Virus record (IMG/VR): IMGVR_UViG_3300025417_000018
Location: 39,402-103,401 of that record
Direction: 5' to 3' (one strand)
Length of the DNA stretch: 64,000 nt
Source of the DNA: a virus
Part shown: piece by piece, positions 1-64,000 of the stretch
Layout of the letters: each line of letters opens with the position of its first letter
How positions within the stretch are numbered: the stretch's first letter is position 1
Made by a program: the position numbers and the translations under genes
The notes under the pieces: generated by a model
Seen by the model: the letters and a program-made list of their open reading frames with translations, nothing else
Told to the model about the DNA's origin: nothing
Databases searched by the model: none

Positions 1-1
1 T

Positions 2-3000
2 GGATATCAGAATTTTAGTGTAGGTGCTGTTGCAAGTTGCGTAACTAGTGCTATACCAGTTAGAGAAAATAACATAACATTAAAATTTGATAGAACAACG
101 TATAACAGTCAAGTTATTGATTGGCAACCAGGTGGGTATTACGGTGCATTCTATGCAGGTTCATATTCAAATAGTGAATTGGTTTCAAGTTCAAGTATTT
201 TATTAGATAATGCTCAACCTAATATTGCTAATATACTTGCTAGTGCCCAAGGCGCGCCTTTTGAAATATTAGCTGTAGAAAATCAACAAACATTAGTTTG
301 GTCTTCACTATCTAGAAATACTGTACAAACATATGGTTCTGGATCGTCATATCCAAATACAATTCGTATAACAGCAAGTACTGGTGGTAATCCTGTTACT
401 CCAACTCTTGGTGCTACACTTGGTTTTTACGTAGGTATGCCAATACAATTTATTGGAGAAGCAGTTGGTAATTTAAGTAATTATACAACATATTATGTAA
501 AATCATTGGTACAGCTTCCTAATTTAACAACAGGTGTCTTAGAGGCAACAGGCTTTACTGTTTCAACTTCAATAGATGGTAATGGAAACCCTGGCTCAAC
601 ATTTGCACTAACATCTGCTACTGTGCCAACAGCGGGATTATTAGCTTATCCTGGTGAAGTTACAAATCAAGCAATATTAACAATCAACTATGATGGCATC
701 AGAAATACAACAGCTACTACTGCTGGAACTAATTATGTTACAGTAGAGTTAACACCAACAGGTCAAAATGGAACAACAAACTTCTATGTTGGTCTTCCAA
801 TATTCTTTACAGGTGATGTGTTTGGTGGAATTGTTGCTAATGAAATTTATTATGTAACAACTGTAGTTGATCCACAGACATTTACAATGTCTACAAGTGC
901 TGACCCATTAATGGTAAACGTTACGGCAACATCTTCAAGCAACAACGCAATCACTTGCGATAGTACGTTGGGCTTGTCTGTAAATACACCTATTATATTT
1001 ACTGGAACTGCTGTGGGTAATCTGCAAACAGGTATTACTTATTATGTAAGCCAGTTATTTTCTGGGACAAAGAACACTCAATTTTCTGTGTCATTAAGTA
1101 TCAACGGCCCTGTAGTAACATTAACTACTGCAACTGCACCACTAGATCCTGTATTTGGCACATCACTTCTTACATTTACAAGCCAAGCTAATACATTAAA
1201 ATTAACTAATGGTACTGGCTCAATGACGTTGAATGTTAATTTAAGTATTAATCCTGGACAAATTCAAGGACAACAATTTACAGCATATAATACTTCAGGT
1301 GTGTATACCGGTGTAAATGGTACATTAAACACATCTAGTTTATTGAACATAAATCTTACAGCTACATTGGCAACAGTTAATAGAGTTTGCTTGAGTCAAA
1401 CTGGACCTGGAATAACCAACATTTATACTAACATGCAATTTAATGTTAGTGGTAATATTGGTGGATTAACTACTGGAACAGAATACACAGTCGTAAACAC
1501 TGGAGTAACTTCAGTTCAGGTGTTAAGCACTAGTAGCACTGGAAATTGGTTAACAGTTAATGGTACTAATTCAACTGATGTATTATATGTTGGCATGCCG
1601 ATATACTTCTCAGGAACATCATTAGGTAATGTTTTATTAAATGTAATTTACTATGTACATAGCATTGATAATAGCCCTCCAAGCGGTGAAGGAAGATTTA
1701 CTATAGCTACTTCAGTTGGAAGCTCATTACCGTTATCAGTATCTAACGATACAGGTAGTATGACTGGTACAGGTGACCCATATGTTGTGTTAAGCAACAC
1801 TTTAACAAATGCAACAACTAATACAATTTCATTAACACAATATATTAATCCAAGTAACTATGCAAGTTTTGACGTTAGTTATATTTTAGGTGGATACAAT
1901 GTGGCATTTTCAAGTGCAGGTGTTGGATACGCAATAAACAATACCATTGTAATACCTGGTACTTCAGTAGGAGGAACTACACCGGCAAATGATTTAACAT
2001 TAACTGTGTCCGCAATTAATAGTACAGGTGGTATTACTGGAACTATTGCAACAGGTGTAACACCTGGATTGGACAACAAATATTATGTAGATGTAGTAGA
2101 CGTAAATCAAATTGCACTATACAGCGATCCTAACTTGAAGGTATCAGTGAGTGGACAAAACTTACCATATAAAGGAATAACAAGTACAACTGCAACACAA
2201 ACTGCAACCACTGGTAATGTTATTACTGTTGTAAGCAATACTGAATTTAATATCAATGATCCTGTTGTGTTTACGGGAACTGTATTTGGCGGTATAACAA
2301 TTGGTCAAACATATTATATTCTAACTAAACCTACATCAACGACTATAACTATTAGTACAAGTATCGGTGGTAGTGCATTTACAATTACAACAAATGCAAC
2401 TGGATCAATGACAATGGCTAAGTCAGGTGATTACTTATTATTACCAGAACCATTCTATTTTAACAGTAGTATTGTTAAGTACAATAATAATGTTTACCAA
2501 TGTATTGTAAGTAATAATGATGCTGACTTCATTTTTGGTAAATGGGAATTATTAACTTCAGGTTCAAGTAAACTTAATGCGCTTGATAGAATTATTGGTT
2601 ACTATCAACCAACTGTTGACATGCCAGGTGTAGATTTAACACAATTGGTAACAGGTATTACTTATCCAAATAGTACGTATTTAGGTAATGCATTTGCACC
2701 GGCTGATAATTATCCGTTAGATACTATCTTACAAGACCAACCATTTTACCCAACTGGCATTAATTTATCAGCAGTATTATATAACAACCATGCTTATATC
2801 GCAACAAGTGATTCGGGTAACAACTCATCAATTAATGCTAGTGTTGACGGAGTAACATGGTCTAGCCTACAGTTAGCTAATACACCAATTGGTTTATATG
2901 ACATTATATATGTTGATGGTGAATATGTACTAACAGGAAACAATAGTGCTACTCCAATATTAATAAGTATTGATGGCACAACCTTTAGTACTCCATCAAC

Positions 3001-6000
3001 TGTAGTACCTTCAACTGGATTAAGCAGTATTGCATATGCAAATGGTTTATATGTTGCAGTAGGAAAAAATATTGTTACTGCAACAGATATTAATGATTGG
3101 AAACAACGTTATGAATTTACTGGCACATTAGAAAATAATTTGACAGGAGTAACATATGCAAACACAGCAGGATTCACTGGATTTATTGCTGTTGGTTCAG
3201 GGCAAGTTTCAACTAATTTAGTTATCAATAATGTCGCAATTATTTTCTCTAGTAGAGATGGTATATCATGGAGTCCATTAACCTTTACTACTCAATATGG
3301 ACTTAATTCTGTTGCAAGTAATATTGATACTATAGTTGCTGTTGGCCAAGGCGGTAGCATTTATACTACATTTAACACGTATACTTGGTTTGTACAAACA
3401 TCAGGTACAACTGAAAATTTAAACAAAATTATATGGGACAACATTAATAATAGATTTGTGGCTGTAGGTGATAATGGTGCCATAGTGTACGGAACAGTTG
3501 ACGGTACAACTTGGACTACACAAACTTCAGGCACAACGCAAAACTTAAGAAGTGTTACATACAATAGTGATACTAATGAATATCTTGTTGTAGGAGATAA
3601 CAACACGGTATTACAGGGTAACACATCTGGTTGGACAATAGGTAGTATATTTAGAAATCCACCTACTGTATACGATGTACAAGGTGACTCATTTACTAGT
3701 GGTTATGGTCCAGAAGAATTGGTACCTGGTGTGGTAAGCGACACATTAACAATGACAGTAGCTACACGTCCTGGTACAAACTGGGACGCCACAGTATATC
3801 AAAACCTAGGTTATGGCACTAAATCAATTGAGATACAGGCAACTAGCGGTACTCAAACTGAATATAGTTTTGCAAGTATAGCTACAACTCCAAGCGAATT
3901 AGCTGTATATGTTACAAGTTATACGACTGGTTTAAGCACAAGAGTTTACGAAGAAAACGGATTCTATACCGTTGATTGGGTAAATCAATTAATCATATTG
4001 ACAAACTCATTGTCATTTACAAGCCCTGGCAACGCAGATTCATTACGTATTGATTTGTATGAAACTGGTAACGGTGACCAATTGGTTAAATCTAGTACGA
4101 GTAACAATCCAATTAGAACAAACGAAACTACTGGCTTCCAAGAAATTTACTTAAATGCAAATTATAGTGCAAGTATCTATCAAGGTTCAGGGGTTATCAG
4201 ACCAGGATCACAACCCTACATTGCAACTGCAACACATACTGATTCAACCACAAATCAAATAACGCTTGATACAGTGGCTAATATTGCATTAAACAACGTA
4301 ATAACTTTTGAAGGAACTGTGTTTGGTGGTGTTGCAATAGAAACTCCTTATTACGTAAAAACAATTGATGACATATCAAATAGAATTACTATATCAACAA
4401 GTATCAATCTTTCTACAGGTACAGCAGGTGTTACTTTTGATTTAACTACAGCAAGTGGTAGCATGAAAGCTATCTCTCAAAATGGTGATGGTGTTGTTTG
4501 GACTCCACCAGCGGTATACCATAATGGTAATTTATTAGTATTGGGTGAATCTGGTATAGTTACAAATACACTTTCTTTTGATAATTTAATAATTGTTAAT
4601 TCAACATATAACTTTGTACCCAATATGCCAATTACGTTTGGTCCCGGTATTTTTGGTGGAATTACTCCATACATAACATACTACGTTAAACAAATATTAG
4701 GATACGATAGAATCACCATTAGTGAGACTGCAGGTGGTCCAGTATTTGTTGTGTCAACTGAATCAGGTGTAGCAACTTATATATCTAACGACTTTGCATT
4801 AGGTATAGCAGATAATGGAATTAACGCTAAGATTATTCTTGCACAAACATACAACACAGCAGTAGATTATATTAGCTATACTGTATTGGGACAAACATCT
4901 CCTATACAATATGGTTACACAATACCACAAACACAAGTGTTCTTTGGTAATGCATCTAAATCAACATTTAATTTGGTAAACTATTGCGGTGGTGACAATC
5001 CAAACAATGCAATTGTAGAGATTAATGGCTTACGTCAAACAATAGGATTATATTCAATTAATAGTTCAACAAATACTATTTTGTTCTATACTCCGCCCCT
5101 ATTAAACTCAACGGTAGCAGTTACTACATATAACTTAACTGACCGTCAATATTTAAATACTCAATATGGTATCACTGGAAGTCCTGGCTCAGTATTTGTT
5201 GAAGTTGTAGTTGGTGCTACTGTAAATACATTGGCTACATACGATGAAAATAGCCCAAATACATATACATATGATGAAAATAATCCACAAATTGTAACAT
5301 ATGACGAACAATTTAATTACTTACATTTGAGTACAGGTACTACGGCAGATTTAACTGTCAACAGCCCAATCGTGTTTTCATCACCTACATTTGGTGGAAT
5401 TATCGCCGGACAAGTTTACTATATTCTTCAAATATTAAATTCTACAGACTTTACTATTTCAACTCAAGTTGGTGGTGCTGTGTTCCCAGTTACTAGTGAT
5501 ACTGGTACAATGAACGGTTCATTGAATGGTTTAACTGTGGCTAATATTGTTAATATCGACAATGCCATTACCCCTGCAAGTTCAACAGTATTAGTATCTC
5601 AAACAATTTCCGGAACAAATGCAATTGTTTATAATGCGACACACCCAGTGGTACCGGGACAATTTATTATATTCAAAGCTCAAACGCCTGGCACATATGG
5701 GGGAATCAGTACAACTGGTGAATACTATATTGTAGGCACAATTATTGACGATACAAGTTTTACAATCACAGACCAATATGGTACAACAATTCAATTGACT
5801 GATTATAGTACAGGAACTATTGTTGGATATGCAGGAGGTCAGCCAGCTATTCGTGTGACAACTGGAATTGACCATAATTTAGCTGAAAACTCATTGATAC
5901 GTATAGATGGTACTGTTGGTTCCGTACAATTGAATAATAATGTATTTTATGCTAAAATAGTTACAAGTAAAATTATTGATTTGTATCTACAAGCATATAC

Positions 6001-7333
6001 TCCAACATTAAATGCCCCTAACTTCCCTGTAACTAATTGTTCAACATACATAGGTGATGGTTATGTTTGGTTAGATAGAGTGTTCACACTTTCAAACACA
6101 AACACAACAGCAACAAATTCTACTGGTAATAGAATAACAGTGGTAAGCACACAAGGATTAATACCTAATACTCCTGTATACTTTACTACTGTAAATTCAA
6201 CTTTTGGTGACAATATTTTAGGTGGTATTCAAGCTGACGTAGAATACTATGTTTATGAAGTAAGTCCTATTACAACTGCAGGAAACTTTATTATTGGAAA
6301 TCAATATACGATTGTAACATTAGGTACTACTAATTTCACCGCAGTTGGCGCAAGTTCTAACACAATTGGCGTTACATTCATTGCAACAGGTTATGGTAGT
6401 GGAACAGGAACTGCCACAGCAGACCAAGAATTTACAATTAGCACAAAGCAATATCCAAATCAAAGTGAGTTTGTATTAACAACTGATACAGGTAAAGTGT
6501 TTGTGTCACAATTTGTACAAATTAACGTAGATAGATTATGGGTAACAATAAACGGGTATCGTGTTCCTTCAAGTAAGTTAATACTAAACCCATATAACGA
6601 TTTAAGCATATTAACTACAATTCAAACAGGTGATGAGGTTATTATTACAAGTATGATGCCAAGTGCTACACCAAACGAAGAAGTTTATTTGTTAAACGTG
6701 TCTGCTTCAAATCAAGGAAATGTTTTCAGAACTAATGGAAATAATAGAACTTGGTTAACACAACCATTGCAATACACGGATAGTATAATACATTTTAATG
6801 ATGTTAAAAAAATTACAAACAGTATTGTACAAAATGCAACTTGCCCTGCGGCCGCAACTGACGGGGACTATTATATTGGTTTAAGTGCTAATAAAAATGA
6901 CATCTGTTACATATATGTCTATAACAACACTACAGGAGTAGAGTTAAATCAAACTAGTTACAAAACTGTAATTGTTGATACAGCTCCTATATTGCAGATA
7001 AACAGCCAAGTGTCTATTGGTGACTCATTAACTATTACAGTGGGTATTGGTAGATTAGTGTTTATTAACGGAGAACAGATTGGATTTGAGTACTGTGATT
7101 TAAATACCAACACAGTCACTGGATTATCTAGGGGAACAAATGGTACTGGAGAACAAAATTACATACCAGTATACACTCCTGTGTATGGAATAAACACAAC
7201 TAACATGATGACAGATGTTTTATATCATGAAACATGGAATCCTATCCCAGGATATTATGACACAGTTAACGGTGATCCGTTACAGATTGCATATACTCAG
7301 GGCGCAGATTTCCTAAGAGGCGGTATAAATTAA
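2..7333 (+). CDS. Giant fibre/adhesin-like virion protein, 5' end outside the window
   Basis: The frame is open from the left edge, so the true start lies upstream; 2,443 codons are visible. A TTG at 179 would be an internal start and is not credible. The protein is rich in Thr, Ser, Asn, Gly, Ile and Val, as in phage fibres. A degenerate module recurs about ten times (for example near 440, 790, 1000, 1580, 2260, 4300, 4640, 5380 and 6180): P-I-x-F-x-G-x-x-x-G-G-I, then Y-Y-V, then F-T-I-S-T-S and G-S-M. The centre (about 2790-3660) carries Asp-box/BNR-like units (S-x-D-G-x-x-W at about 2842, 3251 and 3498) with repeated VAVG-type strands, as in sialidase-like beta-propellers. A segment near 1920-2050 (GYAINNTIVIPGTSVGGTT) is shared with the protein at 45320. 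Likely a tail fibre or surface adhesin; the exact role is inferred. Confidence 0.75.
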   Translation, partial: GYQNFSVGAVASCVTSAIPVRENNITLKFDRTTYNSQVIDWQPGGYYGAFYAGSYSNSELVSSSSILLDNAQPNIANILASAQGAPFEILAVENQQTLVWSSLSRNTVQTYGSGSSYPNTIRITASTGGNPVTPTLGATLGFYVGMPIQFIGEAVGNLSNYTTYYVKSLVQLPNLTTGVLEATGFTVSTSIDGNGNPGSTFALTSATVPTAGLLAYPGEVTNQAILTINYDGIRNTTATTAGTNYVTVELTPTGQNGTTNFYVGLPIFFTGDVFGGIVANEIYYVTTVVDPQTFTMSTSADPLMVNVTATSSSNNAITCDSTLGLSVNTPIIFTGTAVGNLQTGITYYVSQLFSGTKNTQFSVSLSINGPVVTLTTATAPLDPVFGTSLLTFTSQANTLKLTNGTGSMTLNVNLSINPGQIQGQQFTAYNTSGVYTGVNGTLNTSSLLNINLTATLATVNRVCLSQTGPGITNIYTNMQFNVSGNIGGLTTGTEYTVVNTGVTSVQVLSTSSTGNWLTVNGTNSTDVLYVGMPIYFSGTSLGNVLLNVIYYVHSIDNSPPSGEGRFTIATSVGSSLPLSVSNDTGSMTGTGDPYVVLSNTLTNATTNTISLTQYINPSNYASFDVSYILGGYNVAFSSAGVGYAINNTIVIPGTSVGGTTPANDLTLTVSAINSTGGITGTIATGVTPGLDNKYYVDVVDVNQIALYSDPNLKVSVSGQNLPYKGITSTTATQTATTGNVITVVSNTEFNINDPVVFTGTVFGGITIGQTYYILTKPTSTTITISTSIGGSAFTITTNATGSMTMAKSGDYLLLPEPFYFNSSIVKYNNNVYQCIVSNNDADFIFGKWELLTSGSSKLNALDRIIGYYQPTVDMPGVDLTQLVTGITYPNSTYLGNAFAPADNYPLDTILQDQPFYPTGINLSAVLYNNHAYIATSDSGNNSSINASVDGVTWSSLQLANTPIGLYDIIYVDGEYVLTGNNSATPILISIDGTTFSTPSTVVPSTGLSSIAYANGLYVAVGKNIVTATDINDWKQRYEFTGTLENNLTGVTYANTAGFTGFIAVGSGQVSTNLVINNVAIIFSSRDGISWSPLTFTTQYGLNSVASNIDTIVAVGQGGSIYTTFNTYTWFVQTSGTTENLNKIIWDNINNRFVAVGDNGAIVYGTVDGTTWTTQTSGTTQNLRSVTYNSDTNEYLVVGDNNTVLQGNTSGWTIGSIFRNPPTVYDVQGDSFTSGYGPEELVPGVVSDTLTMTVATRPGTNWDATVYQNLGYGTKSIEIQATSGTQTEYSFASIATTPSELAVYVTSYTTGLSTRVYEENGFYTVDWVNQLIILTNSLSFTSPGNADSLRIDLYETGNGDQLVKSSTSNNPIRTNETTGFQEIYLNANYSASIYQGSGVIRPGSQPYIATATHTDSTTNQITLDTVANIALNNVITFEGTVFGGVAIETPYYVKTIDDISNRITISTSINLSTGTAGVTFDLTTASGSMKAISQNGDGVVWTPPAVYHNGNLLVLGESGIVTNTLSFDNLIIVNSTYNFVPNMPITFGPGIFGGITPYITYYVKQILGYDRITISETAGGPVFVVSTESGVATYISNDFALGIADNGINAKIILAQTYNTAVDYISYTVLGQTSPIQYGYTIPQTQVFFGNASKSTFNLVNYCGGDNPNNAIVEINGLRQTIGLYSINSSTNTILFYTPPLLNSTVAVTTYNLTDRQYLNTQYGITGSPGSVFVEVVVGATVNTLATYDENSPNTYTYDENNPQIVTYDEQFNYLHLSTGTTADLTVNSPIVFSSPTFGGIIAGQVYYILQILNSTDFTISTQVGGAVFPVTSDTGTMNGSLNGLTVANIVNIDNAITPASSTVLVSQTISGTNAIVYNATHPVVPGQFIIFKAQTPGTYGGISTTGEYYIVGTIIDDTSFTITDQYGTTIQLTDYSTGTIVGYAGGQPAIRVTTGIDHNLAENSLIRIDGTVGSVQLNNNVFYAKIVTSKIIDLYLQAYTPTLNAPNFPVTNCSTYIGDGYVWLDRVFTLSNTNTTATNSTGNRITVVSTQGLIPNTPVYFTTVNSTFGDNILGGIQADVEYYVYEVSPITTAGNFIIGNQYTIVTLGTTNFTAVGASSNTIGVTFIATGYGSGTGTATADQEFTISTKQYPNQSEFVLTTDTGKVFVSQFVQINVDRLWVTINGYRVPSSKLILNPYNDLSILTTIQTGDEVIITSMMPSATPNEEVYLLNVSASNQGNVFRTNGNNRTWLTQPLQYTDSIIHFNDVKKITNSIVQNATCPAAATDGDYYIGLSANKNDICYIYVYNNTTGVELNQTSYKTVIVDTAPILQINSQVSIGDSLTITVGIGRLVFINGEQIGFEYCDLNTNTVTGLSRGTNGTGEQNYIPVYTPVYGINTTNMMTDVLYHETWNPIPGYYDTVNGDPLQIAYTQGADFLRGGIN

Positions 7334-7497
7334 TGATAAATAAATATATGAACGAAAACCTAAACAAAAAAGAAGAAAAACCCGTAGAAAAGCCCCAAAA
7401 AAAGCCAAATGAAATTGGCGGGTTCTATTTTTCTTCTGGGGTTAAAATAACTGATCCAAACACAAAAGAAGTTCTAGTACACATGCGAGGCGATTAA
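7333..7497 (+). CDS. Small Lys/Glu-rich protein, 54 aa
   Basis: The reading frame begins at an ATG overlapping the preceding stop (TAATG) or, five codons later, at the ATG at 7348 (49 aa). The later start lies 6 nt after a late-promoter-like box, so it could be used on a leaderless transcript. The first ~25 residues are Lys/Glu/Pro rich and probably flexible. The second half (IGGFYFSSGVKITDPNTKE) looks like a small folded beta segment. The gene sits between the giant fibre gene and the next structural gene, with 3 nt to the latter. No family was recognised. The position suggests a small virion or fibre-assembly protein, which is inference. Confidence 0.6.
   Translation: MINKYMNENLNKKEEKPVEKPQKKPNEIGGFYFSSGVKITDPNTKEVLVHMRGD
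7335..7342 (+). promoter_or_regulatory. Late-promoter-like box GATAAATA
   Basis: This octamer differs from the T4 late consensus TATAAATA only at the first base. It sits directly behind the stop of the giant fibre gene. Its last base is 6 nt before the ATG at 7348, the distance at which a T4-type late promoter would start transcription. Confidence 0.45.
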
Positions 7498-7500
7498 TTA

Positions 7501-8121
7501 ATGTCAGTAATACAATTATCATATAAAGTAGAAGGCTTTCTAAAAGTATACGATCCTAACAACGGAGAAGTATTTGTGGAAAAGAAAAATGCCATTAATT
7601 ATGAAAATATGTCAGAATCAATTGCTAACACATTAAGTAATCGTGGTTATGGTCAGATTTATGAAATGGCTTTTGGAAACGGTGGTGCAAGTGTAAGTGA
7701 AACAGGCGTTATTACTTATTTGCCCCCTAACGTATCTGGACAAAATGCGGCATTGTACAATCAAACTTACGCAAAAATCGTAGATGATACTAGTGTTTTT
7801 AACTTGGATCCTACACGTAACAAGATGACAGTAACGCATACGACAGGTACAGTTTATACAGATATATTAGTTCAATGTTTACTAGATTACGGTGAGCCCG
7901 CAGGTCAAGCCGCATTTGATAATAGTACACAAACTGATAGTTCTTATGTTTTTGATGAATTGGGCTTGCTCTCAAATTACGGTACAGATAATAACGGTAA
8001 CGTTATTACTACTTTATTAACTCATGTGATTTTTCACCCAGTACAAAAGAGTTTGAATAGACAAATTCAAATCGATTATACTGTAAGAATACAGAGTTTA
8101 ACTAATTTAATAACAATTTAA
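7501..8121 (+). CDS. Putative virion structural protein, 206 aa
   Basis: It starts at an ATG 3 nt after the previous stop. The composition is typical of phage beta-rich structural proteins, with few Cys and many Thr/Asn. The N-terminus (about 1-35) looks like a strand-rich domain and the C-terminus (about 165-206, ending in alternating hydrophobic residues such as IQIDYTVRIQSL) like a sheet edge. No enzymatic motif is visible. It lies between the giant fibre gene and two further fibre-like genes, so a tail, fibre or baseplate part is the best guess. No named family was recognised. Confidence 0.6.
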   Translation: MSVIQLSYKVEGFLKVYDPNNGEVFVEKKNAINYENMSESIANTLSNRGYGQIYEMAFGNGGASVSETGVITYLPPNVSGQNAALYNQTYAKIVDDTSVFNLDPTRNKMTVTHTTGTVYTDILVQCLLDYGEPAGQAAFDNSTQTDSSYVFDELGLLSNYGTDNNGNVITTLLTHVIFHPVQKSLNRQIQIDYTVRIQSLTNLITI

Positions 8122-8129
8122 GATAAATA
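8122..8129 (+). promoter_or_regulatory. Late-promoter-like box GATAAATA
   Basis: It overlaps the end of the preceding gene and lies 24 nt upstream of the ATG at 8153, leaving room for a leader with a GGAG ribosome-binding site. It matches T4 late TATAAATA at seven of eight positions. Confidence 0.5.
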
Positions 8130-8152
8130 ACAGATAACGGAGTAATTAAAAC

Positions 8153-9412
8153 ATGGCATATTCGATTAATAAATTCAATGGGCAACCACTAACTACCATT
8201 GCAGACGGTACTATCAACACAAATAGTACATCACTATACGGGTTACCCGGTCGTAATTATGCTGGTTATGGTAACGTTTTAGATACAAACTTTGTTTGGC
8301 TAACTGAGAATTTTGCCAATGCAAGTCCTCCTCCTAACCCATTACAGGGCCAATTATGGTTTAATACAAATAATAACACACTAAATGTTTGCCCTACAGA
8401 CTATATCACCAATGCAAATGCTTGGTTGACATTAGCACAATCAGGTAGTTCAGGAACAACAACTTTTGGCACACTACAAGTTACAGGAAATTTAACAGCA
8501 AACAATGCTACAATCACTAATGCATTGGCAGCTGACACAATTACAGTACGTTTAGCAACTGTAACAAGCAATGCAAGTATTGCAAACGCAAACGTTACAA
8601 CAGGTAATATTGGATCATTATACACACAATTTATCAGTACTGGTTCACCATCTACAACAGGTAACATTGTTGGTGCTTGGACAGTTAATGGTTCAGCTTC
8701 ACTAAATTCTCAGGGAGGAACCGCAGTATATATCACTGGTGGTAATTTATTGATAGGTAATGTAAATAGCCAAGGTGGCGGTAATATTGGTATTAGAACA
8801 GATAACTATTATTATGCAAATGGTACACCTGTCAGCTTTGCAGGTACCTATAATAATGGTAACGTGTATGATTATTTGACAGGTAGCAACTCAGTATCAC
8901 GTTTTAGTGGTTCGATTAGCGTTGCAAGTGTCACTACAGCAAACATTACAACTGGTGGAAATACAATTGCTGGTGCGCTTACTGGTAATTTTACATTAAC
9001 AACAGGTTCAAGGTTACAAGCAACATACGCTGACTTAGCAGAACGTTTTGAAGCTGACCAAGAATATGAAGTTGGTACAGTAGTTGAAATAGGCGGAGAA
9101 AAAGAAATCACCGCAGTTAAATTGGATTTAAGCGACAATGTATTTGGTGTAGTTTCAAATACAGCGGCATATTTAATGAATCAAGCCGCAGGTTCAGATA
9201 AAACCCACCCTCCTATAGCACTCGCCGGTAGAGTAGAAGTTAAAGCAATTGGTCAAGTTAAGAAGGCTGACAGATTAGTAAGTGCAGGCAATGGCATTGC
9301 ACGTGCCGCAAAAGCAGGGGAAGCTACACCATTCAACTCAATAGGTCGTGCATTAGCAGACAAAACCACAGACGAAATTGGTTTGGTTCTAGCAATCGTA
9401 TCAATTAAATAA
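8153..9412 (+). CDS. Tail-fibre-like structural protein, 419 aa
   Basis: The N-terminal ~80 residues are typical of short phage fibres: a Gly/Asn-rich stretch, then a PNPLQGQLWFNTNNNTL segment like the 'product/label' repeat seen in many phage fibre proteins. Residues ~90-280 are Thr/Asn/Ala-rich and strand-forming, consistent with a trimeric shaft. From about residue 291 a conserved tail-fibre terminal domain begins (YADLAERFEAD, then VGTVVEIGG), followed by a compact ~110-residue region that often closes phage fibres. It has a GGAG ribosome-binding site and a late-type box upstream. Function as a fibre is inferred from composition, terminal domain and position. Confidence 0.7.
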   Translation: MAYSINKFNGQPLTTIADGTINTNSTSLYGLPGRNYAGYGNVLDTNFVWLTENFANASPPPNPLQGQLWFNTNNNTLNVCPTDYITNANAWLTLAQSGSSGTTTFGTLQVTGNLTANNATITNALAADTITVRLATVTSNASIANANVTTGNIGSLYTQFISTGSPSTTGNIVGAWTVNGSASLNSQGGTAVYITGGNLLIGNVNSQGGGNIGIRTDNYYYANGTPVSFAGTYNNGNVYDYLTGSNSVSRFSGSISVASVTTANITTGGNTIAGALTGNFTLTTGSRLQATYADLAERFEADQEYEVGTVVEIGGEKEITAVKLDLSDNVFGVVSNTAAYLMNQAAGSDKTHPPIALAGRVEVKAIGQVKKADRLVSAGNGIARAAKAGEATPFNSIGRALADKTTDEIGLVLAIVSIK

Positions 9413-9430
9413 TAAAAGGATTAATAAAAC

Positions 9431-10384
9431 ATGTCATACGCACAATACGGAACAATTCAAGCTAGTGACTATAATGCACTAGTAGGTGGCGATCCTGTCA
9501 CTACATCAGGTGCATTAAACACAGTATGGGCAACCGGCGGCTCAACCGCAGGTTATGGTCAAACTGCATTAGCAAACGTATCTGCAGGTAATTCAGTTTT
9601 TGCTAGTGATTGGGCTAACTTAGTTAATAAAACTTCTAATGCCGCTTCACATCAAGGCACAAGTATCACAGCAGTTACTGCTCCAGTTGTGGGCGGTGTT
9701 ATTACTTATTTGTCAGCTATCCCTACAAACTTAACATCAATCTATTCACCTAGATTAAATGCAGCCAGTCAAGGAACCACTGTTGCTAACACAGCAACTT
9801 ATGGTAGTACTTGGTCAACTGCATTGACATTTACTCACACAATTACTTTTGCAAACGGTGATGCCGCACGGTATTTCTTTAACTCAGGTGGACAATTAAA
9901 AATTACATGTAGTAATCCAAATAATACTTCGGGTATTAACTTACTAATGAACCAATTAGCAAGTAACGTTGGTACAATTGTAATAAGCGCACCTAGTTCA
10001 GGTACAGCAACAATTGCAAGTACATCGTATAGCGGTGTTCAAAAAGTTGGTGGAGGTGGTAATTCACCAACTGTATTAACAAATAACGGATATTATGCAT
10101 TAACAACAAGCAATGCTAACGTGTTTACACAAACAGCGACAGGTAGCCCTTCAGGTTATGTAAACACATTTATTCGTGTTGTTGCTAAATCAAATGGTAC
10201 GCAAGGTTCACACAGTGACACAGGTAGTGTTATTACTTTATACACAATTTGGGACGAGATTCCTGGTGGCTTAACTGTTGGTACAGGTTCTGCTACAACA
10301 GTAACAGCAGTTGTTCCAGAAACAACATACTTAAGTAATACTTGGGGTACAATTACTGTAACCGGTACTGTTTCGGGTTCATAA
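9431..10384 (+). CDS. Putative fibre or decoration protein, 317 aa
   Basis: It has an AAAGGA ribosome-binding site 18 nt behind the previous stop. The N-terminus (YGTIQASDYNALVGG) is a motif seen at the start of phage fibre and receptor-binding-type proteins. The remainder is Ser/Thr/Asn/Gly-rich with alternating hydrophobic residues, no Cys cluster and no catalytic motif. The last ~60 residues contain a Thr/Val-rich sandwich-like segment ending in TVTGTVSGS. It is the last structural gene before the tailoring operon, so it is a candidate substrate or partner of that operon, which is inference. Confidence 0.6.
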   Translation: MSYAQYGTIQASDYNALVGGDPVTTSGALNTVWATGGSTAGYGQTALANVSAGNSVFASDWANLVNKTSNAASHQGTSITAVTAPVVGGVITYLSAIPTNLTSIYSPRLNAASQGTTVANTATYGSTWSTALTFTHTITFANGDAARYFFNSGGQLKITCSNPNNTSGINLLMNQLASNVGTIVISAPSSGTATIASTSYSGVQKVGGGGNSPTVLTNNGYYALTTSNANVFTQTATGSPSGYVNTFIRVVAKSNGTQGSHSDTGSVITLYTIWDEIPGGLTVGTGSATTVTAVVPETTYLSNTWGTITVTGTVSGS

Positions 10385-10409
10385 TTTTTATAATGTCTTT
10401 GTGTTAATC

Positions 10410-10417
10410 TATAAATA
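10410..10417 (+). promoter_or_regulatory. Late promoter TATAAATA of the tailoring operon
   Basis: An exact match to the T4 late consensus, 20 nt before the ATG at 10437, with an AGGAGAG ribosome-binding site in between. The arms ATACTC and GAGTAT that follow (10414-10431) can form a 6-bp hairpin at the start of the transcript. No comparable box was noticed between the closely spaced genes up to 41027. Confidence 0.65.
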
Positions 10418-10436
10418 CTCATAGGAGAGTATATAC

Positions 10437-10742
10437 ATGGACACAAAGACATTAATTAACGAAGCCAAAGCACGTTTCAATCATAACTCAGCCAAAGCCT
10501 ATTTAAAAGACAAATACGACAGCAAACTTATTGTTGCCGAACAAAATGGTCTTTGGCGTGCTGATTTAACAACCATCAATTTTTTGAATTCAAGCAAGTC
10601 AAAAGAAGTAATTCTTATTGACACTTTTAACAATCCTGTCAAAGTAGACAGAAAAACATTGTTAGCCAAATTACAAGATACTTATACAACAGTAATGAGT
10701 GATTGGCACGATGAATGGACAGAACTAGAGAATAACAGATGA
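10437..10742 (+). CDS. Hypothetical protein, 101 aa, first gene of the tailoring operon
   Basis: A small, charged, soluble protein with a strong AGGAG ribosome-binding site behind the late promoter. A helical N-terminus (about 1-30) is followed by a short strand-rich middle (KLIVAEQNGLWRADLTTI) and a helical C-terminus ending in Trp/Glu-rich residues. No signal peptide, membrane segment or catalytic motif. The stop overlaps the next start by 4 nt, so the two are probably translationally coupled. Function unknown. Confidence 0.6.
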   Translation: MDTKTLINEAKARFNHNSAKAYLKDKYDSKLIVAEQNGLWRADLTTINFLNSSKSKEVILIDTFNNPVKVDRKTLLAKLQDTYTTVMSDWHDEWTELENNR

Positions 10743-11542
10743 GCCAAGGGGTACTATTATTCGCCTTTAATAGTCCAAAATACAATTATTACGAAATGGC
10801 AGTGGCTACTGCTAAACGTATTAATCACTTTTTGGGACTTCCAGTTACATTGGTAACGGATGAAGAGTCATTGCCACAAAATCAAACTTATATTTTTGAT
10901 AATACCATTATAACCACAGCCGATAAAACCAATAGTCGTGAATGGGGTGTGTGGATGAATAAAGGTAGATTTCGTGCTTATGACTTAAGTCCATATGATG
11001 AAACAATACTATTGGACACAGATTACATGGTTAATTCAGATAAGTTGTTAAAACTTTTTGAATTGCCAACAGATTTTTGTTGCCATGATTCTACTAGTTT
11101 TTTAATGCATCCAAACTCTGACCAAGACATGATTAGCGTATATAGTTTTAAGACTATGTGGGCAACTGTTGTAATGTTCAAAAAGACAAATCGTGCTAAA
11201 CAAATATTTGAATGTTTAGAAATGATTCAATCTAATTACGACCACTATGCAACATTGCACGGTTTTATTTCTATTACATTTAGAAATGATTATGCACTAA
11301 CATTAGCCGCACGTATTACCAATGGTCATACTTCTCCTACCGAAGATATTATTCCATGGAATTTGGTACACGTTGGTAAAAACACAAGTGTATACAGAAA
11401 CAATGATGATGAATTCAACACAGAATATACCGTTATGTTTGATAACTGGACTAAAGGAAAAATTCGTAAAGAATATTCAATGGTTAAAGATACAGACTTT
11501 CACATGATGAACAAAGATAATTTTATGGAGCTTATAGCATGA
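10739..11542 (+). CDS. Glycosyltransferase-like protein (GT-A, DxD), 267 aa
   Basis: The start resembles nucleotide-diphospho-sugar transferases: a strand (GVLLFAFNSPKY), a helix, then LPVTLVTDEE. The clearest sign is the segment PYDETILLDTDYM (about 86-97), with a D-x-D at 93-95 at the end of a hydrophobic strand, where GT-A enzymes hold the metal and sugar nucleotide. The length is short but adequate for a single GT-A domain. No membrane segment. The next gene is a diverged paralogue with the same PYDETI block. Donor and acceptor cannot be deduced. A glycogenin/GT8-like fold is the closest guess. Confidence 0.6.
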   Translation: MSQGVLLFAFNSPKYNYYEMAVATAKRINHFLGLPVTLVTDEESLPQNQTYIFDNTIITTADKTNSREWGVWMNKGRFRAYDLSPYDETILLDTDYMVNSDKLLKLFELPTDFCCHDSTSFLMHPNSDQDMISVYSFKTMWATVVMFKKTNRAKQIFECLEMIQSNYDHYATLHGFISITFRNDYALTLAARITNGHTSPTEDIIPWNLVHVGKNTSVYRNNDDEFNTEYTVMFDNWTKGKIRKEYSMVKDTDFHMMNKDNFMELIA

Positions 11543-12288
11543 GTAAAGGGTTTGTAATCATGGCTCAGGATACCGAGCAAACAAAATATACAAAATGTGC
11601 TGAAGCATTAAGTAAAAGCATACTACGTGTAATGCCTAATGCAAATATTACAATTATAACCAGTGATATGTTACCATATGGAGATTTAGGTGGATATCAA
11701 AATGATTGGCAAGTATATGAGGCTAGCCCATATGATGAAACAATCAAATTAGAAAGTGACATGTATATACCACGCAGTATAGAGCACTGGTGGGATATTT
11801 TGGCATTACAAGATGTTGTTGTATCAACTACAATTAGAAATTACAAACAAGAAATTTCAGATGCAAGAACCTACCGTAGATTTATTGATGATAATAAATT
11901 ACCAGATGTATACAATGCCATAACATACTTTAAAAAATCTGACACAGCAAAAGCATTTTTTGAAGTTGTTAAAGATGTATTTGAAAATTGGGAAACGTAT
12001 AAAGCTACACTAAGATGTAAACCGCAAGAAGAAGTTAGTACAGATTGGGCATATGCTATTGCATGTCATATTGTAGGAGTTGAAAAAACAACATTACCTT
12101 CATTTAATGAAATGAGTATGGTACACATGAAACAGTTTGTAAACAACAACCCAACTGAAAATTGGACAGACACATTTGTGTACGAATGTTTACCAAACCA
12201 AATTAGAGTGCAAACAGTATCACAACAATATCCATTTCACTATCATATTAAGAATTTTTCTGATAAAATACTGGAAAGCATAAAATGA
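11539..12288 (+). CDS. Glycosyltransferase-like protein, paralogue of the preceding gene, 249 aa
   Basis: It has the same arrangement as the preceding protein: start strand GFVIMAQDTEQ, a helix with AEALSKSIL, then NANITIITSD and the block PYDETIKLESDMY (about 64-76). Here the metal-binding motif reads E-S-D instead of D-T-D, so the first acidic residue is Glu. That could mean altered metal use or loss of activity. The start overlaps the upstream stop by 4 nt and the stop overlaps the next start by 4 nt. Probably arose by duplication; activity unproven. Confidence 0.55.
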   Translation: MSKGFVIMAQDTEQTKYTKCAEALSKSILRVMPNANITIITSDMLPYGDLGGYQNDWQVYEASPYDETIKLESDMYIPRSIEHWWDILALQDVVVSTTIRNYKQEISDARTYRRFIDDNKLPDVYNAITYFKKSDTAKAFFEVVKDVFENWETYKATLRCKPQEEVSTDWAYAIACHIVGVEKTTLPSFNEMSMVHMKQFVNNNPTENWTDTFVYECLPNQIRVQTVSQQYPFHYHIKNFSDKILESIK

Positions 12289-12656
12289 CAGTCAGATACG
12301 TAAAAGACAAAAACGCAGATTTTCTTATTGTTTGGGAACCACCTGTTATGGTGCCTCCCGAATTTAGATTATATTATGACGATAAAGGTAATGTTATTTC
12401 ATATGTAGGAGATAAATCCTGCCATATTGAAGGTGGTAACTATATTGTTATCGATAAACAAACATTTGCCGAAGCCCGTCATGATATAAAAGTTATTGAT
12501 GGTAGAATTTCAACAGCGAAAGCAGATGCTGTTGTTTATAAATTAATGCCAAGCAATGACGGAATCAGTTGTTATAGCGAGGATGTAAGTATCGTAGTTG
12601 ACGAATCATTTAATGATAAAATGAAATGGAAACTTACTATATATGAACTCGGATGA
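12285..12656 (+). CDS. Hypothetical protein, 123 aa
   Basis: A compact beta-rich soluble protein with a Pro-rich start (FLIVWEPPVMVPPEFRLYY) and alternating hydrophobic strands throughout. No Cys cluster, signal peptide or known motif. It overlaps the upstream stop by 4 nt and its own end overlaps the next start by 14 nt. It is embedded between two glycosyltransferase-like genes, so an accessory role in the same process is plausible but unsupported. Confidence 0.55.
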   Translation: MTVRYVKDKNADFLIVWEPPVMVPPEFRLYYDDKGNVISYVGDKSCHIEGGNYIVIDKQTFAEARHDIKVIDGRISTAKADAVVYKLMPSNDGISCYSEDVSIVVDESFNDKMKWKLTIYELG

Positions 12657-13596
12657 TATTATTGATGTAGCAGACTTAGATTGCATTTATCTTAGTTATG
12701 ATGAACCACAGAAAGAAGAATTCTGGTTAAAGATTAAAAACATGGTACCTTGGGCCAAACGTGTTGACGGTGTCAAAGGTAGTGATGCCGCACATAAAGC
12801 CGCAGGTGAAGCCAGTGAAACAGAACGTTTTATTCTTATTGATGGCGATAATATGCCACAAGAAAATTTCTTCAACATTCAACTAGATTTTACTGATAAA
12901 GAGGAAACATTTAAAAAAGCACAGTTTCGTTGGAAAGCTATCAATGCTATCAATGGGTTACGTTATGGTAACGGTGGTATGAGTAGTTGGACAAAAACAT
13001 ACGTGCGTGAAATGCAAACACATGAAAATCAAACAGAAGGTGATATAACACGTATTGCTGATTTTTGTTTAGATAGTAAAGATAATCTATACTGGGCTAT
13101 GCATGATTGTTATTCAACTACATATCCAAATCAAACTCCCTTCCAAGCATGGCGTGCTGGATTCCGTGAAGGTGTTAAGATGTGTTTAGACAAAGGTGCG
13201 GTACCCTCAGTAGATGTATTCAAAGAAACTGTAGCCATGCGTAATATGAATAATCTAACAATTTGGCATAACATTGGATTAGATGCCGAAAACGGAGAAT
13301 GGGCAATCATGGGCGCACGTATGGGAACGTACATGACAATGCTGACTGACTGGAATCATATTGAAGTTCAATGGTTTGATAACTATCTTGCAATGTGGGA
13401 AAATGTTAAAAATGAAGATCCATTACAGTTAATTAAAAAGTACGGAGATGATTTAAGTGCTAAGTTAGGTTTACCTATGTGTATGCATACCGCAGAACAA
13501 AGTAAGTTTTTCAAACGCCACTATAAAGCAGATGCACGTAATTTAGGACCATTGGTAACAGAAATGGAAGTCATTCGCAGAATCGAAGGTTGGTGA
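12643..13596 (+). CDS. Phage glycosyltransferase-like protein (GT-A type), 317 aa
   Basis: The N-terminus reads LDCIYLSYDEPQKEEFW, then WAKRVDGVKGSDAAHKAA, then ETERFILIDGDN with a D-G-D at 67-69. This order (strand, 'KxV-x-G-VKG', 'AHKAA', 'FxxxDGDN') fits a nucleotide-sugar transferase fold, as seen in proteins common in large T4-like phages. Later conserved blocks include INGLRYGNGG and FQAWRAGFREGVKMCL. The C-terminal domain of the giant repeat protein at 35715 carries the same blocks in the same order. Substrate unknown. The fold call is from motif order and is moderate. Confidence 0.55.
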   Translation: MNSDDIIDVADLDCIYLSYDEPQKEEFWLKIKNMVPWAKRVDGVKGSDAAHKAAGEASETERFILIDGDNMPQENFFNIQLDFTDKEETFKKAQFRWKAINAINGLRYGNGGMSSWTKTYVREMQTHENQTEGDITRIADFCLDSKDNLYWAMHDCYSTTYPNQTPFQAWRAGFREGVKMCLDKGAVPSVDVFKETVAMRNMNNLTIWHNIGLDAENGEWAIMGARMGTYMTMLTDWNHIEVQWFDNYLAMWENVKNEDPLQLIKKYGDDLSAKLGLPMCMHTAEQSKFFKRHYKADARNLGPLVTEMEVIRRIEGW

Positions 13597-13597
13597 T

Positions 13598-14272
13598 ATG
13601 GATTCTAAAAATGTGCTAAACTCTCAACTATTTGATTTAAACAAAAAAGGCACAATAATTATTGGAACTATGCGTTCTGGTTCTAATTTTCTACGTGCAT
13701 TAGTAGGTTCTAGACTAGCAGAGAGTAATATTCCTTATAATGATAATGGTGAGTATTTTACAGATAGATTTGATGTGGAAGGCACCGACGATGAATATTC
13801 ATATTTCAACATGGTTGAAAAACTACAAAAAGTAACAGCTAATAACGATAGTTATAGTGTTGGCACAATTGTCTATACAGAATTAGATATGATTTCATGC
13901 AATCCTAGTAGTTTTAAATGGTATAATGATAACTATCATTTAATTAAATTGTATAGAAGAAACTATATAAATCATTTTATGTCACATTGTATTTTTTTGC
14001 ATACCAATCGACAATACAAATATGATACTTTTTCGCAACTTGGTATGCCTTTACCAGTTAAGTATGATATACGTGAAATTAATAATTTTATAAAGAAAAT
14101 TCTAGAACTTAATAGATTTCCTTGCGACAATACACTGGTGTATGAAGACATAGAACCTGTGCCAATCGGTGAAGTGGTAAAAAATATATACAATATAACT
14201 CCTAAAGAATTTTTTGCTGATTATGATAAGTTAGTAGAAATGTTTAATTTATTGGAATACAATGTCGGGTGA
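13598..14272 (+). CDS. Sulfotransferase-like protein, 224 aa
   Basis: Residues 18-32 (GTIIIGTMRSGSNFL) form a strand-loop-helix like the 5'-phosphosulfate-binding loop of PAPS-dependent sulfotransferases (R-S-G-S-T/N). A second motif, IKLYRRNYINHFMSH (about 111-125), resembles the 3'-phosphate-binding segment (L-x-R-x-N-x-x-x-x-x-x-S). The length is near the lower end for the family. The gene begins 1 nt after the previous stop and overlaps the next by 11 nt. It may sulfate a sugar or protein made in this operon. A kinase-like P-loop is less likely given the RSGSN core. Confidence 0.6.
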   Translation: MDSKNVLNSQLFDLNKKGTIIIGTMRSGSNFLRALVGSRLAESNIPYNDNGEYFTDRFDVEGTDDEYSYFNMVEKLQKVTANNDSYSVGTIVYTELDMISCNPSSFKWYNDNYHLIKLYRRNYINHFMSHCIFLHTNRQYKYDTFSQLGMPLPVKYDIREINNFIKKILELNRFPCDNTLVYEDIEPVPIGEVVKNIYNITPKEFFADYDKLVEMFNLLEYNVG

Positions 14273-15827
14273 GTACGACCAATATGCTAGAGACATGCGT
14301 GACCGCTTGAATGCGGTCAGTCCATCACTATGTCTCGCAAAATGGCAACAAGTTTCAATACACTTGCCAAGTGGATTAACACAAAGCTGTTACCATCCTC
14401 CTACGCATAAGATTCCACTAGAGTTATTAAAAGATAATCCTAGTGTATTACACAATACACCTATCAAAATACATGAACGCAAACAAATGCTCAACGGTGA
14501 AAGACCTGAGGGTTGTAGTTACTGTTGGAAAGTAGAAGATGCACAAAGTGATGACCCCAAAGGTCACATGAGTGATAGACATTATCGCAGTAGTGAGTGG
14601 TGGAACGCACCAACATTTGACGAAGTAACAACAAATAGTTTTGACTATAATGTTACCCCTCGCTATGTAGAGGTTAATTTTAATCAAGCATGTAATTTCA
14701 AGTGCATGTATTGCAGTCCTCACCTAAGCACAAGTTGGGAAGAAGAAGTTAAAAAACATGGTGGGTATAAATTATCTGACATGACACACAACAACTTAGA
14801 GCATTTGGAGAAAAAGGGACTAATGCCACTTAAGGTTGCGGCTAAAGATAATCCATATGTTGAAGCATTTTGGCAATGGTTTCCTGAGATTTATCGTAAG
14901 TTACGTGTTTTTAGAATGACCGGCGGTGAACCACTCATGGACAAAAACACATTTAAAGTATTAGACTATGTAAATGAAAACCCACATGGTCAACTTGAAT
15001 TAAGTATAACAAGTAACATGTGTCCTCCAGATCAAAAACTATTTGATAAGTTTTTAGAAAAAGTAAAGGCACTAGAAGAATTACGTACATATGAAGACAA
15101 GGAAAACTTTAATGAGTTCAGCGGTAATCATTGGTATGTAGACAAAGGCTTCAAGCACTTTTGGTTGTTTGTATCATTAGATGGATTTGGGGAACAAGCA
15201 GAATATATGCGTACTGGATTAGAGTTTGACAGATTGTTGAACAATGTTCGTACCTTTTTACGTGAAACAAAATACAGCACAGTTAGTTTTATCAATACAT
15301 TCAACATGTTAAGCATTCCCAGCTTACATAAATTTTTAGAAATGATTTTAACACTACGTGAAGAATTTGGTGGACGTGCCCAAACTGAGTTTACAATCGC
15401 ACCCGAACAAACTGAAACTGAAAAAGAAAATAATATTGTACACAAAGTTTATAAGCAAAAGAAATATCAACGTGTATTCTTTGACATACCCATTCTACGT
15501 TATCCACCATGGTTCAGCATACAAAATGCAGGAGAATATGGTATCAAAGAAGTAGAACGTTGTTTGAAATATATGGAAGACAACGTACAAGGTGAAGACT
15601 ATTCGGAAACATTCGAAGGATTTAAACCCTATGAGATATTGAAAATCAAGCGAGACCTTGCTATAATGCAAGAATCTTTGCCAGCGGACCAAGTGTCACT
15701 AAATAAAACTAACTTCTACATGTTTATTAGTGAGTACGATAGACGTAGGCAAACAAATTTTATGGAAATATTTCCAGAACTAAAATGGTACTGGAGAGAA
15801 TGTATTAAAGCGTATACCAAACATTAA
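14262..15827 (+). CDS. Radical SAM protein 1 of 13 (AKW class), 521 aa
   Basis: The radical SAM cluster motif is C144-x3-C148-x2-C151 (CNFKCMYC), binding the [4Fe-4S] cluster that cleaves S-adenosylmethionine. The GGEP motif at 221-224 contacts SAM. Ahead of the core is a second cysteine set: C24 (CLAKW), C43 (SCYHPP), C85 and C88 (CSYCWKVED). It resembles a SPASM/twitch auxiliary-cluster ligand set but lies N-terminal instead of C-terminal. The block NPYVEAFWQWFPEI before GGEP is shared with proteins 2 and 6. The C-terminus carries the array signature YDRRRQTNFMEIFPEL. It is the longest of the set. Target unknown. Confidence 0.85.
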   Translation: MSGEYDQYARDMRDRLNAVSPSLCLAKWQQVSIHLPSGLTQSCYHPPTHKIPLELLKDNPSVLHNTPIKIHERKQMLNGERPEGCSYCWKVEDAQSDDPKGHMSDRHYRSSEWWNAPTFDEVTTNSFDYNVTPRYVEVNFNQACNFKCMYCSPHLSTSWEEEVKKHGGYKLSDMTHNNLEHLEKKGLMPLKVAAKDNPYVEAFWQWFPEIYRKLRVFRMTGGEPLMDKNTFKVLDYVNENPHGQLELSITSNMCPPDQKLFDKFLEKVKALEELRTYEDKENFNEFSGNHWYVDKGFKHFWLFVSLDGFGEQAEYMRTGLEFDRLLNNVRTFLRETKYSTVSFINTFNMLSIPSLHKFLEMILTLREEFGGRAQTEFTIAPEQTETEKENNIVHKVYKQKKYQRVFFDIPILRYPPWFSIQNAGEYGIKEVERCLKYMEDNVQGEDYSETFEGFKPYEILKIKRDLAIMQESLPADQVSLNKTNFYMFISEYDRRRQTNFMEIFPELKWYWRECIKAYTKH

Positions 15828-15836
15828 GGAAAACAC

Positions 15837-17369
15837 ATGGCAGGTAAAAAACACACAGAAAGTTTTGCAGAGTATAAAGCACGATTGATTGATCCAATTA
15901 GTGAGAGTTATTGTGCGGCAAAATGGCTAAACGCAACTATTTGGTTGGGTAATGGTCAAACAACAAGCTGTCACCACCCATTAGGTCATCAAATTGATGC
16001 CAATGAATTGATTGAAAACCCTTCAGCAATTCATAATACTCCACATAAAAAACTTATGCGTAAAATGATGCAGGAAGGCACACGTCCACAAGAGTGTGAG
16101 TACTGCTGGAAGATTGAAGATATTGGTCGTAACAACATCAGTGACCGCGTATACAAGACTGCTGTATTTGAAGAAGAACATATTTTAAAAACTGCCAAAG
16201 CAGATTGGCAAGAAAACACAATGTTGCGTACATTAGAAATTAGTTTTGATAGAACATGCAACTTTGGTTGCAGTTATTGTAACCCTAGTTTTAGCACAAC
16301 ATGGGTAAAAGACATTCACAAGTATGGCCCATATCGTAACATCGATGGTGATGCCCGTAGTCACTTTGTTAATGCGGCAGACCACGCAAAGCCATTGCCT
16401 GATGAAGTTAACCCATATATTCAAGCCTTTTGGCGTTGGTGGGAACAAGAAGATGGTCTTGCAGATAACTTAGAAGAAATTCGCATTACAGGTGGGGAGC
16501 CATTAATGGCTCCGGGCGTATGGAAACTATTCGAATGGTTCAAAGCAAATCAAGAACGTGTTAAAAATCGTAAAGATGGAAAAGTTATGCGTTATGCGAT
16601 TAACAGTAACTTAGTTCCTAAAGATGATATCATGGATAGATTGATTGAGTTAAGTCACTTTGTCCCGCACTTAGAAGTATACACTAGCGCAGAAAGTTTA
16701 GGCGCACATAGCGAATATATTCGTGATGGTTTCATTTGGGATAAATGGATTCATAATTTAACACGTTTACATACTGAAGGTAATATCAAAAAGACACACA
16801 TTATGATGACAATCAATAGTTTGTGTTTAGCAAGTATTACTGAGTTCATGGATGAAATACTAGCATTTAAGCGTAAGCATGACACTCACTATCCAACAAT
16901 GAGTTTGAACATCTTACGTTTCCCTAGCTTTCAAAGTTGCTCATTATTGCCAATGGATGTTCGTCAAAAGTACAGCGAAAAACTACAAGTATGGTTAGAT
17001 GAACAAATTGCAAAAGATGAAAGAACAACAGGCGGTAGCCCAATTCTTATGCATATTGAGCGTGAGCAAACACAACGACTGATTGACTATCTTGACGTTA
17101 TTAAAACTCCGCACAAAAATGTTAAAGACCCTGAGCAAAACAAACGTGACTTTAAACAATTCTACCATCAATATGATATTCGTAGAGGTAAAGACTTCCG
17201 TAATACATTCCCGCAAGAGTTTGTAGACTTTTACGATAGTATTGACACAGACTTACCAACTGAAACAGAAATCACAACAGGTCAATATAGTGATGGTACA
17301 GGGTATATTCCAATTCATCCTGCTGAAGATCCTAGTAAAGATGTGTTTGTTAACCCAGATTTACAATGA
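15837..17369 (+). CDS. Radical SAM protein 2 of 13 (AKW class), 510 aa
   Basis: N-terminal cysteines C26 (CAAKW), C45 (SCHHPLGH), C87 and C90 (CEYCWKIED) precede the radical SAM motif C141-C145-C148 (CNFGCSYC) and GGEP at 219-222. It shares the NPYIQAFWRWW block and the C-terminal YDIRRGKDFRNTFPQEF signature with its neighbours. A ~35-residue acidic, Pro-rich tail follows and is unique to this copy. It has its own GGAAA-type ribosome-binding site 9 nt behind the previous gene, and it overlaps the next gene by 4 nt. Closest to proteins 1 and 6; reaction unknown. Confidence 0.85.
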   Translation: MAGKKHTESFAEYKARLIDPISESYCAAKWLNATIWLGNGQTTSCHHPLGHQIDANELIENPSAIHNTPHKKLMRKMMQEGTRPQECEYCWKIEDIGRNNISDRVYKTAVFEEEHILKTAKADWQENTMLRTLEISFDRTCNFGCSYCNPSFSTTWVKDIHKYGPYRNIDGDARSHFVNAADHAKPLPDEVNPYIQAFWRWWEQEDGLADNLEEIRITGGEPLMAPGVWKLFEWFKANQERVKNRKDGKVMRYAINSNLVPKDDIMDRLIELSHFVPHLEVYTSAESLGAHSEYIRDGFIWDKWIHNLTRLHTEGNIKKTHIMMTINSLCLASITEFMDEILAFKRKHDTHYPTMSLNILRFPSFQSCSLLPMDVRQKYSEKLQVWLDEQIAKDERTTGGSPILMHIEREQTQRLIDYLDVIKTPHKNVKDPEQNKRDFKQFYHQYDIRRGKDFRNTFPQEFVDFYDSIDTDLPTETEITTGQYSDGTGYIPIHPAEDPSKDVFVNPDLQ

Positions 17370-18499
17370 CCGATAACAGATATATATGTCCATTGGCTTT
17401 TGGTGCTGTTCATTATGACATGGACAACAAAATGGGACCCTGTTCGTTAAACAACATGGTCAATGTCAAAACAATTGATGAATATCTGAAAGACGAAAAA
17501 CTACAACAATTAAAATCAGACATGAAAAATGGTATTAGAAATCCATTATGTAATTCATGTTATAATTTAGAGGAGATAGACCAAAATATTGGTAGCAATA
17601 GACAATTTTGGTTGTCAAAAACTGATAAAACTATTTTTGAATCAGATAATTTTTCTCACTTAGAAGTTAGATTTTCAAACATATGCAATTCTAAATGCAG
17701 AACGTGCATACCAAATACCAGTTCACCAATTGCCACAGAAGAAAAAAAATACTTAAATTGGAAGTTTCCGGTATTACGTTATTCTGGGATAGATGAAAAT
17801 TTTATATTAAATCAGTCAAAGCAAATTGCTAGTAATCTAAAAACAGTTACCTTTAGTGGAGGAGAGCCTCTACTACAATGGCAACATTGGGACTTTTTAG
17901 ATTATCTTATAGAAAACAAACTAGACCCTCAGTTGTTATATTACAGTAATGCATCACTATTGACATTTAAGAACCAACACATTTTTGATAAATGGAAACA
18001 TTTTAGTGATGTTATTTTTAGAGTAAGTATAGATGCAGTTGAAGATTCTGCCGAATATTGGAGACATGGAGAAAAATGGGATACAATTATTAATAACGTT
18101 AAACAAGTTAAACAATTAATGCCAAATGTTAAATTAGAGTATACAGTAACTATATCTTGGCCAAATGTTTTTCATGTAGAAAAGATAATTGATGCACTAG
18201 CTTCTTTTGATAATAAACCACAAATTAATTTTAATACAGTATACTCAGATTTGTTTAATTTGCAAGTATTACCTAAAAATATCAAAACACGTGTTGAAAA
18301 ATATTTTAATAGTATTGATAAAAATAAAGTTAATATGGATACATTGAAGGGAATGGTTTTATTTATGAACAGTAAAGATAAATCAAATTTGATGACAGCG
18401 GCAATAGCAAGATTAAAAGAAGTTGATTTACGTAGGGAAGAATCATTTATTAATGCGTTTCCCGAATACAAAGAAATGGCGATAGAATATGGATACTAA
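17366..18499 (+). CDS. Radical SAM protein 3 of 13, 377 aa
   Basis: N-terminal ligands C8 (ICPLAF), C26 (GPCSLNN), C62 and C65 (CNSCYNLEE); radical SAM motif C107-C111-C114 (CNSKCRTC); GGEP 165-168 (TFSGGEPLL). The N-terminal set reads F/L rather than KW or PW after the first Cys, so it is intermediate between the two main classes. The C-terminal signature VDLRREESFINAFPEYK is intact. Base composition is more AT-rich than in proteins 1 and 2, suggesting a separate history. Reaction unknown. Confidence 0.85.
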   Translation: MTDNRYICPLAFGAVHYDMDNKMGPCSLNNMVNVKTIDEYLKDEKLQQLKSDMKNGIRNPLCNSCYNLEEIDQNIGSNRQFWLSKTDKTIFESDNFSHLEVRFSNICNSKCRTCIPNTSSPIATEEKKYLNWKFPVLRYSGIDENFILNQSKQIASNLKTVTFSGGEPLLQWQHWDFLDYLIENKLDPQLLYYSNASLLTFKNQHIFDKWKHFSDVIFRVSIDAVEDSAEYWRHGEKWDTIINNVKQVKQLMPNVKLEYTVTISWPNVFHVEKIIDALASFDNKPQINFNTVYSDLFNLQVLPKNIKTRVEKYFNSIDKNKVNMDTLKGMVLFMNSKDKSNLMTAAIARLKEVDLRREESFINAFPEYKEMAIEYGY

Positions 18500-19898
18500 T
18501 AACAGAATAATCCCTATATGGGGAGATAATGCAAAGCCTGCTCCTGAAAGCAAAAACAAAGTGTTTTGCATGGCGCCATGGACACACACTTACATAAGCC
18601 CACAAAGCGAACGCAGATTATGTTGTGCCAGTCGTGAAGAACATAGCTTTCAAAAACAATATATTGACAGTAGTAATGATAGCAAGTATGGCAATGTAAA
18701 AGAAAGCGGTACTTCACTTGATGCATATAAGCCTATTAGTCTAAAAGAACATTGGAACAGTCCATACATGCGTGACATACGTGTTAAGTTAATGCGTGGC
18801 GAAGAGATTCCACAATGTGATGTATGCAACAAAAATCTATTGATGGAAGGTTATAGCTACCGCGGTTGGTTTACCGGTGCATTGTTCCGTGACAAAATAC
18901 AACAAGCATTTGATAGCACAGACGATAATGGTTACACCACGATGGAACCAATTAGTTTCGATTATCGCTTTAGCAATCTATGCAATTTCAAATGTCGTAT
19001 GTGCGGAGAACAATTAAGTAGCGCATGGGAAACTGAAAAGAAAACACATGATATGTGGACACCAAAGAATCAACCTTTTATGATTCCGGAAATCAAAAGT
19101 GCCATGCAAGACTTTCAAGTTAATGTTGTGGAAGCAGAATTTAAGGATGCGGTACGCAGGGGTATTGTTGAAGAAATGTATTGGGTTGGTGGTGAGCCAT
19201 TGATGTATGATATACATTGGTGGACATTAGAAGAAATGCTGAATAACGGGAGTAATGAGAAATGTTACATGCGTTATAACAGTAACTTAAGTCGTGTACA
19301 ATTTGGAAAGAAAAACTTATATGATTATCTTCCATTGTACAAAGACTGGATGATGTGTGCAAGTATTGATGGCACTGGTGAAATTGTTGAATACATTCGC
19401 ACAGGCATTAAATGGGACAAGTGGTTAGAAAACTTCAAGCAAGGACTAGCATTACCAAATGGTAAAGACAAAATGGTTCTTGATTTAACACTAACTGCTC
19501 CAGGCATGTTTTCAATTAAAGACTTGTTTGACTTGAGTATTGAATTAGATGTTAAGATTGAAACTAAAACAACGTTTGGCTTTCACAATGATATCATGTG
19601 GACACCATTAAGTTGGCCACGTCCTATACTCAACGACATGGTAGATGATATCTTAGAGTACATTACACCACGTGCTACGTGGAAACAAGACACCTTGATT
19701 GGTAACTTAAAGGCATTAAAAGAAACACGTAAAACACATGCCGAAGAGTGGCCAGAAACATACAAACAGGGTGCTAAAAACGGTAAAGGTTGGGTAGAAA
19801 GACTAGAGCAAATTCGTGAGAATCCGTTAACCCTACGTGACATTTACAGTCGTAACCCTGAATTATTAAAATGGTGGGATAATATTTACAATGAGTGA
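18489..19898 (+). CDS. Radical SAM protein 4 of 13 (PW class), 469 aa
   Basis: N-terminal cysteines C27 (FCMAPWTH), C45 and C46 (LCCASREE), C110 and C113 (CDVCNKN); radical SAM motif C165-C169-C172 (CNFKCRMC); GGEP 234-237. There is an insertion of ~45 residues between the core motif and GGEP compared with protein 5. The C-terminal signature is degenerate (LTLRDIYSRNPELLKWW). The ATG lies inside the end of protein 3 (11-nt overlap). The PW/CC/CxxC order matches the N-terminus of SPASM-like auxiliary-cluster proteins. Reaction unknown. Confidence 0.85.
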   Translation: MDTNNRIIPIWGDNAKPAPESKNKVFCMAPWTHTYISPQSERRLCCASREEHSFQKQYIDSSNDSKYGNVKESGTSLDAYKPISLKEHWNSPYMRDIRVKLMRGEEIPQCDVCNKNLLMEGYSYRGWFTGALFRDKIQQAFDSTDDNGYTTMEPISFDYRFSNLCNFKCRMCGEQLSSAWETEKKTHDMWTPKNQPFMIPEIKSAMQDFQVNVVEAEFKDAVRRGIVEEMYWVGGEPLMYDIHWWTLEEMLNNGSNEKCYMRYNSNLSRVQFGKKNLYDYLPLYKDWMMCASIDGTGEIVEYIRTGIKWDKWLENFKQGLALPNGKDKMVLDLTLTAPGMFSIKDLFDLSIELDVKIETKTTFGFHNDIMWTPLSWPRPILNDMVDDILEYITPRATWKQDTLIGNLKALKETRKTHAEEWPETYKQGAKNGKGWVERLEQIRENPLTLRDIYSRNPELLKWWDNIYNE

Positions 19899-21069
19899 TA
19901 CATTATGCGTACTACCCTGGATGCATTTGGCTACGCACCCTAACGGAGGAGCTAGCCTATGTTGCCGTAGCAATCATACAAATGCAATCAGTTGGGCAAA
20001 GAAAGATGACACACAAAGTCTAGTTATGCTTGACAATGATAGTGTTAGTGACATTATGAACAGTAAAAAGTTTATTGAAGTTCGCCAAGCTATGATAGAT
20101 GGACAACGTCCTGTTGAGTGTGAAGGCTGTTGGAGTGACGAAGACAAGGGCATTAAAAGCAAACGTCAATATGAAAACGAACGTTGGGCGCACATTATAC
20201 CTTTACTAGAAAAATCTGCTAAGTTACAAAACGTAGACTTGCGTTATGTAGAGTTACGATTGGGTAATGTATGTAACAATGCTTGTTTAACTTGCAACAG
20301 TTATAGCAGTAGCAAATGGTATCCTGATGAAAAGAAAATTGCTAAAGTGTTGCCTTGGTTCGAATTGCGCCCGCTTGAAAATTTCAAATGGTTTGAAAAA
20401 CCCGAGTTCTATCAAGACTTAGCAGAACACAGTAAAGACGTAGAAGAAATTTACATCAATGGTGGTGAACCTACATTGATTAAAGCACACTTTGAATACT
20501 TAAAGAAATTGATATTGTTAGATGTTGCACAAAATGTACATTTGGTTTACAGCTTGAACATGATGGATATTCCCAGCAACTTAATTGCATTATGGAAAAG
20601 TTTTAAAAAGGTTACAGTCAACGCAAGTATTGATGACTTGAATGAACGCAACTATTATATTCGTTACCCAACCAAATGGGAACAGACACTTAACAGTATT
20701 AAAAAACTAAACAAACTAAAGAATGTAGACTGGCATGTTACGCAGACTGTTAGCATTTTCAATATCTATAACTTAGACAAGTTTAGCGATTGGTTAAGTA
20801 GTGAATACAACAAACACCCACATCACAATTATGTGTTATACCCAGACTACTTAAGTCTAGCAGTATTGCCCAACCATATCAAAACTGAGTTGAAAGAATA
20901 CTATGCTGACAAGTTACCCGAATATCAACGCAATGATTTGTTTGCTAAACTTAACATAGAGTTTCAACCTGAACTACTAACTAAAGCCAAAGACTTTATT
21001 GTAGCAGTTGACAATGCACGTAATATAAGATATAATGATTACATACCAGAATTAGAGAAATTTTTATGA
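19891..21069 (+). CDS. Radical SAM protein 5 of 13 (PW class), 392 aa
   Basis: N-terminal cysteines C6 (LCVLPWMH), C24 and C25 (LCCRSNH), C77 and C80 (CEGCWSDED); radical SAM motif C128-C132-C135 (CNNACLTC); GGEP 191-194 (INGGEPTLI). The C-terminal signature is recognisable as DNARNIRYNDYIPELEKFL. It overlaps its upstream neighbour by 8 nt and its downstream neighbour by 4 nt. No precursor-binding (RRE-like) domain is evident at the N-terminus. Reaction unknown. Confidence 0.85.
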   Translation: MSDTLCVLPWMHLATHPNGGASLCCRSNHTNAISWAKKDDTQSLVMLDNDSVSDIMNSKKFIEVRQAMIDGQRPVECEGCWSDEDKGIKSKRQYENERWAHIIPLLEKSAKLQNVDLRYVELRLGNVCNNACLTCNSYSSSKWYPDEKKIAKVLPWFELRPLENFKWFEKPEFYQDLAEHSKDVEEIYINGGEPTLIKAHFEYLKKLILLDVAQNVHLVYSLNMMDIPSNLIALWKSFKKVTVNASIDDLNERNYYIRYPTKWEQTLNSIKKLNKLKNVDWHVTQTVSIFNIYNLDKFSDWLSSEYNKHPHHNYVLYPDYLSLAVLPNHIKTELKEYYADKLPEYQRNDLFAKLNIEFQPELLTKAKDFIVAVDNARNIRYNDYIPELEKFL

Positions 21070-22349
21070 TACCAATTATTCCAGATAAGATTAAAGATAG
21101 TTTTTGTTCAGCCAAATGGTTAATGGCTACCATGCACTTTGGTATGGGAGAAAATCACAGTTGCTACCACCCACCAATACATCGTTGGAACTTAGAAGAT
21201 GTAAAACGTGACCCAAGCATGTTGCACAACACCGCACATAAAATTGAGCAACGTAGACAAATGATGAATGGTGAAAAACCTAACGAATGCTATTACTGTT
21301 TTGACATGGAAAAGATTAATCCAGATGTGATTAGTGATAGAAAACGTTTTACCAACGAACAATATGCTATTGAACGCAGAGAAGAAATTATCAATGCACC
21401 TTATGATAAACATATCAATCCCAGTTATTTGGAACTAAGTTTTAGTAACGTGTGTAACTTTGGTTGCAGTTATTGCAGTCCTGGACAAAGTAGTAAGTGG
21501 GAAACAGAAGTACGCAAGTATGGTAGTTACCCCATTGAAGACCCTACAGTACACAAAGACAAAATGCATGACATGTTATTAGAAGATGACAATCCATATA
21601 TTGATGCATTTTGGCAGTGGTTACCAGATGCTTACAAAGACTTAAAATATCTACGCATTACAGGGGGTGAACCACTTGCAACTCGCAACTTTATGAAGTT
21701 GTTAGACTTTGTTGCAACAAATCATAACCCCAACTTAACATTGGTTGTAAACACAAACTTGTGTGTACCTGATAAGAACTTAAACATGTTCTTTGAAAAA
21801 GCAACAACATTATTAAATGCTAAAACAATCAAAGGCTTAGAAGTATATACAAGCATGGATACATGGGGCCCACAAGCTGAGTACATTCGTGATGGGTTAG
21901 ATATTGAACGTTGGGAAAATACTGTACGCAAAGTAAGTACAACATTTAATGTACCTATTCGTATTATGGTAACGTTTGGGTTAATGAGTATTTTTAACTT
22001 TAAAACATTTATACAGAAAGTTATTGAACTACGCAATGATGGCATAGACATTATGTTTAATTGTGCAAGACTTGTTGACCCTAAACAGTTTGATTTAAGA
22101 ATTCTCCCTGATTATTGCGATAAGTACTTTGATGATACAAATGATTTTATTAAAAACAATAATGTAACTAATGTAGAAGAAGAAACGTGGCAAATGGTTT
22201 ATGACTTTTGGAAAGCACGACACGACACAATGACAACAGAAGACAGAGATTGGCGTACAGACCAGTTTAGTAAGTTTGTTAATGAGTATGACAAACGCAG
22301 AAATAAAAACTTTAACATGAATTTCCCGGAGTTATCAGGATGGATTTAA
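21066..22349 (+). CDS. Radical SAM protein 6 of 13 (AKW class), 427 aa
   Basis: N-terminal cysteines C14 (FCSAKW), C33 (SCYHPPIH), C75 and C78 (CYYCFDMEK); radical SAM motif C130-C134-C137 (CNFGCSYC); GGEP 200-203 preceded by NPYIDAFWQWLPDAY. The C-terminal signature YDKRRNKNFNMNFPEL is near-ideal. It is closest to protein 1 in the HPP block and in the FWQW segment, suggesting duplication followed by insertion of unrelated paralogues between them. Reaction unknown. Confidence 0.85.
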   Translation: MIPIIPDKIKDSFCSAKWLMATMHFGMGENHSCYHPPIHRWNLEDVKRDPSMLHNTAHKIEQRRQMMNGEKPNECYYCFDMEKINPDVISDRKRFTNEQYAIERREEIINAPYDKHINPSYLELSFSNVCNFGCSYCSPGQSSKWETEVRKYGSYPIEDPTVHKDKMHDMLLEDDNPYIDAFWQWLPDAYKDLKYLRITGGEPLATRNFMKLLDFVATNHNPNLTLVVNTNLCVPDKNLNMFFEKATTLLNAKTIKGLEVYTSMDTWGPQAEYIRDGLDIERWENTVRKVSTTFNVPIRIMVTFGLMSIFNFKTFIQKVIELRNDGIDIMFNCARLVDPKQFDLRILPDYCDKYFDDTNDFIKNNNVTNVEEETWQMVYDFWKARHDTMTTEDRDWRTDQFSKFVNEYDKRRNKNFNMNFPELSGWI

Positions 22350-23473
22350 CACCTTACAAAAATTGTCTAGCACTAACAAATAGTATTTTTATTGCTAATG
22401 AAGAAAAACCCTACAGACCTTGCTGTTGGTTCAAAACTTATATTGATGCAGTTGATGCAGATGATTATAGAAAACAACTAAGTGAAATGGACTTAGAGTA
22501 TAATTGCGATTATTGTATCAAGCAGGATCAAGGTGGGCAATATAGTTATAGACAACAATTTGATAAACCAGACGAATTGATATTAACAGTTTCATTTGAC
22601 AATATTTGTAACTTGGGTTGCATTACCTGCACTCCTTCAAATTCAACAACATTGATTAAAGAATTTTTTGTTGATTGGCCTGACGGAGTAATGGGTAAAG
22701 ATAAAAAGTATTACACACGTTTGCAACAACAAGCTCCTAAGAAAGTAGATTTTGTTAAAACAACTCTAGCCAACAATACATTCAAAACAATACGTGTAGA
22801 CATATTGGGCGGTGAACCATTGATTAATCCTGCTATCTTTGAATTTTTAGATTGGTTAAGCGAACAATCTTATGCAAAAAATACCATGATTAGTATTACT
22901 ACAAATGGTACCACATACAGCGACAAAATACTTAAGTATTTGGATAAGTTTTCTAACGTTATCATTCAGTTAAGTATTGATGGTATTAATCAAGAGTATG
23001 AATATTTGCGATATGGAAATGATTTTACCACATTAGAAAAAGTATGTGATGAATTTTATAAATTAACTGAAACACACAGTAACTTTTTTATAGGAAGTCA
23101 CTATACATTAAGCTGGATGAATTGTTTGCATTTCGCACAATACTACAATTGGGCACAACGCAGATATCCAAAATGGAATATCTATGTTAGTAAACTAGAT
23201 GTACCAGAACATTTTTCAATTGATTTGTTATCCGTAGATATGAAAACACGTGTGTTCAATAAAGTTATGACCGAATTGGACACCCCAGTTAATGAAAATT
23301 ATGAACGTTGCTTGTTTCTTTACAAAGAGCATATGCTATCCACAACCTATGATTCATATGACAAAGAGTTATTAAGAAGTGGAATAAATTCGTTAAATGT
23401 CTTTGATGGTAGACGTGGTAATACACATCAACCATTGGTACAAGATTTTTTACAATTTATAGGCTATAAGTAA
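22340..23473 (+). CDS. Radical SAM protein 7 of 13 (CCWFK class), 377 aa
   Basis: N-terminal cysteines C9 (YKNCLA), C28 and C29 (PCCWFK), C56 and C59 (CDYCIKQD); radical SAM motif C90-C94-C97 (CNLGCITC); GGEP 157-160 followed by LINPAIFEFLDWL. It is a tandem duplicate of the next gene: both begin with DLTPYK, share CCWFK, ITC and YAKNT-x-I-x-ITTNGTT. The N-terminus to first cluster distance is the shortest of the array. The C-terminal signature is only partly kept (FDGRRGNTHQPLVQDF). Reaction unknown. Confidence 0.85.
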   Translation: MDLTPYKNCLALTNSIFIANEEKPYRPCCWFKTYIDAVDADDYRKQLSEMDLEYNCDYCIKQDQGGQYSYRQQFDKPDELILTVSFDNICNLGCITCTPSNSTTLIKEFFVDWPDGVMGKDKKYYTRLQQQAPKKVDFVKTTLANNTFKTIRVDILGGEPLINPAIFEFLDWLSEQSYAKNTMISITTNGTTYSDKILKYLDKFSNVIIQLSIDGINQEYEYLRYGNDFTTLEKVCDEFYKLTETHSNFFIGSHYTLSWMNCLHFAQYYNWAQRRYPKWNIYVSKLDVPEHFSIDLLSVDMKTRVFNKVMTELDTPVNENYERCLFLYKEHMLSTTYDSYDKELLRSGINSLNVFDGRRGNTHQPLVQDFLQFIGYK

Positions 23474-23474
23474 A

Positions 23475-24632
23475 ATGATTGATTTAACACCTTATAAAGA
23501 ATGCTCTGCACATAAGCAATGGATTTTTATTGCCAATGCTAGTCAGATTGAATCAGCAAAAGTATATAAACCTTGCTGTTGGTTCAAATCTAGCATTGAA
23601 GCTAAAACACCTAATGATTTTTATTCTCAATTAGCTGAGTGTGATATTGAAACCAATTGTAAAGGATGTATTGACATGGAGAAATCAGGTCCATGGAGTC
23701 TAAGAACATCCTTTAAGGATAGCATACGTTCGGATAAAGTATTGGTTGTTACTGCATCGTTTGATAACTTATGCAATTTAAAATGCATTACATGTATACC
23801 TGAAAATAGCACACGTATTGCCGCAGAAAAACTACAAATAGAAGGTAAAGATATAAAATGGTTTAATAAAGTAATAAAGAGTCCGGCACCTGAAAAAATT
23901 GACTTTATTAAACAATTACTGGCAGAACGTGATTTTGAAGAATTTAGATTTGAAGTGTTAGGCGGTGAACCATTGATTAACCCAATGGTACTAGAGTTTA
24001 TTGATTGGTTAGCAGAACAGCCTTATGCAAAGAATACTGTGATAGTTATCACAACCAATGGAACAACCAAATGTGAAAACATACAAAAATACCTAAACAA
24101 ATTCAGCATGGTGGGTATTCAATTAAGTATAGACGGTACAGATAATGTATTTGAATATATTAGGTCTGGTGCAAATTATCAATCAACTAAAGAAACAATT
24201 GATTATTTTTATCAATATTATACCAATGCATCAAACATGACTTTTGGTTTTAATTATACATTGTCATGGATGAACTCTAGTAATTTCAAAGAATTTATTA
24301 ATTGGATAAGTACGGATTATCCAAAATTATCAGATTTATTGGTAACTAAATTAATTGGTCCTAATTATTATTCTGTTGACATATTATCTTCTGACAACAA
24401 ACGACAAATATGTGAATATGTTATTAATGGTATAAATCCCAACATAACCAACAAAACTATACTACGTGGTATAGAAATATTTAAACAACATATGGATTAT
24501 TCTGTGCCAAAAGATTTTGATACACGAAAATTTGATATAGCAATAGATACTTTAAATAATATAGATATCTTAAGAAATACAACATACCAAAATGCGTTTA
24601 ACCAAATAATTGAATTTATAAAACATGATTAA
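23475..24632 (+). CDS. Radical SAM protein 8 of 13 (CCWFK class), 385 aa
   Basis: N-terminal cysteines C10, C34 and C35 (PCCWFK), C62 and C65 (CKGCIDMEK), plus an extra C56; radical SAM motif C100-C104-C107 (CNLKCITC); GGEP 163-166 followed by LINPMVLEFIDWL. It is clearly paralogous along its whole length to the preceding gene, starting 1 nt after it ends. Divergence is high at DNA level, so the duplication is not recent. The C-terminal signature is weak (NIDILRNTTYQNAFNQI). Reaction unknown. Confidence 0.85.
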   Translation: MIDLTPYKECSAHKQWIFIANASQIESAKVYKPCCWFKSSIEAKTPNDFYSQLAECDIETNCKGCIDMEKSGPWSLRTSFKDSIRSDKVLVVTASFDNLCNLKCITCIPENSTRIAAEKLQIEGKDIKWFNKVIKSPAPEKIDFIKQLLAERDFEEFRFEVLGGEPLINPMVLEFIDWLAEQPYAKNTVIVITTNGTTKCENIQKYLNKFSMVGIQLSIDGTDNVFEYIRSGANYQSTKETIDYFYQYYTNASNMTFGFNYTLSWMNSSNFKEFINWISTDYPKLSDLLVTKLIGPNYYSVDILSSDNKRQICEYVINGINPNITNKTILRGIEIFKQHMDYSVPKDFDTRKFDIAIDTLNNIDILRNTTYQNAFNQIIEFIKHD

Positions 24633-25941
24633 TTTAACAGTAGAACAATTACCAAAAACATTTTGCAGTCTACCTTGGCTACAAATACATACAGAACCAG
24701 ACGGAGAGATAACACCATGCTGTTATTATAATCCTGCACATACCAAAGACAATGTATTAGGCAATTGGAACAACAGTACATTGATTGATACATTTCACAA
24801 TGACAAATGGAATCAGTTACGTAAGGACTTTTTAGATGGTAAAAAGCCTGAACCTTGCACTAAATGTTGGAGCGAAGAGGATAGTGGTATTGTTAGTATG
24901 CGTGAAAGATTTAATGAACGCTATTCACGATTCCCTGATGCATTAAGTCAAACCAATGCCAACAAATTAGAAGACATATTAAAGCATAGTGACACAGATG
25001 GCACAGTTGATAATGATTTAAAAATCTCAACAGTTGATTTAATCTTTAATAACTTGTGTAATTTGAAATGCCGTAGTTGTGGTACACGTTGTAGCACAGC
25101 TTGGATTCCTGATGAAATTAAATTAGGTCGTCATCATTTTACCACAAACTCAAGATTGTTAAGCAATGATTCAGAAAATGTACACACAGATTTAGAAGAA
25201 CTGGTTAATATCATTGATACATATACTGAAGTACACTTTAGCGGTGGTGAGGTTATGTTGCAACAAGACCACTATGATTTCTTAAAATTATTGATTGCTA
25301 AAAACAAAACTGATGTTAAGATACGTTACAATACCAATCTTACAACATATACACTTAAAGACGATAATGCATTTGAGTTACTACAGAAGTTTGACAATGT
25401 GTTTATTGTGGGTAGTGTTGATGCAATGGGCGCAGAAGGTGAATATATACGTAAAGGTTTTGATTGGAACGTTGCACTTGAATGGATCAAGACCGCTAAA
25501 GAATATTTGCCTAATAAAGATTATGGCATCACCGCAGTATATAGTTTATTAAATTGTTACCAAGCAGTTGATTTGCATAGATACATGTGTGAGAATAAAT
25601 TGTTTGATAAGTTTGGGTTTTATTTGAACACATTACATTACCCACAACATTTCAGAACCAATATATTGCCTCCTGATGTTAAACAAGAAGTAACAGAAAA
25701 AATTAAAAATCATTTAAAATGGTTAGAAGAAACACAAGAAAAGAATTTTACATATGACCAATCAATAAGTCATTGGGAAAATGCTATCATATTAATGAAT
25801 AGTCAACCAAGTGATAAAGAAATGTTGAAAAAATTCTTACACGAAACTGAACTATTAGATAATGTTAGAAATGAAAAGTTCAGCGATGTATTTCCCTATA
25901 TGTATGAAAAAATAACAAATTATGTCCAATCAAACGTTTGA
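24625..25941 (+). CDS. Radical SAM protein 9 of 13 (PW class, GGEV variant), 438 aa
   Basis: N-terminal cysteines C14 (FCSLPWLQ), C32 and C33 (PCCYY), C78 and C81 (CTKCWSEED); radical SAM motif C145-C149-C152 (CNLKCRSC) with an additional C156. The SAM-binding motif reads GGEV (207-210) rather than the GGEP of every other member with this domain layout. The C-terminal signature is DNVRNEKFSDVFPYMYE. It overlaps the previous gene by 8 nt and the next by 20 nt. The Pro-to-Val change is tolerated in some families, so activity is likely but not certain. Confidence 0.85.
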   Translation: MINLTVEQLPKTFCSLPWLQIHTEPDGEITPCCYYNPAHTKDNVLGNWNNSTLIDTFHNDKWNQLRKDFLDGKKPEPCTKCWSEEDSGIVSMRERFNERYSRFPDALSQTNANKLEDILKHSDTDGTVDNDLKISTVDLIFNNLCNLKCRSCGTRCSTAWIPDEIKLGRHHFTTNSRLLSNDSENVHTDLEELVNIIDTYTEVHFSGGEVMLQQDHYDFLKLLIAKNKTDVKIRYNTNLTTYTLKDDNAFELLQKFDNVFIVGSVDAMGAEGEYIRKGFDWNVALEWIKTAKEYLPNKDYGITAVYSLLNCYQAVDLHRYMCENKLFDKFGFYLNTLHYPQHFRTNILPPDVKQEVTEKIKNHLKWLEETQEKNFTYDQSISHWENAIILMNSQPSDKEMLKKFLHETELLDNVRNEKFSDVFPYMYEKITNYVQSNV

Positions 25942-27265
25942 TCCATTAGCATTAGCTAAAACAAGTAAAACATTTTGTATCTTTCCATGGATTCATCAAT
26001 ATGTAGGTCCACCAGGTGATGTTAAACCTTGCTGTGTGTATAGCCACAATGAACAAGTGGGTAGTCTTAAAGAAAACACATTAGAAGAAATATGGAACAA
26101 TGACAAAATGAAAAAAATGCGTTTAGATTTCTTAAACGGCATTGAAGAACCCAATTGTCACATATGTAACCAACGTGCGGAAATTGATTACGCACACAAG
26201 AATGAATACAACAAATTGTTTTTTGAAAAAAGCAAAGACATACAAGATATTGTAGCAAGTACTAACCCTGATGGTTCATTAGATGAACATAAATTGTATT
26301 ACATTGATGTACGATTTAATAACCTATGTAATTTAAGTTGCCGTAGTTGTGCCCCTCACTATAGCACTGGATGGATATTAGACCATAGAAAACTATACAA
26401 TTTGGTTGAGCGCAGAGACAAAGACGATGGATTTCAATATCCAGGTAAAACTGAAGAACAAGCATTTTTAGAAACATTACCACACTTAGCAACAGCTAAG
26501 TGCATTTACTTTGCAGGTGGTGAGCCATTGATGCAAAAAGAACACTATCAAATTTTAGATAAATTGATTGAGTTTGGCAACACAGATATTACTATCAGAT
26601 ACAACACAAACTTTACTAATTTCAAGTTAAAGAATTTTGATAATGTGTTAGAGTATTGGAAAAAGTTCAAAGACGTAAATGTATATGCAAGTTTAGATGG
26701 CAGTCATGAAAAAGCCGAATACTGGCGTAATGGCACAGATTGGAAACAAGTTGTAGAAAATCGTAAACGCATGATGGAACAAACTCCGCACGTTAACTTT
26801 AGTATAGCATATACATTAAGTTGGCCTAATGCATTTAACTTGGTAGAGTTTCATAGAGAATGGACTGAATTGGGATATATTCAACCTGATAAAATCATGG
26901 TTAATCCATTAGATACTCCTCCCTATTATTGTTTGAAGAATATTCCTGATTGGAAAAAGCGTGAAATTGAAATCAAACTAAATGAAAACATTGAGTGGCT
27001 AAAAACTTTTGGTAACTGCGAACATGTGGTAAGTATGTATGATACTGCAATTAAATTTATGTGGTCGGATACATCAAAATACCATGCGGGTATTGATGAA
27101 AGTCTTAGAGACTTTTGGCATATCACAACAAAACTAGATGATATTCGCAGTCAAAGTTTTTTTGATGTTTATCCAGAACATATCAATATGAAAAATTATA
27201 TTATACACAACAACTTAAACGTAACATTGCAAAAAGAACAGTACAATAAAATCAAGGTATTATAA
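25922..27265 (+). CDS. Radical SAM protein 10 of 13 (PW class), 447 aa
   Basis: N-terminal cysteines C19 (FCIFPWIH), C37 and C38 (PCCVY), C79 and C82 (CHICNQR); radical SAM motif C136-C140-C143 (CNLSCRSC); GGEP 199-202 (FAGGEPLMQ). Similar to protein 9 from the first cluster through the SxxTGW/STAW segment. The C-terminal signature LDDIRSQSFFDVYPEH is followed by a ~25-residue Asn/Lys tail. The final base of its stop codon is the first base of the next ATG (TAATG). Reaction unknown. Confidence 0.85.
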   Translation: MSNQTFDPLALAKTSKTFCIFPWIHQYVGPPGDVKPCCVYSHNEQVGSLKENTLEEIWNNDKMKKMRLDFLNGIEEPNCHICNQRAEIDYAHKNEYNKLFFEKSKDIQDIVASTNPDGSLDEHKLYYIDVRFNNLCNLSCRSCAPHYSTGWILDHRKLYNLVERRDKDDGFQYPGKTEEQAFLETLPHLATAKCIYFAGGEPLMQKEHYQILDKLIEFGNTDITIRYNTNFTNFKLKNFDNVLEYWKKFKDVNVYASLDGSHEKAEYWRNGTDWKQVVENRKRMMEQTPHVNFSIAYTLSWPNAFNLVEFHREWTELGYIQPDKIMVNPLDTPPYYCLKNIPDWKKREIEIKLNENIEWLKTFGNCEHVVSMYDTAIKFMWSDTSKYHAGIDESLRDFWHITTKLDDIRSQSFFDVYPEHINMKNYIIHNNLNVTLQKEQYNKIKVL

Positions 27266-28518
27266 TGGATGAGAAAAAACTTTTCAAGATACGTGATGAA
27301 ACCAGTCCAACAATGTGTTTGGCTAAGTTCCATGAAGCAAGTATTTGGGTATACTCGGGTAAAATAGCAAGTTGTCATTATACTCCCTTTATTCAAGTGG
27401 GCAACACAGTAGATACATTTTATAATCCTGCTGAAAAACGTGAACAACAAAAGCGTATGTTAGCAGGTGAACAACCTCCTGCATGTAATAGCTGTTGGCA
27501 TTATGAAAACTTAGGCTTGCGTAGTGACAGAACACGTAAAAGTTTAAGTTTCAAAGACCATCTAAGTGCAGATGATTATAAAAATCCTAACTACGTATTC
27601 AAGCCCAAAGCATTAGAATTAGCATTTCAGAATACATGTAACTTAGCATGTAGCTATTGCAGTCCGCAGTTCAGTACAGCATGGATGAATGATATTAGAA
27701 ATCAAGGAGTCTATCAGGACATTACAACTGACGACCGCAGACATTATCAAAAAGATATTGCTGAGATACAACAAATGATTGACCCTCCCGATATGAATTT
27801 GTTTTGGGATTGGTTCACTACCGTTGCAGATGGACTAGAAAGCATACGTGTTAGTGGTGGCGAACCCTTAATGCATGAAGAAGTGTTTCGTGTGTTTGAA
27901 ATGATGACACAAATGAACCCACACATTGAATGCGTGATACACAGTAACTTATGTCAAAAGCCCGTTGTTATGGACAGATTTTTTGACAAGATTAGTAAAC
28001 TTACAAACTTACGCATGAATATCAGTAATGAAAGCGCAGGAGAAACTGCGGAGTTTATTCGTGAGGGTATGGTATATAGTGAATGGTTAGAAAATGTAGA
28101 AAGACTAGGTAACAGTACAGTTAAAGAATTTACAATCAGCACCACAGTAAGCGCAATTGCGTTACAGAGTTTGGATCAAATGTATTTGGATATTATTGAC
28201 ATACGTAAGCGTACCAAAGTAAAACCTTATATATCAATTAACATGGTTGACAAGCCAGACTTTCAAGGTTTTGGTTGCCTAACACGACAAGAACGTGATT
28301 TTTATATTGACAAGTATACAAAATTTTACGATAGTATTAGTAATGATTTGTTACCTGTTGAACAAGAACATTGCAACAGATTATTAACTATGTTAGATAG
28401 TGGTTTAGTGAAAGAAAATCAACAACAATTGCGTGTTGATAGTGATATCTTTTTTGAACAGTACACTAAGCGTAGAAATAAACCGGACAATTTAGCAAAA
28501 TATATAGGAAAAAAATAA
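27265..28518 (+). CDS. Radical SAM protein 11 of 13 (AKW-like class), 417 aa
   Basis: N-terminal cysteines C18 (MCLAKFHE), C37 (SCHYTPF), C74 and C77 (CNSCWHYEN); radical SAM motif C125-C129-C132 (CNLACSYC); GGEP 198-201 (VSGGEPLMH). The FWDWF segment before GGEP aligns with the FWQW block of proteins 1 and 6. The C-terminal signature begins well (QYTKRRNKPDN) but the FPE part is absent (LAKYIGKK), so the tail is shortened. One-base overlap (TAATG) on both sides. Reaction unknown. Confidence 0.85.
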   Translation: MDEKKLFKIRDETSPTMCLAKFHEASIWVYSGKIASCHYTPFIQVGNTVDTFYNPAEKREQQKRMLAGEQPPACNSCWHYENLGLRSDRTRKSLSFKDHLSADDYKNPNYVFKPKALELAFQNTCNLACSYCSPQFSTAWMNDIRNQGVYQDITTDDRRHYQKDIAEIQQMIDPPDMNLFWDWFTTVADGLESIRVSGGEPLMHEEVFRVFEMMTQMNPHIECVIHSNLCQKPVVMDRFFDKISKLTNLRMNISNESAGETAEFIREGMVYSEWLENVERLGNSTVKEFTISTTVSAIALQSLDQMYLDIIDIRKRTKVKPYISINMVDKPDFQGFGCLTRQERDFYIDKYTKFYDSISNDLLPVEQEHCNRLLTMLDSGLVKENQQQLRVDSDIFFEQYTKRRNKPDNLAKYIGKK

Positions 28519-29714
28519 TGGATAAGATGTATCATAAAGTGGCAAGACTGCACATTGAGTTATCAAGTAGATGCAATGCCAGTTGCCCGGCATGTAGTAG
28601 AAATTTTTCTGGTGGTGCAGTAGTACCAGACTTAGAACTTACAGAACTATCGCTTGAAGATATTAAAAGAATGGTTCCGGTAGAGATAGCACAAAACTTA
28701 ATTGGAATTAATTATTGCGGTAATGTTGGAGATCCTGGAATGGCTCCTGACTTGTTACCAATCATGAAATATTTTTCAGAGCATTCAAGTAAAGTTATAC
28801 AACAAGTAAGAACCAATGGTGGTATGCGTAATACTGAGTTTTGGACTAGCATGGGTGAGTTTTTTGCGGAACAACAAAACCGTACTCCCAAATTTTGGGA
28901 CAATCACTTGTTTAACCAACCGGGTGTTGTGTTTAGTGTTGATGGACTAGAAGACACAAATCACATTTATCGCAGAGGGGTCAAGTGGGAAAAAGTTATT
29001 GCTAACATGAGAGCATATAGTGCTACCGGGGCCAAAGCAATATGGGAATGGCTGTTATTTGACCACAATAAACATCAAGTAGAAGAAGCACAAAAGTTGG
29101 CAAAAGAGTTGGGATTTATATTCTCAATGAAAAATCCTTTAGGTTTTGGTGAATACGATGACAAACCAACTCCTATTAATGTTTATGACAAAGAAGGATA
29201 TTTCGAGTACAGTATTTGGCCTGCAAATGCTAGTTTTTCTAAAGAAGAAGTTTATACTCCGCCTTTAGGTTACAAAGTTGATTTTAGTAAAGGTGTATTA
29301 AGTACTGCACAAGATAGACATATACCTATTATTAGCGAGTTTGGTAAAAGTTTAGAAAATGATGGCATAGCGTGTAAATCAATTGAACACCCTGAACATG
29401 GTGAAGTATACATATCAGCCAATGGGTATATGTTACCTTGTTGTTTCTTGGGTGGAGTATTTGGTCAATTTCATAGTTCATATTCACGTTTTCAGTTTAA
29501 CACATTGATTAGAGAATATGGGCTTGATAAATTTGATTTGAAAGTATATAATATGGTAGAAGTATTAAACGGTCCTTACTTTCAAAAATTCTTTTTAGAT
29601 GGATGGAGTAGACCAACTATTGAAGGTGGTAAATTGTTATTCTGTTTAGAAACATGTGGTAAAAAATCTGCCATGGACAAGTTATATGTAAATAAAGTAA
29701 TCAAAAAAGGATGA
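28518..29714 (+). CDS. Radical SAM protein 12 of 13, conventional SPASM layout, 398 aa
   Basis: This member differs from the others: the radical SAM motif C19-C23-C26 (CNASCPAC) is at the very N-terminus, with no cysteine set before it. Auxiliary cysteines lie in the C-terminal half (C286, C308, C309, C376, C380), as in ordinary SPASM proteins. No GGEP is present; a VGDPG segment (70-74) occupies the equivalent place. FSVDGLEDTNHIYRRGVKW (139-157) is typical of MoaA/SPASM-like enzymes common in large phages. It could install a distinct modification, or mature a shared substrate. Confidence 0.8.
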   Translation: MDKMYHKVARLHIELSSRCNASCPACSRNFSGGAVVPDLELTELSLEDIKRMVPVEIAQNLIGINYCGNVGDPGMAPDLLPIMKYFSEHSSKVIQQVRTNGGMRNTEFWTSMGEFFAEQQNRTPKFWDNHLFNQPGVVFSVDGLEDTNHIYRRGVKWEKVIANMRAYSATGAKAIWEWLLFDHNKHQVEEAQKLAKELGFIFSMKNPLGFGEYDDKPTPINVYDKEGYFEYSIWPANASFSKEEVYTPPLGYKVDFSKGVLSTAQDRHIPIISEFGKSLENDGIACKSIEHPEHGEVYISANGYMLPCCFLGGVFGQFHSSYSRFQFNTLIREYGLDKFDLKVYNMVEVLNGPYFQKFFLDGWSRPTIEGGKLLFCLETCGKKSAMDKLYVNKVIKKG

Positions 29715-29717
29715 TAT

Positions 29718-30470
29718 ATGAGAATAGGTGTATTTGGAGATAGTTTTGCGGATAGAGCTCCGCACAATCCTGATAGTCCCTTTAAGGAAGACGAATCTTG
29801 GATTAGATTTATTGAAGAAGGTGGAAACAAGATAACCACTTATGGTAAAACAGGTACCAGCACGTGGTATGCATATCAGCAATTTTTAGCACATCATGAC
29901 CAATTTGACCACATTGTGTTCATGCATTCTTCATTGCATCGTATACATCATTTGCCACATGGTTGTGAAGGATTACATTTCTTAAACACTCCCGATGAGT
30001 TATATGAAACACGCAGAAACAAAGAATTAACAATTGAACAAGAACTTGAAATGGTAAGAATTCTTACTGGTCGTGCTATAAATATAGATACTGAGTTTGA
30101 TGTTTGGGTAAAACAAAAAATCTTCAATGATGTAAATGATATATGCAGAAACAAAAATATTAAATTAGTAAATGTGTTAACATTTGAAGACCGTAGAGAC
30201 AAACATTTAAGTACCAACTTAGATAACCGTCATGGTCCATGTTTATACAATTTAATATCAGTAAGTAGAAATGAATTGCCCAATATGAATCGTGTTGACA
30301 ATCGTTGGTGTCATTTATCTAAAGAAAGAAACATGATTTTTGCTAAAATAATTTCTGAGTGTTGGGAACTATATCCTGAAATTATTGACTTGTATAAAAA
30401 TCCTGAACTTACTTGCAAGAACAAAGAAATTATCGAAAGATACTCCACAGATTTAGACAAAAAAGATTGA
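29718..30470 (+). CDS. SGNH-hydrolase-like protein A, 250 aa
   Basis: It starts with MRIGVFGDSFADR, the block-I signature (G-D-S) of SGNH/GDSL hydrolases with the catalytic Ser at position 9. A candidate C-terminal His lies in CHLSKERN (about 200), the usual place of the D-x-x-H pair, but the Asp is not obvious. Such proteins remove or transfer acyl groups on sugars. It starts 3 nt after the last of twelve tandem radical SAM genes. No signal peptide, so it acts in the cytoplasm. Substrate unknown. Confidence 0.65.
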   Translation: MRIGVFGDSFADRAPHNPDSPFKEDESWIRFIEEGGNKITTYGKTGTSTWYAYQQFLAHHDQFDHIVFMHSSLHRIHHLPHGCEGLHFLNTPDELYETRRNKELTIEQELEMVRILTGRAINIDTEFDVWVKQKIFNDVNDICRNKNIKLVNVLTFEDRRDKHLSTNLDNRHGPCLYNLISVSRNELPNMNRVDNRWCHLSKERNMIFAKIISECWELYPEIIDLYKNPELTCKNKEIIERYSTDLDKKD

Positions 30471-30471
30471 A

Positions 30472-31224
30472 ATGATAAAACGAATTATACTGCTAGGTGA
30501 TAGTTTTACATTTGGACATGGGTGCTCAGACAAAAATTATTACTTTGATATTGAAAAGAAAGTATGGGTGGGAAGTATGGCATCCGACTTTCACTTGAAA
30601 CCTAGCAATTATTGCTGGGGTTCTTTGTTACAAAACAATATTAACAATGCATTGGTAATAAATGCAAGTAAACCGGGACATTCATATTCAGGAATGTTTA
30701 GAGATTTAATGACACTACATGCCAGTAGCAATATAAATTCAGACTATTTAATTGTAGCGGCCGGAGCTTTTATGGACAGAATTGAAGTGGCAAGCTATCT
30801 TAATCCAGAAGATCCAGTAACTTGGTCTATCAAATTTGATGGTTCTTTTTACAGAGACAATGATCCTAAAGATTATAGTACTGCAAAAATGATGTATGCA
30901 AAATACTTGTATAATGATAGTATTGGTCTACAAAATGCATTTACCAGTATCATGGGAATATATGGGGTAGCCAAAGCATGTAACGCACAATTTGCTTGGT
31001 CTATGCCTCTGGTTGGCGTTGATTATTCTAAACTAAAGTACAAAATATCAAAACTAGTACCTAACTATTTCCCTCATATATTTAGGTATGATTTTTCAGG
31101 AAGAGAAAATGAAGAATTTAATAAAACATGTTATCAGCCTGATGGACATTGCAATGACACAGGACATAAAATTTATTTTGATAGAGTTATAATGCCCTTT
31201 ATGAAACAGTTAGGAATTAGTTAA
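30472..31224 (+). CDS. SGNH-hydrolase-like protein B, 250 aa
   Basis: A clear block I at 8-14 (LGDSFTFG) and a C-terminal block V with DGHCNDTGH, which holds both a D-x-H and a second His as needed for the catalytic dyad. It is paralogous to the next protein: both have a GC.D..YYFD stretch after block I, a Y-CW segment and an RYDFSGR block before the His motif. An acetyl-esterase or acyltransferase on a glycan is the family expectation. Cytoplasmic by sequence. Confidence 0.7.
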   Translation: MIKRIILLGDSFTFGHGCSDKNYYFDIEKKVWVGSMASDFHLKPSNYCWGSLLQNNINNALVINASKPGHSYSGMFRDLMTLHASSNINSDYLIVAAGAFMDRIEVASYLNPEDPVTWSIKFDGSFYRDNDPKDYSTAKMMYAKYLYNDSIGLQNAFTSIMGIYGVAKACNAQFAWSMPLVGVDYSKLKYKISKLVPNYFPHIFRYDFSGRENEEFNKTCYQPDGHCNDTGHKIYFDRVIMPFMKQLGIS

Positions 31225-31994
31225 TGAGTACAATATTAGTAGTAGGGGATAGCTATACATATGGTCAAGGTTGTAAGGATAGAATATATTATTTTGATGA
31301 GAAAACAAAAACTCATTTAGGTAAACCCTTTGAATATCCCAATGACCCTTCTAGCGAATACTGCTGGGCAACATTATTAAATCAACAGTTACCATATTAT
31401 AATGTAGTTAATTTAGCAAGCCCGGGCAATAGTCAATTTGGAATTTTCAAGGACACAGTTGATTATATCAATCAACATGACGATATAGCATTGGTGTTAT
31501 TTAATGGAACATTCATGGATCGTTTTAGTTTAGCAGGGTATAAAGATCCTGAAATGATTGTGCCGTGGTGCCCTGCTTGGGGCGATGACCCGGATAAAAT
31601 AAATAATCCATTATATCCAATCGCATATAATGAATATAGAAATGCAAGAGTTCAGTTTTACAAATATCTTACAAATGACACAATAATGTATTATCAAAGT
31701 TTAATGTCAACATTGGCAACTTATTCGTTTGTAACATCTAAAAATATAAAATTTTTATGGTGTAATCCCGAAACAATACATTCTGATATGAATACTAAAT
31801 TCAAAGAATTAGAAATACTTAAACATTTGCAATATAGACATATAGCTAGGTATGATTTTTCTGGGCGTATGGACTTTGAACACAATTGGAACCATTATCA
31901 TTTTATCGACAATCATGTTAATGAAGCCGGACATTTAATGTATTTCAGACAAGAATTATTCCCATTGGTTAAAAGAACCTTAAATATAGTATGA
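31224..31994 (+). CDS. SGNH-hydrolase-like protein C, paralogue of B, 256 aa
   Basis: Block I reads VVGDSYTYGQG (6-16) and block V reads DNHVNEAGH near residue 240. Shared with protein B: the YYFDEKTKT region, YCWATLL, FNGTFMDRF versus AAGAFMDRI, and ARYDFSGRM. Tandem duplication is therefore likely. One-base overlap (TAATG) with B and a 4-nt overlap with the following radical SAM gene. A role as glycan O-acyl esterase/transferase is inferred from the family. Confidence 0.7.
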   Translation: MSTILVVGDSYTYGQGCKDRIYYFDEKTKTHLGKPFEYPNDPSSEYCWATLLNQQLPYYNVVNLASPGNSQFGIFKDTVDYINQHDDIALVLFNGTFMDRFSLAGYKDPEMIVPWCPAWGDDPDKINNPLYPIAYNEYRNARVQFYKYLTNDTIMYYQSLMSTLATYSFVTSKNIKFLWCNPETIHSDMNTKFKELEILKHLQYRHIARYDFSGRMDFEHNWNHYHFIDNHVNEAGHLMYFRQELFPLVKRTLNIV

Positions 31995-33265
31995 ACAAAA
32001 AAACATTCCCTATAGTAAACGATGCCGCATGTCTATATAAATGGACATGGAGCACATTATTCTTAAATCGAGGAACTACTGCTAGTTGCCATCGTGGATT
32101 TCATTGGAAATTAAATAAAGATACACTAAAAGATTTTCATAATCATCCGGGCAAATTAGGTGATAGAGAAAAAATGTTAGAAGGTATATGGCCAGGTAAC
32201 GGTTGCGAATATTGTCGCAATGTTGAACAAGCAGGTGGGGTAAGCGATAGAATTGGATTTGCAAACAAATCAGTTGAATTGCTTCCGTATGAATTAGAAA
32301 CAAACCCTAAAGAAATCAACGTAAACCCTAGACTGTTGGAAGTATACTTTAGCAACGTGTGCAATCAATCATGCGTTTATTGTACCCCCGGCTTTAGTAG
32401 CGTTATTGAACAAGAAGTACGTAAGTATGGTAAAAGCCAATTCAATGATGACTATAGTAACTTTAGAGCAGATGACAGAGATAACTATGATGAGTATGTA
32501 AAACAATTCTGGGAATGGATGCATGAAAACTCAAAAGATTTAGTAATTTACAATACATTGGGTGGAGAGCCCATGTATCAAAAAGAATTTGAACAGCATT
32601 TAGAATTTTTTGAAACACATGACAATCCAAATTTAATTTGGCGTATCTTTTCAAATCTAAATCATGAGCCTGAAAAGTTCAAGGAAAAAATCAATAGAAT
32701 TCAAAAATTAGTAGAAGCTAAAAAATTAAAACGTTTTGAAATTACTGCAAGTATTGATTGTTGGGGACCAGAATTAGAGTATGCACGTTATGGTCTTAAC
32801 TTAGAAAATTGCGAAAAGAATATCAATACCGTGTTAGAAAGTTGGGGAGTTGTGTTGCAAATACATGCTACACTAACTGCTGTAACATTACCTGCATTGC
32901 ATAAATTAATTGACATGTTCTGTGGTCAATGGATATTGAAAAATAAAACTGCCAACCTCAATTGGAACACAGTGGTTAGACCTGACTGCTTTAACCCGTA
33001 TAACTTTGGAAAGCACTTGGTGCCATATGTAGACAAAGCCATTGAAGCACTTAATAAATATAAAAAAGATTATAGCCCGGAAATCAATTCATTAACCGGT
33101 ATTAAAAAGCAAATGTTGGCTACTCCCGTAAGTGTTAAAGCTGTAAACGACTTACATGGATTCTTAGATGATTTAGATGTTAGAAGAAATCTAGATTGGA
33201 AAAAGATTTACCCTGACATTGTAGAAATCATTGACACTATAAACAAGGAGAACACAAATGTTTAG
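31991..33265 (+). CDS. Radical SAM protein 13 of 13 (AKW-like class), 424 aa
   Basis: N-terminal cysteines C14 (CLYKW), C33 (SCHRGFH), C72 and C75 (CEYCRNVEQ); radical SAM motif C124-C128-C131 (CNQSCVYC); GGEP 191-194 (TLGGEPMYQ). The FWEWM block before GGEP and the C-terminal DVRRNLDWKKIYPDI signature tie it to the main array although three SGNH genes separate it. Overlaps the small gene that follows by 8 nt. Reaction unknown. Confidence 0.85.
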   Translation: MNKKTFPIVNDAACLYKWTWSTLFLNRGTTASCHRGFHWKLNKDTLKDFHNHPGKLGDREKMLEGIWPGNGCEYCRNVEQAGGVSDRIGFANKSVELLPYELETNPKEINVNPRLLEVYFSNVCNQSCVYCTPGFSSVIEQEVRKYGKSQFNDDYSNFRADDRDNYDEYVKQFWEWMHENSKDLVIYNTLGGEPMYQKEFEQHLEFFETHDNPNLIWRIFSNLNHEPEKFKEKINRIQKLVEAKKLKRFEITASIDCWGPELEYARYGLNLENCEKNINTVLESWGVVLQIHATLTAVTLPALHKLIDMFCGQWILKNKTANLNWNTVVRPDCFNPYNFGKHLVPYVDKAIEALNKYKKDYSPEINSLTGIKKQMLATPVSVKAVNDLHGFLDDLDVRRNLDWKKIYPDIVEIIDTINKENTNV

Positions 33266-33362
33266 TTGGATTAAAAATATATACTATAAAATCAAAATGG
33301 AATTACGTTATCGTAAACGCATTAAAGAATTACGTAAAAGAGATCCTTTTATTTATAAATGA
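33258..33362 (+). CDS. Small basic protein, 34 aa
   Basis: An AAGGAG ribosome-binding site 8 nt ahead of the ATG supports this short frame, which starts inside the end of radical SAM protein 13. An amphipathic N-terminus (FSWIKNIYYKIKMEL) is followed by a strongly basic segment (RYRKRIKELRKRDPFIYK). I believe similar small proteins ending in RKRDPFIYK occur in other large phages, but the function is unknown. It is not an obvious RiPP precursor: no Cys/Gly-rich core. Confidence 0.65.
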   Translation: MFSWIKNIYYKIKMELRYRKRIKELRKRDPFIYK

Positions 33363-33392
33363 AAACAATGACATTGGATTTATAAATGAAAA
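33351..33392 (+). repeat. 15-nt direct repeat spanning a stop and a start
   Basis: ATTTATAAATGAAAA occurs at 33351-33365 and again at 33378-33392. The first copy holds the stop of the 34-residue gene; the second holds the ATG of the next gene. The embedded TATAAATG is one base from the late-promoter octamer. Probably a small local duplication. Confidence 0.6.
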
Positions 33393-34228
33393 GTATAGCT
33401 AAATTGAATTTATTAGATTCAAAAAATATAAGTGATGTATCTTCTTACACAACTGCGACTAGTTCATTTCAACTTGAATTTGCTAGCCTCGATGACATGA
33501 AATTTTCCAGTGAATGGGAAAAGAAATATTCAAAATTTAATTACAACTATAATAAATTTGGATTTCGCATGGATAGCGATGAAATACCTTCGACAACTGA
33601 TATTGGTATTTTTGGTTGTAGCTATTGTGCAGGATTGGGATTACCCGTAGACATGTTGTGGCATACATTATTGGCTAAACAATTAAACATGTCGCATTTG
33701 AACTTTGCAATGAATGGATTGTCACCTAAAAGTATCATAGATTTATTTTTAATTATATCTAAACATGTAACCATGAAACATGCAATATTGGTGTTATCTC
33801 CCTATATGCGATTACAGATAGCTAAAATTAACGCAGAGACACATAAAATATTGTATATGTCATCAGCTCAATCTACTGATCCTATGTTAAAAAAATACAA
33901 AGTTGATGTTGAATCATTGTATAAAGGTACACCTGAGGAAGATATGTACAAGAACCTTAGGAATGATATTTATTTGGCAGAAAAAATTGCCAAAGAAAGA
34001 AATATCAAAATATATCTTTCAGCGTGGGACGGTAACACATACGAATTTTTGAAACACATGGATTTAACCAGTGCAGTAATTATACCACAATTTGGTAGAG
34101 TATTTGATAGATTTTACAAACAATATACTGAAACTGATATCGAAAAAGATTTGGCTAGAGACAAAAGTCATCTTGGACCTATACATCACGAATATTGGGC
34201 AGAAAAAACCAAAGAGTATATCAAATGA
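33386..34228 (+). CDS. SGNH-hydrolase-like protein D, 280 aa
   Basis: After a ~70-residue N-terminal extension the fold begins with TDIGIFGCSYCAGLGL; the nucleophile Ser is in G-C-S (77-79) where G-D-S is usual. The C-terminal part DKSHLGPIHHEYW supplies a D-x-S-H pair and a second His, matching block V. The missing Asp of block I is seen in some diverged members. The stop overlaps the carbamoyltransferase start (ATGA). Probably acts on the same glycan as its neighbours; this is inference. Confidence 0.6.
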   Translation: MKSIAKLNLLDSKNISDVSSYTTATSSFQLEFASLDDMKFSSEWEKKYSKFNYNYNKFGFRMDSDEIPSTTDIGIFGCSYCAGLGLPVDMLWHTLLAKQLNMSHLNFAMNGLSPKSIIDLFLIISKHVTMKHAILVLSPYMRLQIAKINAETHKILYMSSAQSTDPMLKKYKVDVESLYKGTPEEDMYKNLRNDIYLAEKIAKERNIKIYLSAWDGNTYEFLKHMDLTSAVIIPQFGRVFDRFYKQYTETDIEKDLARDKSHLGPIHHEYWAEKTKEYIK

Positions 34229-35706
34229 ACTACATAGGCATTAGTTGTGGATTTCATGATGGTGCATTGAGTGTAATAGATGATAGTGGTAATATTTTGT
34301 TCGCTGGTCATAGCGAACGCTATAGTAAAATCAAAAACGATAAAGACTTAAATCGTGAATTGATATTAGATGCACTATCATATGTTAAGGGTGATTATGA
34401 ATTGCACTACTATGAACGTCCTACCATTAAATTTCTAAGACAATTGCGTAGCGGGGAACAACCTAAACTTAGTAGTTTGTTTGCTAGTAACATCATTGGC
34501 AAGGAAAATATGAAGTTATTAGGTAATAAAAAGATACATACACATGGACATCATTTGTGTCATGCGGCTGGTGGATTTCAAACAAGCAGTTTTGTTGATG
34601 CAACCGTTGTTGTAATTGATGCGATAGGTGAGTTTGATACTATAAGTATTTGGGACGCACGTTATGTTAATGGTGTTGCAACATATAAAAAATTATGGGG
34701 TAAAAAATACCCACATAGTATTGGTTTGTTTTATAGTGCCATGACTGATAGCGTTGGGTTAAAAGCCAACGAAGAAGAATATATTTTTATGGGTATGGCA
34801 GCATATGGTGAAAATAAACACTATGCCCAGTTACATAGACAGTTACTACAAGATAGTCTTACAATAACATTTAAAGAAAATTTACACACGGGTGTTGATA
34901 AAGAATTTATACATAATGCTGATCCAATGGATTTGGCAACAAGTACTCAGTTGCTAACTGAACAATTAATAACCAATGTGGTGACACTTGCAAAGGTGTT
35001 GGGACCAAGTAAAAATTTGGTATATGGTGGGGGAGTAGCACTTAATTGTGTAGCAAATAGAATTTTAGGAAAATACTATGAAAACATTTGGATTATGCCT
35101 AATCCTGGCGATGCTGGGAATAGTCTTGGCAGTGCCGGCTTGGGTTATAGTAAGCGTGTTAATTGGAATAATGCTTTTCTCGGTACTGATATTACCGGGG
35201 CTTATCCTACTAACAAGTTGCTTGATATTTTACTTAATGGTAAAATCGTGGGAGTTGCAAACGGACGAGCAGAGTTTGGACCAAGAGCGTTAGGCAATCG
35301 TAGTTTATTAGCAGACCCTAGAGGAAATGAAATTAAGGATAAAGTAAATGAAATCAAACGTAGACAAAAATTTAGACCATTTGCCCCAGTTATTCTGGAA
35401 GAGTATGTTAATGATTATTTTACTATGCCTCTCAATTGGCATAACAGTAGGTATATGCAAGTCGTCGGTACTTGTAGGTATCCTGACTTATTTCCTGCTA
35501 TCGTTCATCATGACGGCACTAGTCGTATCCAAACTGTTCCTAAAGATGGATCAGGTATTCGAGAACTACTCGAAAAATGGTATGTACTAACCGGTTGCCC
35601 TATGTTATTAAACACAAGTTTAAACATACGTGGTGAGCCCATGGTCAATGACCGTAATGATGCAGATAGATTTGAAAAACTTTATGGTATAACAGTACTT
35701 TCATAA
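34225..35706 (+). CDS. NodU/CmcH-family O-carbamoyltransferase, 493 aa
   Basis: The start at the ATGA overlap gives MNYIGISCGFHDGALSV, the normal family N-terminus; an in-frame ATG 30 nt upstream would add ten unrelated residues. Family motifs in order: SERYSKIKND (30-39), HGHHLCHAA (107-115; metal/phosphate-binding His), VYGGGVALNC, MPNPGDAGNSLGSAG, GRAEFGPRALGNRSLLADPR in the YrdC-like ATP-binding half, and LNTSLNIRGEPMV. These enzymes transfer a carbamoyl group from carbamoyl phosphate via carbamoyl-AMP to a sugar or macrolide hydroxyl. Slightly shorter than many members but complete. In this operon a sugar acceptor is likely. Confidence 0.85.
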   Translation: MNYIGISCGFHDGALSVIDDSGNILFAGHSERYSKIKNDKDLNRELILDALSYVKGDYELHYYERPTIKFLRQLRSGEQPKLSSLFASNIIGKENMKLLGNKKIHTHGHHLCHAAGGFQTSSFVDATVVVIDAIGEFDTISIWDARYVNGVATYKKLWGKKYPHSIGLFYSAMTDSVGLKANEEEYIFMGMAAYGENKHYAQLHRQLLQDSLTITFKENLHTGVDKEFIHNADPMDLATSTQLLTEQLITNVVTLAKVLGPSKNLVYGGGVALNCVANRILGKYYENIWIMPNPGDAGNSLGSAGLGYSKRVNWNNAFLGTDITGAYPTNKLLDILLNGKIVGVANGRAEFGPRALGNRSLLADPRGNEIKDKVNEIKRRQKFRPFAPVILEEYVNDYFTMPLNWHNSRYMQVVGTCRYPDLFPAIVHHDGTSRIQTVPKDGSGIRELLEKWYVLTGCPMLLNTSLNIRGEPMVNDRNDADRFEKLYGITVLS

Positions 35707-35714
35707 GTAGTAAT

Positions 35715-38700
35715 ATGCTAAGAGATGTATTTTACTATGGCGAAAAACCAAACGCCCACCCTAGAGAAAAACATGCAACTTCATTTGAAGATGCATTATC
35801 ACAGGCCACTACAGAACATTTTTGGATAATCAACGAACGGTGTGATTATCGTGACTTTGACTGGGACTTTGATTTTGAGTTATTACCAGATGAAGATGTA
35901 TGGGCACAAGATCATATTAATGTCTGGCCCAGTCAATATCAAAAAGACAGTGGTACATGGTTGTGTCCTAATCGTAGTGATTATTTAATGGTTTACAGGG
36001 CTGATGTAGACCCTCTACAATTCAAAGAATTAGAAATAAGTAAAAATTGGAAGATACTAGAAAATATTGATAGAGAGCAGTTTGATTTTAAGTGGCATCC
36101 TGATCCCAGTGACCCTCCCTATATCTATGTGTTTGGTAATCAATGGCACAGTGGTGCTATCATGCCAACGGTAGAATATCATGTACCCGGTGCTATCAAT
36201 AGAAAATATGTTATAGACAAAATAGCAATACTTGCACAAAGTCCAAGACTATTTAAAATAATACATCCAGTTATTAAATTTGATTTTAGTTGGGTACCTG
36301 ATCCAACTAGCCCTCCTTATATCTATGTGTTTGGTAACAATCAATACCCTGGCACAATTATGCCAACGATTGAGTTTCATGTAGAAGGTGCCACCGAACG
36401 TAAGTATATTGATGACTTTACTCCTGAATTAGTACGTAGACCAGAAGATTTTGAAATACTAGAAGATATTGATAAGTTGGCATTTAATTTTAGTTGGGTA
36501 CCCGATCCAACAAGTCCTCCCTACATTTATGTATGGGGCAATCAATGGAATAAGCCAGAAGATAAAGCAAGTGTTAGATATGTTGTAGAAGGCGCAACAG
36601 AAATCAAGTACATGGAAGAACGTGCAATACGTTTACCTTGTATGGATAATTGGCGAGTACCTGTACACGTTGCAGAAGGTAGCTTTGATTATAGTTGGGA
36701 ACCAAATCCCAATGACCCTCCCTATGTATATCAATTTGGAACACAATGGCAAAAAACAGATGGCCCACAATACTATATTGAAGGTGCTACTGAGTTAAAA
36801 TATGTTGATAATCCGGTATCACTAGTGGTTTGCTATCAATTTTTAAATTGGCAAATTCCAATGAACATTGATAGAAGTACGTTTGACTTTAGTTGGCATC
36901 CAGACTTAACAGAAGATCCATATATCTATCAGTTTCCAAGTCAATGGCAACATTCAGGTGGACCACGCTTTGTTGTAGAGGGTGCAACTGAGTTTAAGTA
37001 TATTGATGTACAGACAGCAACTGCCAAAGTTGATATGGATCATTGGGCAATACCTGAAGGCTGTATCACAGAAGGTTTTGATTTTAGTTGGCATCCTGAT
37101 ATACAAGATGAACCAATGATATATCAGTTTGGTACACAGCATCAAAAAACAGGTGGACCTATCTTTACTGCTGTTGGATGCACTATGGATTCGCCTATCA
37201 AGTATGTTGACACGATTAAAGCAATTGCTCAATCAACAACAGAAAATTGGGTAACACATGAAGATGTGTTAGATTTTGATTATAGCTGGCATCCTGATGC
37301 AACTGAAGAACCATACATTTACCAATGGGGCAATAAACATTATAGTAGTGAATTAAAACCCACTGTAGAATATATTGTACCAGGTGCAACACAAATCAAA
37401 CACATGTCGCAAGATGTTAAATTGGCTGTTAGTAAGAATTGGAAACTACATCCTTCAGAAGTTGATAAAACTAAATTTGACATGACATGGAGACCGGATC
37501 CAACAAGCCCTCCCTATATTTATGTATGGGGTAACAAACATGTGCCAGGGAATATTATTCCCACACTTGAATATATTGTTGAAGGTGCAACAGAATACAA
37601 ATTTATGGAAGAACTATTAGAAGTGGTACCTGAATTTGAACGATGGACAATGGTTCAGGCAATTGATATAAAGAAATTTGACTTGACATGGCGCCCAGAT
37701 CCACGTGAACCAGCATACATTTATGTATGGGGTAATAAATGGATACCCGGTGAATTAAAATCTACAATAGAATATCATTATCCAGGCGCAACTGAGCGCA
37801 AATATATGGGTGATGTTGAAGTATTACCTGAACAAGAGTTGTGGCGTGTTTATCAAGAACCTGTAGACTTTGATATGACATGGCGTCCCGACCCAAGAGA
37901 ACCAGCGTACATTTATGTATGGGGTAATAAATGGATTGCAGGTGAATTACAGCCCACAATAGAATACCATTGTCTAGGAGCAAGTGAACGCAAGTACATG
38001 GGCGATGTTGAAGTTGTCCCTCAATATGAACGTTGGATAGAATATCAACCTGTAGACAGAAACAAGTTTGATATGAGTTGGAGACCTGATCCAAGAGAAC
38101 CAGCATACATTTATGTATGGGGTAACAAATGGATTGCTGGAGAACTACAACCAACAATAGAATATCGTTGCCCCGGTGCTACTGAAAAGAAATACATGGC
38201 AGAACCTGCTGAAGTATTGCCTATTATAGAAAATTGGAAGATACTACAAAACGTAGAAAATTTTGATTTTAGTTGGAGACCAGATCCACGTGAGCCTGAT
38301 TACATCTATGTGTGGGGTAACAAATATATCAACGCTGAGTTACAGGCTACATTAGAGTATCATTGCCCGGGCGCTACTGAACGCAAGTATATCGGTGAAG
38401 TTGATGTGCAACCTGAATGGGATAAATGGAATATTCTTATTCCAGTAAATAAAAATAGTTTTGACTTTAAGTGGAGACCTGACCCACGTGAACCAGCATT
38501 CATTTATGTATGGGGTAATAAGTTTAACAGCGCAGAATTTGAACCAACAGTAGAGTATCATTGCCCAGGTGCTACTGAAAAGAAATACATGCATGACAAA
38601 GTAGCATCAACGTTGCCTGACATGAGCAAATGGAAAACATTAATTCCTGTAGAAAGTTTTGATTATAGTTGGAGACCTGATCCAATGGATCCTCCTTATA

Positions 38701-41027
38701 TCTATGTGTTTGGAAACAAATGGAATGACGCCACAGTTGAAGCCACATTAGAATACTATGTAGAGGGTGCTACAGAATTCAAGTACATTAAAGATATTGT
38801 AGCTACACCAAGACCAGACTTAAAGTATTGGCATATTAGTAACAATGATGATTTAGAAACGTTTGATTTTAGTTGGAGACCCAATCCACATAGCCCGTTG
38901 CAAATTTATCAGTGGGAAGATAACGGACCCAGATACGCAGACCCTGACGTACTAAAAGATGCCGAAGTTGTTTTTATGAAACGTACTGAAGAAATCACAC
39001 GTAGTATTGTAAAACATTACAAGATTAAAACAACACTTGAGGATTTAATTAATGAGCATCAAGATGAGGTGTTTTGGGCTATCAATCCTGACTTAAGTTA
39101 CGATAAGTTTGACTTTAGTTGGAGACCTAACGAAGAAAACTTTCTACACATAAATGTATTTGGTAATGAATATAGTATGAACACACAGACATACTATGTT
39201 AACGCTCCTATGTACATGTTAGGTCACCGTGAATATAATTACGTTGACAGTCAAACAGTAGAAATTGATAGTAACTTAAGTATGTTCTTTGTGGATAGGG
39301 GTAATCTTGAGTCAACAAACAGATATAACGCACTCAAATTAAGATATCCGCAAATTCAAAAAACACGTTATTTAAACAGCTGGGTAGACACCATCACTCG
39401 TTGTTTAACTAAATCGGAAACCAATTTATGTTGGATATTGAACAGCGAGTTAGACTATACTGATTTTCAATTTGACTTTTATCCTAGCCCATGGCAAATG
39501 AAAATGGTGCATGTATTTGGAACTCAATGGAGTCATTGGGGAACTACATTCATGGTAAACAAAGAAACATTCCCTGAAGATACAAAATATGTAAAAGTGA
39601 TTGAACACTTGAATGTATTGAATTTTGTTAAAAAGAAAATAGCAGTAGCCACTGATTGTTTGTATGATGTTGTGTTAATAGACCATGGTAATCATGGAAA
39701 CTTTAAAAAAGAATTCAGGGCTGTAAATGACACTATCGTTGAAAAAACTCTTAAGCCAACAACTATCATTAAGTTTGATAACAGTTACTTACAGACACTT
39801 AAAAACTATTTAAAGACATTAGAAACTAAAAAAGAACATTATGTTTGGATTTGCAGTAGCATTTGTGACTATAAAGATTTTGATTTTAGTTATATTTGCG
39901 ATCCATATGCTAAGGATCAACTGCATGTGTTCCCTAGCGACAAGCAAAAGTTTGGTGATACGTTCTTAGTAGATGTTAATAAATTTTTAAGTCTTGTTAA
40001 TGATATGATTAGACTAGAGGATTATGAAAAAGTTAACTTCAATCAACATCAACGTGTTAAACGACTATCTGCTCCAGTTATATTGGTAAAAGAAGATACC
40101 CACGTTGAGTTGTCTAACTATGACTTTACATTTCCGTATGCAGAGTTTATTACAGGTGATAATGAAAACTTAATCAATCTAAAAGATGAAAATGAACCTA
40201 TAAGTTTATGGGCACCTGACCACAAAAACATTGTTATTAAAAGTACTGGCGGCACTAGAATTACAGTCCCTAGTGAGGCTAAAAATTATGTTGAGCGTGA
40301 GTTATATGATTATCCTTATATCACTAGGTCACCTAAGTTATTAAAATCTAATCCGTTAGATATTATCTTTTTAAGTAATGGTGAAGCATGTGCTGATGCA
40401 AATTATGAGCATTTGTTAAGTGTTACTAAAAACTTAGGTAATAAAGTAATACGTTTGGACAATATTAAAGGTCGTGTACTTAGTCAACATACTGCGGCGT
40501 ATAACTCATCAACACCATGGTATTTCTTAGTTAACGCAAAATTAAAAGTGAATAAAACATTTGATTTTAGTTGGCAGCCTGACAGGTTACAAATACCAAA
40601 ACACTATATCTTTAATGCAACTAATCCCGTAAATGGATTAGAATATGGTCACCAAGCTATTGTTGCTAACAATAAAATATTAACTCTTAACACCAAAGTA
40701 AGAGGGTTAGACTTTACATTGGATAGTGAACACGAAGTAGTCCCATTAAACTGTGGTATCGCTATGTATAATTCTAGCGCATGGGACACTTGGCGTACTG
40801 CTTTCCGTGAAACAATCAAACTAAGACATAGTGGCACTGATGAAAATAAAGAACGTTTACATGCTTGGTTAAATATTGGTAACGGTAATTTTGGTGAAGA
40901 AAGCAAAAAAGGCGCACATGATGCTATGGATTACTATGACTCAGTGGGCGGAGACTTGCAAAAATTAATGTTAAGTTACGACTGGGAATGGTTATTTAAC
41001 ATTTATCAACAAAGTATTGATTTATAA
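35715..41027 (+). CDS. Giant aromatic-repeat protein with C-terminal glycosyltransferase-like domain, 1,770 aa
   Basis: About twenty units of ~66 residues each centre on F-D-F-S-W-x-P-D-P-x-x-P-x-Y-I-Y-x-W/F-G-N-x-W, followed by an E-Y-x-x-x-G-A-T-E-x-K-Y-M end. Fourteen units (about 36080-38800) are well conserved; the first and the last five are diverged. No signal peptide or membrane segment. The last ~260 residues repeat, in the same order, blocks of the protein at 12643: IFLSNGEA, RLDNIKG, HTAAYNSSTPWYFLVNA, NGLEYGHQ, WRTAFRETIKL, LNIGNGNFGE. The FDFSW unit also appears inside that domain, so the repeats may have grown from it. It closes the tailoring operon. Enzyme, scaffold or modification substrate are all possible. 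Confidence 0.7.
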   Translation: MLRDVFYYGEKPNAHPREKHATSFEDALSQATTEHFWIINERCDYRDFDWDFDFELLPDEDVWAQDHINVWPSQYQKDSGTWLCPNRSDYLMVYRADVDPLQFKELEISKNWKILENIDREQFDFKWHPDPSDPPYIYVFGNQWHSGAIMPTVEYHVPGAINRKYVIDKIAILAQSPRLFKIIHPVIKFDFSWVPDPTSPPYIYVFGNNQYPGTIMPTIEFHVEGATERKYIDDFTPELVRRPEDFEILEDIDKLAFNFSWVPDPTSPPYIYVWGNQWNKPEDKASVRYVVEGATEIKYMEERAIRLPCMDNWRVPVHVAEGSFDYSWEPNPNDPPYVYQFGTQWQKTDGPQYYIEGATELKYVDNPVSLVVCYQFLNWQIPMNIDRSTFDFSWHPDLTEDPYIYQFPSQWQHSGGPRFVVEGATEFKYIDVQTATAKVDMDHWAIPEGCITEGFDFSWHPDIQDEPMIYQFGTQHQKTGGPIFTAVGCTMDSPIKYVDTIKAIAQSTTENWVTHEDVLDFDYSWHPDATEEPYIYQWGNKHYSSELKPTVEYIVPGATQIKHMSQDVKLAVSKNWKLHPSEVDKTKFDMTWRPDPTSPPYIYVWGNKHVPGNIIPTLEYIVEGATEYKFMEELLEVVPEFERWTMVQAIDIKKFDLTWRPDPREPAYIYVWGNKWIPGELKSTIEYHYPGATERKYMGDVEVLPEQELWRVYQEPVDFDMTWRPDPREPAYIYVWGNKWIAGELQPTIEYHCLGASERKYMGDVEVVPQYERWIEYQPVDRNKFDMSWRPDPREPAYIYVWGNKWIAGELQPTIEYRCPGATEKKYMAEPAEVLPIIENWKILQNVENFDFSWRPDPREPDYIYVWGNKYINAELQATLEYHCPGATERKYIGEVDVQPEWDKWNILIPVNKNSFDFKWRPDPREPAFIYVWGNKFNSAEFEPTVEYHCPGATEKKYMHDKVASTLPDMSKWKTLIPVESFDYSWRPDPMDPPYIYVFGNKWNDATVEATLEYYVEGATEFKYIKDIVATPRPDLKYWHISNNDDLETFDFSWRPNPHSPLQIYQWEDNGPRYADPDVLKDAEVVFMKRTEEITRSIVKHYKIKTTLEDLINEHQDEVFWAINPDLSYDKFDFSWRPNEENFLHINVFGNEYSMNTQTYYVNAPMYMLGHREYNYVDSQTVEIDSNLSMFFVDRGNLESTNRYNALKLRYPQIQKTRYLNSWVDTITRCLTKSETNLCWILNSELDYTDFQFDFYPSPWQMKMVHVFGTQWSHWGTTFMVNKETFPEDTKYVKVIEHLNVLNFVKKKIAVATDCLYDVVLIDHGNHGNFKKEFRAVNDTIVEKTLKPTTIIKFDNSYLQTLKNYLKTLETKKEHYVWICSSICDYKDFDFSYICDPYAKDQLHVFPSDKQKFGDTFLVDVNKFLSLVNDMIRLEDYEKVNFNQHQRVKRLSAPVILVKEDTHVELSNYDFTFPYAEFITGDNENLINLKDENEPISLWAPDHKNIVIKSTGGTRITVPSEAKNYVERELYDYPYITRSPKLLKSNPLDIIFLSNGEACADANYEHLLSVTKNLGNKVIRLDNIKGRVLSQHTAAYNSSTPWYFLVNAKLKVNKTFDFSWQPDRLQIPKHYIFNATNPVNGLEYGHQAIVANNKILTLNTKVRGLDFTLDSEHEVVPLNCGIAMYNSSAWDTWRTAFRETIKLRHSGTDENKERLHAWLNIGNGNFGEESKKGAHDAMDYYDSVGGDLQKLMLSYDWEWLFNIYQQSIDL
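36080..38800 (+). repeat. Tandem ~200-nt coding repeat, 14 conserved copies
   Basis: FDFSW-type starts recur at about 36083, 36284, 36484, 36683, 36883, 37077, 37272, 37475, 37678, 37870, 38070, 38263, 38460 and 38657, a period of 190-203 nt. Copies between about 37680 and 38600 are very similar at DNA level, suggesting recent duplication or recombination. Confidence 0.85.
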
Positions 41028-41034
41028 CGGTTTT

Positions 41035-41086
41035 TCTCTAATGACTGATAAATACTCTTAGAGTTGTATTAAACAACCATTAGAGA
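41035..41086 (+). promoter_or_regulatory. 9-bp inverted repeat around a late-promoter-like box
   Basis: TCTCTAATG (41035-41043) and CATTAGAGA (41078-41086) are perfect inverted arms. The late-type GATAAATAC (41047-41055) and a smaller stem (ACTC/GAGT) lie between them. The right arm runs into the ribosome-binding site AGAGAGGA, so a transcript from an upstream gene could mask it, while one initiated at this box would lack the left arm. Confidence 0.5.
41047..41054 (+). promoter_or_regulatory. Late-promoter-like box GATAAATA
   Basis: Seven of eight matches to the T4 late box, 20 nt behind the end of the giant repeat gene and 42 nt ahead of the ATG at 41096, which has an AGAGAGGA ribosome-binding site. 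Confidence 0.5.
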
Positions 41087-41095
41087 GGATCAGTT

Positions 41096-42223
41096 ATGAT
41101 AAAAAGAATTCTCGCAGGGGGGATACTCCTTGCTTACCTGTGTGGGCCATATGTTTTTGCAGACACCTTGATTAATCAGGGTGGGTATACTACTAGTTCA
41201 TTAGTAGATAGTAACAGCACAAGTACTAGTACAGTAAACACAATTAATAGTGGAACTGTTACTAACGTTAACCAAACTACGGTTAACGCAAATCAAACGT
41301 CTACGAATACTAACAATAATAACAATGTTAGTACCTCAACGGCAACAAATACCAATAACAACAATAATGTTAATACGGGTACAATGACGTATAACAATAA
41401 TAACGTTAACTCTGGTACTATGACATATAATAATAACAATGTCAATACAGGTACCATGACGAACAATAACAATAACGTTAATACAAGTACTAGTACTGCT
41501 ACTAACACAAATTATAACTATGGTACAATGACTAATAACAATAATAACGTTAATACTTCAGCATCAACGAGTACTAACGTTAATACAAATAACAATGTTA
41601 ACAGCGGTACTATGACTTATAATAACAATAATGTACAAAGTGGCACATTAACAAACAATAACAACAACGTTAATACAACTACTGCTACAAACAATAACAT
41701 TAACCAAACAACTGCTACCACAAGTAGTAGTAACAATAATGTTAATCAAAATATACAAAGTGGTAGTATGACTAACAACAATATCAATACAAGTGATATT
41801 ACACAACGTGTGATTCAACCTCCACCAACAGCAGTTGCCCCTGCTATGATGAGCGGTGGTAATCAAGATTTGTGTACAACTGGTTCATCTGGTTCAGTAC
41901 AAACACAAGTATTTGGGGTAAGTAGTGGTGGCACAGTTCGTGATATGAATTGTGAAAGATTAAAATTATCTAAAACACTATATGACATGGGTATGAAAGT
42001 TGCCGCAGTTGCTACTATGTGTCAAGACCGTCGTGTGTTTGATGCTATGATGCAGGCAGGTACACCTTGCCCATACGAAGGTAAGATTGGTGAACAGGCT
42101 AAGGCAGCTTGGGAAGAAAATTCTCAAAAGATGCCAAAATTAGATGAGGCGAAAAAGGATGACACTTATGAAAAGATTGGCCTTGGCGCTTTGCTTGGTG
42201 CTCTTGTGTACAAGTTATTCTAA
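41096..42223 (+). CDS. Exported Asn-repeat protein, 375 aa
   Basis: Residues 1-22 (MIKRILAGGILLAYLCGPYV..) are a signal peptide. Residues ~60-230 are a low-complexity array of N-N-N-N-V-N-x-G-T-M-T-Y units, about 11 residues each, suggesting a Asn/Thr-ladder solenoid. Residues ~250-375 form a conventional domain with four Cys (in DLCTTG, DMNCERL, TMCQDRR, TPCPYEG), likely disulfide-bonded in the periplasm. The end (EKIGLGALLGALVYKLF) is a possible membrane helix. The next gene overlaps its end by 56 nt in another frame. Secreted or envelope role inferred; no family recognised. Confidence 0.65.
   Translation: MIKRILAGGILLAYLCGPYVFADTLINQGGYTTSSLVDSNSTSTSTVNTINSGTVTNVNQTTVNANQTSTNTNNNNNVSTSTATNTNNNNNVNTGTMTYNNNNVNSGTMTYNNNNVNTGTMTNNNNNVNTSTSTATNTNYNYGTMTNNNNNVNTSASTSTNVNTNNNVNSGTMTYNNNNVQSGTLTNNNNNVNTTTATNNNINQTTATTSSSNNNVNQNIQSGSMTNNNINTSDITQRVIQPPPTAVAPAMMSGGNQDLCTTGSSGSVQTQVFGVSSGGTVRDMNCERLKLSKTLYDMGMKVAAVATMCQDRRVFDAMMQAGTPCPYEGKIGEQAKAAWEENSQKMPKLDEAKKDDTYEKIGLGALLGALVYKLF
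41300..41780 (+). repeat. AAC/AAT-rich coding repeat
   Basis: A run of ~33-nt units encoding NNNNVN(T/S)GTMTY and variants, from about 41308 to 41780. Codons AAT and AAC alternate between copies, so selection appears to be on the protein rather than on a DNA repeat. Not CRISPR: no unique spacers. Confidence 0.8.
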
Positions 42224-44066
42224 TAGCCAAGTACTAGTTGATTTAACCACTGGAGTGGTAAATACCACTTCAAATGTTACTGGGCAAAATACCTCATCAA
42301 TAACACCGGTTCTAAGTAGTACGGCAACTACAGATAATCTTATCAACAAAACAGGATGGTCCGGCATTACGTATACTAATAATGCAGGGGTAGGTCAATG
42401 TTGTAGTGGTGGACCTAATCCAGCTATGAACCAAGATACTAACACTATACGTTTTAGTTATGGGTTTGGTATAGCACAACAAGCAATTGCAATCAGTACG
42501 GCATTAGCAGGTAAAGGAAATAATATTTATGTGAGTGGATTTAATTATAGTTTTATTGTTGATAATGAGGGGCAAACTTCAGGTACTTTATATGCCGGTT
42601 ATGGGTTAACCAGTAACACAGGTAGCGTGTTAGAAAGCTACAAAATGAATCTAACTGGAAATTATAATTTCCAAACAATTTCAGGAACACAAAATTTTAA
42701 TTCAATTTATTCAGCAAGTAGTTTAGGAAGTTTAACTGTAGCATTTGCGGGCCAAGATGATAGATATTGGGCAGGTTATTATGGTCCAAGAGTACGTGAC
42801 CCTAGTTTAAGTTTGAATTACGGTATAGCAGAAACTTCATCTAGTGGTACTGTTAATCCCGGAACAACAGTCTCTAATCAAGCAACACAAGCTGCCAGCC
42901 AATCAACTGCAACTTTTACAGCTGCCGCAACAACAGACACAAGTAGTACAGATAATAAATCCACAGGCTCACAAACAGTGGGAAGTGTAAGCATTTCTGG
43001 TACAGGAAATATCAATACTTTAGGTAATAGTGTTCCTGCAATTGTTTCAAATAGTAATTCTAGTAATACAAGTAGCACACAAACTACACAGCAATCACAA
43101 ACGACAACTACACAATCACAGCCAACACCAGCTGGACCTATTGTGGGTCCAAGTAATAGTCCTGTACAACAAGCAGGTTCTGCAAATAATCAACAATCAG
43201 TTACACAACAAGCTAAAACAGGATCTAGCCAACAAACATCTGCACAACAAGCTAAAGCAACTACTAATACACAACAAAATCAACAGCAAAAGACTGGCCC
43301 TCAGCCAGGGGGTACAAATGAAAATAAACCCGGTCCTCAACAGCCTGGCCAACCGGGTTCGAACAACAAACAACAAGATTTGGCAATGCAAATCTTAGAC
43401 AACATGAATGCACAAAATTCAGTTAATGCCACAACGCAAGATACTTCATCACAGTCACAAGCACAGGGTTCAACTGTAGATGCACTAAACCCTTATAAGG
43501 CACAAAATTCTGTAGTGAATAATAGTATTACAAGTAAAAATTTAGGACCAGTAACTGCAAGTACAAGTACTGCATTAAGTTCACAACCACTAGTTTTTGC
43601 TAACCAACAACAAAGTACACAACAAGCAGTACAACAAACGCAACAGCAACAAGCATTATCGTTACAGGCTATGCAATTAAAATCAGATTTAGGTGCATTA
43701 AATTTAGTTTCACCTACATTAACATCAAGTGCAACTGCTACTTCAAAATTAGCAGGTGATCCTACTGATCCCATTAATCAAGTTAGACCCGAAATACAAA
43801 CTACAACAGTAGAACAAAAGACAGATACAGTTAAAAAGAATGTTGAACCAAATGATTTAGCAGCCAATGGTGTAAGTATAGCATTAATGGCAACACAACC
43901 AGCTGGATACGATATGTATGGGTTTAGTTTGAAAGATGCGGCTTTTTATGAACCAAAAGAAATTTATAAAAATCAAACAACGATTGATAACGTAAGAGCA
44001 TTAAGACAGTTATCAAGCGACAGACTACATCAAGAGATGGTAGACCAGCAATATAAAGGAAAATAA
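42168..44066 (+). CDS. Exported Gln/Thr-rich protein, 632 aa
   Basis: Of three in-frame ATGs, the one at 42168 is preferred: an AAAAAGG ribosome-binding site lies 9 nt upstream and it yields a clean signal peptide (KRLALALCLVLLCTSYSNS). The start overlaps the preceding gene. Residues ~40-215 look like a beta-sandwich domain with a CCSGGPNP loop. Residues ~230-500 are Gln/Ser/Thr-rich linker. The C-terminal ~100 residues are more ordered (LAANGVSIALMATQPAGYDMY). Periplasmic or surface location inferred. Paired with the previous exported protein and the following membrane coiled-coil protein, it may form an envelope-spanning apparatus. Function unknown. Confidence 0.65.
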   Translation: MKRLALALCLVLLCTSYSNSQVLVDLTTGVVNTTSNVTGQNTSSITPVLSSTATTDNLINKTGWSGITYTNNAGVGQCCSGGPNPAMNQDTNTIRFSYGFGIAQQAIAISTALAGKGNNIYVSGFNYSFIVDNEGQTSGTLYAGYGLTSNTGSVLESYKMNLTGNYNFQTISGTQNFNSIYSASSLGSLTVAFAGQDDRYWAGYYGPRVRDPSLSLNYGIAETSSSGTVNPGTTVSNQATQAASQSTATFTAAATTDTSSTDNKSTGSQTVGSVSISGTGNINTLGNSVPAIVSNSNSSNTSSTQTTQQSQTTTTQSQPTPAGPIVGPSNSPVQQAGSANNQQSVTQQAKTGSSQQTSAQQAKATTNTQQNQQQKTGPQPGGTNENKPGPQQPGQPGSNNKQQDLAMQILDNMNAQNSVNATTQDTSSQSQAQGSTVDALNPYKAQNSVVNNSITSKNLGPVTASTSTALSSQPLVFANQQQSTQQAVQQTQQQQALSLQAMQLKSDLGALNLVSPTLTSSATATSKLAGDPTDPINQVRPEIQTTTVEQKTDTVKKNVEPNDLAANGVSIALMATQPAGYDMYGFSLKDAAFYEPKEIYKNQTTIDNVRALRQLSSDRLHQEMVDQQYKGK

Positions 44067-44067
44067 T

Positions 44068-44655
44068 ATGACAGAAGAAATTAAAGATGTCAATGAAAAA
44101 ATTGACCAAGCAGAAGAAGCTGTAAAAAAATACGCAAGTAAAGATACTGTTATTAGTATTGGTGGATATGAATTTACTCCGGCAAAACTAATGGTAGCAT
44201 TTACCTTGGTAAGTTCTATATTGGGCGGACTATATGGTTGTTTTGAGGTGTACAAAGACTATATGGACATGAAAAATAAAATTGCCAAATATGTAGCACC
44301 AGACTTAAGTGAATTTGATAAACGACTAGCCGTTATTGAACAAAATAGCGAAAAAACTTCTGACTATACACGTGACATCAAGAATGATTTAAAAGGTGAT
44401 ATCCGTAGAACTGAAACTGTTACTGAACAAGTTGAACGTTATGTTAAGGATGCAAACCGTGAAAGTGACGCCGAAATGCGTGACTTGCGTAAAGGTGTTC
44501 GTGAAGATTTGGATAAAGAACGTGCAGAACTTCAAGCAATGCGCCAAGAAAATGCTCAAATGCGTAAAGACATTGACCGTGAAATGGTAGCATTAAAGAA
44601 AGAAGTTGATGCTAAAATTCAAAAAGCTGTAGACAATCCCCTAGCGAATAAATAA
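44068..44655 (+). CDS. Membrane-anchored coiled-coil protein, 195 aa
   Basis: An AAAGGAAAA ribosome-binding site precedes the ATG. Residues 1-30 are charged and helical; 36-60 (FTPAKLMVAFTLVSSILGGLYG) form one membrane segment. The rest (about 80-195) is Glu/Lys/Arg-rich with heptad-like spacing, a long coiled coil. The layout resembles small phage membrane proteins such as spanin or holin accessories, but a true spanin pair is at 58453. It starts 1 nt after the exported Gln-rich protein ends. Function unknown. Confidence 0.6.
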   Translation: MTEEIKDVNEKIDQAEEAVKKYASKDTVISIGGYEFTPAKLMVAFTLVSSILGGLYGCFEVYKDYMDMKNKIAKYVAPDLSEFDKRLAVIEQNSEKTSDYTRDIKNDLKGDIRRTETVTEQVERYVKDANRESDAEMRDLRKGVREDLDKERAELQAMRQENAQMRKDIDREMVALKKEVDAKIQKAVDNPLANK

Positions 44656-44674
44656 TAGTCAAGGAGGGTTTATT

Positions 44675-44806
44675 ATGAAAGTTAAAAAACTAATCATGAA
44701 ACTCAACAAGGCTGAGTTTGAACATAATTTAGAAAAAGTTAAAAAACTTTGGTTTAAGTTATTGAAAAAAAGTCTTGACGGTAAGCATACAGAAGCCGTA
44801 AAATAA
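44675..44806 (+). CDS. Small Lys-rich protein, 43 aa
   Basis: A strong AAGGAGGG ribosome-binding site lies 7-8 nt before the ATG. The product is a basic amphipathic helix (KKLIMKLNKAEFEHNLEK, then KLWFKLLKKSL). No motif known. Its stop codon lies in the left arm of the hairpin that precedes the tmRNA promoter. Function unknown. Confidence 0.65.
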   Translation: MKVKKLIMKLNKAEFEHNLEKVKKLWFKLLKKSLDGKHTEAVK

Positions 44807-44823
44807 CGGGTAAATCCGTTATT
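44802..44823 (+). terminator. Hairpin at the gene end, abutting the tmRNA promoter
   Basis: AATAACGG (44802-44809) and CCGTTATT (44816-44823) are perfect 8-bp arms with a 6-nt loop. There is no U-run, so termination is uncertain. The right arm overlaps the -35 element of the next promoter. Confidence 0.5.
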
Positions 44824-44850
44824 GACAGTATTATCAAATAAATATATACT
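44822..44850 (+). promoter_or_regulatory. Sigma70 promoter of the permuted tmRNA
   Basis: TTGACA at 44822-44827 and TATACT at 44845-44850 are separated by exactly 17 nt. The predicted start, about 44857, is just where the acceptor piece of the tmRNA should begin. Confidence 0.8.
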
Positions 44851-44856
44851 GAGAGT

Positions 44857-44921
44857 TATTGTTGTATGAAGTGAGCCGAAAGGCATTCTGGACGCGGGTT
44901 CGACTCCCGCCAGGTCCACCA
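44857..44921 (+). ncRNA. ssrA: tmRNA acceptor piece
   Basis: It contains a GCC-GAAA-GGC stem-loop, then ATTCTGGAC, a T stem-loop (GCGGG-TTCGACT-CCCGC, 44894-44910), the acceptor 3' strand CAGGTCC, discriminator A918-equivalent at 44918 and encoded CCA at 44919-44921. The GGACGCGGGTTCGACTCCCG stretch is the near-universal tmRNA 3' end. It is not half of an ordinary tRNA: no D or anticodon arm lies upstream. Confidence 0.85.
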
Positions 44922-44932
44922 AAAGGTATTAT

Positions 44933-45055
44933 ATGGAATGGCATTGGTTTTATTCAATAGGTATTATCTGGGTAGTAGTAAATGTATGGGCACTTGTTGC
45001 CGATCATGGCCCAGTAGATCCTGAATTAGAACAGCTATGGAATGATAATTTTTGA
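44933..45055 (+). CDS. Membrane microprotein in the tmRNA intervening segment, 40 aa
   Basis: The frame has an AAAGG ribosome-binding site 6 nt upstream of its ATG and ends 1 nt before the tmRNA coding piece. It therefore fills almost the whole segment between the two tmRNA halves. Residues 5-23 (FYSIGIIWVVVNVWALVA) form a membrane helix, followed by an acidic tail (DPELEQLWNDNF). If real, it is translated either from the unprocessed tmRNA precursor or from a separate transcript. No homologue recognised. Confidence 0.5.
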   Translation: MEWHWFYSIGIIWVVVNVWALVADHGPVDPELEQLWNDNF

Positions 45056-45056
45056 T

Positions 45057-45216
45057 GGGCCTGACTTGGTTTCGACAGGGTGATAAGTACGTAAATGGAC
45101 AACTCGGTAGGCGATGACCGTAAATCAAGCAAAACTTATAAATGCAAACGATAGCGTTTATTCTTTAGCGGCGTAAGCCACTATTGGGTAGGATATACCT
45201 CGAAACAGAAAATACC
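45057..45216 (+). ncRNA. ssrA: tmRNA coding piece with tag ANDSVYSLAA
   Basis: It begins GGGCCTGACTTGGTTTCGAC, the conserved tmRNA 5' end. A stem CGGT/ACCG downstream (about 45104-45119) is where pseudoknot 1 lies. The resume codon GCA opens the tag frame 45144-45176: A-N-D-S-V-Y-S-L-A-A then TAA. The tag keeps the AND start and LAA end needed for ClpXP/ClpAP recognition. Only ~40 nt separate the tag stop from the terminator, so pseudoknots 2-4 are absent, as in known two-piece tmRNAs. Confidence 0.85.
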
Positions 45217-45245
45217 AAAGCCCACTTATATGTGGGCTTTCTTTC
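45217..45245 (+). terminator. Intrinsic terminator of the tmRNA gene
   Basis: AAAGCCCAC and GTGGGCTTT form a 9-bp stem with a 6-nt loop, followed by CTTTC. It is close behind the tag region and ends the precursor. Confidence 0.85.
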
Positions 45246-45319
45246 AATCTTTGTGACTACAATCACATACATCTTAGATAATAAAAATTATAATAACGTT
45301 TTAAAAAGGAATTAAAAAC

Positions 45320-46231
45320 ATGACAACTACGATAACAATTGGCGAATTACCAATCAACTCAACTTACACGGCAGTTACTGGTACTACAACTGGTGCTGGT
45401 ACTGGTGCTAAATTTGATGTAACAAAAACAAATGGTGTGTACACTACTGTTATTGAAACAGCAAATCTTGGTACAGGATATGCCGTTGGTGACACGATTA
45501 CTATCCCAGGCGCAAGTTTAGGTGGAACAACGGGTGTTAACAACGACATTATCACAGTTGGATCAATCGGAACAAATGGTACAATTAAAACATTTGGTTC
45601 AGTTGGTGCAGGCGCAATTGGTAATGGAACTATAAACACAGTTATTGATGTAACAGGCACTACAGGTGTTGACACATATACATTCAATGACAAGAGCGCA
45701 GACTATACAGTGGTTAATGACACTACAAACAAGGTTATTAATGTAACAAGTACTTTGAATACAACAGTATCATTCAAGTTGGAACAACATGAGAGAGTAG
45801 TTTTTACAGATAAAGCCACAGCATTTGACATCAATGGTAACGCCGGTGATGTATATGCATTGCTTAAAGCAGGTTTCGGTGGAACAGTTAATACTACATA
45901 CGAAGGTCTTGGTATCAAATTAGAAGATGCAGGTACAACTAGTTTAGGTATTGCACAAGCTATTGTTGGTAGCACACCATTCAAAACAGCTAACCCAGAC
46001 TATGCTACATTCGTTAATAACGTTTATACTAACGTTATGGGTGTTGCACCCACACCAACACAAGCATTGCCTTTCGTTACTCAACTAGCAACAGGTACAG
46101 CGACTGAAGTATCATTACTAAATGCCGCGGCACATCTAACAGCATTCCAACAAACAATTGGATTAGTTGGTATTGCTCCAGCAACTACAGGCGTATTAGC
46201 AGGTAGTGGTATTGATTTTATTCCAGCGTAA
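45320..46231 (+). CDS. Surface-type protein with DUF4214-like C-terminus, 303 aa
   Basis: An AAAAAGGAA ribosome-binding site precedes the ATG. Residues ~30-90 contain GTGYAVGDTITIPGASLGG, a module also present in the giant fibre (about 1920-2050). Residues ~155-190 (ERVVFTDKATAFDINGNAG) and 225-280 (YATFVNNVYTNVMGVAPT, then LLNAAAHLTAF) resemble the FxxxLYxxxLGRxPD-type helices of DUF4214 domains found in S-layer and calcium-binding surface proteins. No signal peptide. Likely virion-associated, perhaps a decoration or short fibre. The domain call is moderate. Confidence 0.6.
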   Translation: MTTTITIGELPINSTYTAVTGTTTGAGTGAKFDVTKTNGVYTTVIETANLGTGYAVGDTITIPGASLGGTTGVNNDIITVGSIGTNGTIKTFGSVGAGAIGNGTINTVIDVTGTTGVDTYTFNDKSADYTVVNDTTNKVINVTSTLNTTVSFKLEQHERVVFTDKATAFDINGNAGDVYALLKAGFGGTVNTTYEGLGIKLEDAGTTSLGIAQAIVGSTPFKTANPDYATFVNNVYTNVMGVAPTPTQALPFVTQLATGTATEVSLLNAAAHLTAFQQTIGLVGIAPATTGVLAGSGIDFIPA

Positions 46232-46243
46232 ATGACCAAAAAC

Positions 46244-46288
46244 ACATGTATTTTTTTGTAGAATACTAATTTTACAATAAATACATGT
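46244..46288 (+). promoter_or_regulatory. 10-bp inverted repeat containing a late-promoter-like box
   Basis: ACATGTATTT (46244-46253) and AAATACATGT (46279-46288) are perfect inverted arms. The right arm is part of the late-type box AATAAATAC (46276-46284), 49 nt before the ATG at 46332. A second small stem, GACAA/TTGTC (46293-46306), lies in the leader. Confidence 0.5.
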
Positions 46289-46331
46289 TCAAGACAAGAA
46301 GTTGTCGATTCATTAACAAAAGGAAATAACA

Positions 46332-46886
46332 ATGAAAAAACTCGCTTTAACTTTAGCCCTAATGGCTTTTGCTGGTTTCGTATCAGCCGCTAGTGTTACC
46401 CTAGAAGGTCAAGACCAATTAGGTGACAAAGGTGCTAAAAATTCAACTAACTACCAAGTTTCTGTAAAAGAATCAATCAACAATACTTTTGCAGGTGACG
46501 TAAGTTTTACCAATTATCAACAACAAGCAACTGACGTATTAAGTACACGTTTGGAAGCTGGTGTAACTGGTGCATTATCATTCGGACCAGCTGGTGTTTA
46601 TACACGTGTTGCAGTTGGTGAAAAGTATACAAATGGTGCTAATTTTGGTTACTACAGCGTTGAGCCTGGTGTTACTTACACATTAGGTAAAGCAACTGCT
46701 AAAGTTGGATTCCGTTATCGTACTGCTATGGTAGACCCAAATGTGTACAATGATACAACAGATACCGTTCGTGCTGGCTTAAGCTATGCATTGACAAAGA
46801 AAGATAGTATCGGTTTACGTTATGACCGCGTTCGTGGTGATAGCCAAAATCATAGCTATAACTTATCATACACACGTTCATTCTAA
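46332..46886 (+). CDS. Outer-membrane beta-barrel (porin-like) protein, 184 aa
   Basis: A signal peptide (MKKLALTLALMAFAGFVSA, cut before ASV) is followed by alternating polar/hydrophobic strands suited to an ~8-strand barrel. It ends with a C-terminal Phe (NLSYTRSF), the usual signal for the BAM insertion machinery. AAAAGGAAA ribosome-binding site; strong terminator behind. Phages rarely carry such genes. It may have been acquired from a host and could alter permeability or receptor exposure during infection, which is inference. Confidence 0.75.
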   Translation: MKKLALTLALMAFAGFVSAASVTLEGQDQLGDKGAKNSTNYQVSVKESINNTFAGDVSFTNYQQQATDVLSTRLEAGVTGALSFGPAGVYTRVAVGEKYTNGANFGYYSVEPGVTYTLGKATAKVGFRYRTAMVDPNVYNDTTDTVRAGLSYALTKKDSIGLRYDRVRGDSQNHSYNLSYTRSF

Positions 46887-46910
46887 TCTTAGATTGAAAT
46901 GTTAATACCC

Positions 46911-46941
46911 AAAGGCTCTGTACAGAGCCTTTGTTTTTTTG
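46911..46941 (+). terminator. Intrinsic terminator, perfect palindrome
   Basis: AAAGGCTCTG-TACAGAGCCTTT is a perfect 22-bp palindrome followed by GTTTTTTTG, a textbook intrinsic terminator for the beta-barrel gene. Confidence 0.9.
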
Positions 46942-46947
46942 TATAAT
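46919..46947 (+). promoter_or_regulatory. Sigma70-like promoter overlapping the terminator
   Basis: TGTACA (46919-46924, four of six bases of TTGACA) at the centre of the palindrome lies 17 nt before TATAAT (46942-46947). It would drive the 72-residue membrane protein gene. Confidence 0.5.
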
Positions 46948-46971
46948 TAGTTTTTTGTAATAGGAATTAGC

Positions 46972-47190
46972 ATGGATATGGAAATAGCCGCAAGAGTTTT
47001 GGCTGGTAGCATTCTAACAATGTTAGCATTGGTGGTAGTTGTAGTTGGTATTATTGTTATCAATAACATTATGCATCATTATTGGAAACCAATACGTATC
47101 TTTACAGCAGATAGTTGGAATTTTAATCCACCTGAGGAATACTATCAAAAAGTATCTCCAAAATTAGATGAAACAATCAAAAGTCCTTAA
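46972..47190 (+). CDS. Small membrane protein, 72 aa
   Basis: An AGGA ribosome-binding site precedes the ATG. Residues ~8-34 (LAGSILTMLALVVVVVGIIV) are one long membrane helix; the rest is polar with aromatic residues (ADSWNFNPPEEYYQK). No family recognised. It stands between the terminator of the beta-barrel gene and the phosphatase, with its own likely promoter. Confidence 0.6.
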   Translation: MDMEIAARVLAGSILTMLALVVVVVGIIVINNIMHHYWKPIRIFTADSWNFNPPEEYYQKVSPKLDETIKSP

Positions 47191-47200
47191 CACCTAGCAA

Positions 47201-47208
47201 GATAAATA
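47201..47208 (+). promoter_or_regulatory. Late-promoter-like box GATAAATA, leaderless spacing
   Basis: It is flanked by the inverted arms TAGCAA and TTGCTA (47195-47214). Its last base is exactly 6 nt before the ATG at 47214, and no ribosome-binding site is present. Confidence 0.5.
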
Positions 47209-47213
47209 TTGCT

Positions 47214-47984
47214 ATGAAAAAAACATACCGAACCATTTTTATTAGTGATGTTCATCTTGGTACAAGAGATTGTAAAGCAGAACAACTTAATAATTTCTTA
47301 AAACACAATACGTGTGAAACACTTTACTTAGTGGGAGATATTATTGATGCTTGGAAAATTCAACAAAATAAATGGCGTTGGAAACAAAGTCATAGCAATG
47401 TAGTTCGTAGAGTTTTAGGACATGCCAAACGTGGCACTAGAGTTGTGTATGTAGCAGGAAATCACGATGAATTTCTTAGGCCGTTAATACCGTATGGATT
47501 GGGATTTGGTGCAGTAGAAATTGTTAATCAAACTGAGCATATAGGTATTGATGGCAGACACTATTTGGTAACGCATGGGGATTTGTTTGATGGGATTACT
47601 AAATTAGCACCCTGGTTAGCCTTTTTAGGTGACAAGATGTATGATATTGTATTAGAATTAAACAGTAAATTCAATGCGTTACGACATAAACTAGGATTAG
47701 GTTATTGGAGCTTAAGTAAATTTTTGAAACACAAAGTTAAAAAAGCCGCAGACTTTGTGTTTCAGTTTGAAAAAAATATAACAGCTTATTGTAAAAAGCG
47801 TGGATTTGATGGAGTAATATGCGGACACATACATCATGCAGAAATAAAAATGATAGATGATGTGATTTACATGAATGACGGTGACTGGGTAGAATCAATG
47901 ACTGCATTAGTAGAACATCATGATGGGCATTGGGAAATAATAACTTGGACGAAAGCAAACGATGACAGTATTAGTATTAACTAA
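47214..47984 (+). CDS. LpxH-like calcineurin-fold phosphatase, 256 aa
   Basis: All metal-binding blocks of the calcineurin-like family are present in order: D12-x-H14 (SDVHLG), GDIID (41-45), GNHDE (82-86), HGD (121-123) and GHIHH (204-208). The length and the WRWKQSHS and GDWVESMTALVE segments match the family annotated as UDP-2,3-diacylglucosamine diphosphatases, which hydrolyse a lipid A precursor at the inner membrane. Members paired with glycosyltransferases, as here, may act on other lipid or sugar diphosphates. Overlaps the next gene by 23 nt. Confidence 0.75.
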   Translation: MKKTYRTIFISDVHLGTRDCKAEQLNNFLKHNTCETLYLVGDIIDAWKIQQNKWRWKQSHSNVVRRVLGHAKRGTRVVYVAGNHDEFLRPLIPYGLGFGAVEIVNQTEHIGIDGRHYLVTHGDLFDGITKLAPWLAFLGDKMYDIVLELNSKFNALRHKLGLGYWSLSKFLKHKVKKAADFVFQFEKNITAYCKKRGFDGVICGHIHHAEIKMIDDVIYMNDGDWVESMTALVEHHDGHWEIITWTKANDDSISIN

Positions 47985-48846
47985 GTTAGAACGAAACGAA
48001 TACGAATCAAATAAATTGATTGAAAGTTTTGAAAGCAAGGGCATTAAAGCCATGATGGCTCACCCTGACGATTTTGATATTGTCGTGAATAGAGATATTC
48101 GTAAAGGTATCAAGTATAAAGGTCAAGACATGGAGTTACCTAGACTAGTACTAGTTAGATTAGGTGCAGGTATTCTCCCATTCCAATTAGCAGTTATCAG
48201 ACATTTTGAACAATGCGGTATTCCATGTGTAAATGGAAGCGTTGCAATCGAAACTGTTAAAGATAAATTGCGTACCAGTCAAATACTAAGTCGTGCAGGA
48301 ATTCCGATCCCGAACACAATGTTGGTACGTTGGCCTATTGAAGATAAATTGGTTAGTGAAAACATTGGATTCCCCTGTGTAGTTAAAGTTGTTACCGGTA
48401 GCTATGGCGAAGGTGTTCATTTATGTGAACGTAAAAAAGATTATAAAAAACTTGTAGAGTTTGTAGAAAAACTTGGAAACAAGAAAACCATGATTGTACA
48501 AGAATACATGGGCCATAGACCAGGTGAAGATTTGCGTGTGTTAGTTATTGGCGGTAAAGTTGTAGGTGCAATGAAACGTACAGCGCCTGAAGGAGACTTC
48601 CGTGCTAATATCACAGGTGGCGGTACTGGTGAAAATTACCCTCTCACAGAAGAAATTGAATTCATGGCTAGAGAAACAGCACATGTATTAGGTTTAGACA
48701 TTGCCGGTATTGATTTATTGTTTGACGAAAACGGTTTCAGAGTTTGTGAGGCTAACAGTAATCCAGGATTCTTTGGCTTTGAAAAATTCTGTAATGTAGA
48801 CGTTGCAGATATCATTACAGAATACATTAAATTCAAAGCAAAATGA
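47962..48846 (+). CDS. RimK-like ATP-grasp ligase, 294 aa
   Basis: The sequence follows RimK/glutathione-synthetase-type ATP-grasp proteins: LRTSQILSRAGIPIPNT (hinge), FPCVVKVVTGSYGEGV (ATP-binding lysines), IVQEYMG, GEDLRVLVIGGKVVGAMKR, RANITGGGTGENYPL, and the metal-binding end VCEANSNPGFFGFE. Such enzymes join an amino acid (often glutamate) to a carboxylate of a protein, peptide or cofactor. Phage copies are known. The gene is coupled to a phosphatase and a glycosyltransferase. Substrate unknown. Confidence 0.8.
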   Translation: MTVLVLTKLERNEYESNKLIESFESKGIKAMMAHPDDFDIVVNRDIRKGIKYKGQDMELPRLVLVRLGAGILPFQLAVIRHFEQCGIPCVNGSVAIETVKDKLRTSQILSRAGIPIPNTMLVRWPIEDKLVSENIGFPCVVKVVTGSYGEGVHLCERKKDYKKLVEFVEKLGNKKTMIVQEYMGHRPGEDLRVLVIGGKVVGAMKRTAPEGDFRANITGGGTGENYPLTEEIEFMARETAHVLGLDIAGIDLLFDENGFRVCEANSNPGFFGFEKFCNVDVADIITEYIKFKAK

Positions 48847-48947
48847 AATATTTTATAATTAGCATGTTTGTGCTTTGGATTGGATTAACTTTAATTTTAG
48901 CCATTAAAGAAACATTTTATGAAGAAAATACTGATAATAACGGATAA
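48843..48947 (+). CDS. Membrane microprotein, 34 aa, overlapping two genes
   Basis: It starts at an ATGA overlap with the ATP-grasp stop and ends 29 nt inside the glycosyltransferase gene in another frame. Residues 3-21 (YFIISMFVLWIGLTLILAI) are a membrane helix with a short acidic tail. No clear ribosome-binding site, so translation would rely on coupling. It may anchor the flanking enzymes or be a coupling device only. Confidence 0.4.
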   Translation: MKYFIISMFVLWIGLTLILAIKETFYEENTDNNG

Positions 48948-49923
48948 TTTACCGGATCAAATCAATGGCGTTGTCACGACTTACAAAAATCTTGAGGCTC
49001 CTGCGATACTGGATGGTTATACTATTGATTATATTGACCCCAGGTGGTTCAGCTATATTGATTGTCCTGGCTACAACGAAGTCAAACTTAGCTATCCAAG
49101 GAACATGGGCAAGAAGATTGCGAAGATTGATCCGGATCATATCCACATCGCCACAGAAGGTCCTCTTGGTTTGTGGGCTAGAGCATATCTTGCAAAATGT
49201 GGTATTAGGCACAATACTGCTTATCATACTAAATTCCCTGAAGGACTTAACAAACTATTTGGAATACCTGAATCACTTACTTGGCGCTTTGTACGCTGGT
49301 TTCATAAGCATAGTGGCAAGGTTTTAACAACGACTGACAGCATGGTTGCTGAATTACGTAAGCATGGATTTGACGGTGAAGTTATTCCATGGACACGTGG
49401 GGTTGATAGAACAATTTTCAATACTAAACAAAGACATGAGTATAGTGAAGTGGGTGTAATTGATTTATTGTGCGTTGCACGTGTTAGCAAAGAAAAAAAC
49501 TTAGAAGACTTTTTTGAATTAGATTATCCGGGCGCAAGAAAAACAATGGTTGGTGATGGTCCTATGTTAGAAACGTACAAGAAAAAATATCCTGATGTTA
49601 ATTTTGTTGGTTTCAAAACAGGTAAAGACTTGGCAGTCTATTATGCAAATGCTGATGTATTTGTATTCCCCAGCCAATGGGAAACATTTGGTATTGTAAT
49701 GATTGAGGCAATGGCGTGTGGTACGCCAGTTGCGGCATACCCTTGTCAAGGTCCTATGGATGTAATTGAACAAGGGGTCACGGGGTTCATGAATGAGAAC
49801 CTAACCCATGCTATTGATAGCTGTTTACAATTAGACAGAAATCAAGTACTGAAAGGTAGTTTTCGTTGGTCTTGGAAACGTGCATGGGAAATCTTTAGAG
49901 ACAACCTAGTTCCTATCAAATAG
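48919..49923 (+). CDS. GT4-family glycosyltransferase (GT-B fold), 334 aa
   Basis: The N-terminus MKKILIITDNLPDQINGVVTT has the loop (P-x-x-x-N-G-V) of GT4 enzymes. Further blocks: HIATEGPLGLWARAYL, TAYHTKFPE, PWTRGVDRTIFN, LLCVARVSKEKNLE, MVGDGPMLE, and the catalytic-domain signature PSQWETFGIVMIEAMACGTP with E-x7-E. The family uses sugar nucleotides; this subgroup resembles lipid (phosphatidylinositol/diacylglycerol) mannosyl- or glucosyltransferases. With the LpxH-like phosphatase it could modify host or virion-associated lipid or sugar. Donor unknown. Confidence 0.8.
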   Translation: MKKILIITDNLPDQINGVVTTYKNLEAPAILDGYTIDYIDPRWFSYIDCPGYNEVKLSYPRNMGKKIAKIDPDHIHIATEGPLGLWARAYLAKCGIRHNTAYHTKFPEGLNKLFGIPESLTWRFVRWFHKHSGKVLTTTDSMVAELRKHGFDGEVIPWTRGVDRTIFNTKQRHEYSEVGVIDLLCVARVSKEKNLEDFFELDYPGARKTMVGDGPMLETYKKKYPDVNFVGFKTGKDLAVYYANADVFVFPSQWETFGIVMIEAMACGTPVAAYPCQGPMDVIEQGVTGFMNENLTHAIDSCLQLDRNQVLKGSFRWSWKRAWEIFRDNLVPIK

Positions 49924-49932
49924 TCAATCTAT

Positions 49933-49968
49933 CCAAAATTTGACAATAAATCGTTTTGGGCATATAAT
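49933..49968 (+). promoter_or_regulatory. Sigma70 promoter P1 with inverted repeat around the -35
   Basis: TTGACA (49940-49945), 17-nt spacer, TATAAT (49963-49968). Arms CCAAAA (49933-49938) and TTTTGG (49954-49959) flank the core TTTGACAATAAATCG, which is shared with P2. Confidence 0.85.
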
Positions 49969-49996
49969 ACGTACTTAATCACTTGAAAGGTACAGT

Positions 49997-50263
49997 ATGA
50001 AAATGTCACTTAATGAAATCAATACTTTAATTGCTCAAGATAATACTATTGTTTCTCAATTGCCAACAAGCGAGGGCCAAGTTACTAGTGTTATTTTTGA
50101 GAAAAACTTTCAGGGCCTAGAAATCCCAGTATTGACTAAAGCCCCATATATGGGCCGAACTAAAATTAGTTGTGGCAACAAAGCATTGTATGTTGTTAAA
50201 ACTAGTGAAAAGTCTTATGACATTCACAATAGTAAAACTGCATACTTTCGTTTTCAAAAATAA
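49997..50263 (+). CDS. Hypothetical protein, 88 aa
   Basis: A small soluble protein behind promoter P1 with a GAAAGG ribosome-binding site. The N-terminal third is helical (LNEINTLIAQDNTIV), the rest strand-rich with TRK-type basic residues (YMGRTKISCGNKALYVVK). No motif recognised. First of three short genes each having its own promoter of near-identical design. Confidence 0.65.
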   Translation: MKMSLNEINTLIAQDNTIVSQLPTSEGQVTSVIFEKNFQGLEIPVLTKAPYMGRTKISCGNKALYVVKTSEKSYDIHNSKTAYFRFQK

Positions 50264-50269
50264 ATGAAA

Positions 50270-50314
50270 ATTATAGTCCCAAAATTTGACAATAAATCGT
50301 TTTGGGACTATAAT
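50270..50314 (+). promoter_or_regulatory. Sigma70 promoter P2 inside a perfect 15-bp inverted repeat
   Basis: TTGACA (50286-50291), 17-nt spacer, TATAAT (50309-50314). Left arm 50270-50284 (ATTATAGTCCCAAAA) and right arm 50300-50314 are perfect reverse complements; the right arm includes the -10 and the -35 sits in the 15-nt loop. Confidence 0.85.
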
Positions 50315-50344
50315 ACTTGTATTGATTGATTAAAGGAGTTGAAA

Positions 50345-50566
50345 ATGGCTTTTGAAAAAATCGTACTAGACAAAGTTGCTAAGGTTCTCAAAGATGATAA
50401 CCGCGCTAGTTTTACATGCGGTACACTTTTTGTTGAGTGTTCAGAGGCTGAGGCTCGCAAGGTCTTTCACAAACTAAGCAAAGATTATGGTTTGGGTAAA
50501 GTGCAAGTTAGTGGCCCAATGAACGGCCCTGTTATGCCCGAATTTGCATACGATTTTGTTGCATAA
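50345..50566 (+). CDS. Hypothetical protein, 73 aa
   Basis: The ATG at 50345 is chosen for its AAAGGAG ribosome-binding site; a TTG two codons upstream is less likely. A compact alpha/beta protein with a helical start (FEKIVLDKVAKVLKDD) and a ferredoxin-like arrangement (FTCGTLFVECSEAEARKVFHKL). No cofactor motif. Function unknown. Confidence 0.65.
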   Translation: MAFEKIVLDKVAKVLKDDNRASFTCGTLFVECSEAEARKVFHKLSKDYGLGKVQVSGPMNGPVMPEFAYDFVA

Positions 50567-50573
50567 AAGCAAC

Positions 50574-50612
50574 ATACCCGAATTTGACAATAATTCGGGT
50601 ATCTGCTATAAT
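50574..50612 (+). promoter_or_regulatory. Sigma70 promoter P3 with 11-bp inverted repeat around the -35
   Basis: TTGACA (50584-50589), 17-nt spacer, TATAAT (50607-50612). Arms ATACCCGAATT (50574-50584) and AATTCGGGTAT (50592-50602) are perfect but differ in sequence from those of P1 and P2. A further stem (TGTTGC/GCAACA, 50557-50574) lies at the end of the upstream gene. Confidence 0.85.
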
Positions 50613-50643
50613 ACTTGTATTGAATCAGAAAACGGAGTTAAAA

Positions 50644-50892
50644 ATGCGTAGAAAACAAATCATTCAAGGTCTTAATAACAGTCAAAAAGTCCGTGTTATT
50701 GTAGACGGTGTGGGGTTCTACACTACTGTTCAAGGTGCTACTGAAATGTGTTTTACCGAGCAACGGATTGCAGTTTGGAATGCATTGGAAGTTATCGGTC
50801 GTGAAAAAATCGAAGGCTTTGGTGGACAGACCAGGGTCTATGATGAAAAAATGAATGCTAAAACCATCAGTTTTCAAGTTAACTTAGTTTAA
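50644..50892 (+). CDS. Hypothetical protein, 82 aa
   Basis: The ATG at 50644 has a CGGAG ribosome-binding site and lies 32 nt behind the -10 of P3; an upstream in-frame start would fall inside the promoter and is rejected. Basic N-terminus (MRRKQIIQGLNNSQKVR), then strands. No motif recognised. A gene 9 nt downstream is probably co-transcribed. Confidence 0.65.
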   Translation: MRRKQIIQGLNNSQKVRVIVDGVGFYTTVQGATEMCFTEQRIAVWNALEVIGREKIEGFGGQTRVYDEKMNAKTISFQVNLV

Positions 50893-50901
50893 GGAGCTTA
50901 T

Positions 50902-51207
50902 ATGTCATTGACACCATTAACTGAACGCCAAAAGACTTTGATTGTAAACAACGTGGTCAAGGCATGTAAAGACATTACCCAACTGAATAAGACAGGCTAC
51001 AACTTTTTGTATCTTGCAAGTGGTTTCATTGCTCACTATAACATGTACGGCTTTATTGATTTTTATAGTGATGTGTCCTTGAAGAATGACCTCATTGGTT
51101 TTGCAGGTCAAAATCAATGGAAAAACTTTCACCCCGGTGAACGTGACTACGAATATTACATGTCCAAGAAGGATGTGTACAATCGTATTTTGGAAGCGAT
51201 CCTGTAA
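50902..51207 (+). CDS. Hypothetical protein, 101 aa
   Basis: AAGGAG ribosome-binding site. Mostly helical, aromatic-rich (YNFLYLASGFIAHYNMYGFIDFYSD). No Cys cluster and no catalytic motif. Its TAA shares a base with the next ATG (TAATG), so it is coupled to the zincin gene. Function unknown. Confidence 0.6.
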   Translation: MSLTPLTERQKTLIVNNVVKACKDITQLNKTGYNFLYLASGFIAHYNMYGFIDFYSDVSLKNDLIGFAGQNQWKNFHPGERDYEYYMSKKDVYNRILEAIL

Positions 51208-51656
51208 TGGAATTTGATATACAAATTAAAAGTGAGGTTCGCAAGGACCTCATTGAAAAGGTAATACCTTTTTACGCAAAACAGTTGAACGTCAAGGATT
51301 TTAATTATACAATCATTGTAAAGAACAACAAGATTTTGCGTAAGGATCACCAATTCAACGGTCAAGTATACTATTCAGGGCACAGAGAATTGACAATTGA
51401 ATTGGACAGCTATTTGAAGTTGCCACGATTACTGATTACCTTAGCACATGAAATGGTTCACGTTAAGCAAATGGTTCGAGGTCAGTATCAATTACGCAAG
51501 GCAAGAAATGGTAGGATTATGCAAGGTTGGTGTGGTAAACGTGTTAAGGCAGATTACTTTAACCGACCATGGGAAATCGAAGCCTTTAAACGTGAAGAAA
51601 TACTTTTTGGTCAATTGTGCGATAAAATAAATGGCAACAAACGTAAAAGAATTTGA
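51207..51656 (+). CDS. SprT-like zinc metalloprotease, 149 aa
   Basis: The H-E-x-x-H zinc motif is in LAHEMVHVKQMV (about 79-90), and a downstream Trp/Glu-rich segment (RPWEIEAFKREE) supplies a third acidic ligand candidate. Length and layout fit SprT-like phage zincins, small cytoplasmic proteins that may cut DNA-bound or other proteins. Basic C-terminus (NGNKRKRI). The stop codon overlaps the -35 of the next promoter. Confidence 0.7.
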   Translation: MEFDIQIKSEVRKDLIEKVIPFYAKQLNVKDFNYTIIVKNNKILRKDHQFNGQVYYSGHRELTIELDSYLKLPRLLITLAHEMVHVKQMVRGQYQLRKARNGRIMQGWCGKRVKADYFNRPWEIEAFKREEILFGQLCDKINGNKRKRI

Positions 51657-51681
51657 CAATAAATCAATTTTCAACTATACT
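51653..51681 (+). promoter_or_regulatory. Sigma70 promoter P4
   Basis: TTGACA (51653-51658), 17-nt spacer, TATACT (51676-51681), with the shared core TTTGACAATAAATC. Only short arms (TTGA/TCAA) flank the core here. Confidence 0.8.
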
Positions 51682-51709
51682 ATATCTATCTTAAACGACT
51701 GGAGTTAAA

Positions 51710-52813
51710 ATGGCATCTCATGTATCAGACAATCTCACTATTACTAGTGTACAGGCCCGTAAAGCAATTTTACGTGCATTCAAAGCAAAGCGTCCTATCT
51801 TTTTGTGGGGACCTCCCGGTATCGGTAAATCAGAAGTGGTAGCCGAAGTTACTGAAGAATTAGGTGGTCACATGATTGATTTGCGTATGGCGCAAATGGA
51901 ACCAACTGACATTCGTGGTATTCCATTCTTTAATCGTGACTTGAATAAAATGGATTGGGCGTCTCCAGTTGACTTGCCTGATGAGGAACTTGCAAAAGAA
52001 TATCCAATCGTGGTTCTTTTCTTAGATGAAATGAATAGTGCAAGTCCAGCTGTGCAGGCTGCGGGTTATCAATTGATTCTTAACCGTCGTGTTGGTAAGT
52101 ATGTATTGCCTGACAATGTTGTAATTGTTGCGGCGGGTAATCGTGATAGTGACAAAGGTGTTACATATCGTATGCCAATGCCCCTTGCTAATCGTTTCTT
52201 GCACTTAGAAATGCGCCCTGACTTTACTGCATGGCAAAACTGGGCAGTTGAAAAAGGTATCCATAAGGACGTGGTTGGTTACTTGTCTTTCGCTAAACAA
52301 GACTTGTATGATTTTGATAGCAAATCGGCTAGCCGTGCATTCGCTACTCCACGTAGCTGGTGTTTCGTTAGTGACTTGTTGAATGATGAGGCTGATACCG
52401 ATACTGATACCTTGTTTAACTTGGTAGCAGGTGCAGTTGGTGAAGGTCTTGCAGTTAAGTTTGCGGCACACCGCAAGATTGCAGGTAAGATGCCCGACCC
52501 TGCTGATATCTTGTCAGGTAAGGTAACTGAACTTAATGTAAAAGAAATTAGTGCAATGTACTCATTGACCGTTTCAATGTGCTATGAATTGCGTGATGCA
52601 CTTGAAGGTAAGAAAGTTAATCAAAAACAATTCCATGACATGGCTGACAATTTCTTGTCATACATCATGAAAAACTTTGAAACTGAATTGGTTGTGATGG
52701 GTGCCAAGATTGCATTGAAAACTTACAAGTTGCCAATCGAGCCAAGTCAATTGAAACACTTTGATGAGTTTCACAAGAAATACGGTAAATACATTGTAGA
52801 AGCCGGTAACTAA
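51710..52813 (+). CDS. MoxR-family AAA+ ATPase, 367 aa
   Basis: Walker A is GPPGIGKS (34-41) and Walker B is VVLFLDEMNS (101-110), followed by RVGKYVLPDNVVIVAAGNRDS (sensor 1 region) and MPLANRFLHLEM (arginine-finger region). MoxR ATPases act as chaperones with a VWA-domain partner, loading metals or remodelling complexes. The partner gene follows behind a separate promoter. GGAG ribosome-binding site. The phage substrate is unknown. Confidence 0.85.
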   Translation: MASHVSDNLTITSVQARKAILRAFKAKRPIFLWGPPGIGKSEVVAEVTEELGGHMIDLRMAQMEPTDIRGIPFFNRDLNKMDWASPVDLPDEELAKEYPIVVLFLDEMNSASPAVQAAGYQLILNRRVGKYVLPDNVVIVAAGNRDSDKGVTYRMPMPLANRFLHLEMRPDFTAWQNWAVEKGIHKDVVGYLSFAKQDLYDFDSKSASRAFATPRSWCFVSDLLNDEADTDTDTLFNLVAGAVGEGLAVKFAAHRKIAGKMPDPADILSGKVTELNVKEISAMYSLTVSMCYELRDALEGKKVNQKQFHDMADNFLSYIMKNFETELVVMGAKIALKTYKLPIEPSQLKHFDEFHKKYGKYIVEAGN

Positions 52814-52819
52814 TTAAAA

Positions 52820-52835
52820 CGGGACTTCGGTCCCG
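52820..52835 (+). terminator. UUCG hairpin behind the MoxR gene
   Basis: CGGGAC-TTCG-GTCCCG, a 6-bp stem with the extra-stable UUCG tetraloop, followed by CTTTAATT. Possible weak terminator or mRNA stabiliser; it abuts promoter P5. Confidence 0.7.
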
Positions 52836-52841
52836 CTTTAA

Positions 52842-52870
52842 TTGACAATAAATCAATATTATTGTATACT
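52842..52870 (+). promoter_or_regulatory. Sigma70 promoter P5
   Basis: TTGACA (52842-52847), 17-nt spacer, TATACT (52865-52870). Core TTGACAATAAATC as in P1, P2 and P4, with ATTGA/TCAAT arms. Confidence 0.8.
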
Positions 52871-52896
52871 ACTAGTATTGTAAATAAGGAACATAT

Positions 52897-54174
52897 ATGA
52901 GTGACGTTATTGCCCCAACTAAAAAAAGTAAGCGTAGCAAAAAATTTGAAAATCTAGTAGGTCCAACTGACAGTAAAATTGATGCACAAGCCCGTGAACG
53001 ATTGATTACTGCCCGTGTTGGTTTACTATTACGTCAATCATTTTTTGGTAATCTTGCAACACGTTTGCAATTGGTTAATGCCGATGAATGGTGTTCAACC
53101 GCGGCAACTGATGGATTGAAGTTTTACTACAATTCACGTTTCATTATGTTGCTAAAGCCTAAAGAAGTTGAATTCTTAGTAGGTCATGAAGTGTTGCACG
53201 TGGTATATGACCACATGGATCGTAGAGGTGACCGTGACCATCAAATCTTTAATATTGCAAACGACTATGCAGTTAATGCAGACTTGAAACGACATAAGGT
53301 AGGTGAGTTTATTACAAGTGTGCCTTGTTTGTATGAGGCAAAATATGATGGTCTACCTAGCGAAGAAATCTATGATGACCTCATGAAAAATGTTCAACAT
53401 ATCAATATTGACGATTTGGTTGATAAAATGATTGATGACCACATGGATGGTGATGGTGACATGGATGGTGATGGTGATGGTGACCAAACAGGTAAAAATA
53501 AACGTCCAAAGATGAGTCCTGAGGAACGTGAGCGTGTTCGTCAAGAAGTCAAACAGGCTATTATTAATGCCGCAAGTACATGCGAGGCAGGTCAGTTGCC
53601 AAAAGGTGTTGAACGATTAATCAAGCAGGCTACTAATCCAGTTATGCCCTGGCGTGAGTTGATTCAAACAAACTTGACAAGTGCAATTCGTACTGATTAT
53701 AGTTGGATGCGTCCTTCACGTAGAGGTTGGCATACTGATGCTATTATGCCCGGCATGACTCCCGGTGAAGAAATTGATGTTGTTGTGACACTTGACATGT
53801 CAGGTAGTATCAGTCAAAAACAAGCACAAGATTTCTTAGGTGAAATCGGTGGCATGATGAATGCGTTTGATGGTTATAAGGTCCATGTATTCTGTTTTGA
53901 TACTGAAATTTATAATCCAAAAGACTTTCATAGTGACAACATGGATGACATTGCAGAATACGAACCAATGGGCGGTGGTGGTACTGACTTTGATTGTATT
54001 TTCAAGTATCTTAAAGATAACGCAATTGAACCAAAACGTTTGATTGTGTTTACTGATGGATATCCCTTTGGTAGCTGGGGCGACCCTGACTATTGTGATA
54101 CTACATGGATCATTCATGGTGATAAAAATCCAAATCCCCCATTTGGTACTTATGCTCTCTATGATGAGAAATGA
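52897..54174 (+). CDS. VWA-domain partner of MoxR with zincin-like N-terminus, 425 aa
   Basis: The N-terminal half has H-E-V-L-H (97-101) in VGHEVLHVVYDHM, as in DUF2201-type metallopeptidase-like domains. Residues ~180-200 are an Asp/Gly-rich linker (repeated MDGDGD units). The C-terminal half begins IDVVVTLDMSGSIS, with a D-x-S-x-S metal-ion-dependent adhesion site (300-304). Combined with the MoxR gene this is the standard MoxR/VWA pair. Whether the HExxH is catalytic is unclear. Overlaps the next gene by 4 nt. Confidence 0.8.
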   Translation: MSDVIAPTKKSKRSKKFENLVGPTDSKIDAQARERLITARVGLLLRQSFFGNLATRLQLVNADEWCSTAATDGLKFYYNSRFIMLLKPKEVEFLVGHEVLHVVYDHMDRRGDRDHQIFNIANDYAVNADLKRHKVGEFITSVPCLYEAKYDGLPSEEIYDDLMKNVQHINIDDLVDKMIDDHMDGDGDMDGDGDGDQTGKNKRPKMSPEERERVRQEVKQAIINAASTCEAGQLPKGVERLIKQATNPVMPWRELIQTNLTSAIRTDYSWMRPSRRGWHTDAIMPGMTPGEEIDVVVTLDMSGSISQKQAQDFLGEIGGMMNAFDGYKVHVFCFDTEIYNPKDFHSDNMDDIAEYEPMGGGGTDFDCIFKYLKDNAIEPKRLIVFTDGYPFGSWGDPDYCDTTWIIHGDKNPNPPFGTYALYDEK

Positions 54175-54404
54175 CAGTTAAAAGTATTGAAGAAATAATC
54201 ATATACGAAAGTCCTGACGGCGGTAAGACGGTCTACTCTCGCAAGAGTGGATCGTCCGAACGTGAAATGATTAAAGTAGCACCTGAAGATAAGGTTGCTA
54301 ATCGTTGGTTAAATCTTAAACAGGCTGTAATAATGGCTCAAGATGATAAGACCATGGATGATGCATTACAACGTGTTGAAATATTATTGGAATTAAAGAA
54401 ATGA
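54171..54404 (+). CDS. Hypothetical protein, 77 aa
   Basis: Starts at an ATGA overlap with the VWA gene. A small two-strand start (EEIIIYESPDGGKTVYSRK) and a helical C-terminus (NLKQAVIMAQDDKTMDDALQ). No motif recognised. Coupled on both sides by 4-nt overlaps. Confidence 0.6.
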   Translation: MTVKSIEEIIIYESPDGGKTVYSRKSGSSEREMIKVAPEDKVANRWLNLKQAVIMAQDDKTMDDALQRVEILLELKK

Positions 54405-54808
54405 TGTACATTGGAACAAGCCTAGGTCGTTGTGTAAAATCTATTCTAGCAGGCGAAGTGTCCTTGGATGATGTTTTATTCATTGTTACACGTACCGACT
54501 GCCCTGACATTTCTAAACTACTAGCCGTATTAGAAGGTTACTATAATCAAGGTAACCCTTATTCTAGAAATGCCTCAGGCTACGACTTAACAGAATACTC
54601 ACTAGAAAGTGTGCAAGATTTGGGCGCTAAACTTTGGATGCAAGGAAAGATACATCAACCTAGAACCTATGGAGCCGACCAAGGTTATGTGCATCCTGAT
54701 TTAGGGGAAAATATTTGGATAGAAGTATTGCCACCTAGAAAAATGAATATTCCGGTAATTAAGAATACATGGGAACAATTAAAGATGCTAGTGTCTCTTA
54801 CACAATGA
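54401..54808 (+). CDS. Hypothetical protein, 135 aa
   Basis: The N-terminus (GTSLGRCVKSILAGEVSLDD) and the block VLFIVTRTDCPDISKLL suggest an alpha/beta fold; the C-terminal third (WIEVLPPRK) is strand-rich. No metal or nucleotide motif. It is part of the coupled group downstream of the VWA gene. Function unknown. Confidence 0.6.
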   Translation: MMYIGTSLGRCVKSILAGEVSLDDVLFIVTRTDCPDISKLLAVLEGYYNQGNPYSRNASGYDLTEYSLESVQDLGAKLWMQGKIHQPRTYGADQGYVHPDLGENIWIEVLPPRKMNIPVIKNTWEQLKMLVSLTQ

Positions 54809-55065
54809 TAGAAGAATATATTGCAGATCCAATAACCTGGTATAGTGGACGTGAGTTAAAATTTACCCCCAAGCACTTTGTTGTTGCTAATACCAAATTA
54901 ACCGAAGAGTCTAGAATTTGGATAATGAATAAACTTAGGGGTAGATTTTCTGTCGTGCATAAAGTTAAAGATGACATGGAATTTTTACAAATTTTAGGCT
55001 TCAATGGATATCCTGCATTTGAAGATCCTAAAGAGGCAATCGCCTATGAATTAGTTTGGTCCTAA
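54805..55065 (+). CDS. Hypothetical protein, 86 aa
   Basis: The ATGA overlap at 54805 is preferred over an in-frame ATG at 54769, which would overlap the upstream gene by 40 nt. Contents: MIEEYIADPITWYSG, then KHFVVANTKLTEESRIWI and a helical end. No motif recognised. Last of the coupled group. Confidence 0.55.
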   Translation: MIEEYIADPITWYSGRELKFTPKHFVVANTKLTEESRIWIMNKLRGRFSVVHKVKDDMEFLQILGFNGYPAFEDPKEAIAYELVWS

Positions 55066-55123
55066 AAATATATTGGGCAAACTTTCTCAAGTTAAATATC
55101 TTTAACTACTCGAGGAGAATAAT

Positions 55124-55828
55124 ATGAGTTTTTTACGACACGTTGGTAAAATGGGTGATAGAAAAGTGGCAATCATTTTTCGTGAGATCCCTGGTGAACC
55201 ACATATGTGTTTAGTCACATATACAGAAACATTGAATCAACACATTCATGATCCATTGATTCGTTGTATTGAAAGTGATATTGGCCAAAACAGTCAATCA
55301 CTAGCTGATGCATTGAATCGCACACTAGGATTAGATGGCAGACCTATTCTACAAACACTTCATGCAGAAGGTTTGTTAAAGAAGGTACAAACAGAGCAAG
55401 TTGTTGTTACTCCTAATCCACAGAGCAAAGTCAAGTTAAGTGAACTTAACAAGATTTTAAGTGAAATGGAAAAAGGTGAAGAGGCTGTTAAGCGTTTAGC
55501 TGAATTAGACAAGAGCCGCGGATTACAAGATCCAACTGATGTAGCACGTAGAATGCGTGAGCAACAAACACGTGATGCAAAAGTTCCTGCAACTAATACA
55601 CCACCCGTAGCACCATTAACTGCAACTAGCAATGATGCATTGGGTGACAATGCTATTGCAAATAATTTGCGTCAACAGGCTGCTAAAATGGCCTCGGAAG
55701 CAAAAGGATTATTAGCTGAGGCTGCTAGATTAGAAAAAGAAGCCGCACAAATGGATCCAGTAAAACCAGCAGTAGAAGCCCCTAAGGCAAAAAGAGCATA
55801 CAATAAAAAAGCTAAAGTTAGTGCATAA
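55124..55828 (+). CDS. Conserved T4-like phage protein of unknown function, 234 aa
   Basis: AGGAG ribosome-binding site. An N-terminal alpha/beta domain (about 1-85: FLRHVGKMGDRKVAIIF, then MCLVTYTETLNQHIHD) is followed by a linker and a coiled-coil, Ala/Glu-rich C-terminal half with a Lys-rich tail (KAKRAYNKKAKVSA), which could contact nucleic acid. The leader carries a 7-bp stem AGTTAAA/TTTAACT (55090-55107). I believe relatives occur in marine T4-like phages; role unknown. Confidence 0.6.
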   Translation: MSFLRHVGKMGDRKVAIIFREIPGEPHMCLVTYTETLNQHIHDPLIRCIESDIGQNSQSLADALNRTLGLDGRPILQTLHAEGLLKKVQTEQVVVTPNPQSKVKLSELNKILSEMEKGEEAVKRLAELDKSRGLQDPTDVARRMREQQTRDAKVPATNTPPVAPLTATSNDALGDNAIANNLRQQAAKMASEAKGLLAEAARLEKEAAQMDPVKPAVEAPKAKRAYNKKAKVSA

Positions 55829-56124
55829 TGAGTCCAGAGTTCATTGAAAAATGGGAACACATCCTTGAAGATGTTGAAAAACAAAAAATTCCAGTTCAGT
55901 TTATTAGAAAACTAGTAATTAAATTGGACGGCAAACGTCAACATACAATTAATATTGAACGTTTTCTAAAACAAGGGTTAGACCCTGACCAAATAGAGGA
56001 AGCAGTTAGTAGAAAACTACATGAATTAGATGATGAAATCGTTAGCATGGAGTTTATATTAAACGTACAATCTATTGCAGATGTTGTTCAACCTGAAACG
56101 GATAAATTATTAGGTAAGCTATGA
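55828..56124 (+). CDS. Hypothetical helical protein, 98 aa
   Basis: Starts by a 1-nt overlap (TAATG) with the previous stop and ends in a 4-nt overlap with thyA. Almost entirely helical and acidic (WEHILEDVEKQKIPVQFI; LDPDQIEEAVSRKLHELDDE). No motif. It may be a small regulator; unassigned. Confidence 0.6.
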   Translation: MSPEFIEKWEHILEDVEKQKIPVQFIRKLVIKLDGKRQHTINIERFLKQGLDPDQIEEAVSRKLHELDDEIVSMEFILNVQSIADVVQPETDKLLGKL

Positions 56125-57032
56125 AACAGTATTTAGATTTGTTGCAAGACATTTTAGATAACGGAGAAACCAAAGATGATAGAACTGGTGTGGGTACCAT
56201 TAGTGTGTTTGGACGTAGTGTTCGCTTTGATTTGCGTAAATCTTTTCCCGCTGTCACTACTAAAAAACTTGCATGGAAGGCTTGCGTCGGTGAACTTCTT
56301 TGGTTTATTGAAGGCAGTGGTGATGAAAGGCGTCTTGCAGAAATCACACACGGAAACAAAGAAGGTACGACTACGATTTGGACGCCGAACGCATTGGCAC
56401 CGTATTGGAAACACAAAGCGAAATTTGAGGGCGACTTGGGTCGTGTCTACGGGGTACAGTGGAGGCATTGGAAGACACCGATTGAACATAAAACGGAATC
56501 ATTTAAGAATGAATTCGGCCATTGGTTCCACAGACAAGGTCACGTACACTTCAAAGAAACGGATCAACTCTCAAATTTAATTGATGGTATTAAAAAAGAC
56601 CCATATGGTCGTAGACATATTATCAATGCTTGGAATGCAGGTGAGTTAGATGAAATGGCATTACCACCCTGTCATGTTATGAGCCAATTTAATGTAAGTA
56701 AAAGTGGCGAACTAAGTTGCCATATGTATCAACGTAGCGTAGATGTATTCTTGGGACTACCATTTAACATTGCAAGTTATGCATTACTAACACACATGAT
56801 TGCACATGTATGTGGACTAAAGGTTGGTGAATTGATTATTAGTACAGGTGACACGCACATTTATAATAATCACATCGACCAAGTTAAAGAACAACTTATA
56901 CGTACACCATTACAGCCACCGACACTTTGGTTGAATCCAGATGTAACATCTATTGACAAATTCACTATGAGTGATGTAAAATTAATAGATTATAAATCAA
57001 TGGACTCAATTAAGGCACCGATGGCAGTATGA
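56121..57032 (+). CDS. thyA: Thymidylate synthase, 303 aa
   Basis: Methylates dUMP to dTMP with methylene-tetrahydrofolate. Seen: DDRTGVGT (phosphate-binding Arg), ELLWFIEG, the catalytic Cys184 in LPPCHVMSQF, and DVFLGLPFNIASYA with the Asn (216) that selects dUMP over dCMP; STGDTHIYNNH follows. The canonical end is slightly changed (IKAPMAV). It is ~40 residues longer than the E. coli enzyme because of an insertion around 115-145 (HWKTPIEHKTESFKNEFG). Hydroxymethylating relatives exist, but nothing here indicates that activity. Coupled to both neighbours. Confidence 0.9.
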   Translation: MKQYLDLLQDILDNGETKDDRTGVGTISVFGRSVRFDLRKSFPAVTTKKLAWKACVGELLWFIEGSGDERRLAEITHGNKEGTTTIWTPNALAPYWKHKAKFEGDLGRVYGVQWRHWKTPIEHKTESFKNEFGHWFHRQGHVHFKETDQLSNLIDGIKKDPYGRRHIINAWNAGELDEMALPPCHVMSQFNVSKSGELSCHMYQRSVDVFLGLPFNIASYALLTHMIAHVCGLKVGELIISTGDTHIYNNHIDQVKEQLIRTPLQPPTLWLNPDVTSIDKFTMSDVKLIDYKSMDSIKAPMAV

Positions 57033-57277
57033 CAGAAGAAGTAATACCATATATAGTACATAAAATTAACATGGGTGACGTGGAAGACCCTGACTTGTTT
57101 GTTGCCGAACCCATTTGGAAATGGCAACAAACTGATGCTGGCAAGTGGGTAATGGAAAATTGCACTATAGAAAAACCTATTTGGCATAGACACCCTAATA
57201 CATGGGGCTATCTGTACACAATTACAGCATATCTTACCCCAAAGCAATTAACATATTTTAGGTTAAAGTTTGAATAA
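57029..57277 (+). CDS. Hypothetical protein common in T4-like phages, 82 aa
   Basis: Acidic, Trp-rich small protein (VEDPDLFVAEPIWKWQQTD; KPIWHRHPNTWGYLYT). I believe the 'GDVEDPDL..AEPIW.WQQTD.GKWV' pattern occurs in other T4-like phages, where it is unassigned. Overlaps thyA by 4 nt and the next gene by 8 nt. Confidence 0.6.
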   Translation: MTEEVIPYIVHKINMGDVEDPDLFVAEPIWKWQQTDAGKWVMENCTIEKPIWHRHPNTWGYLYTITAYLTPKQLTYFRLKFE

Positions 57278-57491
57278 TAAATTAGAATTTTGTGTCAAGT
57301 GGGGTGCAACACTATTAGCATTAGTAACAGTATACTTAACTTCACATGATATTACACCGATCAATAAATATTTTGGATTGATTACCGCTATTCTTTGGGG
57401 TTGGTTAGGTGTCATGTGGAAACAACCTAGTATGTGGTTACTAAACATGATTATGAGTGGATTGTATATAAAAGGTATATTTTTCTTATGA
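57270..57491 (+). CDS. Small membrane protein, 73 aa
   Basis: The frame begins at a TTG within the end of the previous gene; no ATG is available nearby. Two or three membrane helices: ATLLALVTVYLT, YFGLITAILWGWLGVMW and WLLNMIMSGLYIKGIFFL. No family recognised. Ends 4 nt inside the SDR gene. Confidence 0.5.
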   Translation: MNNKLEFCVKWGATLLALVTVYLTSHDITPINKYFGLITAILWGWLGVMWKQPSMWLLNMIMSGLYIKGIFFL

Positions 57492-58444
57492 AGATTTTAG
57501 TAACAGGTGGGTGCGGTCTTATTGGACACAACGTTGTTAGTAGATTAGAAGACCTTGGACATGATGTATGTATCATGGACACACAAACAAATTACGGTAT
57601 TATACCTCAAGATGAAATTGATTACCTATTAACACAACGTGCCAAGAAATTTAAGAGTGAAGTTTGGTTGAGAGATATATGTGATGCAGAAAAAGTAGAT
57701 AGAACTTTTGCAATTGAAGAACCTGAGATTGTAATTCACATGGCTAGTTTTCCAAGACAAAAAGTAGTTAATGCAAATCCTGCACTTGGTAGCAGAACGA
57801 TGAGTGAAGGATTACTCAACTTGTTGGAAGCTAGTAATAAGTATGAAGTTAGAAAATTCATTTATATCAGCAGTTCAATGGTGTATGGTGACTTTACTGG
57901 AGTTGTAAAAGAAGATGCAATTTGTAATCCAATTGGTCAATATGGTATTATGAAACTTGCAGGTGAACATCTTGTTAAAGATTACGCACGTAAAAATTTA
58001 GCATATACAATAATTCGCCCTAGTGCAGTATACGGACCTCTTGATGTTGAAGACAGAGTAATTAGTAAATTCTTACTAACAGCAATGCGTGGTGGAATAC
58101 TTAAAGTTAACGGACGTACAGAGACATTGGATTTCACCTACGTAGATGATGCCGCAGATGGTATCGTATCCGCATCATTAAGTGACAACACAGACAATAA
58201 AACATATAACATTACAAAAAGTCATGCAGTTACTTTATATGATGCCGCATCAATAGCAGTATCATTAGCCGGGCGTGGCACAATTGAAGTACGTGATAAA
58301 GACTTTGATTTTCCTAGCAGAGGTGCATTAGATTGTACTGCCGCTAAAAAAGACTTTAATTATGATCCTAAAGTAGACGTAGCTGAAGGATTTGAAATCT
58401 ATTATAATTGGCTTAAGAACGATCCCTTTTTCAAAATTGCATAA
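57488..58444 (+). CDS. NAD-dependent epimerase/dehydratase (extended SDR), 318 aa
   Basis: The start at 57488 gives MKILVTGGCGLIGHNVV, a Rossmann start with TGGCGLIG (6-13). An in-frame ATG 54 nt upstream would add unrelated residues from the membrane gene. The active-site YxxxK is Y152-G-I-M-K156, with Ser in ISSSMVYG (127-134). Such enzymes epimerise or dehydrate nucleotide sugars (GalE, RfbB types). It could supply sugars to the glycosyltransferases elsewhere in the window; specific sugar unknown. Confidence 0.8.
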   Translation: MKILVTGGCGLIGHNVVSRLEDLGHDVCIMDTQTNYGIIPQDEIDYLLTQRAKKFKSEVWLRDICDAEKVDRTFAIEEPEIVIHMASFPRQKVVNANPALGSRTMSEGLLNLLEASNKYEVRKFIYISSSMVYGDFTGVVKEDAICNPIGQYGIMKLAGEHLVKDYARKNLAYTIIRPSAVYGPLDVEDRVISKFLLTAMRGGILKVNGRTETLDFTYVDDAADGIVSASLSDNTDNKTYNITKSHAVTLYDAASIAVSLAGRGTIEVRDKDFDFPSRGALDCTAAKKDFNYDPKVDVAEGFEIYYNWLKNDPFFKIA

Positions 58445-58447
58445 ATA
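58440..58447 (+). promoter_or_regulatory. Late-promoter-like box CATAAATA, leaderless spacing
   Basis: It overlaps the SDR stop codon and sits in the inverted repeat TGCATA/TATGCA (58438-58453). The last base is 6 nt before the ATG at 58453. No ribosome-binding site. Confidence 0.45.
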
Positions 58448-58452
58448 TATGC

Positions 58453-58908
58453 ATGATGTCATTTATATTTTCTCAAATAACCATCCCTATGTGGATGTAT
58501 CATTCAATACTAATAATAGGTATAGTGGGAGCATTAGTTGGCTCAATACTAGAATTACTCCCGTATCTTAAAATATACGTAACTCCCGTAAGAGCAATCA
58601 GCATAGTATTAATTATAGCCGGTATATATATTGAAGGTGATTTAGCTGGACGTGCAGAATTCAAAGTTGAAGCCGCAGAAGCACAGGCTAAGGTAGCACA
58701 AGTACAAGCAGAATCAGAAAAAGAAAACGTAAAAATAGTTACAAAAGTAATTACAAAAACGCAATATTATAAAACACGCGGTGATGATATAGTTCGTTAT
58801 GTTGATAGAGAAGTAACAAAATATGACAGCAAATGTGAAATCCCACAAGCATTTGTAGACGCACACAATCAAGCGGCTAGTAAACAATCCAAGGACACAT
58901 TAAAATGA
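58453..58908 (+). CDS. i-spanin (Rz-like), 151 aa
   Basis: N-terminal membrane helices (MYHSILIIGIVGALVGSIL; AISIVLIIAGIYI) are followed by a periplasmic coiled-coil segment (AEAQAKVAQVQAESEKENV) and a charged tail. This and the overlapping lipoprotein gene form the usual i-spanin/o-spanin pair that fuses inner and outer membranes at lysis. The ATG codes MM; the second Met is an alternative start. Confidence 0.75.
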   Translation: MMSFIFSQITIPMWMYHSILIIGIVGALVGSILELLPYLKIYVTPVRAISIVLIIAGIYIEGDLAGRAEFKVEAAEAQAKVAQVQAESEKENVKIVTKVITKTQYYKTRGDDIVRYVDREVTKYDSKCEIPQAFVDAHNQAASKQSKDTLK

Positions 58909-59180
58909 AATATGCTACTATTATCTTTGCAGTATTGTTAGCAGGTTGTTCTACTACTAAAGTTGGTGTACCTATTACTAACAAATTTCCTGATGTTCCT
59001 GAACAATTGCTTGTTACATGCCCAGAATTAAATCAATTACCTAATGACAGCAAACTAAGCACAGTTGCTGATACGGTAGTCAAAAACTATACTCAATATC
59101 ATGAATGTTCACTTAAAGTAGACGGTTGGGTAGAATGGTACAATACTCAAAAAAGTCTTTGGGACAAGTTCAATAAATAA
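58905..59180 (+). CDS. o-spanin-like lipoprotein (Rz1-like), 91 aa
   Basis: Signal peptide with lipobox (LLAGC, Cys at ~15). The mature part has two further Cys (TCPELN, HECSLK) and the KVDGWVEWYNTQK end typical of phage Rz1-like lipoproteins. Overlaps the i-spanin gene by 4 nt. Anchored in the outer membrane of a Gram-negative host. Confidence 0.75.
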   Translation: MKYATIIFAVLLAGCSTTKVGVPITNKFPDVPEQLLVTCPELNQLPNDSKLSTVADTVVKNYTQYHECSLKVDGWVEWYNTQKSLWDKFNK

Positions 59181-59217
59181 TCCTATTAAAGAGATAAATA
59201 CTTTATATCTCTAGGAT
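59180..59217 (+). promoter_or_regulatory. Late-promoter-like box within nested inverted repeats
   Basis: GATAAATA is at 59193-59200. Inner arms AGAGATA/TATCTCT (59190-59196, 59206-59212) and outer arms ATCCTA/TAGGAT (59180-59185, 59212-59217) enclose it. AGGA in the right outer arm is the ribosome-binding site for 59222. Confidence 0.55.
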
Positions 59218-59221
59218 AATT

Positions 59222-60052
59222 ATGACTCAACAAATCATTGATACAGGTAGTTTACCAAACGATGGCACGGGTGATCCTTTACGTGTAGCGTTTGACAAAA
59301 TTAATAATAACTTTGCAAATCTAATGGCATTGGTTCCAACAGCCAATGTAGAGTTGGTTGATCCTAATCAATTTCCAGAAATTACTGCTAATGTTAGCCC
59401 AGAGTACTCTGGTAATATAAATATTACCAACAATTTATATATTAATAATTTACCCGCAGTTATTGAAAATCCAACTGCAAAAATGTTGTCATTTGACACA
59501 ACACCACAAGGTCCATACGGTAATCAGCAATATATTAACATTGGTACAACACCTAATGACGGTGAAGGTGATCCTTTACGTACAGCTTTCCAAAAGATTA
59601 ATAATAACTTTAGTAATCTTTTCTTTACAACCACAAACACTTTCACAACTTATACTGTAGGTTTAGATGCCAATCAAGTATTATGTGAAATTCCTGTTAC
59701 TAGTTTTACACAAGGCAATTTTCAAATTCGCAGTAGTGATACATCAACTGCTGATAGCCAAGATGTTATACTTTCAGCACAAATTACAAATAATAATTTA
59801 GATGTTAAATGGACGGGGTACGGCACTACTTTTTCAGGTAACGCATTAACACGTTATTCAATGGATGTAACAGCAGGTAACGTTAGGGTATTAGCAAATC
59901 CTATAGTTAATGAAGTGCTATTGCATTTTATTGCATCTCAGGTTACTTACATTGGTAATACAATAGGTGGATTAGATATACAATTAGATGGGTACATAGA
60001 TAGTGATATGGCCACAGAAGATTTAGAATTTACCATATCTACGGAGCAATAA
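59222..60052 (+). CDS. Short fibre-like structural protein, 276 aa
   Basis: Two copies of a phage fibre motif occur near the start: LPNDGTGDPLRVAFDKINNN (about 11-30) and the same with PNDGEGDPLRTAF at about 110-130. The C-terminal half is strand-rich (QFQIRSSDTSTA; LEFTISTEQ). Such motifs are common at the head of phage fibre and baseplate-wedge-type proteins. A late-type box lies upstream. Tail-associated role inferred. Confidence 0.65.
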   Translation: MTQQIIDTGSLPNDGTGDPLRVAFDKINNNFANLMALVPTANVELVDPNQFPEITANVSPEYSGNINITNNLYINNLPAVIENPTAKMLSFDTTPQGPYGNQQYINIGTTPNDGEGDPLRTAFQKINNNFSNLFFTTTNTFTTYTVGLDANQVLCEIPVTSFTQGNFQIRSSDTSTADSQDVILSAQITNNNLDVKWTGYGTTFSGNALTRYSMDVTAGNVRVLANPIVNEVLLHFIASQVTYIGNTIGGLDIQLDGYIDSDMATEDLEFTISTEQ

Positions 60053-60053
60053 T

Positions 60054-60428
60054 ATGAGAGCAAACGAATTCGTTACGGAAAATCAAAAATTTCCAGAGAG
60101 TCACCAAGACGCTACACCGGGAATGCGTTCGCATCCTAACTTAGATAACAGTAGTCCATATCATCCATGGCGTTATTCTGCACATTACTTAGCAGGTGCA
60201 GATGGAAAAAATCCATATGAGCATGAACCTGAAAGAGAAGGTCCAAACGGACAAGCATTGATAACAGTTGCATATACTAAAGCAGAAGCAGATATGGTTA
60301 GACAAGCTGAAAAAGCATTTGGCAGAGAAGCTGGTGGAAAAATGTTAACACCAATGGGCAGTACTGAAATGGCTGACACTAATAAACAAAGTGTTACAAA
60401 GCCCTTTAAAGGTTACAAAAGAAAATAA
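60054..60428 (+). CDS. Hypothetical protein, 124 aa
   Basis: Begins MRANEFVTE, a leader-like start found on several T4-like phage small virion proteins, which may mark them for packaging or cleavage. The rest is hydrophilic, His/Pro-rich in the first half (SHQDATPGMRSHPNLDNSS) and ends with basic residues (KPFKGYKRK). No motif. Starts 1 nt after the fibre-like gene ends. Confidence 0.55.
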   Translation: MRANEFVTENQKFPESHQDATPGMRSHPNLDNSSPYHPWRYSAHYLAGADGKNPYEHEPEREGPNGQALITVAYTKAEADMVRQAEKAFGREAGGKMLTPMGSTEMADTNKQSVTKPFKGYKRK

Positions 60429-60431
60429 TTG

Positions 60432-60460
60432 TTGACATCTTATTGAGAATAAGTAATAAT
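60432..60460 (+). promoter_or_regulatory. Sigma70-like promoter of the methyltransferase gene
   Basis: TTGACA (60432-60437) and a TAATAAT segment (60454-60460) at 16-17 nt. The gene upstream ends 3 nt before the -35. Confidence 0.6.
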
Positions 60461-60484
60461 ATCTATTTAAGGATTATTCTCAAT
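60442..60484 (+). promoter_or_regulatory. 11-bp perfect inverted repeat, spacer to start codon
   Basis: ATTGAGAATAA (60442-60452) and TTATTCTCAAT (60474-60484). The left arm is in the promoter spacer and the right arm runs from the ribosome-binding site (AAGGA, 60469-60473) into the ATG at 60483. The layout suits either an operator or a start-masking hairpin in a read-through transcript. Confidence 0.55.
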
Positions 60485-61193
60485 GAAAGACATGATTGAT
60501 ATCAACCAAACACTTGACCTAGTTAAATTAAAATTTTATAACGAATGGTTATATACTGCTCACATCTATGATGAGGGCGATAGCCAAATGCACAAAAGTC
60601 TAACCGCAAAAATGGTTAAAGACTATATTGATCCACTAAACTTACCGAAAAATGCTACTATCTTAGATTTAGGATGTGGTCCTGGTTATTTCTTAGATGA
60701 AATGAAAGAACGTGGGTATACAAATTTAACTGGTGTAACACTAAGTCCCGGTGATGTTAAAAAATGTGAAGACAAAGGTCATACAATTAAAAAGTATGAT
60801 TTAAGTTTCTTACCACAAAAAGATGGTTATCATGACGAAAGTGTAGATTTTATTTTCTTACGTCAAGCATTAGAGCATAGTCCATATCCTATCTTTAGTT
60901 TAATGGAATACAATCGTGTACTAAAACAGTTTGGTAAAATTTACATTGAAGTACCTGCCCCTGACTGTGACAGACAACATGAGTTTAATTTAAATCACTA
61001 TAGTATTCTTGGTAAAAATCAATTAGGTGCATTGATACAACGTACAGGATTTAATATTGATAGTTTCCAAACATTTACATTTGATGTAGAGTATCCAGTA
61101 GATATGAACAATCCAGATGGTGAAAGAAAAAAAGTAGACGAAACTTTCTATATTATTGTAGCTACTAAACAACGACCGTTGGATATTAAATAA
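60483..61193 (+). CDS. SAM-dependent methyltransferase (class I), 236 aa
   Basis: Motif I is ILDLGCGPGYF (60-70), then an acidic turn, and later FIFLRQALEHSPYP and LKQFGKIYIEVPAPD, the order seen in small-molecule and sugar methyltransferases. No DNA-methyltransferase motif (N/D-P-P-Y/F) is present. Natural targets of similar phage enzymes are unknown; it could methylate a sugar. Controlled by its own promoter and inverted repeat. Confidence 0.7.
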   Translation: MKDMIDINQTLDLVKLKFYNEWLYTAHIYDEGDSQMHKSLTAKMVKDYIDPLNLPKNATILDLGCGPGYFLDEMKERGYTNLTGVTLSPGDVKKCEDKGHTIKKYDLSFLPQKDGYHDESVDFIFLRQALEHSPYPIFSLMEYNRVLKQFGKIYIEVPAPDCDRQHEFNLNHYSILGKNQLGALIQRTGFNIDSFQTFTFDVEYPVDMNNPDGERKKVDETFYIIVATKQRPLDIK

Positions 61194-61224
61194 CTAAACC
61201 TTTTTCTAAATAGTCGTAGTTTTA

Positions 61225-61232
61225 GCTAAATA
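61225..61232 (+). promoter_or_regulatory. Late-promoter-like box GCTAAATA, leaderless spacing
   Basis: Six of eight matches to TATAAATA; its last base is 5 nt before the terminase ATG, with no ribosome-binding site. Arms TAGTTTTAGC and GCTACAACTA (nine of ten paired) surround it. Confidence 0.4.
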
Positions 61233-61236
61233 CGTT

Positions 61237-62787
61237 ATGGCTACAACTAATGCTACGTCTTTGGTAAAGACACCTTATAAAAAGACAACTTTTACACAAC
61301 AACAATTACAAGACTTTGTAAAATGTTGTGACCCTGATACAGGTTATCTATACTTCATGGATAACTTTTTCTATATACAACATCCTACAAAAGGTAGTAT
61401 GTTGTATCATCCTTGGCCATATCAAGAACGATTGATTGAAACATATCACAAATATCGTTATAGTATTAGCTTGATGCCTCGACAGAGTGGTAAATCAACA
61501 AGTGCCGCGGGTTACTTATTATGGTACGCAATGTTTGTACCAGATAGTACGATTCTAATTGCCGCACACAAATACACAGGTTCACAGGAGATTATGCAAC
61601 GTATACGTTATGCATATGAAAACTGTCCCGACCACATTAAAGCAGGTGTAACTACATACAACAAAGGATCACTAGACTTTGAAAACGGTAGTCGTATTGT
61701 TAGTGCAACAACTACTGAAAATACAGGTCGTGGTATGTCTATTACACTATTGTATCTTGATGAGTTTGCATTCGTAAGACCAAGCATTGCCAAAGAATTC
61801 TGGACTGCTATTACACCAACACTAGCAACTGGTGGTAAAGCGATTATTACAAGTACACCAAATAGTGACGAGGATCAATTTGCGTACATTTGGAAAGGTG
61901 CTAATAAAACAGAAGATGAGTTTGGTAATCAAACTGAATTAGGTGTAAACGGTTTCAAAGCATATCGTGCATATTGGAATGAACAACCAGGACGTGACCA
62001 AGTTTGGGCTGACCAAATGAAAGCACAATTAGGTGAGGATCGTTTCAACCGAGAAATTGGTTGTGAGTTCATTATTGCTGATGAAACATTGATTAATCCT
62101 AACACCTTAATTACACTAGAAGGCATGGAACCTATTGAAAGAATGGGGCAAATACGCTGGTATAAGAAACCAACTAAAGGAAATTTATATGTAGTTGGGC
62201 TAGACCCAAGCCTAGGTACAGGTGGCGATCCTGCAGGTATACAAGTGTTTGAAGCAAACACACTTACACAAATAGGTGAATGGAAGCACAATAGAACGGA
62301 TATCCCCAATCAAATTAAACTGATAGCACAAATCAATAAGTACATAGTAGAATGTACAAATGAACCTAACAGTCTATATTATAGCATAGAAAACAACAGC
62401 ATTGGTGAAGCCGCATTAGTGTCATTAAATGAATATGGGGAAAATAATATACCTGGCATATTTATGAGTGAGCCAGGTAAAAAACGCAAAGGTTTTAACA
62501 CAACAAATAAAAGTAAATTAACAGCATGTGCTAAATTTAAAACGCTACTTGAAAGCAAAAAGATGAAAATAAATAGTCGTAGTCTTATAACTGAATTGAA
62601 AGCGTTTGTAGCACATGGTGGTAGTTATGCCGCTAAGATAGGTGATACTGATGACTTGATTATGGCAACACTATTAACTGTTAGAATTATACAAGAATTA
62701 GGATCATATCATTTAGAGTTAGACAACTATGTACGTGACCACGAAGAAATGATAGCACCATTACCCTTCTTTGCCGTAATGGGATAA
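61237..62787 (+). CDS. terL: Terminase large subunit (T4 gp17-like), 516 aa
   Basis: The packaging ATPase shows Walker A PRQSGKST (81-88), Walker B LLYLDEFAF (171-179) with catalytic Glu176, and coupling motif TSTPN (205-209). The nuclease half begins VVGLDPSLGTGGDPAG (Asp323) with further acidic residues in GDTDDLIMA near 478. It is shorter than T4 gp17 (~610 aa) mainly at the N-terminus. It works with the portal to pump DNA into the prohead. This is the most reliable phage marker in the window. Confidence 0.92.
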   Translation: MATTNATSLVKTPYKKTTFTQQQLQDFVKCCDPDTGYLYFMDNFFYIQHPTKGSMLYHPWPYQERLIETYHKYRYSISLMPRQSGKSTSAAGYLLWYAMFVPDSTILIAAHKYTGSQEIMQRIRYAYENCPDHIKAGVTTYNKGSLDFENGSRIVSATTTENTGRGMSITLLYLDEFAFVRPSIAKEFWTAITPTLATGGKAIITSTPNSDEDQFAYIWKGANKTEDEFGNQTELGVNGFKAYRAYWNEQPGRDQVWADQMKAQLGEDRFNREIGCEFIIADETLINPNTLITLEGMEPIERMGQIRWYKKPTKGNLYVVGLDPSLGTGGDPAGIQVFEANTLTQIGEWKHNRTDIPNQIKLIAQINKYIVECTNEPNSLYYSIENNSIGEAALVSLNEYGENNIPGIFMSEPGKKRKGFNTTNKSKLTACAKFKTLLESKKMKINSRSLITELKAFVAHGGSYAAKIGDTDDLIMATLLTVRIIQELGSYHLELDNYVRDHEEMIAPLPFFAVMG

Positions 62788-62794
62788 GAAATTA

Positions 62795-62802
62795 GATAAA
62801 TA
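62795..62802 (+). promoter_or_regulatory. Late-promoter-like box GATAAATA, leaderless spacing
   Basis: Seven of eight matches to TATAAATA, 7 nt behind the terminase stop. Its last base is 5 nt before the ATG at 62807; no ribosome-binding site. Confidence 0.5.
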
Positions 62803-62806
62803 CATT

Positions 62807-64000
62807 ATGCCAATTAATACAGAAACACTCAACCGCAAATTATACAACAAGTTATCGAAGTATTCACCAAAACCATTAGATTCTAGTGGTAAAGTGACTC
62901 CAGTAGAGGACGATGCCGACGTTTTCAAATTTAAGTTTACTATGGATGGTAAAGAATACGGAGACGTTTTTGCCACAGTTGATGATGAGCGTAGATTGAT
63001 ATTGTATTATGGTGATGATGTAGGTGACAGTCCAGAAACACCAACACCAGGTATAGGATACAATGACACATGGCTGGGATTTGTAGAAGATTTAAAATCA
63101 TGGAAAACACGCAACGGATTTAAAGGTTGGCAATTAAAGAATCAAGACCAATTGGCACCAGATATGGCTAGGAGAAATCATATGAAGAAAAAAGATAATT
63201 TAGGAGAAGCATATTACCCAATGGGTAAAAAAGCAAGTTATAGCGATAGTGTTCCAACTATCAAGATGGTTATTCAACATACCCGTCAAATTGAAGAAGG
63301 TGAACAACGTTATCGCAATATCGCTAAAATCTTTTTAGAGAATCAAGATGGTGAACGTTTCTTAGCACCAACATTAAAACCAGGCATTGCACGTGTATAT
63401 GCACGACATATTGCTGAAGGTGGTAAACCACATGATGAGCGTTGGAATCATATTGGCAGTTTATGCGAAGAATATCAAAAAATGGCAGGATTTGTACGTG
63501 CTACACGTGGTCAACAGTTTAATGAATCAGCACAACAGTTAGTTGAAAGTGGTATACAACATTACTACACATTACGTGAATCATTAAGTAAAATGACAGG
63601 TCATCGTGGTTATAACGCATACTTTGAAAGCTGGACTCCTCCATTAATGGAAGATGATAGTGAAGGTGAAAATATCAATGAGTTGTTTGTACAAGAAACC
63701 GTTGATCCAAGAATTGAAAGCGTAATGCCTATACTATCAAGACTACACAAAAAAGTAGCAGAGACAAAAATTGATAGAGAACTAAACCAATTAGCAGAGT
63801 GGGCTGAAAGTCTAGACCAAGATTTAGAAGAAGATGATGGAATGCAAAGTAACAATCCAGTTGGCATTCCTGAAGATGAAGAAGTAGAAGAAAACTTTAT
63901 CAACATGGTTCCTCAGGCAGTAGCGGAAGGTCTTGATGACACACAACGTGCCAGATTAGATGATTTAATTGACAAATATAAGGACTCTGTAGACCCAGAA
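62807..64000 (+). CDS. Conserved T4-like phage protein, 3' end outside the window (398 codons seen)
   Basis: The frame is open to the right edge. The N-terminal ~125 residues look like a separate alpha/beta domain (FKFTMDGKEYGDVFATVDDE), then an Arg/Lys-rich linker and a helical section: AYYPMGKKASYSDSVPTIKM, IQHTRQIEEGEQRYRNIAKI, RVYARHIAEGGKPHDERWNH and MAGFVRATRGQQFNESAQ. I believe this pattern recurs in marine T4-like phages. An acidic region (about 340-365) follows. Placed next to the terminase, so a head or packaging role is possible; function not known. Confidence 0.65.
   Translation, partial: MPINTETLNRKLYNKLSKYSPKPLDSSGKVTPVEDDADVFKFKFTMDGKEYGDVFATVDDERRLILYYGDDVGDSPETPTPGIGYNDTWLGFVEDLKSWKTRNGFKGWQLKNQDQLAPDMARRNHMKKKDNLGEAYYPMGKKASYSDSVPTIKMVIQHTRQIEEGEQRYRNIAKIFLENQDGERFLAPTLKPGIARVYARHIAEGGKPHDERWNHIGSLCEEYQKMAGFVRATRGQQFNESAQQLVESGIQHYYTLRESLSKMTGHRGYNAYFESWTPPLMEDDSEGENINELFVQETVDPRIESVMPILSRLHKKVAETKIDRELNQLAEWAESLDQDLEEDDGMQSNNPVGIPEDEEVEENFINMVPQAVAEGLDDTQRARLDDLIDKYKDSVDPE

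Follow-up and report, generated by a model that had tools for sequence, protein, structure and literature searches.

Introduction

Late transcription in phage T4 is a textbook system. T4 late promoters (gp55/gp33/gp45) resemble those of the phage described here in having an TATAAATA-type box as the sole promoter element, a late sigma homologue, and leadered genes that bear Shine-Dalgarno (SD) sites. They differ in that T4 boxes are leadered: across 160 kb, none lies 4 to 6 nucleotides (nt) from its start codon, and 19 lie at 18 to 30 nt. The box itself is also unlike T4 TATAAATA, being mostly G/A/CATAAATA or CTAAATA in this phage. The cyanophages Syn9 and S-PM2 likewise have T4-type late boxes upstream of leadered genes, and differ in having no short-gap class in 140 kb and 100 kb, respectively. 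Messages with the start codon at the 5′ end and no SD site are known for lambda cI and from bacteria. No phage late sigma factor drives these messages; the class considered here is one of promoter placement and spans many phage genes.

We found no report of leaderless T4-type late messages in the available portions of the literature (including PMC5312081, PMC7029224, PMC9004378, PMC3037559, and PMC2988020). The accessible text on phage AR9 gives 5′ untranslated regions of 26 to 491 nt and remarks that phage transcripts are often leaderless (PMC5312081). For pelagimyophages, late promoter prediction is reported to fail, according to the available part of PMC7029224. Bearing on those missing promoters, the Pelagibacter phage HTVC008M (Kyanoviridae) resembles the present phage in having, at 11 genes, a clear [AC]TAAATA box separated from the annotated ATG by exactly 5 nt, and 11 of 11 match the deposited start codons. 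It differs in its set of short-gap genes, which includes gp48 and those for head closure and tail completion, and in that its terminase start is located inside the preceding gene; unlike the relatives described below, it has no peak of TATAAT boxes at gap 6.

Late-type boxes close to start codons

We analyzed 64,000 nt of viral DNA (the window). The contig that includes it encodes a late sigma homologue, as do 4 of 5 relatives tested:

G000 C1:14618-14983, − strand: gp55-type late sigma homologue (phrog_12791, E 1.3e-71), same contig as the window

Five genes in the window have a box of the consensus used here, [ACG]ATAAATA/CTAAATA, almost directly before the start codon:

7335..7342, + strand: late-type box GATAAATA, 5 nt, then ATG 7348
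7348..7497, + strand: 49-aa open reading frame (ORF) without SD; conserved C-terminal motif KPNE..GGFYFSS..DPNTKEVLVQ.RGD
47201..47208, + strand: box GATAAATA, 5 nt, then ATG 47214; may be a late box or a Pho-type −10 element
47214..47984, + strand: metallophosphoesterase gene without SD (PF00149)
58440..58447, + strand: late-type box CATAAATA, 5 nt, then ATG 58453
58453..58908, + strand: phrog_4952 gene ("signal peptide motif")
61225..61232, + strand: late-type box GCTAAATA, 4 nt, then ATG 61237
61237..62787, + strand: T4-type large terminase gene (gp17) without SD (PF03237, PF17289)
62795..62802, + strand: late-type box GATAAATA, 4 nt, then ATG 62807
62807..64000, + strand: virion structural gene (weak phrog_13484 match), ORF truncated by the contig end

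The original prediction had placed an ATAAATA-type octamer at these five genes, ending 5 to 6 nt before an ATG without an SD site. All of its box coordinates stand; the intervening sequence, however, is 4 or 5 nt, and at 61225 the box reads CTAAATA instead of ATAAATA. A second register, AATAAATA at 7339, also lies upstream of ATG 7348, and the box at 58440..58447 shares sequence with the 3′ end of the upstream ORF. For the phrog_4952 gene, a relative also gave an Rz-like spanin match.

Leadered boxes occur in the same window, including one (44647) absent from the original prediction:

8122..8129, + strand: leadered late box, 23 nt to ATG 8153; SD
10410..10417, + strand: leadered late box, 19 nt to ATG 10437; SD
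41047..41054, + strand: leadered late box, 41 nt to ATG 41096; SD
44647..44654, + strand: leadered late-type box, 20 nt to ATG; strong SD
46276..46283, + strand: leadered late box, 48 nt to ATG 46332; SD
59193..59200, + strand: leadered late box, 21 nt to ATG 59222; SD; second box at 59172

The contrast drawn between the two groups was confirmed by anti-SD duplex energies. The five short-gap genes, in the order listed, gave 0.6, −0.7, 1.6, 0.6, and −1.2 kcal/mol (range −1.2 to +1.6), versus −6.1, −7.7, −6.4, −5.6, and −4.0 kcal/mol (−4.0 to −7.7) for the genes at 8153, 10437, 41096, 46332, and 59222, each of which has an SD site and a box 23, 19, 41, 48, and 21 nt upstream, respectively.

The coding (+) strand of the window has 19 copies of ATAAATA, and the − strand has 6. 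A box at 4 to 6 nt was present at 5 of 57 listed starts, whereas 20,000 shuffles of the upstream 40-mers averaged 0.32 and never exceeded 4 (one position in the list was off by one base, hence no ATG there). Exact copies of the T4 octamer TATAAATA show no enrichment (4 observed versus 11.3 expected for the window). Chance in an AT-rich genome was ruled out by the upstream shuffles, by permuted hexamers, and by spacing that is conserved in relatives.

The original prediction would have been undermined if SD-less genes without the octamer were equally common. Such genes make up 13 of the 52 other listed window genes. Nine of these overlap or adjoin (within 1 nt) the preceding gene, and one begins 8 nt past it. 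Two others have doubtful TTG starts, and 48919 is the sole free-standing case.

Box-to-start distances in relatives

The box, which has no conserved −35 element, is overrepresented on the coding strand, and likewise ahead of genes. Its upstream sequences are divergent among relatives; the exception is the metallophosphoesterase family, with its PHO-like repeats. Gaps between box and ATG are bimodal in relatives, with 4 to 6 nt and ~15 to 30 nt dominating and few intermediate. When each ORF was represented by its first ATG alone, distinct upstream sequences fell at gaps 4-6/9-17/18-30 as follows:

Terminase set: 135/2/59
Metallophosphoesterase set: 59/10/48
Marine set: 69/3/24
HTVC008M: 12/0/4
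T4 (160 kb): 0/4/19
Syn9: 0/1/12
S-PM2: 0/0/15

Persistence of the bimodality under this count excludes an artefact of choosing the ATG nearest to 5 nt. Gaps of 7 to 8 nt were found for 22, 14, and 8 upstreams in the terminase, metallophosphoesterase, and marine sets, and the marine set has 0, 62, and 9 at gaps 4, 5, and 6. The phrog_11259 set (ORFs of at least 60 aa) has 33 distinct upstreams at 9 to 17 nt and 1 at 4 to 6; the 33 are mostly a single family at gap 15 to 17 with SD. Relatives of the 10437 gene are mostly at these SD-bearing gaps, so the valley between the two classes lies at ~9 to 14 nt. Permuted hexamers gave no peak, apart from those overlapping the box and ATAATA. Raw genome-wide counts of the pattern versus a reversed-pattern control were noisy, with certain contigs of the clade above the control and others barely or not (100 versus 48 in G001, 31 versus 27 in G002, and 13 versus 14 in G005), and gene-anchored counts were therefore used.

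The two proposed classes of late promoter placement do exist and are kept by gene family, the short-gap class being without SD. The 38 short-gap families have a median anti-SD energy of +0.4 kcal/mol; the median is −5.4 for 60 leadered families and −3.5 for 619 box-less families. At short gaps, the lack of an SD follows in part from the box taking up the SD location. The terminase family has a box 4 to 6 nt ahead of the ATG in 72 of 81 members. In the 62807 family, the gap is 4 to 6 nt in 68 of 78 members and 31 of 43 distinct upstreams; 6 of the 43 are at gap 20 to 22 without a clear SD, and 6 at gap 7. Both families retain the short gap although the upstream sequence diverges, and the comparison of predicted promoters shows that this layout is under selection. 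Short gaps also characterize 19 distinct upstreams of the 58453 family, 52 of 80 relatives in the metallophosphoesterase (47214) family, and 34 of 58 distinct upstreams in the 7348 family. Some of the other 24 in this last family have a doubled box with the first copy at gap 4 to 6. The 59222 family, conversely, is leadered in 47 of 49.

The marine baseplate gp48 family contains both arrangements. Twenty-nine of its 38 distinct upstreams are at gap 5, with energies of −1.5 to +1.6 kcal/mol; the other nine are at gap 20 to 28, eight of them at −3.7 to −7.1 and one at −1.5. Judged from box position and duplex energy, this family switches between short-gap/SD-less and long-gap/mostly SD states, as the two-class reading predicts. 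In any one phage clade, a gene family keeps its inferred setting, and the assignment of genes to settings changes from clade to clade.

Start-point signals and alternative readings

A box 4 to 6 nt from the ATG would be expected to start transcription at the A or within 1 to 2 nt of it. Base composition after leadered boxes gave no sharp start point or initiator signal with which to calibrate +1. The sigma70 promoter, in which TATAAT at gap 6 puts +1 at the A of ATG, offers an independent calibration of the leaderless reading: TATAAT boxes in relatives show a sharp peak at gap 6, to which 25 families contribute. On this predicted geometry, leaderless placement in relatives extends beyond late promoters, in the same register.

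It is unlikely, in our view, that these late promoters are real but start transcription 1 to 5 nt ahead of the ATG, giving ultra-short leaders. The 7- to 8-nt gaps in the terminase, metallophosphoesterase, and marine sets would fit such leaders, as would purines between box and ATG in members of the 7348 family, many of which have a purine at −1. The marine gap, however, is nearly always exactly 5. Moreover, 33 of 38 short-gap families have a pyrimidine at −1, and a −1 purine occurs in 5 of 38, versus 307 of 619 families without a box (Fisher P = 7e-6). Start codons, too, are nearly exclusively ATG: the in-frame triplet at gap 5 is ATG in 102 of 145 cases from the freshwater set and in 57 of 66 from the marine set, and all 211 comprise 159 ATG, no GTG, and 1 TTG, in a count whose ORF list was anchored on ATG. 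Gap 4 fits the leaderless reading less well: purines at −1 make up a fraction of 0.40 there, compared with 0.05 at gap 5 and 0.14 at gap 6, and with strict T4 spacing +1 would fall on the T of ATG.

We give very little credence to read-through from upstream, with the box serving as an AU-rich ribosome (S1) site or reflecting compact intergenic spacing. Intergenic gaps are indeed short, genes are often preceded by other AT-rich hexamers from the permuted set, and the 13 window genes lacking both SD and box are compatible with it. Yet the enrichment is of a specific hexamer at a specific distance rather than of AT-richness, and the same box stands 15 to 30 nt ahead of SD genes. The gp48 switch ties box distance to SD, and the short-gap class is missing from T4, Syn9, and S-PM2.

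Two inferred settings of late initiation

We infer from the sigma homologue and the box, without an infection time course, that [ACG]ATAAATA/CTAAATA boxes are T4-type late promoters. Host RNA polymerase with the phage gp55-type sigma factor would use them in either of two settings. With the box ~15 to 50 nt upstream, the message would carry an SD site. With the box ending 4 to 6 nt before the ATG, a pyrimidine at −1, and A at +1, the ribosome would initiate on a 5′-terminal AUG without SD contact. Leaderless late messages, a variant of T4-type late transcription, are likely, but leaderlessness remains a sequence inference (from box geometry and the −1/+1 base bias) because no 5′ ends have been mapped. 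The actual 5′ ends, leaderless translation, and any effect on protein amount are likewise inferred.

The present uncultured phage and many relatives from freshwater and marine habitats appear to place some late promoters at the ATG. In contrast to T4, translation of the genes concerned probably proceeds from messages that lack a leader for ribosome binding. In the uncultured relatives from both habitats, the promoter-to-ATG distance appears to serve also as a translational switch. More tentatively, and at somewhat less than even confidence, aquatic T4-type phages may run two parallel late translation programmes by promoter placement alone, a habit that would have arisen with one gene set in freshwater clades and another in marine ones. 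The leaderless set, gene-specific and conserved, would in this clade comprise the genes for the packaging motor, a virion protein encoded nearby, a lysis-type product, and a small conserved protein. If so, a phage could fix the ratio of leaderless to SD-leader gene sets, and the leaderless set would be independent of anti-SD access. HTVC008M has a named cultured host, so leaderless late initiation is directly testable.

The metallophosphoesterase promoter

The promoter type at 47201 is ambiguous because relatives have PHO-box-like repeats just upstream. We judge it evenly poised whether this box alone is the −10 element of a host-derived PhoB-type promoter rather than a late promoter, in which case the placement would still be leaderless. 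The PHO-like pattern CTGTMAYN4CTGTMAY (at most 4 mismatches, a cut passed by 3.4% of random window positions) occurs in 41 of 43 distinct family upstreams versus 6 of 196 other short-gap upstreams, and half-sites in the family peak at −39 and −29/−28 from the box. Against this, the window's own upstream has 5 mismatches, outside the cut, so no clear PHO box is left there. On the more tentative reading of two translation programmes, the placement habit would extend in relatives to sigma70 and Pho-type promoters, which would suggest that hosts or phages are adapted to leaderless initiation.

Thirteen bacterial relatives of the gene (42 to 57% identity) are scattered over several proteobacterial groups and one Leptospiraceae, making it uninformative about the host. 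For ten of the 13, no ATG lies at the aligned start or within the 30 nt leading up to it, and their promoters were left unread. Within the phage family, one member (L121) has a GTG start, with a TTAAATA box.

Late boxes set directly before start codons

The window makes up the final 64 kb of a 103,401-base contig from an uncultured virus with genes of T4 type. A large terminase (PF03237/PF17289) lies in the window, a T4 gp9/10-like protein is encoded (by Pfam matches), and outside the window the contig has genes for a late sigma factor of gp55 type and for a major capsid protein resembling gp23. The original prediction placed ATAAATA-type late promoter elements (boxes) a few nucleotides before five ATGs without a Shine-Dalgarno (SD) sequence, and farther upstream of five SD-led genes. 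All five boxes are present at their predicted sites. The gap between box and ATG is 5, 5, 5, 4, and 4 nt in the short-gap genes (ATGs at 7348, 47214, 58453, 61237, and 62807) versus 23, 19, 41, 48, and 21 nt in the leadered genes (8153, 10437, 41096, 46332, and 59222). The proposed clean SD split also holds, as the SD duplex energies of the two groups do not overlap. When, for 57 listed starts, the upstream 40 nt were permuted in 20,000 trials, the maximum was four short-gap boxes, against the five observed. Further short-gap boxes occur elsewhere on the contig (contig coordinates):

5826, minus strand, box opening a 598 aa ORF
4017, minus strand, box opening a 79 aa ORF
23776, plus strand, box opening a 150 aa ORF

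In short-gap genes, transcription by a gp55-type polymerase most likely begins with the A of the ATG; no 5′ ends have been mapped. The resulting late messages would have to be initiated on a 5′ AUG, and the remaining late genes would give messages with SD leaders. Pending mapped 5′ ends, this is a new variant in which T4-type late transcription is joined with leaderless initiation. We found no published account of leaderless T4-type late messages in the set of open-access papers searched.

Two other sites were seen in the window. At 31979-31994, the sequence CTTAAATA lies 4 nt 5′ of the ATG at 31991 of a radical SAM type gene, in the 3′ end of the previous ORF, and is possibly a sixth short-gap site or a coincidence. 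In the stretch 46276-46331, a single nucleotide separates the box AATAAATA at 46276 from the downstream ATG of a 14-codon mini-ORF, which stops just 5′ of the SD-led porin-like gene at 46332.

Conservation among relatives

Spacing is conserved by gene family. Among 80 fetched terminase loci (80-100% identity), nearly all have [AC]TAAATA a few nucleotides 5′ of the ATG, while the remaining upstream sequence has diverged. The gap is 4-6 nt in 72 of 81 terminase family members (window included) and in 68/78 of the family of the next gene, 62807; the 59222 family is leadered in 47/49. Such conserved placement suggests, by inference, that the spacing has a function, for example to fix relative output.

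Across 1,149 ORFs, TAAATA falls 4, 5, and 6 nt before the ATG in 48, 104, and 36 cases, with 12 in total at 9-17 nt and a second hump at 18-26. Counting once per family (715 families) leaves 58 family-counts at 4-6 versus 21 at 9-17. In a permuted-hexamer control, 11 of 14 hexamers scored 5-14 at gap 4-6. The three others were AAATAT and ATAAAT, both overlapping the box, and ATAATA, whose excess comes mostly from host-type promoters with TATAAT(A). The TATAAT peak lies at gap 6 (25 families; other gaps up to 29 nt hold 1-7 each), and leaderless placement thus reaches host-type promoters too. TTGACA-like plus TATAAT promoters ending 6 nt 5′ of an ATG were seen in relatives L109-L188 (e.g., L179, L186, and L113).

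Support for individual genes differs. The cases at 61237, 62807, and 58453 are well supported; for the last, the family holds 19 distinct upstreams of the short-gap class. The 49-aa ORF at 7348 is conserved in relatives, with a gap of 4-6 in 34/58 distinct upstreams (80 loci less 21 duplicates and one at an edge) and frequent purines 5′ of the ATG. For the metallophosphoesterase gene at 47214, 52/80 relatives have this gap. PHO-box-like repeats occur in 41/43 distinct boxed upstreams of this family versus 6/196 other short-gap upstreams; judged from these repeats, the relatives probably use a promoter of Pho type, set in the same register for a leaderless message. The window's own 47214 upstream has no clear PHO-box-like repeats (five mismatches).

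Predicted transcription start

The octamer of T4 late promoters is commonly quoted at −13 to −6, leaving five nucleotides before +1, so that in a gap-5 ATG the A would be +1. The sigma70 −10 hexamer ends at −7, which in a gap-6 ATG would likewise make the A +1. The peaks of the two box types fall exactly there, at gap 5 for the late box and gap 6 for TATAAT. T4 late boxes sit roughly one turn of the helix 5′ of the start point (PMC2988020). A purine at −1 of the ATG occurs in 5% (weighted) of gap-5 upstreams versus 52% of box-less genes (by family, 5/38 short-gap versus 307/619 box-less), as expected if a pyrimidine-A step sets the transcription start. The bias is weaker at gap 4 (−1 purine fraction, 0.40). 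The gap-5 triplet in the gene's frame is ATG in 159/211 cases, TTG in one, and GTG in none; the ORF list was anchored on ATG, with some bias against other start codons, and one GTG case was found separately among metallophosphoesterase relatives.

At gap 4-6 the box fills the SD stretch, so the lack of an SD there is to some extent forced. The informative evidence is instead the stronger SD of leadered genes (−5.4 versus −3.5 kcal/mol in box-less families), the switch within families, and the base bias. Counterexamples exist in the 62807 family (80 loci less 36 duplicates and one without an ATG), where 6/43 distinct upstreams have gaps of 20-22 without a clear SD and 6/43 have gap 7. The 10437 family (MDTKTLI.EAKARFN) has boxes just 15-17 nt from the ATG, with the SD placed between the two; no other leadered late promoter in this analysis has a shorter gap:

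L368-L447 (fetched loci of relatives), 10437 family, ~2.9 kb downstream of a phrog_11259 match

Other lineages and switches within families

No first-ATG gene in the examined stretches of T4 (160 kb), Syn9 (140 kb), or S-PM2 (100 kb) has a box at 4-6 nt, against 19, 12, and 15 with one at 18-30 nt, whereas the freshwater relatives and Pelagibacter phage HTVC008M have the short-gap class. In HTVC008M, 11 genes have a gap of exactly 5 nt, 11/11 at deposited starts; among them are genes for head closure, a gp48-type tail tube cap, the baseplate, and tail completion. The 80 loci of gp48 relatives gave 38 distinct upstreams after removal of 39 duplicates, one at an edge, and two without an ATG. Gap 5 occurs in 29/38, with energies of −1.5 to +1.6, and 9/38 have boxes at 20-28 nt, eight of them at −3.7 to −7.1 and one at −1.5. 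This is the predicted trade of box distance for SD inside one gene. Four freshwater families show switches on a smaller scale: the terminase family (72 short-gap versus one leadered, SD −5.3) and three others (3/6, 4/1, and 1/3, short-gap/leadered). Because freshwater and marine clades use different short-gap genes, we infer that the layout changes readily and probably arose by convergence.

Radical SAM array and tmRNA genes

Twelve ORFs of about 377-521 aa in one homology cluster lie nearly in tandem at 14262-33265 (plus strand). All four tested matched Pfam Radical_SAM. Two of them exceeded the curated cut-off and also matched SPASM; the other two fell short of it. No phage with an array of this kind is known to us. 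The window also encodes a permuted two-piece tmRNA at 44829-45267 (plus strand; Rfam RF04321, 138.8 bits; beta_tmRNA RF01850, E 8e-41; ARAGORN tag ANDSVYSLAA), and a late-type box, AATAAATA, lies just upstream at 44837. The relative L164 has another permuted tmRNA, next to a large tRNA cluster.

Follow-up and report, generated by a model that had tools for sequence, protein, structure and literature searches.

A long run of radical SAM genes in phage DNA raises the question of what a virus would do with so many enzymes of a type whose chemistry is within reach of few others. The locus lies in the window analysed here, a 64,000-nucleotide stretch of IMG/VR virus record IMGVR_UViG_3300025417_000018 (positions 39,402 to 103,401). 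The open reading frames confirm the initial annotation of 13 intact radical SAM genes in phage DNA at 14262-33265, all on the + strand, with 12 of them adjoining (14262 to 29714) and the thirteenth (31991-33265) placed after three SGNH-like genes. As annotated, CxxxCxxC is present in all 13 proteins and GGEP or GGEV in 12, with GNVGDP at that place in the protein encoded at 28518-29714, and the packing is tight, with overlaps at 9 of the 11 junctions among the adjoining genes (gaps of -20 to +9 bp). The proposed count of PF04055 domains in the 103,401-bp record returned 13 matches (10 over the curated cut-off), and NCBIfam NF033640 (N_Twi_rSAM; curated cut-off of 170 bits, whole-protein score) also returned 13, 10 over the cut-off and two slightly below (167 and 161 bits). 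The best E-values reach 1e-110 and the matches are thus not due to chance.

Labelled A to M along the locus, the core members are A (14262..15827; NF033640, 288 bits), B (15837..17369), D (18489..19898), E (19891..21069), F (21066..22349), J (25922..27265; 365 bits, model pLDDT 92.6) and K (27265..28518). Frequent members are G (22340..23473; slightly below the NF033640 cut-off), I (24625..25941) and M (31991..33265; 232 bits), and the accessory members are C (17366..18499), for which a clear orthologue is absent from close relatives, and H (23475..24632; slightly below the cut-off), with G as its nearest paralogue (44% identical). The conserved but divergent L (28518..29714) has an N-terminal radical core and C-terminal cluster cysteines, and was left out of N_Twi_rSAM with a score far below the cut-off (34.6-38.4 bits). 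In an alignment of the 12 other paralogues, C19, C79, C82 and C136/C140/C143 are invariant and C38 nearly so, and the combination that characterises N_Twi_rSAM (CxxxCxxC and four N-terminal cluster cysteines) was found. Based on these sequence features, 12 of the 13 are classed as N-terminal-twitch radical SAM enzymes, with L as the divergent thirteenth.

No experimentally characterised relative, close solved structure or assigned function was found for the N-twitch architecture. By sequence, the N-terminal domain resembles the part of the aminocyclitol dehydrogenase BtrN that holds the auxiliary cluster (E=7.7e-6), and the nucleoside-sugar enzyme BlsE is the top fold match for J and the top sequence match for L. 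The PDB fold matches of J cover the generic radical SAM core only (TM by query <=0.36) and include the peptide-modifying enzymes anSME and SkfB. Divergence among the 12 paralogues was too great for their alignment to serve in a scan of the collection, and an alignment of J orthologues and enzyme I was used instead.

The initial annotation had considered an array of this size exceptional, a view that did not survive comparison with other phages. Ten contigs carry 9-17 radical SAM copies (NF033640), further viral contigs carry 2-17, counts in other phages go up to 17-19, and 12 radical SAM genes in one T4-like genome had already been published (PMC5332604). Among relatives, such an array is therefore standard, the very outcome that the initial annotation had named as refuting its view. 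The same seven core paralogues occur in identical order on 16 IMG/VR contigs, most of which also share the flanks, with the fibre, two GT8 and GTx genes on one side and the SGNH-like, carbamoyltransferase and repeat protein genes on the other, a synteny that bears out the suggested link to the latter three. In the proposed tree, the paralogues resolve into separate clades, each with a single copy per genome, and positions C, H, N, O and P are accessory, being gained or lost between relatives. Paralogues within the genome are 14-44% identical, core orthologues of close relatives are 60-91% identical and dN/dS for core members, compared between two relatives, is ~0.04-0.06, below that of the terminase, indicating that each enzyme has its own constrained job and agreeing with the annotated lack of decay. 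In the longer relatives, genes for Fe-S assembly (IscU and/or IscA) are present as well, and IscU and the tmRNA type hint at Betaproteobacteria as hosts. The GT8, GTx, carbamoyltransferase and repeat families of a 352-kb relative (G005) are confined to the neighbourhood of the array. Not every array has the sugar genes beside it; on the three contigs G007-G009, the core array is present and GT8 and GTx are both absent.

Upstream of the array, all on the + strand, are genes for a 206-aa structural-type protein (7501..8121; 87-90% identical in relatives; phrog_11259, function unknown), a tail-fibre-like protein with a weak Peptidase_G2 (IMC) match (8153..9412), and a second fibre-like or structural protein of family w9431 that is conserved beside arrays (9431..10384). 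These are followed by two glycogenin-like GT8 genes (10739..11542 and 11539..12288), predicted to encode glycosyltransferases based on a profile match and a DxD-type motif (alignment A5; against the PDB, the profile matches glycogenin-2 with E=1.9e-9), which are flanked by genes for proteins of 101 aa (10437..10742) and 123 aa (12285..12656) that are conserved with the island. The commonest partner of the arrays is the GT-A-like transferase GTx (12643..13596; DxD-type motif, model pLDDT 84.8); its best PDB match, a partial one, is the PBCV-1 capsid glycosyltransferase (E 8.7e-4), its profile gave no useful match in a PDB search, and no relatives of GTx or of the repeat protein were found in the cultured phages searched. 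A putative sulfotransferase-like P-loop protein (13598..14272), present in some relatives, was recognised by motif reading, with no Pfam match.

Downstream, also on the + strand, four SGNH-like proteins (29718..30470, 30472..31224, 31224..31994 and 33386..34228, the second and fourth fast-evolving) were recognised by eye from a GDSF/GDSY block I and a C-terminal H, and none of the four matched a Pfam SGNH/GDSL domain. The Nol/NodU-type carbamoyltransferase (34225..35706) has both its N- and C-terminal domains over the cut-off (PF16861, 3.5e-48, 163.8 bits; PF02543, 1.1e-30, 107.7 bits; phrog_1601, 6e-92). The adjacent 1770-aa repeat protein (35715..41027) contains ~15 copies of a 64-68-aa unit (FDFSWxPDPxxPPYIYVFGNQW..GATExKY) and a C-terminal domain homologous to GTx. 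The phage also encodes a 6337-aa giant protein, and both fibre and giant structural genes adjoin the array. A code with TAG as a sense codon, to which the scarcity of TAG stops and a relative's CUA tRNA had pointed, was rejected; no long open frames follow the stop of TAG-ending genes, except for one in-frame neighbour.

Similar neighbours recur elsewhere. Of 71 further viral loci where these enzymes occur, up to 52 have the GTx/repeat family, 34 have SGNH-like proteins, 31 have GT8 and 15 have the carbamoyltransferase, and a virus fragment from a marine single cell carries a row of SGNH-like, carbamoyltransferase and N-twitch genes. In the cultured pelagiphage Mosig, radical SAM genes of a MoaA-like type neighbour an ArnB-like aminotransferase gene and a carbamoyltransferase gene, adjoining tail fibres. 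In bacterial relatives (L137), the enzymes lie 4-8 kb from nucleotidyltransferase, GDP-mannose-dehydratase-type, DegT and GT2 genes, and in the Bdellovibrionota many N-twitch clusters occur in neighbourhoods without obvious sugar genes.

The preferred reading, held at a probability of about 0.48, is that the array forms the radical half of an island for host recognition, in which an unusual glycan or glycoprotein of the tail fibre or cell surface is made or tailored. A more specific version is more tentative, in which a fixed multi-enzyme radical pathway (7-8 core and some optional enzymes, with phage-borne Fe-S assembly) builds, on the tail fibres, a densely modified glycan or glycoprotein of a kind not known before. 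Under the preferred reading, the array would supply the radical chemistry of a tail-fibre-adjacent island in a large T4-like phage lineage, with 12 N-terminal-twitch enzymes and one C-terminal-twitch enzyme, each carrying a SAM-cleaving [4Fe-4S] cluster and an auxiliary cluster, both loaded by IscU/IscA-type proteins from the phage. Each enzyme may alter unreactive C-H positions of a saccharide or glycoprotein in one specific way, with oxidation, epimerisation, dehydration or decarboxylation as candidate reactions; the product would be assembled by the two glycogenin-like and one GT-A-like transferases and capped by the carbamoyltransferase, SGNH-like and sulfotransferase-like proteins, with the 7-8 core enzymes as a fixed set and the remainder as optional tailoring. 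We infer the action on sugars, the reactions and the location of the product on the fibre or host surface from the shared sugar-gene flanks, the GT8, BtrN and BlsE matches, the strong purifying selection, the Fe-S carriers and scaffold of the longer relatives, the sugar-gene neighbours of the bacterial relatives, the Mosig island and the single-cell fragment. Counted against the glycan reading are the relatives without GT8 or GTx, the Bdellovibrionota clusters, the core-only fold matches that include anSME and SkfB, the motif-based labels of the SGNH-like and sulfotransferase-like proteins with their empty Pfam results, and the lack of a nucleotide-sugar pathway in the island itself, with the closest epimerase at 57434-58444.

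A majority of characterised SPASM/twitch enzymes have peptide substrates, and the main rival, considered unlikely though the strongest of the alternatives, is that the enzymes modify phage proteins post-translationally (the fibres, the 6337-aa giant protein or the 1770-aa repeat protein), with every enzyme introducing a crosslink, an epimer or an oxidation at a site of its own in the manner of RiPP-type SPASM/twitch maturases. SkfB and anSME among the sequence or fold matches, the adjoining fibre and giant structural genes, and the repeated aromatic motifs that the repeat protein would supply are consistent with such a role, but the marks of a SPASM/twitch RiPP maturase (an RRE, a neighbouring precursor, a score over an equivalog cut-off) were not found at the array locus: Pfam scans detected no RRE (PqqD) domain, the gaps leave no intergenic space for precursor peptides and the best RiPP-maturase NCBIfam scores are ~43 against cut-offs of hundreds. 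The steady partners are instead glycosyltransferases, and one enzyme per repeat of the giant repeat protein was rejected because the counts do not track in five genomes (17, 15, 14, 12 and 10 repeats against 13, 9, 14, 14 and 11 array enzymes in G000, G006, G004, G005 and G003, respectively). Less probable still is the same glycan chemistry aimed at the host envelope, with LPS or capsule conversion blocking superinfection or remodelling the cell and not the virion; O-antigen-type genes near some bacterial relatives, LPS-type glycosyltransferases in phage host-recognition clusters (PMC7029224), and two genes ~14-16 kb further downstream, one with an LpxH-like phosphoesterase fold (47214-47984) and one for a GT4 (48919-49923), point that way, but the array sits in the structural region beside fibre genes and no membrane-bound polymerase or flippase was recognised within the window.

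Counter-defence or nucleotide chemistry by viperin-like or nucleic-acid-modifying enzymes is very improbable; the viperin-profile matches are weak and the viperin and QueE fold matches have the radical core in common, but the prokaryotic viperin model NF038283 scored <=29.6 bits, far under its cut-off of 180, which rejects a viperin identity, and 13 paralogues beside glycosyltransferases do not fit such a role. The initial annotation had offered either a multi-step pathway or many alternative specificities, and the former fits better as a fixed multi-enzyme set, because the seven paralogues keep their order and identity across the 16 contigs with one copy per clade per genome. A bank of alternative or redundant specificities from recent duplication would agree with the variable accessory positions, but is marginally less credible even than viperin-like chemistry given the divergent paralogues, low dN/dS and invariant gene order, and recent tandem duplication is ruled out by the tree and paralogue identities. 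An assembly artefact, raised initially as a possible refutation, has nothing in its favour and is rejected, as independent contigs from many datasets have order and content in common.

What the array makes is probably an unusual decoration of the virus or host surface. The phage lineage keeps at least seven distinct radical SAM enzymes under stronger selection than its terminase, together with its own Fe-S assembly proteins, which suggests that uncultured jumbo T4-like phages have a large tailoring pathway not yet described, adjoining the genes that decide what these phages infect. Compared with known systems, the enzymes resemble NF033640 in their N-terminal twitch and radical SAM core, but that is a family entry without an assigned function, represented here by 12 divergent members in one fixed array. 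The auxiliary-cluster domain of the twitch dehydrogenase BtrN (PDB 4m7t) is recognisable by sequence, though its twitch is C-terminal and the radical cores are only distantly alike, and the cytosylglucuronate decarboxylase BlsE (PDB 7vob) aligns with J in the radical core only (TM by query 0.35). In the Pelagibacter phage Mosig, the radical SAM genes are few and of a different build, and an N-twitch array is absent. The environmental genome TARA_ERS488813_N000010 (2017; PMC5332604) is likewise that of a marine T4-like virus with a similar number of radical SAM genes (12, reported only as a count) and an A-type Fe-S carrier gene. The pelagimyophage host-recognition cluster, with LPS-type glycosyltransferases and radical SAM cassettes (PMC7029224), is variable and located between VrlC and gp14, neither of which was identified around the present island, where the array is conserved and not hypervariable, fibre-like and baseplate genes lie upstream and glycosyltransferases lie inside; both are tail-fibre-adjacent and combine glycosyltransferases with radical SAM genes.

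The initial annotation had reported thirteen radical SAM genes between 14262 and 33265, and this was borne out: thirteen ORFs occupy these positions, every one on the plus strand, and a PF04055 search of the whole 103,401-base record (the window covers 39402–103401) returned 13 matches. Twelve of the genes adjoin (A to L; 14262–29714), with overlaps at nine of their 11 junctions, and the thirteenth (M; 31991–33265) stands after three SGNH-like genes. The paralogues are 14–44% identical within the window (median, 21%). Ten exceed the cut-off of NF033640 (N_Twi_rSAM), the NCBIfam model for an auxiliary Fe-S-cluster domain N-terminal to the radical SAM core (N-twitch), two fall just below it, and one is divergent (L; 28518–29714).

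A first search for relatives identified nine contigs (50–352 kb, with 9–17 NF033640 matches apiece), and a tree built from 88 proteins of eight contigs resolved each core paralogue as a separate clade, with a single copy from each contig. The comparison was based on 16 contigs, including six further members of the lineage examined in detail and equivalent to ~14 distinct contigs given the near-duplicate pairs G001/G002 and G008/G009. All 16 share one order of enzymes A, B, D, E, F, J, and K. L is present in 15 of them, many have I, M, and G, and C, H, N, O, and P are optional members. Most core orthologues are 60–91% identical between the window and the nine contigs first found, with L as low as 51% in the most distant. 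A comparison of two of the relatives, G003 and G004, gave pN of 0.037–0.076 and dN/dS of 0.038–0.057 for the seven core N-twitch genes, versus dN/dS of 0.072 for the terminase and 0.18–0.37 for several neighboring structural and SGNH-like genes; synonymous sites are near saturation and the ratios therefore rough, though the pN ranking is clear. The array is an old, fixed enzyme set.

Twelve proteins carry four auxiliary-cluster cysteines N-terminal to the radical core, in J (25922–27265) C19, C38, C79, and C82, of which C38 is nearly invariant and the other three invariant across the twelve. The N-terminal positions of the twelve-protein profile matched the auxiliary domain of BtrN (E = 7.7e-6), indicating that the twitch domain, formerly C-terminal, has shifted to the N-terminus. 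No solved structure spans the whole predicted structure of J (pLDDT 92.6); the best matches, BlsE, GDGT-MAS, and anSME, cover the core only (TM by query ≤0.36), and full-length fold matches were exclusively uncharacterised phage proteins. Enzyme L has the radical core first and the cluster cysteines C-terminal, possesses GNVGDP instead of GGEP, and has BlsE as its top PDB match.

A-type carriers are encoded in six relatives (G003, G004, G005, G007, G008, and G009) and IscU in five contigs (G003, G005, G008, G035, and G036), with the IscU and IscA genes of G008 adjoining 15 kb from the array. Neither was seen in the window's own 103-kb record, which is a fragment. As each N-twitch protein needs two clusters, phage-borne Fe-S genes would make sense if these enzymes are made in quantity.

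Upstream of the array are a baseplate wedge gene and fibre-like genes, with a 6337-aa ORF between them (27721–46734 of the record, reaching window positions 2–7333; ~45–56% identity to relatives in aligned parts). Two glycogenin-like GT8 proteins (10739–11542 and 11539–12288) and a GT-A-like protein (GTx; 12643–13596) form the immediate flank, joined in some genomes by a sulfotransferase-like protein, while SGNH-like proteins, a Nol-type carbamoyltransferase, and a 1770-aa repeat protein (35715–41027) lie downstream. The C-terminus of the repeat protein is homologous to GTx; its 64–68-aa unit occurs in 10–17 copies, differing between phages, and no relatives were found among 50,697 annotated phages. 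Two overlapping, secreted-looking proteins follow, Asn/Thr- and Gln/Ser-rich (41096–42223 and 42144–44066), with relatives in G005 only among the contigs compared.

The GT8, GTx, carbamoyltransferase, and repeat families of G005 are confined to positions beside the array, and the GTx/repeat family is present in up to 52 of 71 further viral loci. Other phages have B12-type radical SAM, epimerase, DegT, or UDP-sugar dehydrogenase genes near these enzymes. GT8 and GTx were not found on contigs G007–G009, though the core array is there, and many bacterial clusters are located outside sugar loci, both of which argue against a strict link to sugar genes. For an uncharacterised ~350–400-aa family without a Pfam match (L072:13871–15001 and 13 other loci of other phages), 12 of 13 cases directly adjoin an N-twitch radical SAM gene.

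The fixed composition, the constraint, the twitch-type cysteines, the glycosyltransferase and carbamoyltransferase company, and the Fe-S support in relatives suggest that the enzymes may act on a saccharide or glycoprotein, with each core enzyme performing one putative step and the product predicted to sit on the fibre or cell surface. The main rival is direct peptide modification by the array enzymes; finding neither RRE domains nor space for precursor genes counts against a classic RiPP system but carries no weight against the modification of virion proteins.

A permuted tmRNA gene (44808–45267, plus strand; RF04321, 138.8 bits; beta_tmRNA, 134.4 bits; also called by ARAGORN, with the tag ANDSVYSLAA) is of a type that hints at a betaproteobacterial host. 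The tmRNA of G005 (L016:3288–3696) is followed by a tRNA with a CUA anticodon, and this 352-kb relative has 34 tRNA genes within ~15 kb (L027). TAG is a rare stop codon, ending 2 of 59 genes with a stop in the window's record, 6 of 244 in G005, 1 of 57 in G003, and 3 of 94 in G004, and there was no evidence of TAG read-through in these four.

The terminase of the window's phage is nearest to PA5oct/Paride-type Pseudomonas jumbo phages (50% identity). A scan with relatives of J and I (24625–25941) returned 260 viral candidates. From these, 79 loci were retained, and 27 of their records have 2–17 NF033640 members; PF04055 counts reached 18 in G033 (275 kb) and 19 in G035 (303 kb). Bacterial relatives are chiefly Bdellovibrionota (7–17 per genome). 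L139, a contig assigned to the bin of a Neisseriaceae MAG, encodes proteins nearly identical to those of a 303-kb phage (L129) and so may be a phage contig within the bin. The array had been called exceptional in size. This is true relative to cultured phages but does not hold for uncultured relatives. Among the 50,697 annotated phages, Vibrio phages K566/K567 alone yielded a recognisable small cluster in single-enzyme searches. A T4-like genome of 183 kb has an A-type carrier alongside 12 radical SAM genes (PMC5332604), and the host-recognition cluster of pelagimyophages contains radical SAM cassettes (PMC7029224). The array is probably a variant of an already known kind, the phage island for host recognition that includes radical SAM genes.

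Follow-up and report, generated by a model that had tools for sequence, protein, structure and literature searches.

Shared Promoters and Differing Inverted Repeats in a T4-Type Phage

Why should neighboring promoters carry their −35 elements within inverted repeats whose arms differ from site to site? The original prediction, made for three promoters (P1, P2, and P3) of a viral contig, took the change in sequence with pairing kept as a sign of selection on structure, be it an RNA hairpin ending the upstream message, a cruciform, or a repressor site. The virus record comprises 103,401 bases, and the window, by which we mean the whole stretch of 64,000 nucleotides analyzed, covers record positions 39402–103401. 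Because the record encodes Gp23, the major capsid protein of the T4 type (E 1.5e-82), along with a T4 portal (E 2.7e-105), we assign it to a T4-type phage. Cultured phages compared by DNA yielded no near relatives of the promoter region. All features described below lie on the + strand unless stated otherwise. A permuted tmRNA gene of the betaproteobacterial type, with the tag ANDSVYSLAA, is located at window positions 44808–45267 (RF04321, 138.8 bits; RF01850, 134.4 bits), and judging from this type the host may be a betaproteobacterium. The region 14262–35706 holds a run of genes of 250–520 aa, several with matches to radical SAM families, and also a Nol-like carbamoyltransferase; this run is an auxiliary-metabolism island, unusual for a T4-type phage. 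Three enzyme-like genes follow one another at 47214–49923. Two of them, read by eye alone, are a probable metallophosphatase and an ATP-grasp-like ligase; the third is a group 1 glycosyltransferase, whose TAG stop codon (49921–49923) lies 16 nt 5′ of the P1 −35.

The window contains five copies of the core TTGACAATAA, all on the + strand and each directly 5′ of a gene: at P1, P2, and P3, and at two further sites, 51653 (P4) and 52842 (P5). P1, P2, and P3 each reach a sigma-70 hexamer score of 12/12 with a 17-nt spacer, so that the shared core and spacing are present as claimed, and the arm sequences of 6 bp (P1), a perfect 15 bp (P2), and a perfect 11 bp (P3) were likewise confirmed. That the arms differ between sites holds for the outer arm of P2 and for the arms of P3, but the inner arm of P2 is identical to that of P1 (CCAAAA/TTTTGG). 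P1 (49933–49968) is predicted to drive an 88-aa gene (49997–50263), which has the P2 hairpin at its end. The P2 promoter (TTGACA-17-TATAAT, 50286–50314) stands before a 73-aa gene (50345–50566) located between P2 and P3, and the P3 promoter (TTGACA-17-TATAAT with a TG 5′ of the −10, 50584–50612) before an 82-aa gene (50644–50892). Neither the 88-aa nor the 73-aa gene had a match in PHROG or Pfam. The promoter leaders (window 49969–49996 and 50315–50340, and many loci) have the sequences ACTTGTATTGATTGATTAAAGGAG and AGAATCTTAGACAGTTAAATAAAGGAG in common with unrelated sites, which suggests that leader sequences may travel together with promoters.

The two remaining copies of the core are arranged differently. 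At P4 (51653–51681), which lies 5′ of a MoxR-type ATPase gene, the upstream stop codon falls inside the −35 and a hairpin is absent (folding z +0.75). This ATPase gene adjoins a VWA/DUF2201 metallopeptidase-like gene (51710–54174), and relatives of the ATPase are encoded in at least 600 viral stretches. At P5 (52842–52870), a terminator-like hairpin of the ordinary type with a TTCG loop (CGGGACTTCGGTCCCG, 52820–52835) stands entirely 5′ of the −35, into which its T-containing tail extends. The distance from the stop codon to the −35 is 22 nt at P2, 17 nt at P3, and 28 nt at P5. The five promoters of the window span the whole range, from no hairpin through a hairpin forced over the −35 to a compact terminator 5′ of it.

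Pairing Exceeds Chance at P2 and P3 but Not at P1

RNA folding energies were judged against 200 dinucleotide shuffles per site. The 6-bp arms of the sigma-70-type promoter P1, CCAAAA (49933–49938) and TTTTGG (49954–49959), enclose a −35 TTGACA at 49940, and the −10 TATAAT ends at 49968. The computed energy of −4.4 kcal/mol (z −0.25) was equaled by 71 of the 200 shuffles. Moreover, two loci encode homologues of the 88-aa gene (L391, 75% identity; L495, 74%), and both keep the promoter and its leader (TACTTAATCACTTGAAAGGTAC, CTCTTAATCACTTGAAAGGTAC) 5′ of that gene and have lost the CCAAAA. P1 is an ordinary promoter with pairing at chance level, and the proposed selection on structure fails there.

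At P2 and P3 the paired arms exceed chance, and the stem is physically merged with the promoter. The P2 hairpin (50270–50314) starts 6 nt past the upstream stop codon; its arms ATTATAGTCCCAAAA (50270–50284) and TTTTGGGACTATAAT (50300–50314) form a perfect 15-bp stem, whose loop contains the −35 and whose 3′ arm takes in the −10, and fold at −19.0 kcal/mol (z −5.9). The P3 hairpin (50568–50608) begins just past the stop codon and holds the −35 mostly in its loop. Its perfect 11-bp arms, ATACCCGAATT (50574–50584) and AATTCGGGTAT (50592–50602), are lengthened by AGCA/TGCT beyond a small internal loop, and the computed energy is −18.2 kcal/mol (z −5.7). The loops of the two hairpins are 7–15 nt long. 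A U-tract 3′ of the stems is absent at both sites, the tails being ACTTGTAT and CTGCTATA, and a scan for canonical terminators gave no match on the + strand of P2 or P3; a match was obtained only for P3 on the − strand, in a scan whose match total was at chance level. Just 5′ of hairpins that enclose a −35, short GTTGC-loop-GCAAC hairpins are seen repeatedly (L076, L027, L273, and window 50560–50572), and their loop contains the stop codon.

Long Stems Are Enriched Where the Upstream Stop Codon Is Close

We searched viral contigs for the core, for promoters sharing its leaders, and for relatives of two neighboring proteins, and assembled 493 loci with 1,003 distinct TTGAC[ACT]-N16-18-TATAAT sites. 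Genes were called by ORF rules and promoters by consensus, and related sites are partly non-independent. For each site we took the 35 nt 5′ of the −35 and the sequence 3′ of it, and recorded the longest perfect stem that the two can form. As a control, the upstream and downstream halves were re-paired among sites of the same class, which keeps the composition and the consensus of both halves. Sites were classed by distance from the stop codon to the −35, with classes set before the new loci were fetched.

A first split by stop codon position had placed the excess of stems solely at sites where the upstream gene ends a short way 5′ of the −35. When the stop codon lies 13–25 nt from the −35, 19 of the 104 sites have a stem of at least 8 bp (2.2 expected) and 10 of the 104 have one of at least 10 bp (0.33 expected; 0/200 shuffles). 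The newly fetched loci replicated the excess in this class (at least 8 bp at 9/59 sites, 1.0 expected). No excess was seen with the stop codon 41–80 nt away (2 stems of at least 8 bp vs. 0.9 expected), and a small one beyond 80 nt (5 vs. 2.6 expected). A small excess was also seen where a gene overlaps the promoter (18/618 with at least 8 bp vs. 7 expected), and it counts against the explanation that we favor below. Even in the tight-gap class a stem of at least 7 bp is present at 32 of the 104 sites; as most of these sites are without a long stem, the stem is optional. Canonical terminators show the opposite distribution, with 17 of 82 sites at 41–80 nt vs. 2 of 104 at 13–25 nt, and they almost never share a site with a stem that has the −35 in its loop. 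The sequence 3′ of the −35-enclosing stems has a T content of 3.4/8, which, together with the missing U-tract at P2 and P3, makes classic intrinsic termination doubtful. A second geometry, AATAACCC-TTCGG-TTGACA-GGGTTATT, in which the 3′ arm comes directly past the −35, is present at four loci (L414, L419, L485, and L452), apparently from other phage groups.

The Arms Covary

At the orthologous position 3′ of the 88-aa gene, where the window has ATTATAGTCCCAAAA/TTTTGGGACTATAAT, the two loci with homologues of that gene have ATACACCCAATAC/GTATTGGGTGTAT: both arms have changed and the pairing is kept, which supplies for P2 the compensatory changes that the original prediction had proposed to look for in relatives. 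Three loci with a common upstream gene (L229, L263, and L028) carry CCCAAAA/TTTTGGG, CCCAAAG/CTTTGGG, and CCCGAAA/TTTCGGG, respectively, and one more double change separates L390 and L444 from L406. When nine in-register hairpins were aligned, two-sided changes occurred in 5 of 10 pairs, a covariation that 0 of 500 shuffles reached and for which slid controls gave at most 1, although these rows were picked for having stems, so that the alignment serves as a description of the changes rather than as an unbiased test. A fixed-register covariation test over all sites gave a signal that was weak and not particular to one class: the tight-gap sites reached z 3.8 (shift 7), and the far sites reached z 4.4 (shift 8). 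Allowing G-U pairs raised the excess of stems to z 10.2, and allowing A-C pairs to z 6.1; the greater gain with G-U points to the RNA of the coding strand. The step from changed sequence with kept pairing to selection on structure is sound for P2 and for the wider set of promoters, into which P3 fits, and does not extend to P1.

The Hairpin Goes with the Upstream Stop Codon

The position of the hairpins reveals which neighbor they belong to. The computed 5′ base of the hairpin lies a median of 10 nt past the stop codon (IQR 6–17.5), and hairpin position follows stop position with r = 0.81 (63/67 hairpins near the stop). Strong hairpins surround the −35 in 13 of 28 cases with the stop codon 13–25 nt away and lie entirely 5′ of it in 18 of 21 cases with the stop codon 41–80 nt away. 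A promoter is not needed either: strong hairpins are found at 13.0% of the gap-followed gene ends without a promoter vs. 12.4% of those with one, and at 2.4% of operon-internal gene ends, where the next gene follows directly.

Homology gives the same answer. The partner site also has a stem at a rate of 0.65 when sites are matched by homologous upstream genes and 0.23 when matched by downstream genes (base rate 0.26), rates that do not come from independent counts, as the homologous pairs overlap in membership. Loss of pairing in relatives with the promoter kept had been named as what would speak against structural selection. It is found at P1, and also when sites are matched by the downstream gene: the promoter 5′ of the homologous 73-aa gene is kept at eight loci (L125, L128–L132, and L137–L138) and the hairpin is not. 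This apparent refutation was reversed on regrouping by the upstream gene, with which P2 keeps its pairing. The hairpin is linked to the stop codon of the upstream gene and not to the promoter.

A Probable Overlap of the Next Promoter with the 3′ Hairpin of the Previous Gene

The motif is the promoter of the next gene atop the 3′ hairpin of the previous one, and not one promoter-regulating structure. We consider it probable that P2 and P3 are composites, in which the upstream message ends in an RNA hairpin that is overlaid by the next promoter for lack of space. A hairpin starting 1–7 nt past the stop codon of the small upstream gene would close the message of that gene, and the next gene would have its sigma-70-type promoter placed over this hairpin; the two overlap because the gap between stop codon and −35 is only about 20 nt. 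In RNA read from upstream, the loop would be the copied −35 and the 3′ arm the copied spacer and −10, whereas a transcript from the promoter's own start, 3′ of the hairpin, would be free of it. Either the hairpin would stop transcription or it would mark and protect a 3′ end left by Rho-type termination, and each small gene would be its own unit. The hairpins, their covariation, and their anchoring to the upstream stop codon are computed results. The anchoring favors, P1 excepted, the suggestion of an RNA hairpin that ends the upstream message; termination itself, as opposed to protection alone, and activity of the predicted promoters are what we infer from the DNA. A further reading, possible though unlikely, makes the P2/P3-type hairpin a terminator that lacks a U-tract and has the A/T-rich −10 of the next promoter for a tail; a single 45-bp sequence would then both end and start transcripts, with mutual control of passing and initiating polymerase.

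Could the palindromes instead be by-products of mutation? Template switching that copied the spacer and −10, which are under constraint, into the free upstream gap would leave perfect inverted repeats without function, and it fits the exact complement of TATAAT within the upstream arm of P2 and the upstream arms that mirror near-consensus spacers. However, the DNA is equally free where the stop codon lies 41–80 or more than 80 nt away, and stems there are near chance; hairpins are also present at gene ends that have no promoter, and they accompany the upstream gene, all of which renders this origin improbable. A DNA cruciform or single-strand hairpin that regulates the promoter by exposing or hiding the −35 would account for the many sites with the −35 within the loop, but G-U pairs are tolerated more than A-C pairs, and conservation at orthologous positions extends to promoters without arms. 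Hairpins are also equally frequent at gene ends that lack a promoter, and we regard the cruciform as very improbable. A shade less probable still are operator half-sites at which a phage or host repressor would cover the −35. The inner arms CCAAAA/TTTTGG do recur and fit a modest consensus 5′ of the −35; against this, the hairpins follow the stop codon in their position, and arms free of the motif pair equally well (TAGCAGAGA/TCTCTGCTA, AATAACCC/GGGTTATT, ATAGCACAAA/TTTGTGCTAT), so there is no shared recognition sequence, and the proposed repressor site is disfavored. Coincidental complementarity between independent promoter preferences, an upstream CCAAAA and a TTTTGGG spacer, matches the two consensus blocks in the site profile and accounts for many 6-bp cases and for P1, where it stands, but it is scarcely credible as a general account and is refuted for P2 and P3-type stems by re-pairing controls that keep the consensus yet yield far fewer long stems and by the two-sided changes at orthologous gene ends.

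Relation to Known Composite Elements

T4-like phages, among them RB49/phi1, PST, and nt-1, reportedly carry promoter-early stem-loops (PeSLs), composite promoter/terminator cassettes that are said to be defined by their composite nature and not by stem geometry. The elements described here resemble them in belonging to a T4-type phage, in the merging of a sigma-70-like early promoter (here a predicted one) with a stem-loop, and in their location between small genes without an assigned function. The geometry differs: in the 100 kb of RB49 that we scanned, stems mostly flank the −10 (GGGAGTA-gtaaga-TACTCCC) or sit in the spacer, whereas here the loop contains the −35, and spacer and −10 make up the 3′ arm. 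With a different geometry but the same principle and phage group, we regard P2 and P3 as a variant of the PeSL and not as plain members. The 45-nt unit of P2 is identical at two other loci (L059 and L101), beside non-homologous genes, which would be compatible with cassette exchange. The PeSL papers (Arbiol et al., 2010; Comeau et al., 2014) are cited in PMC4177764 and PMC5931544.

Intrinsic terminators of T4-like phages, which this phage group has at longer gaps and which the window has at position 52820, are similarly placed, just past the stop codon and 5′ of the next promoter. P2 and P3 differ from them in their 7–15-nt loops and in lacking the U-tract that, with a GC-rich stem, marks such terminators. 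In E. coli, a stem-loop halts exonuclease trimming of the 3′ end produced by Rho-dependent termination. Hairpins of this kind, at 3′ ends trimmed after Rho, would account for a U-less hairpin at the ends of messages; Rho-dependent 3′ ends in E. coli do undergo processing (PMC7815308).

The range of composite promoter/terminator cassettes is hereby widened, in another geometry, past the E. coli-type phages to include T4-type phages known from environmental viral contigs. The many natural variants supply material for asking if transcription can end at a hairpin that lacks a U-tract. For the phages themselves, clear covariation evidence backs a proposed end signal that is a structure and takes its position from the stop codon, and in their compact genomes the end of one gene is superimposed on the start of the next.
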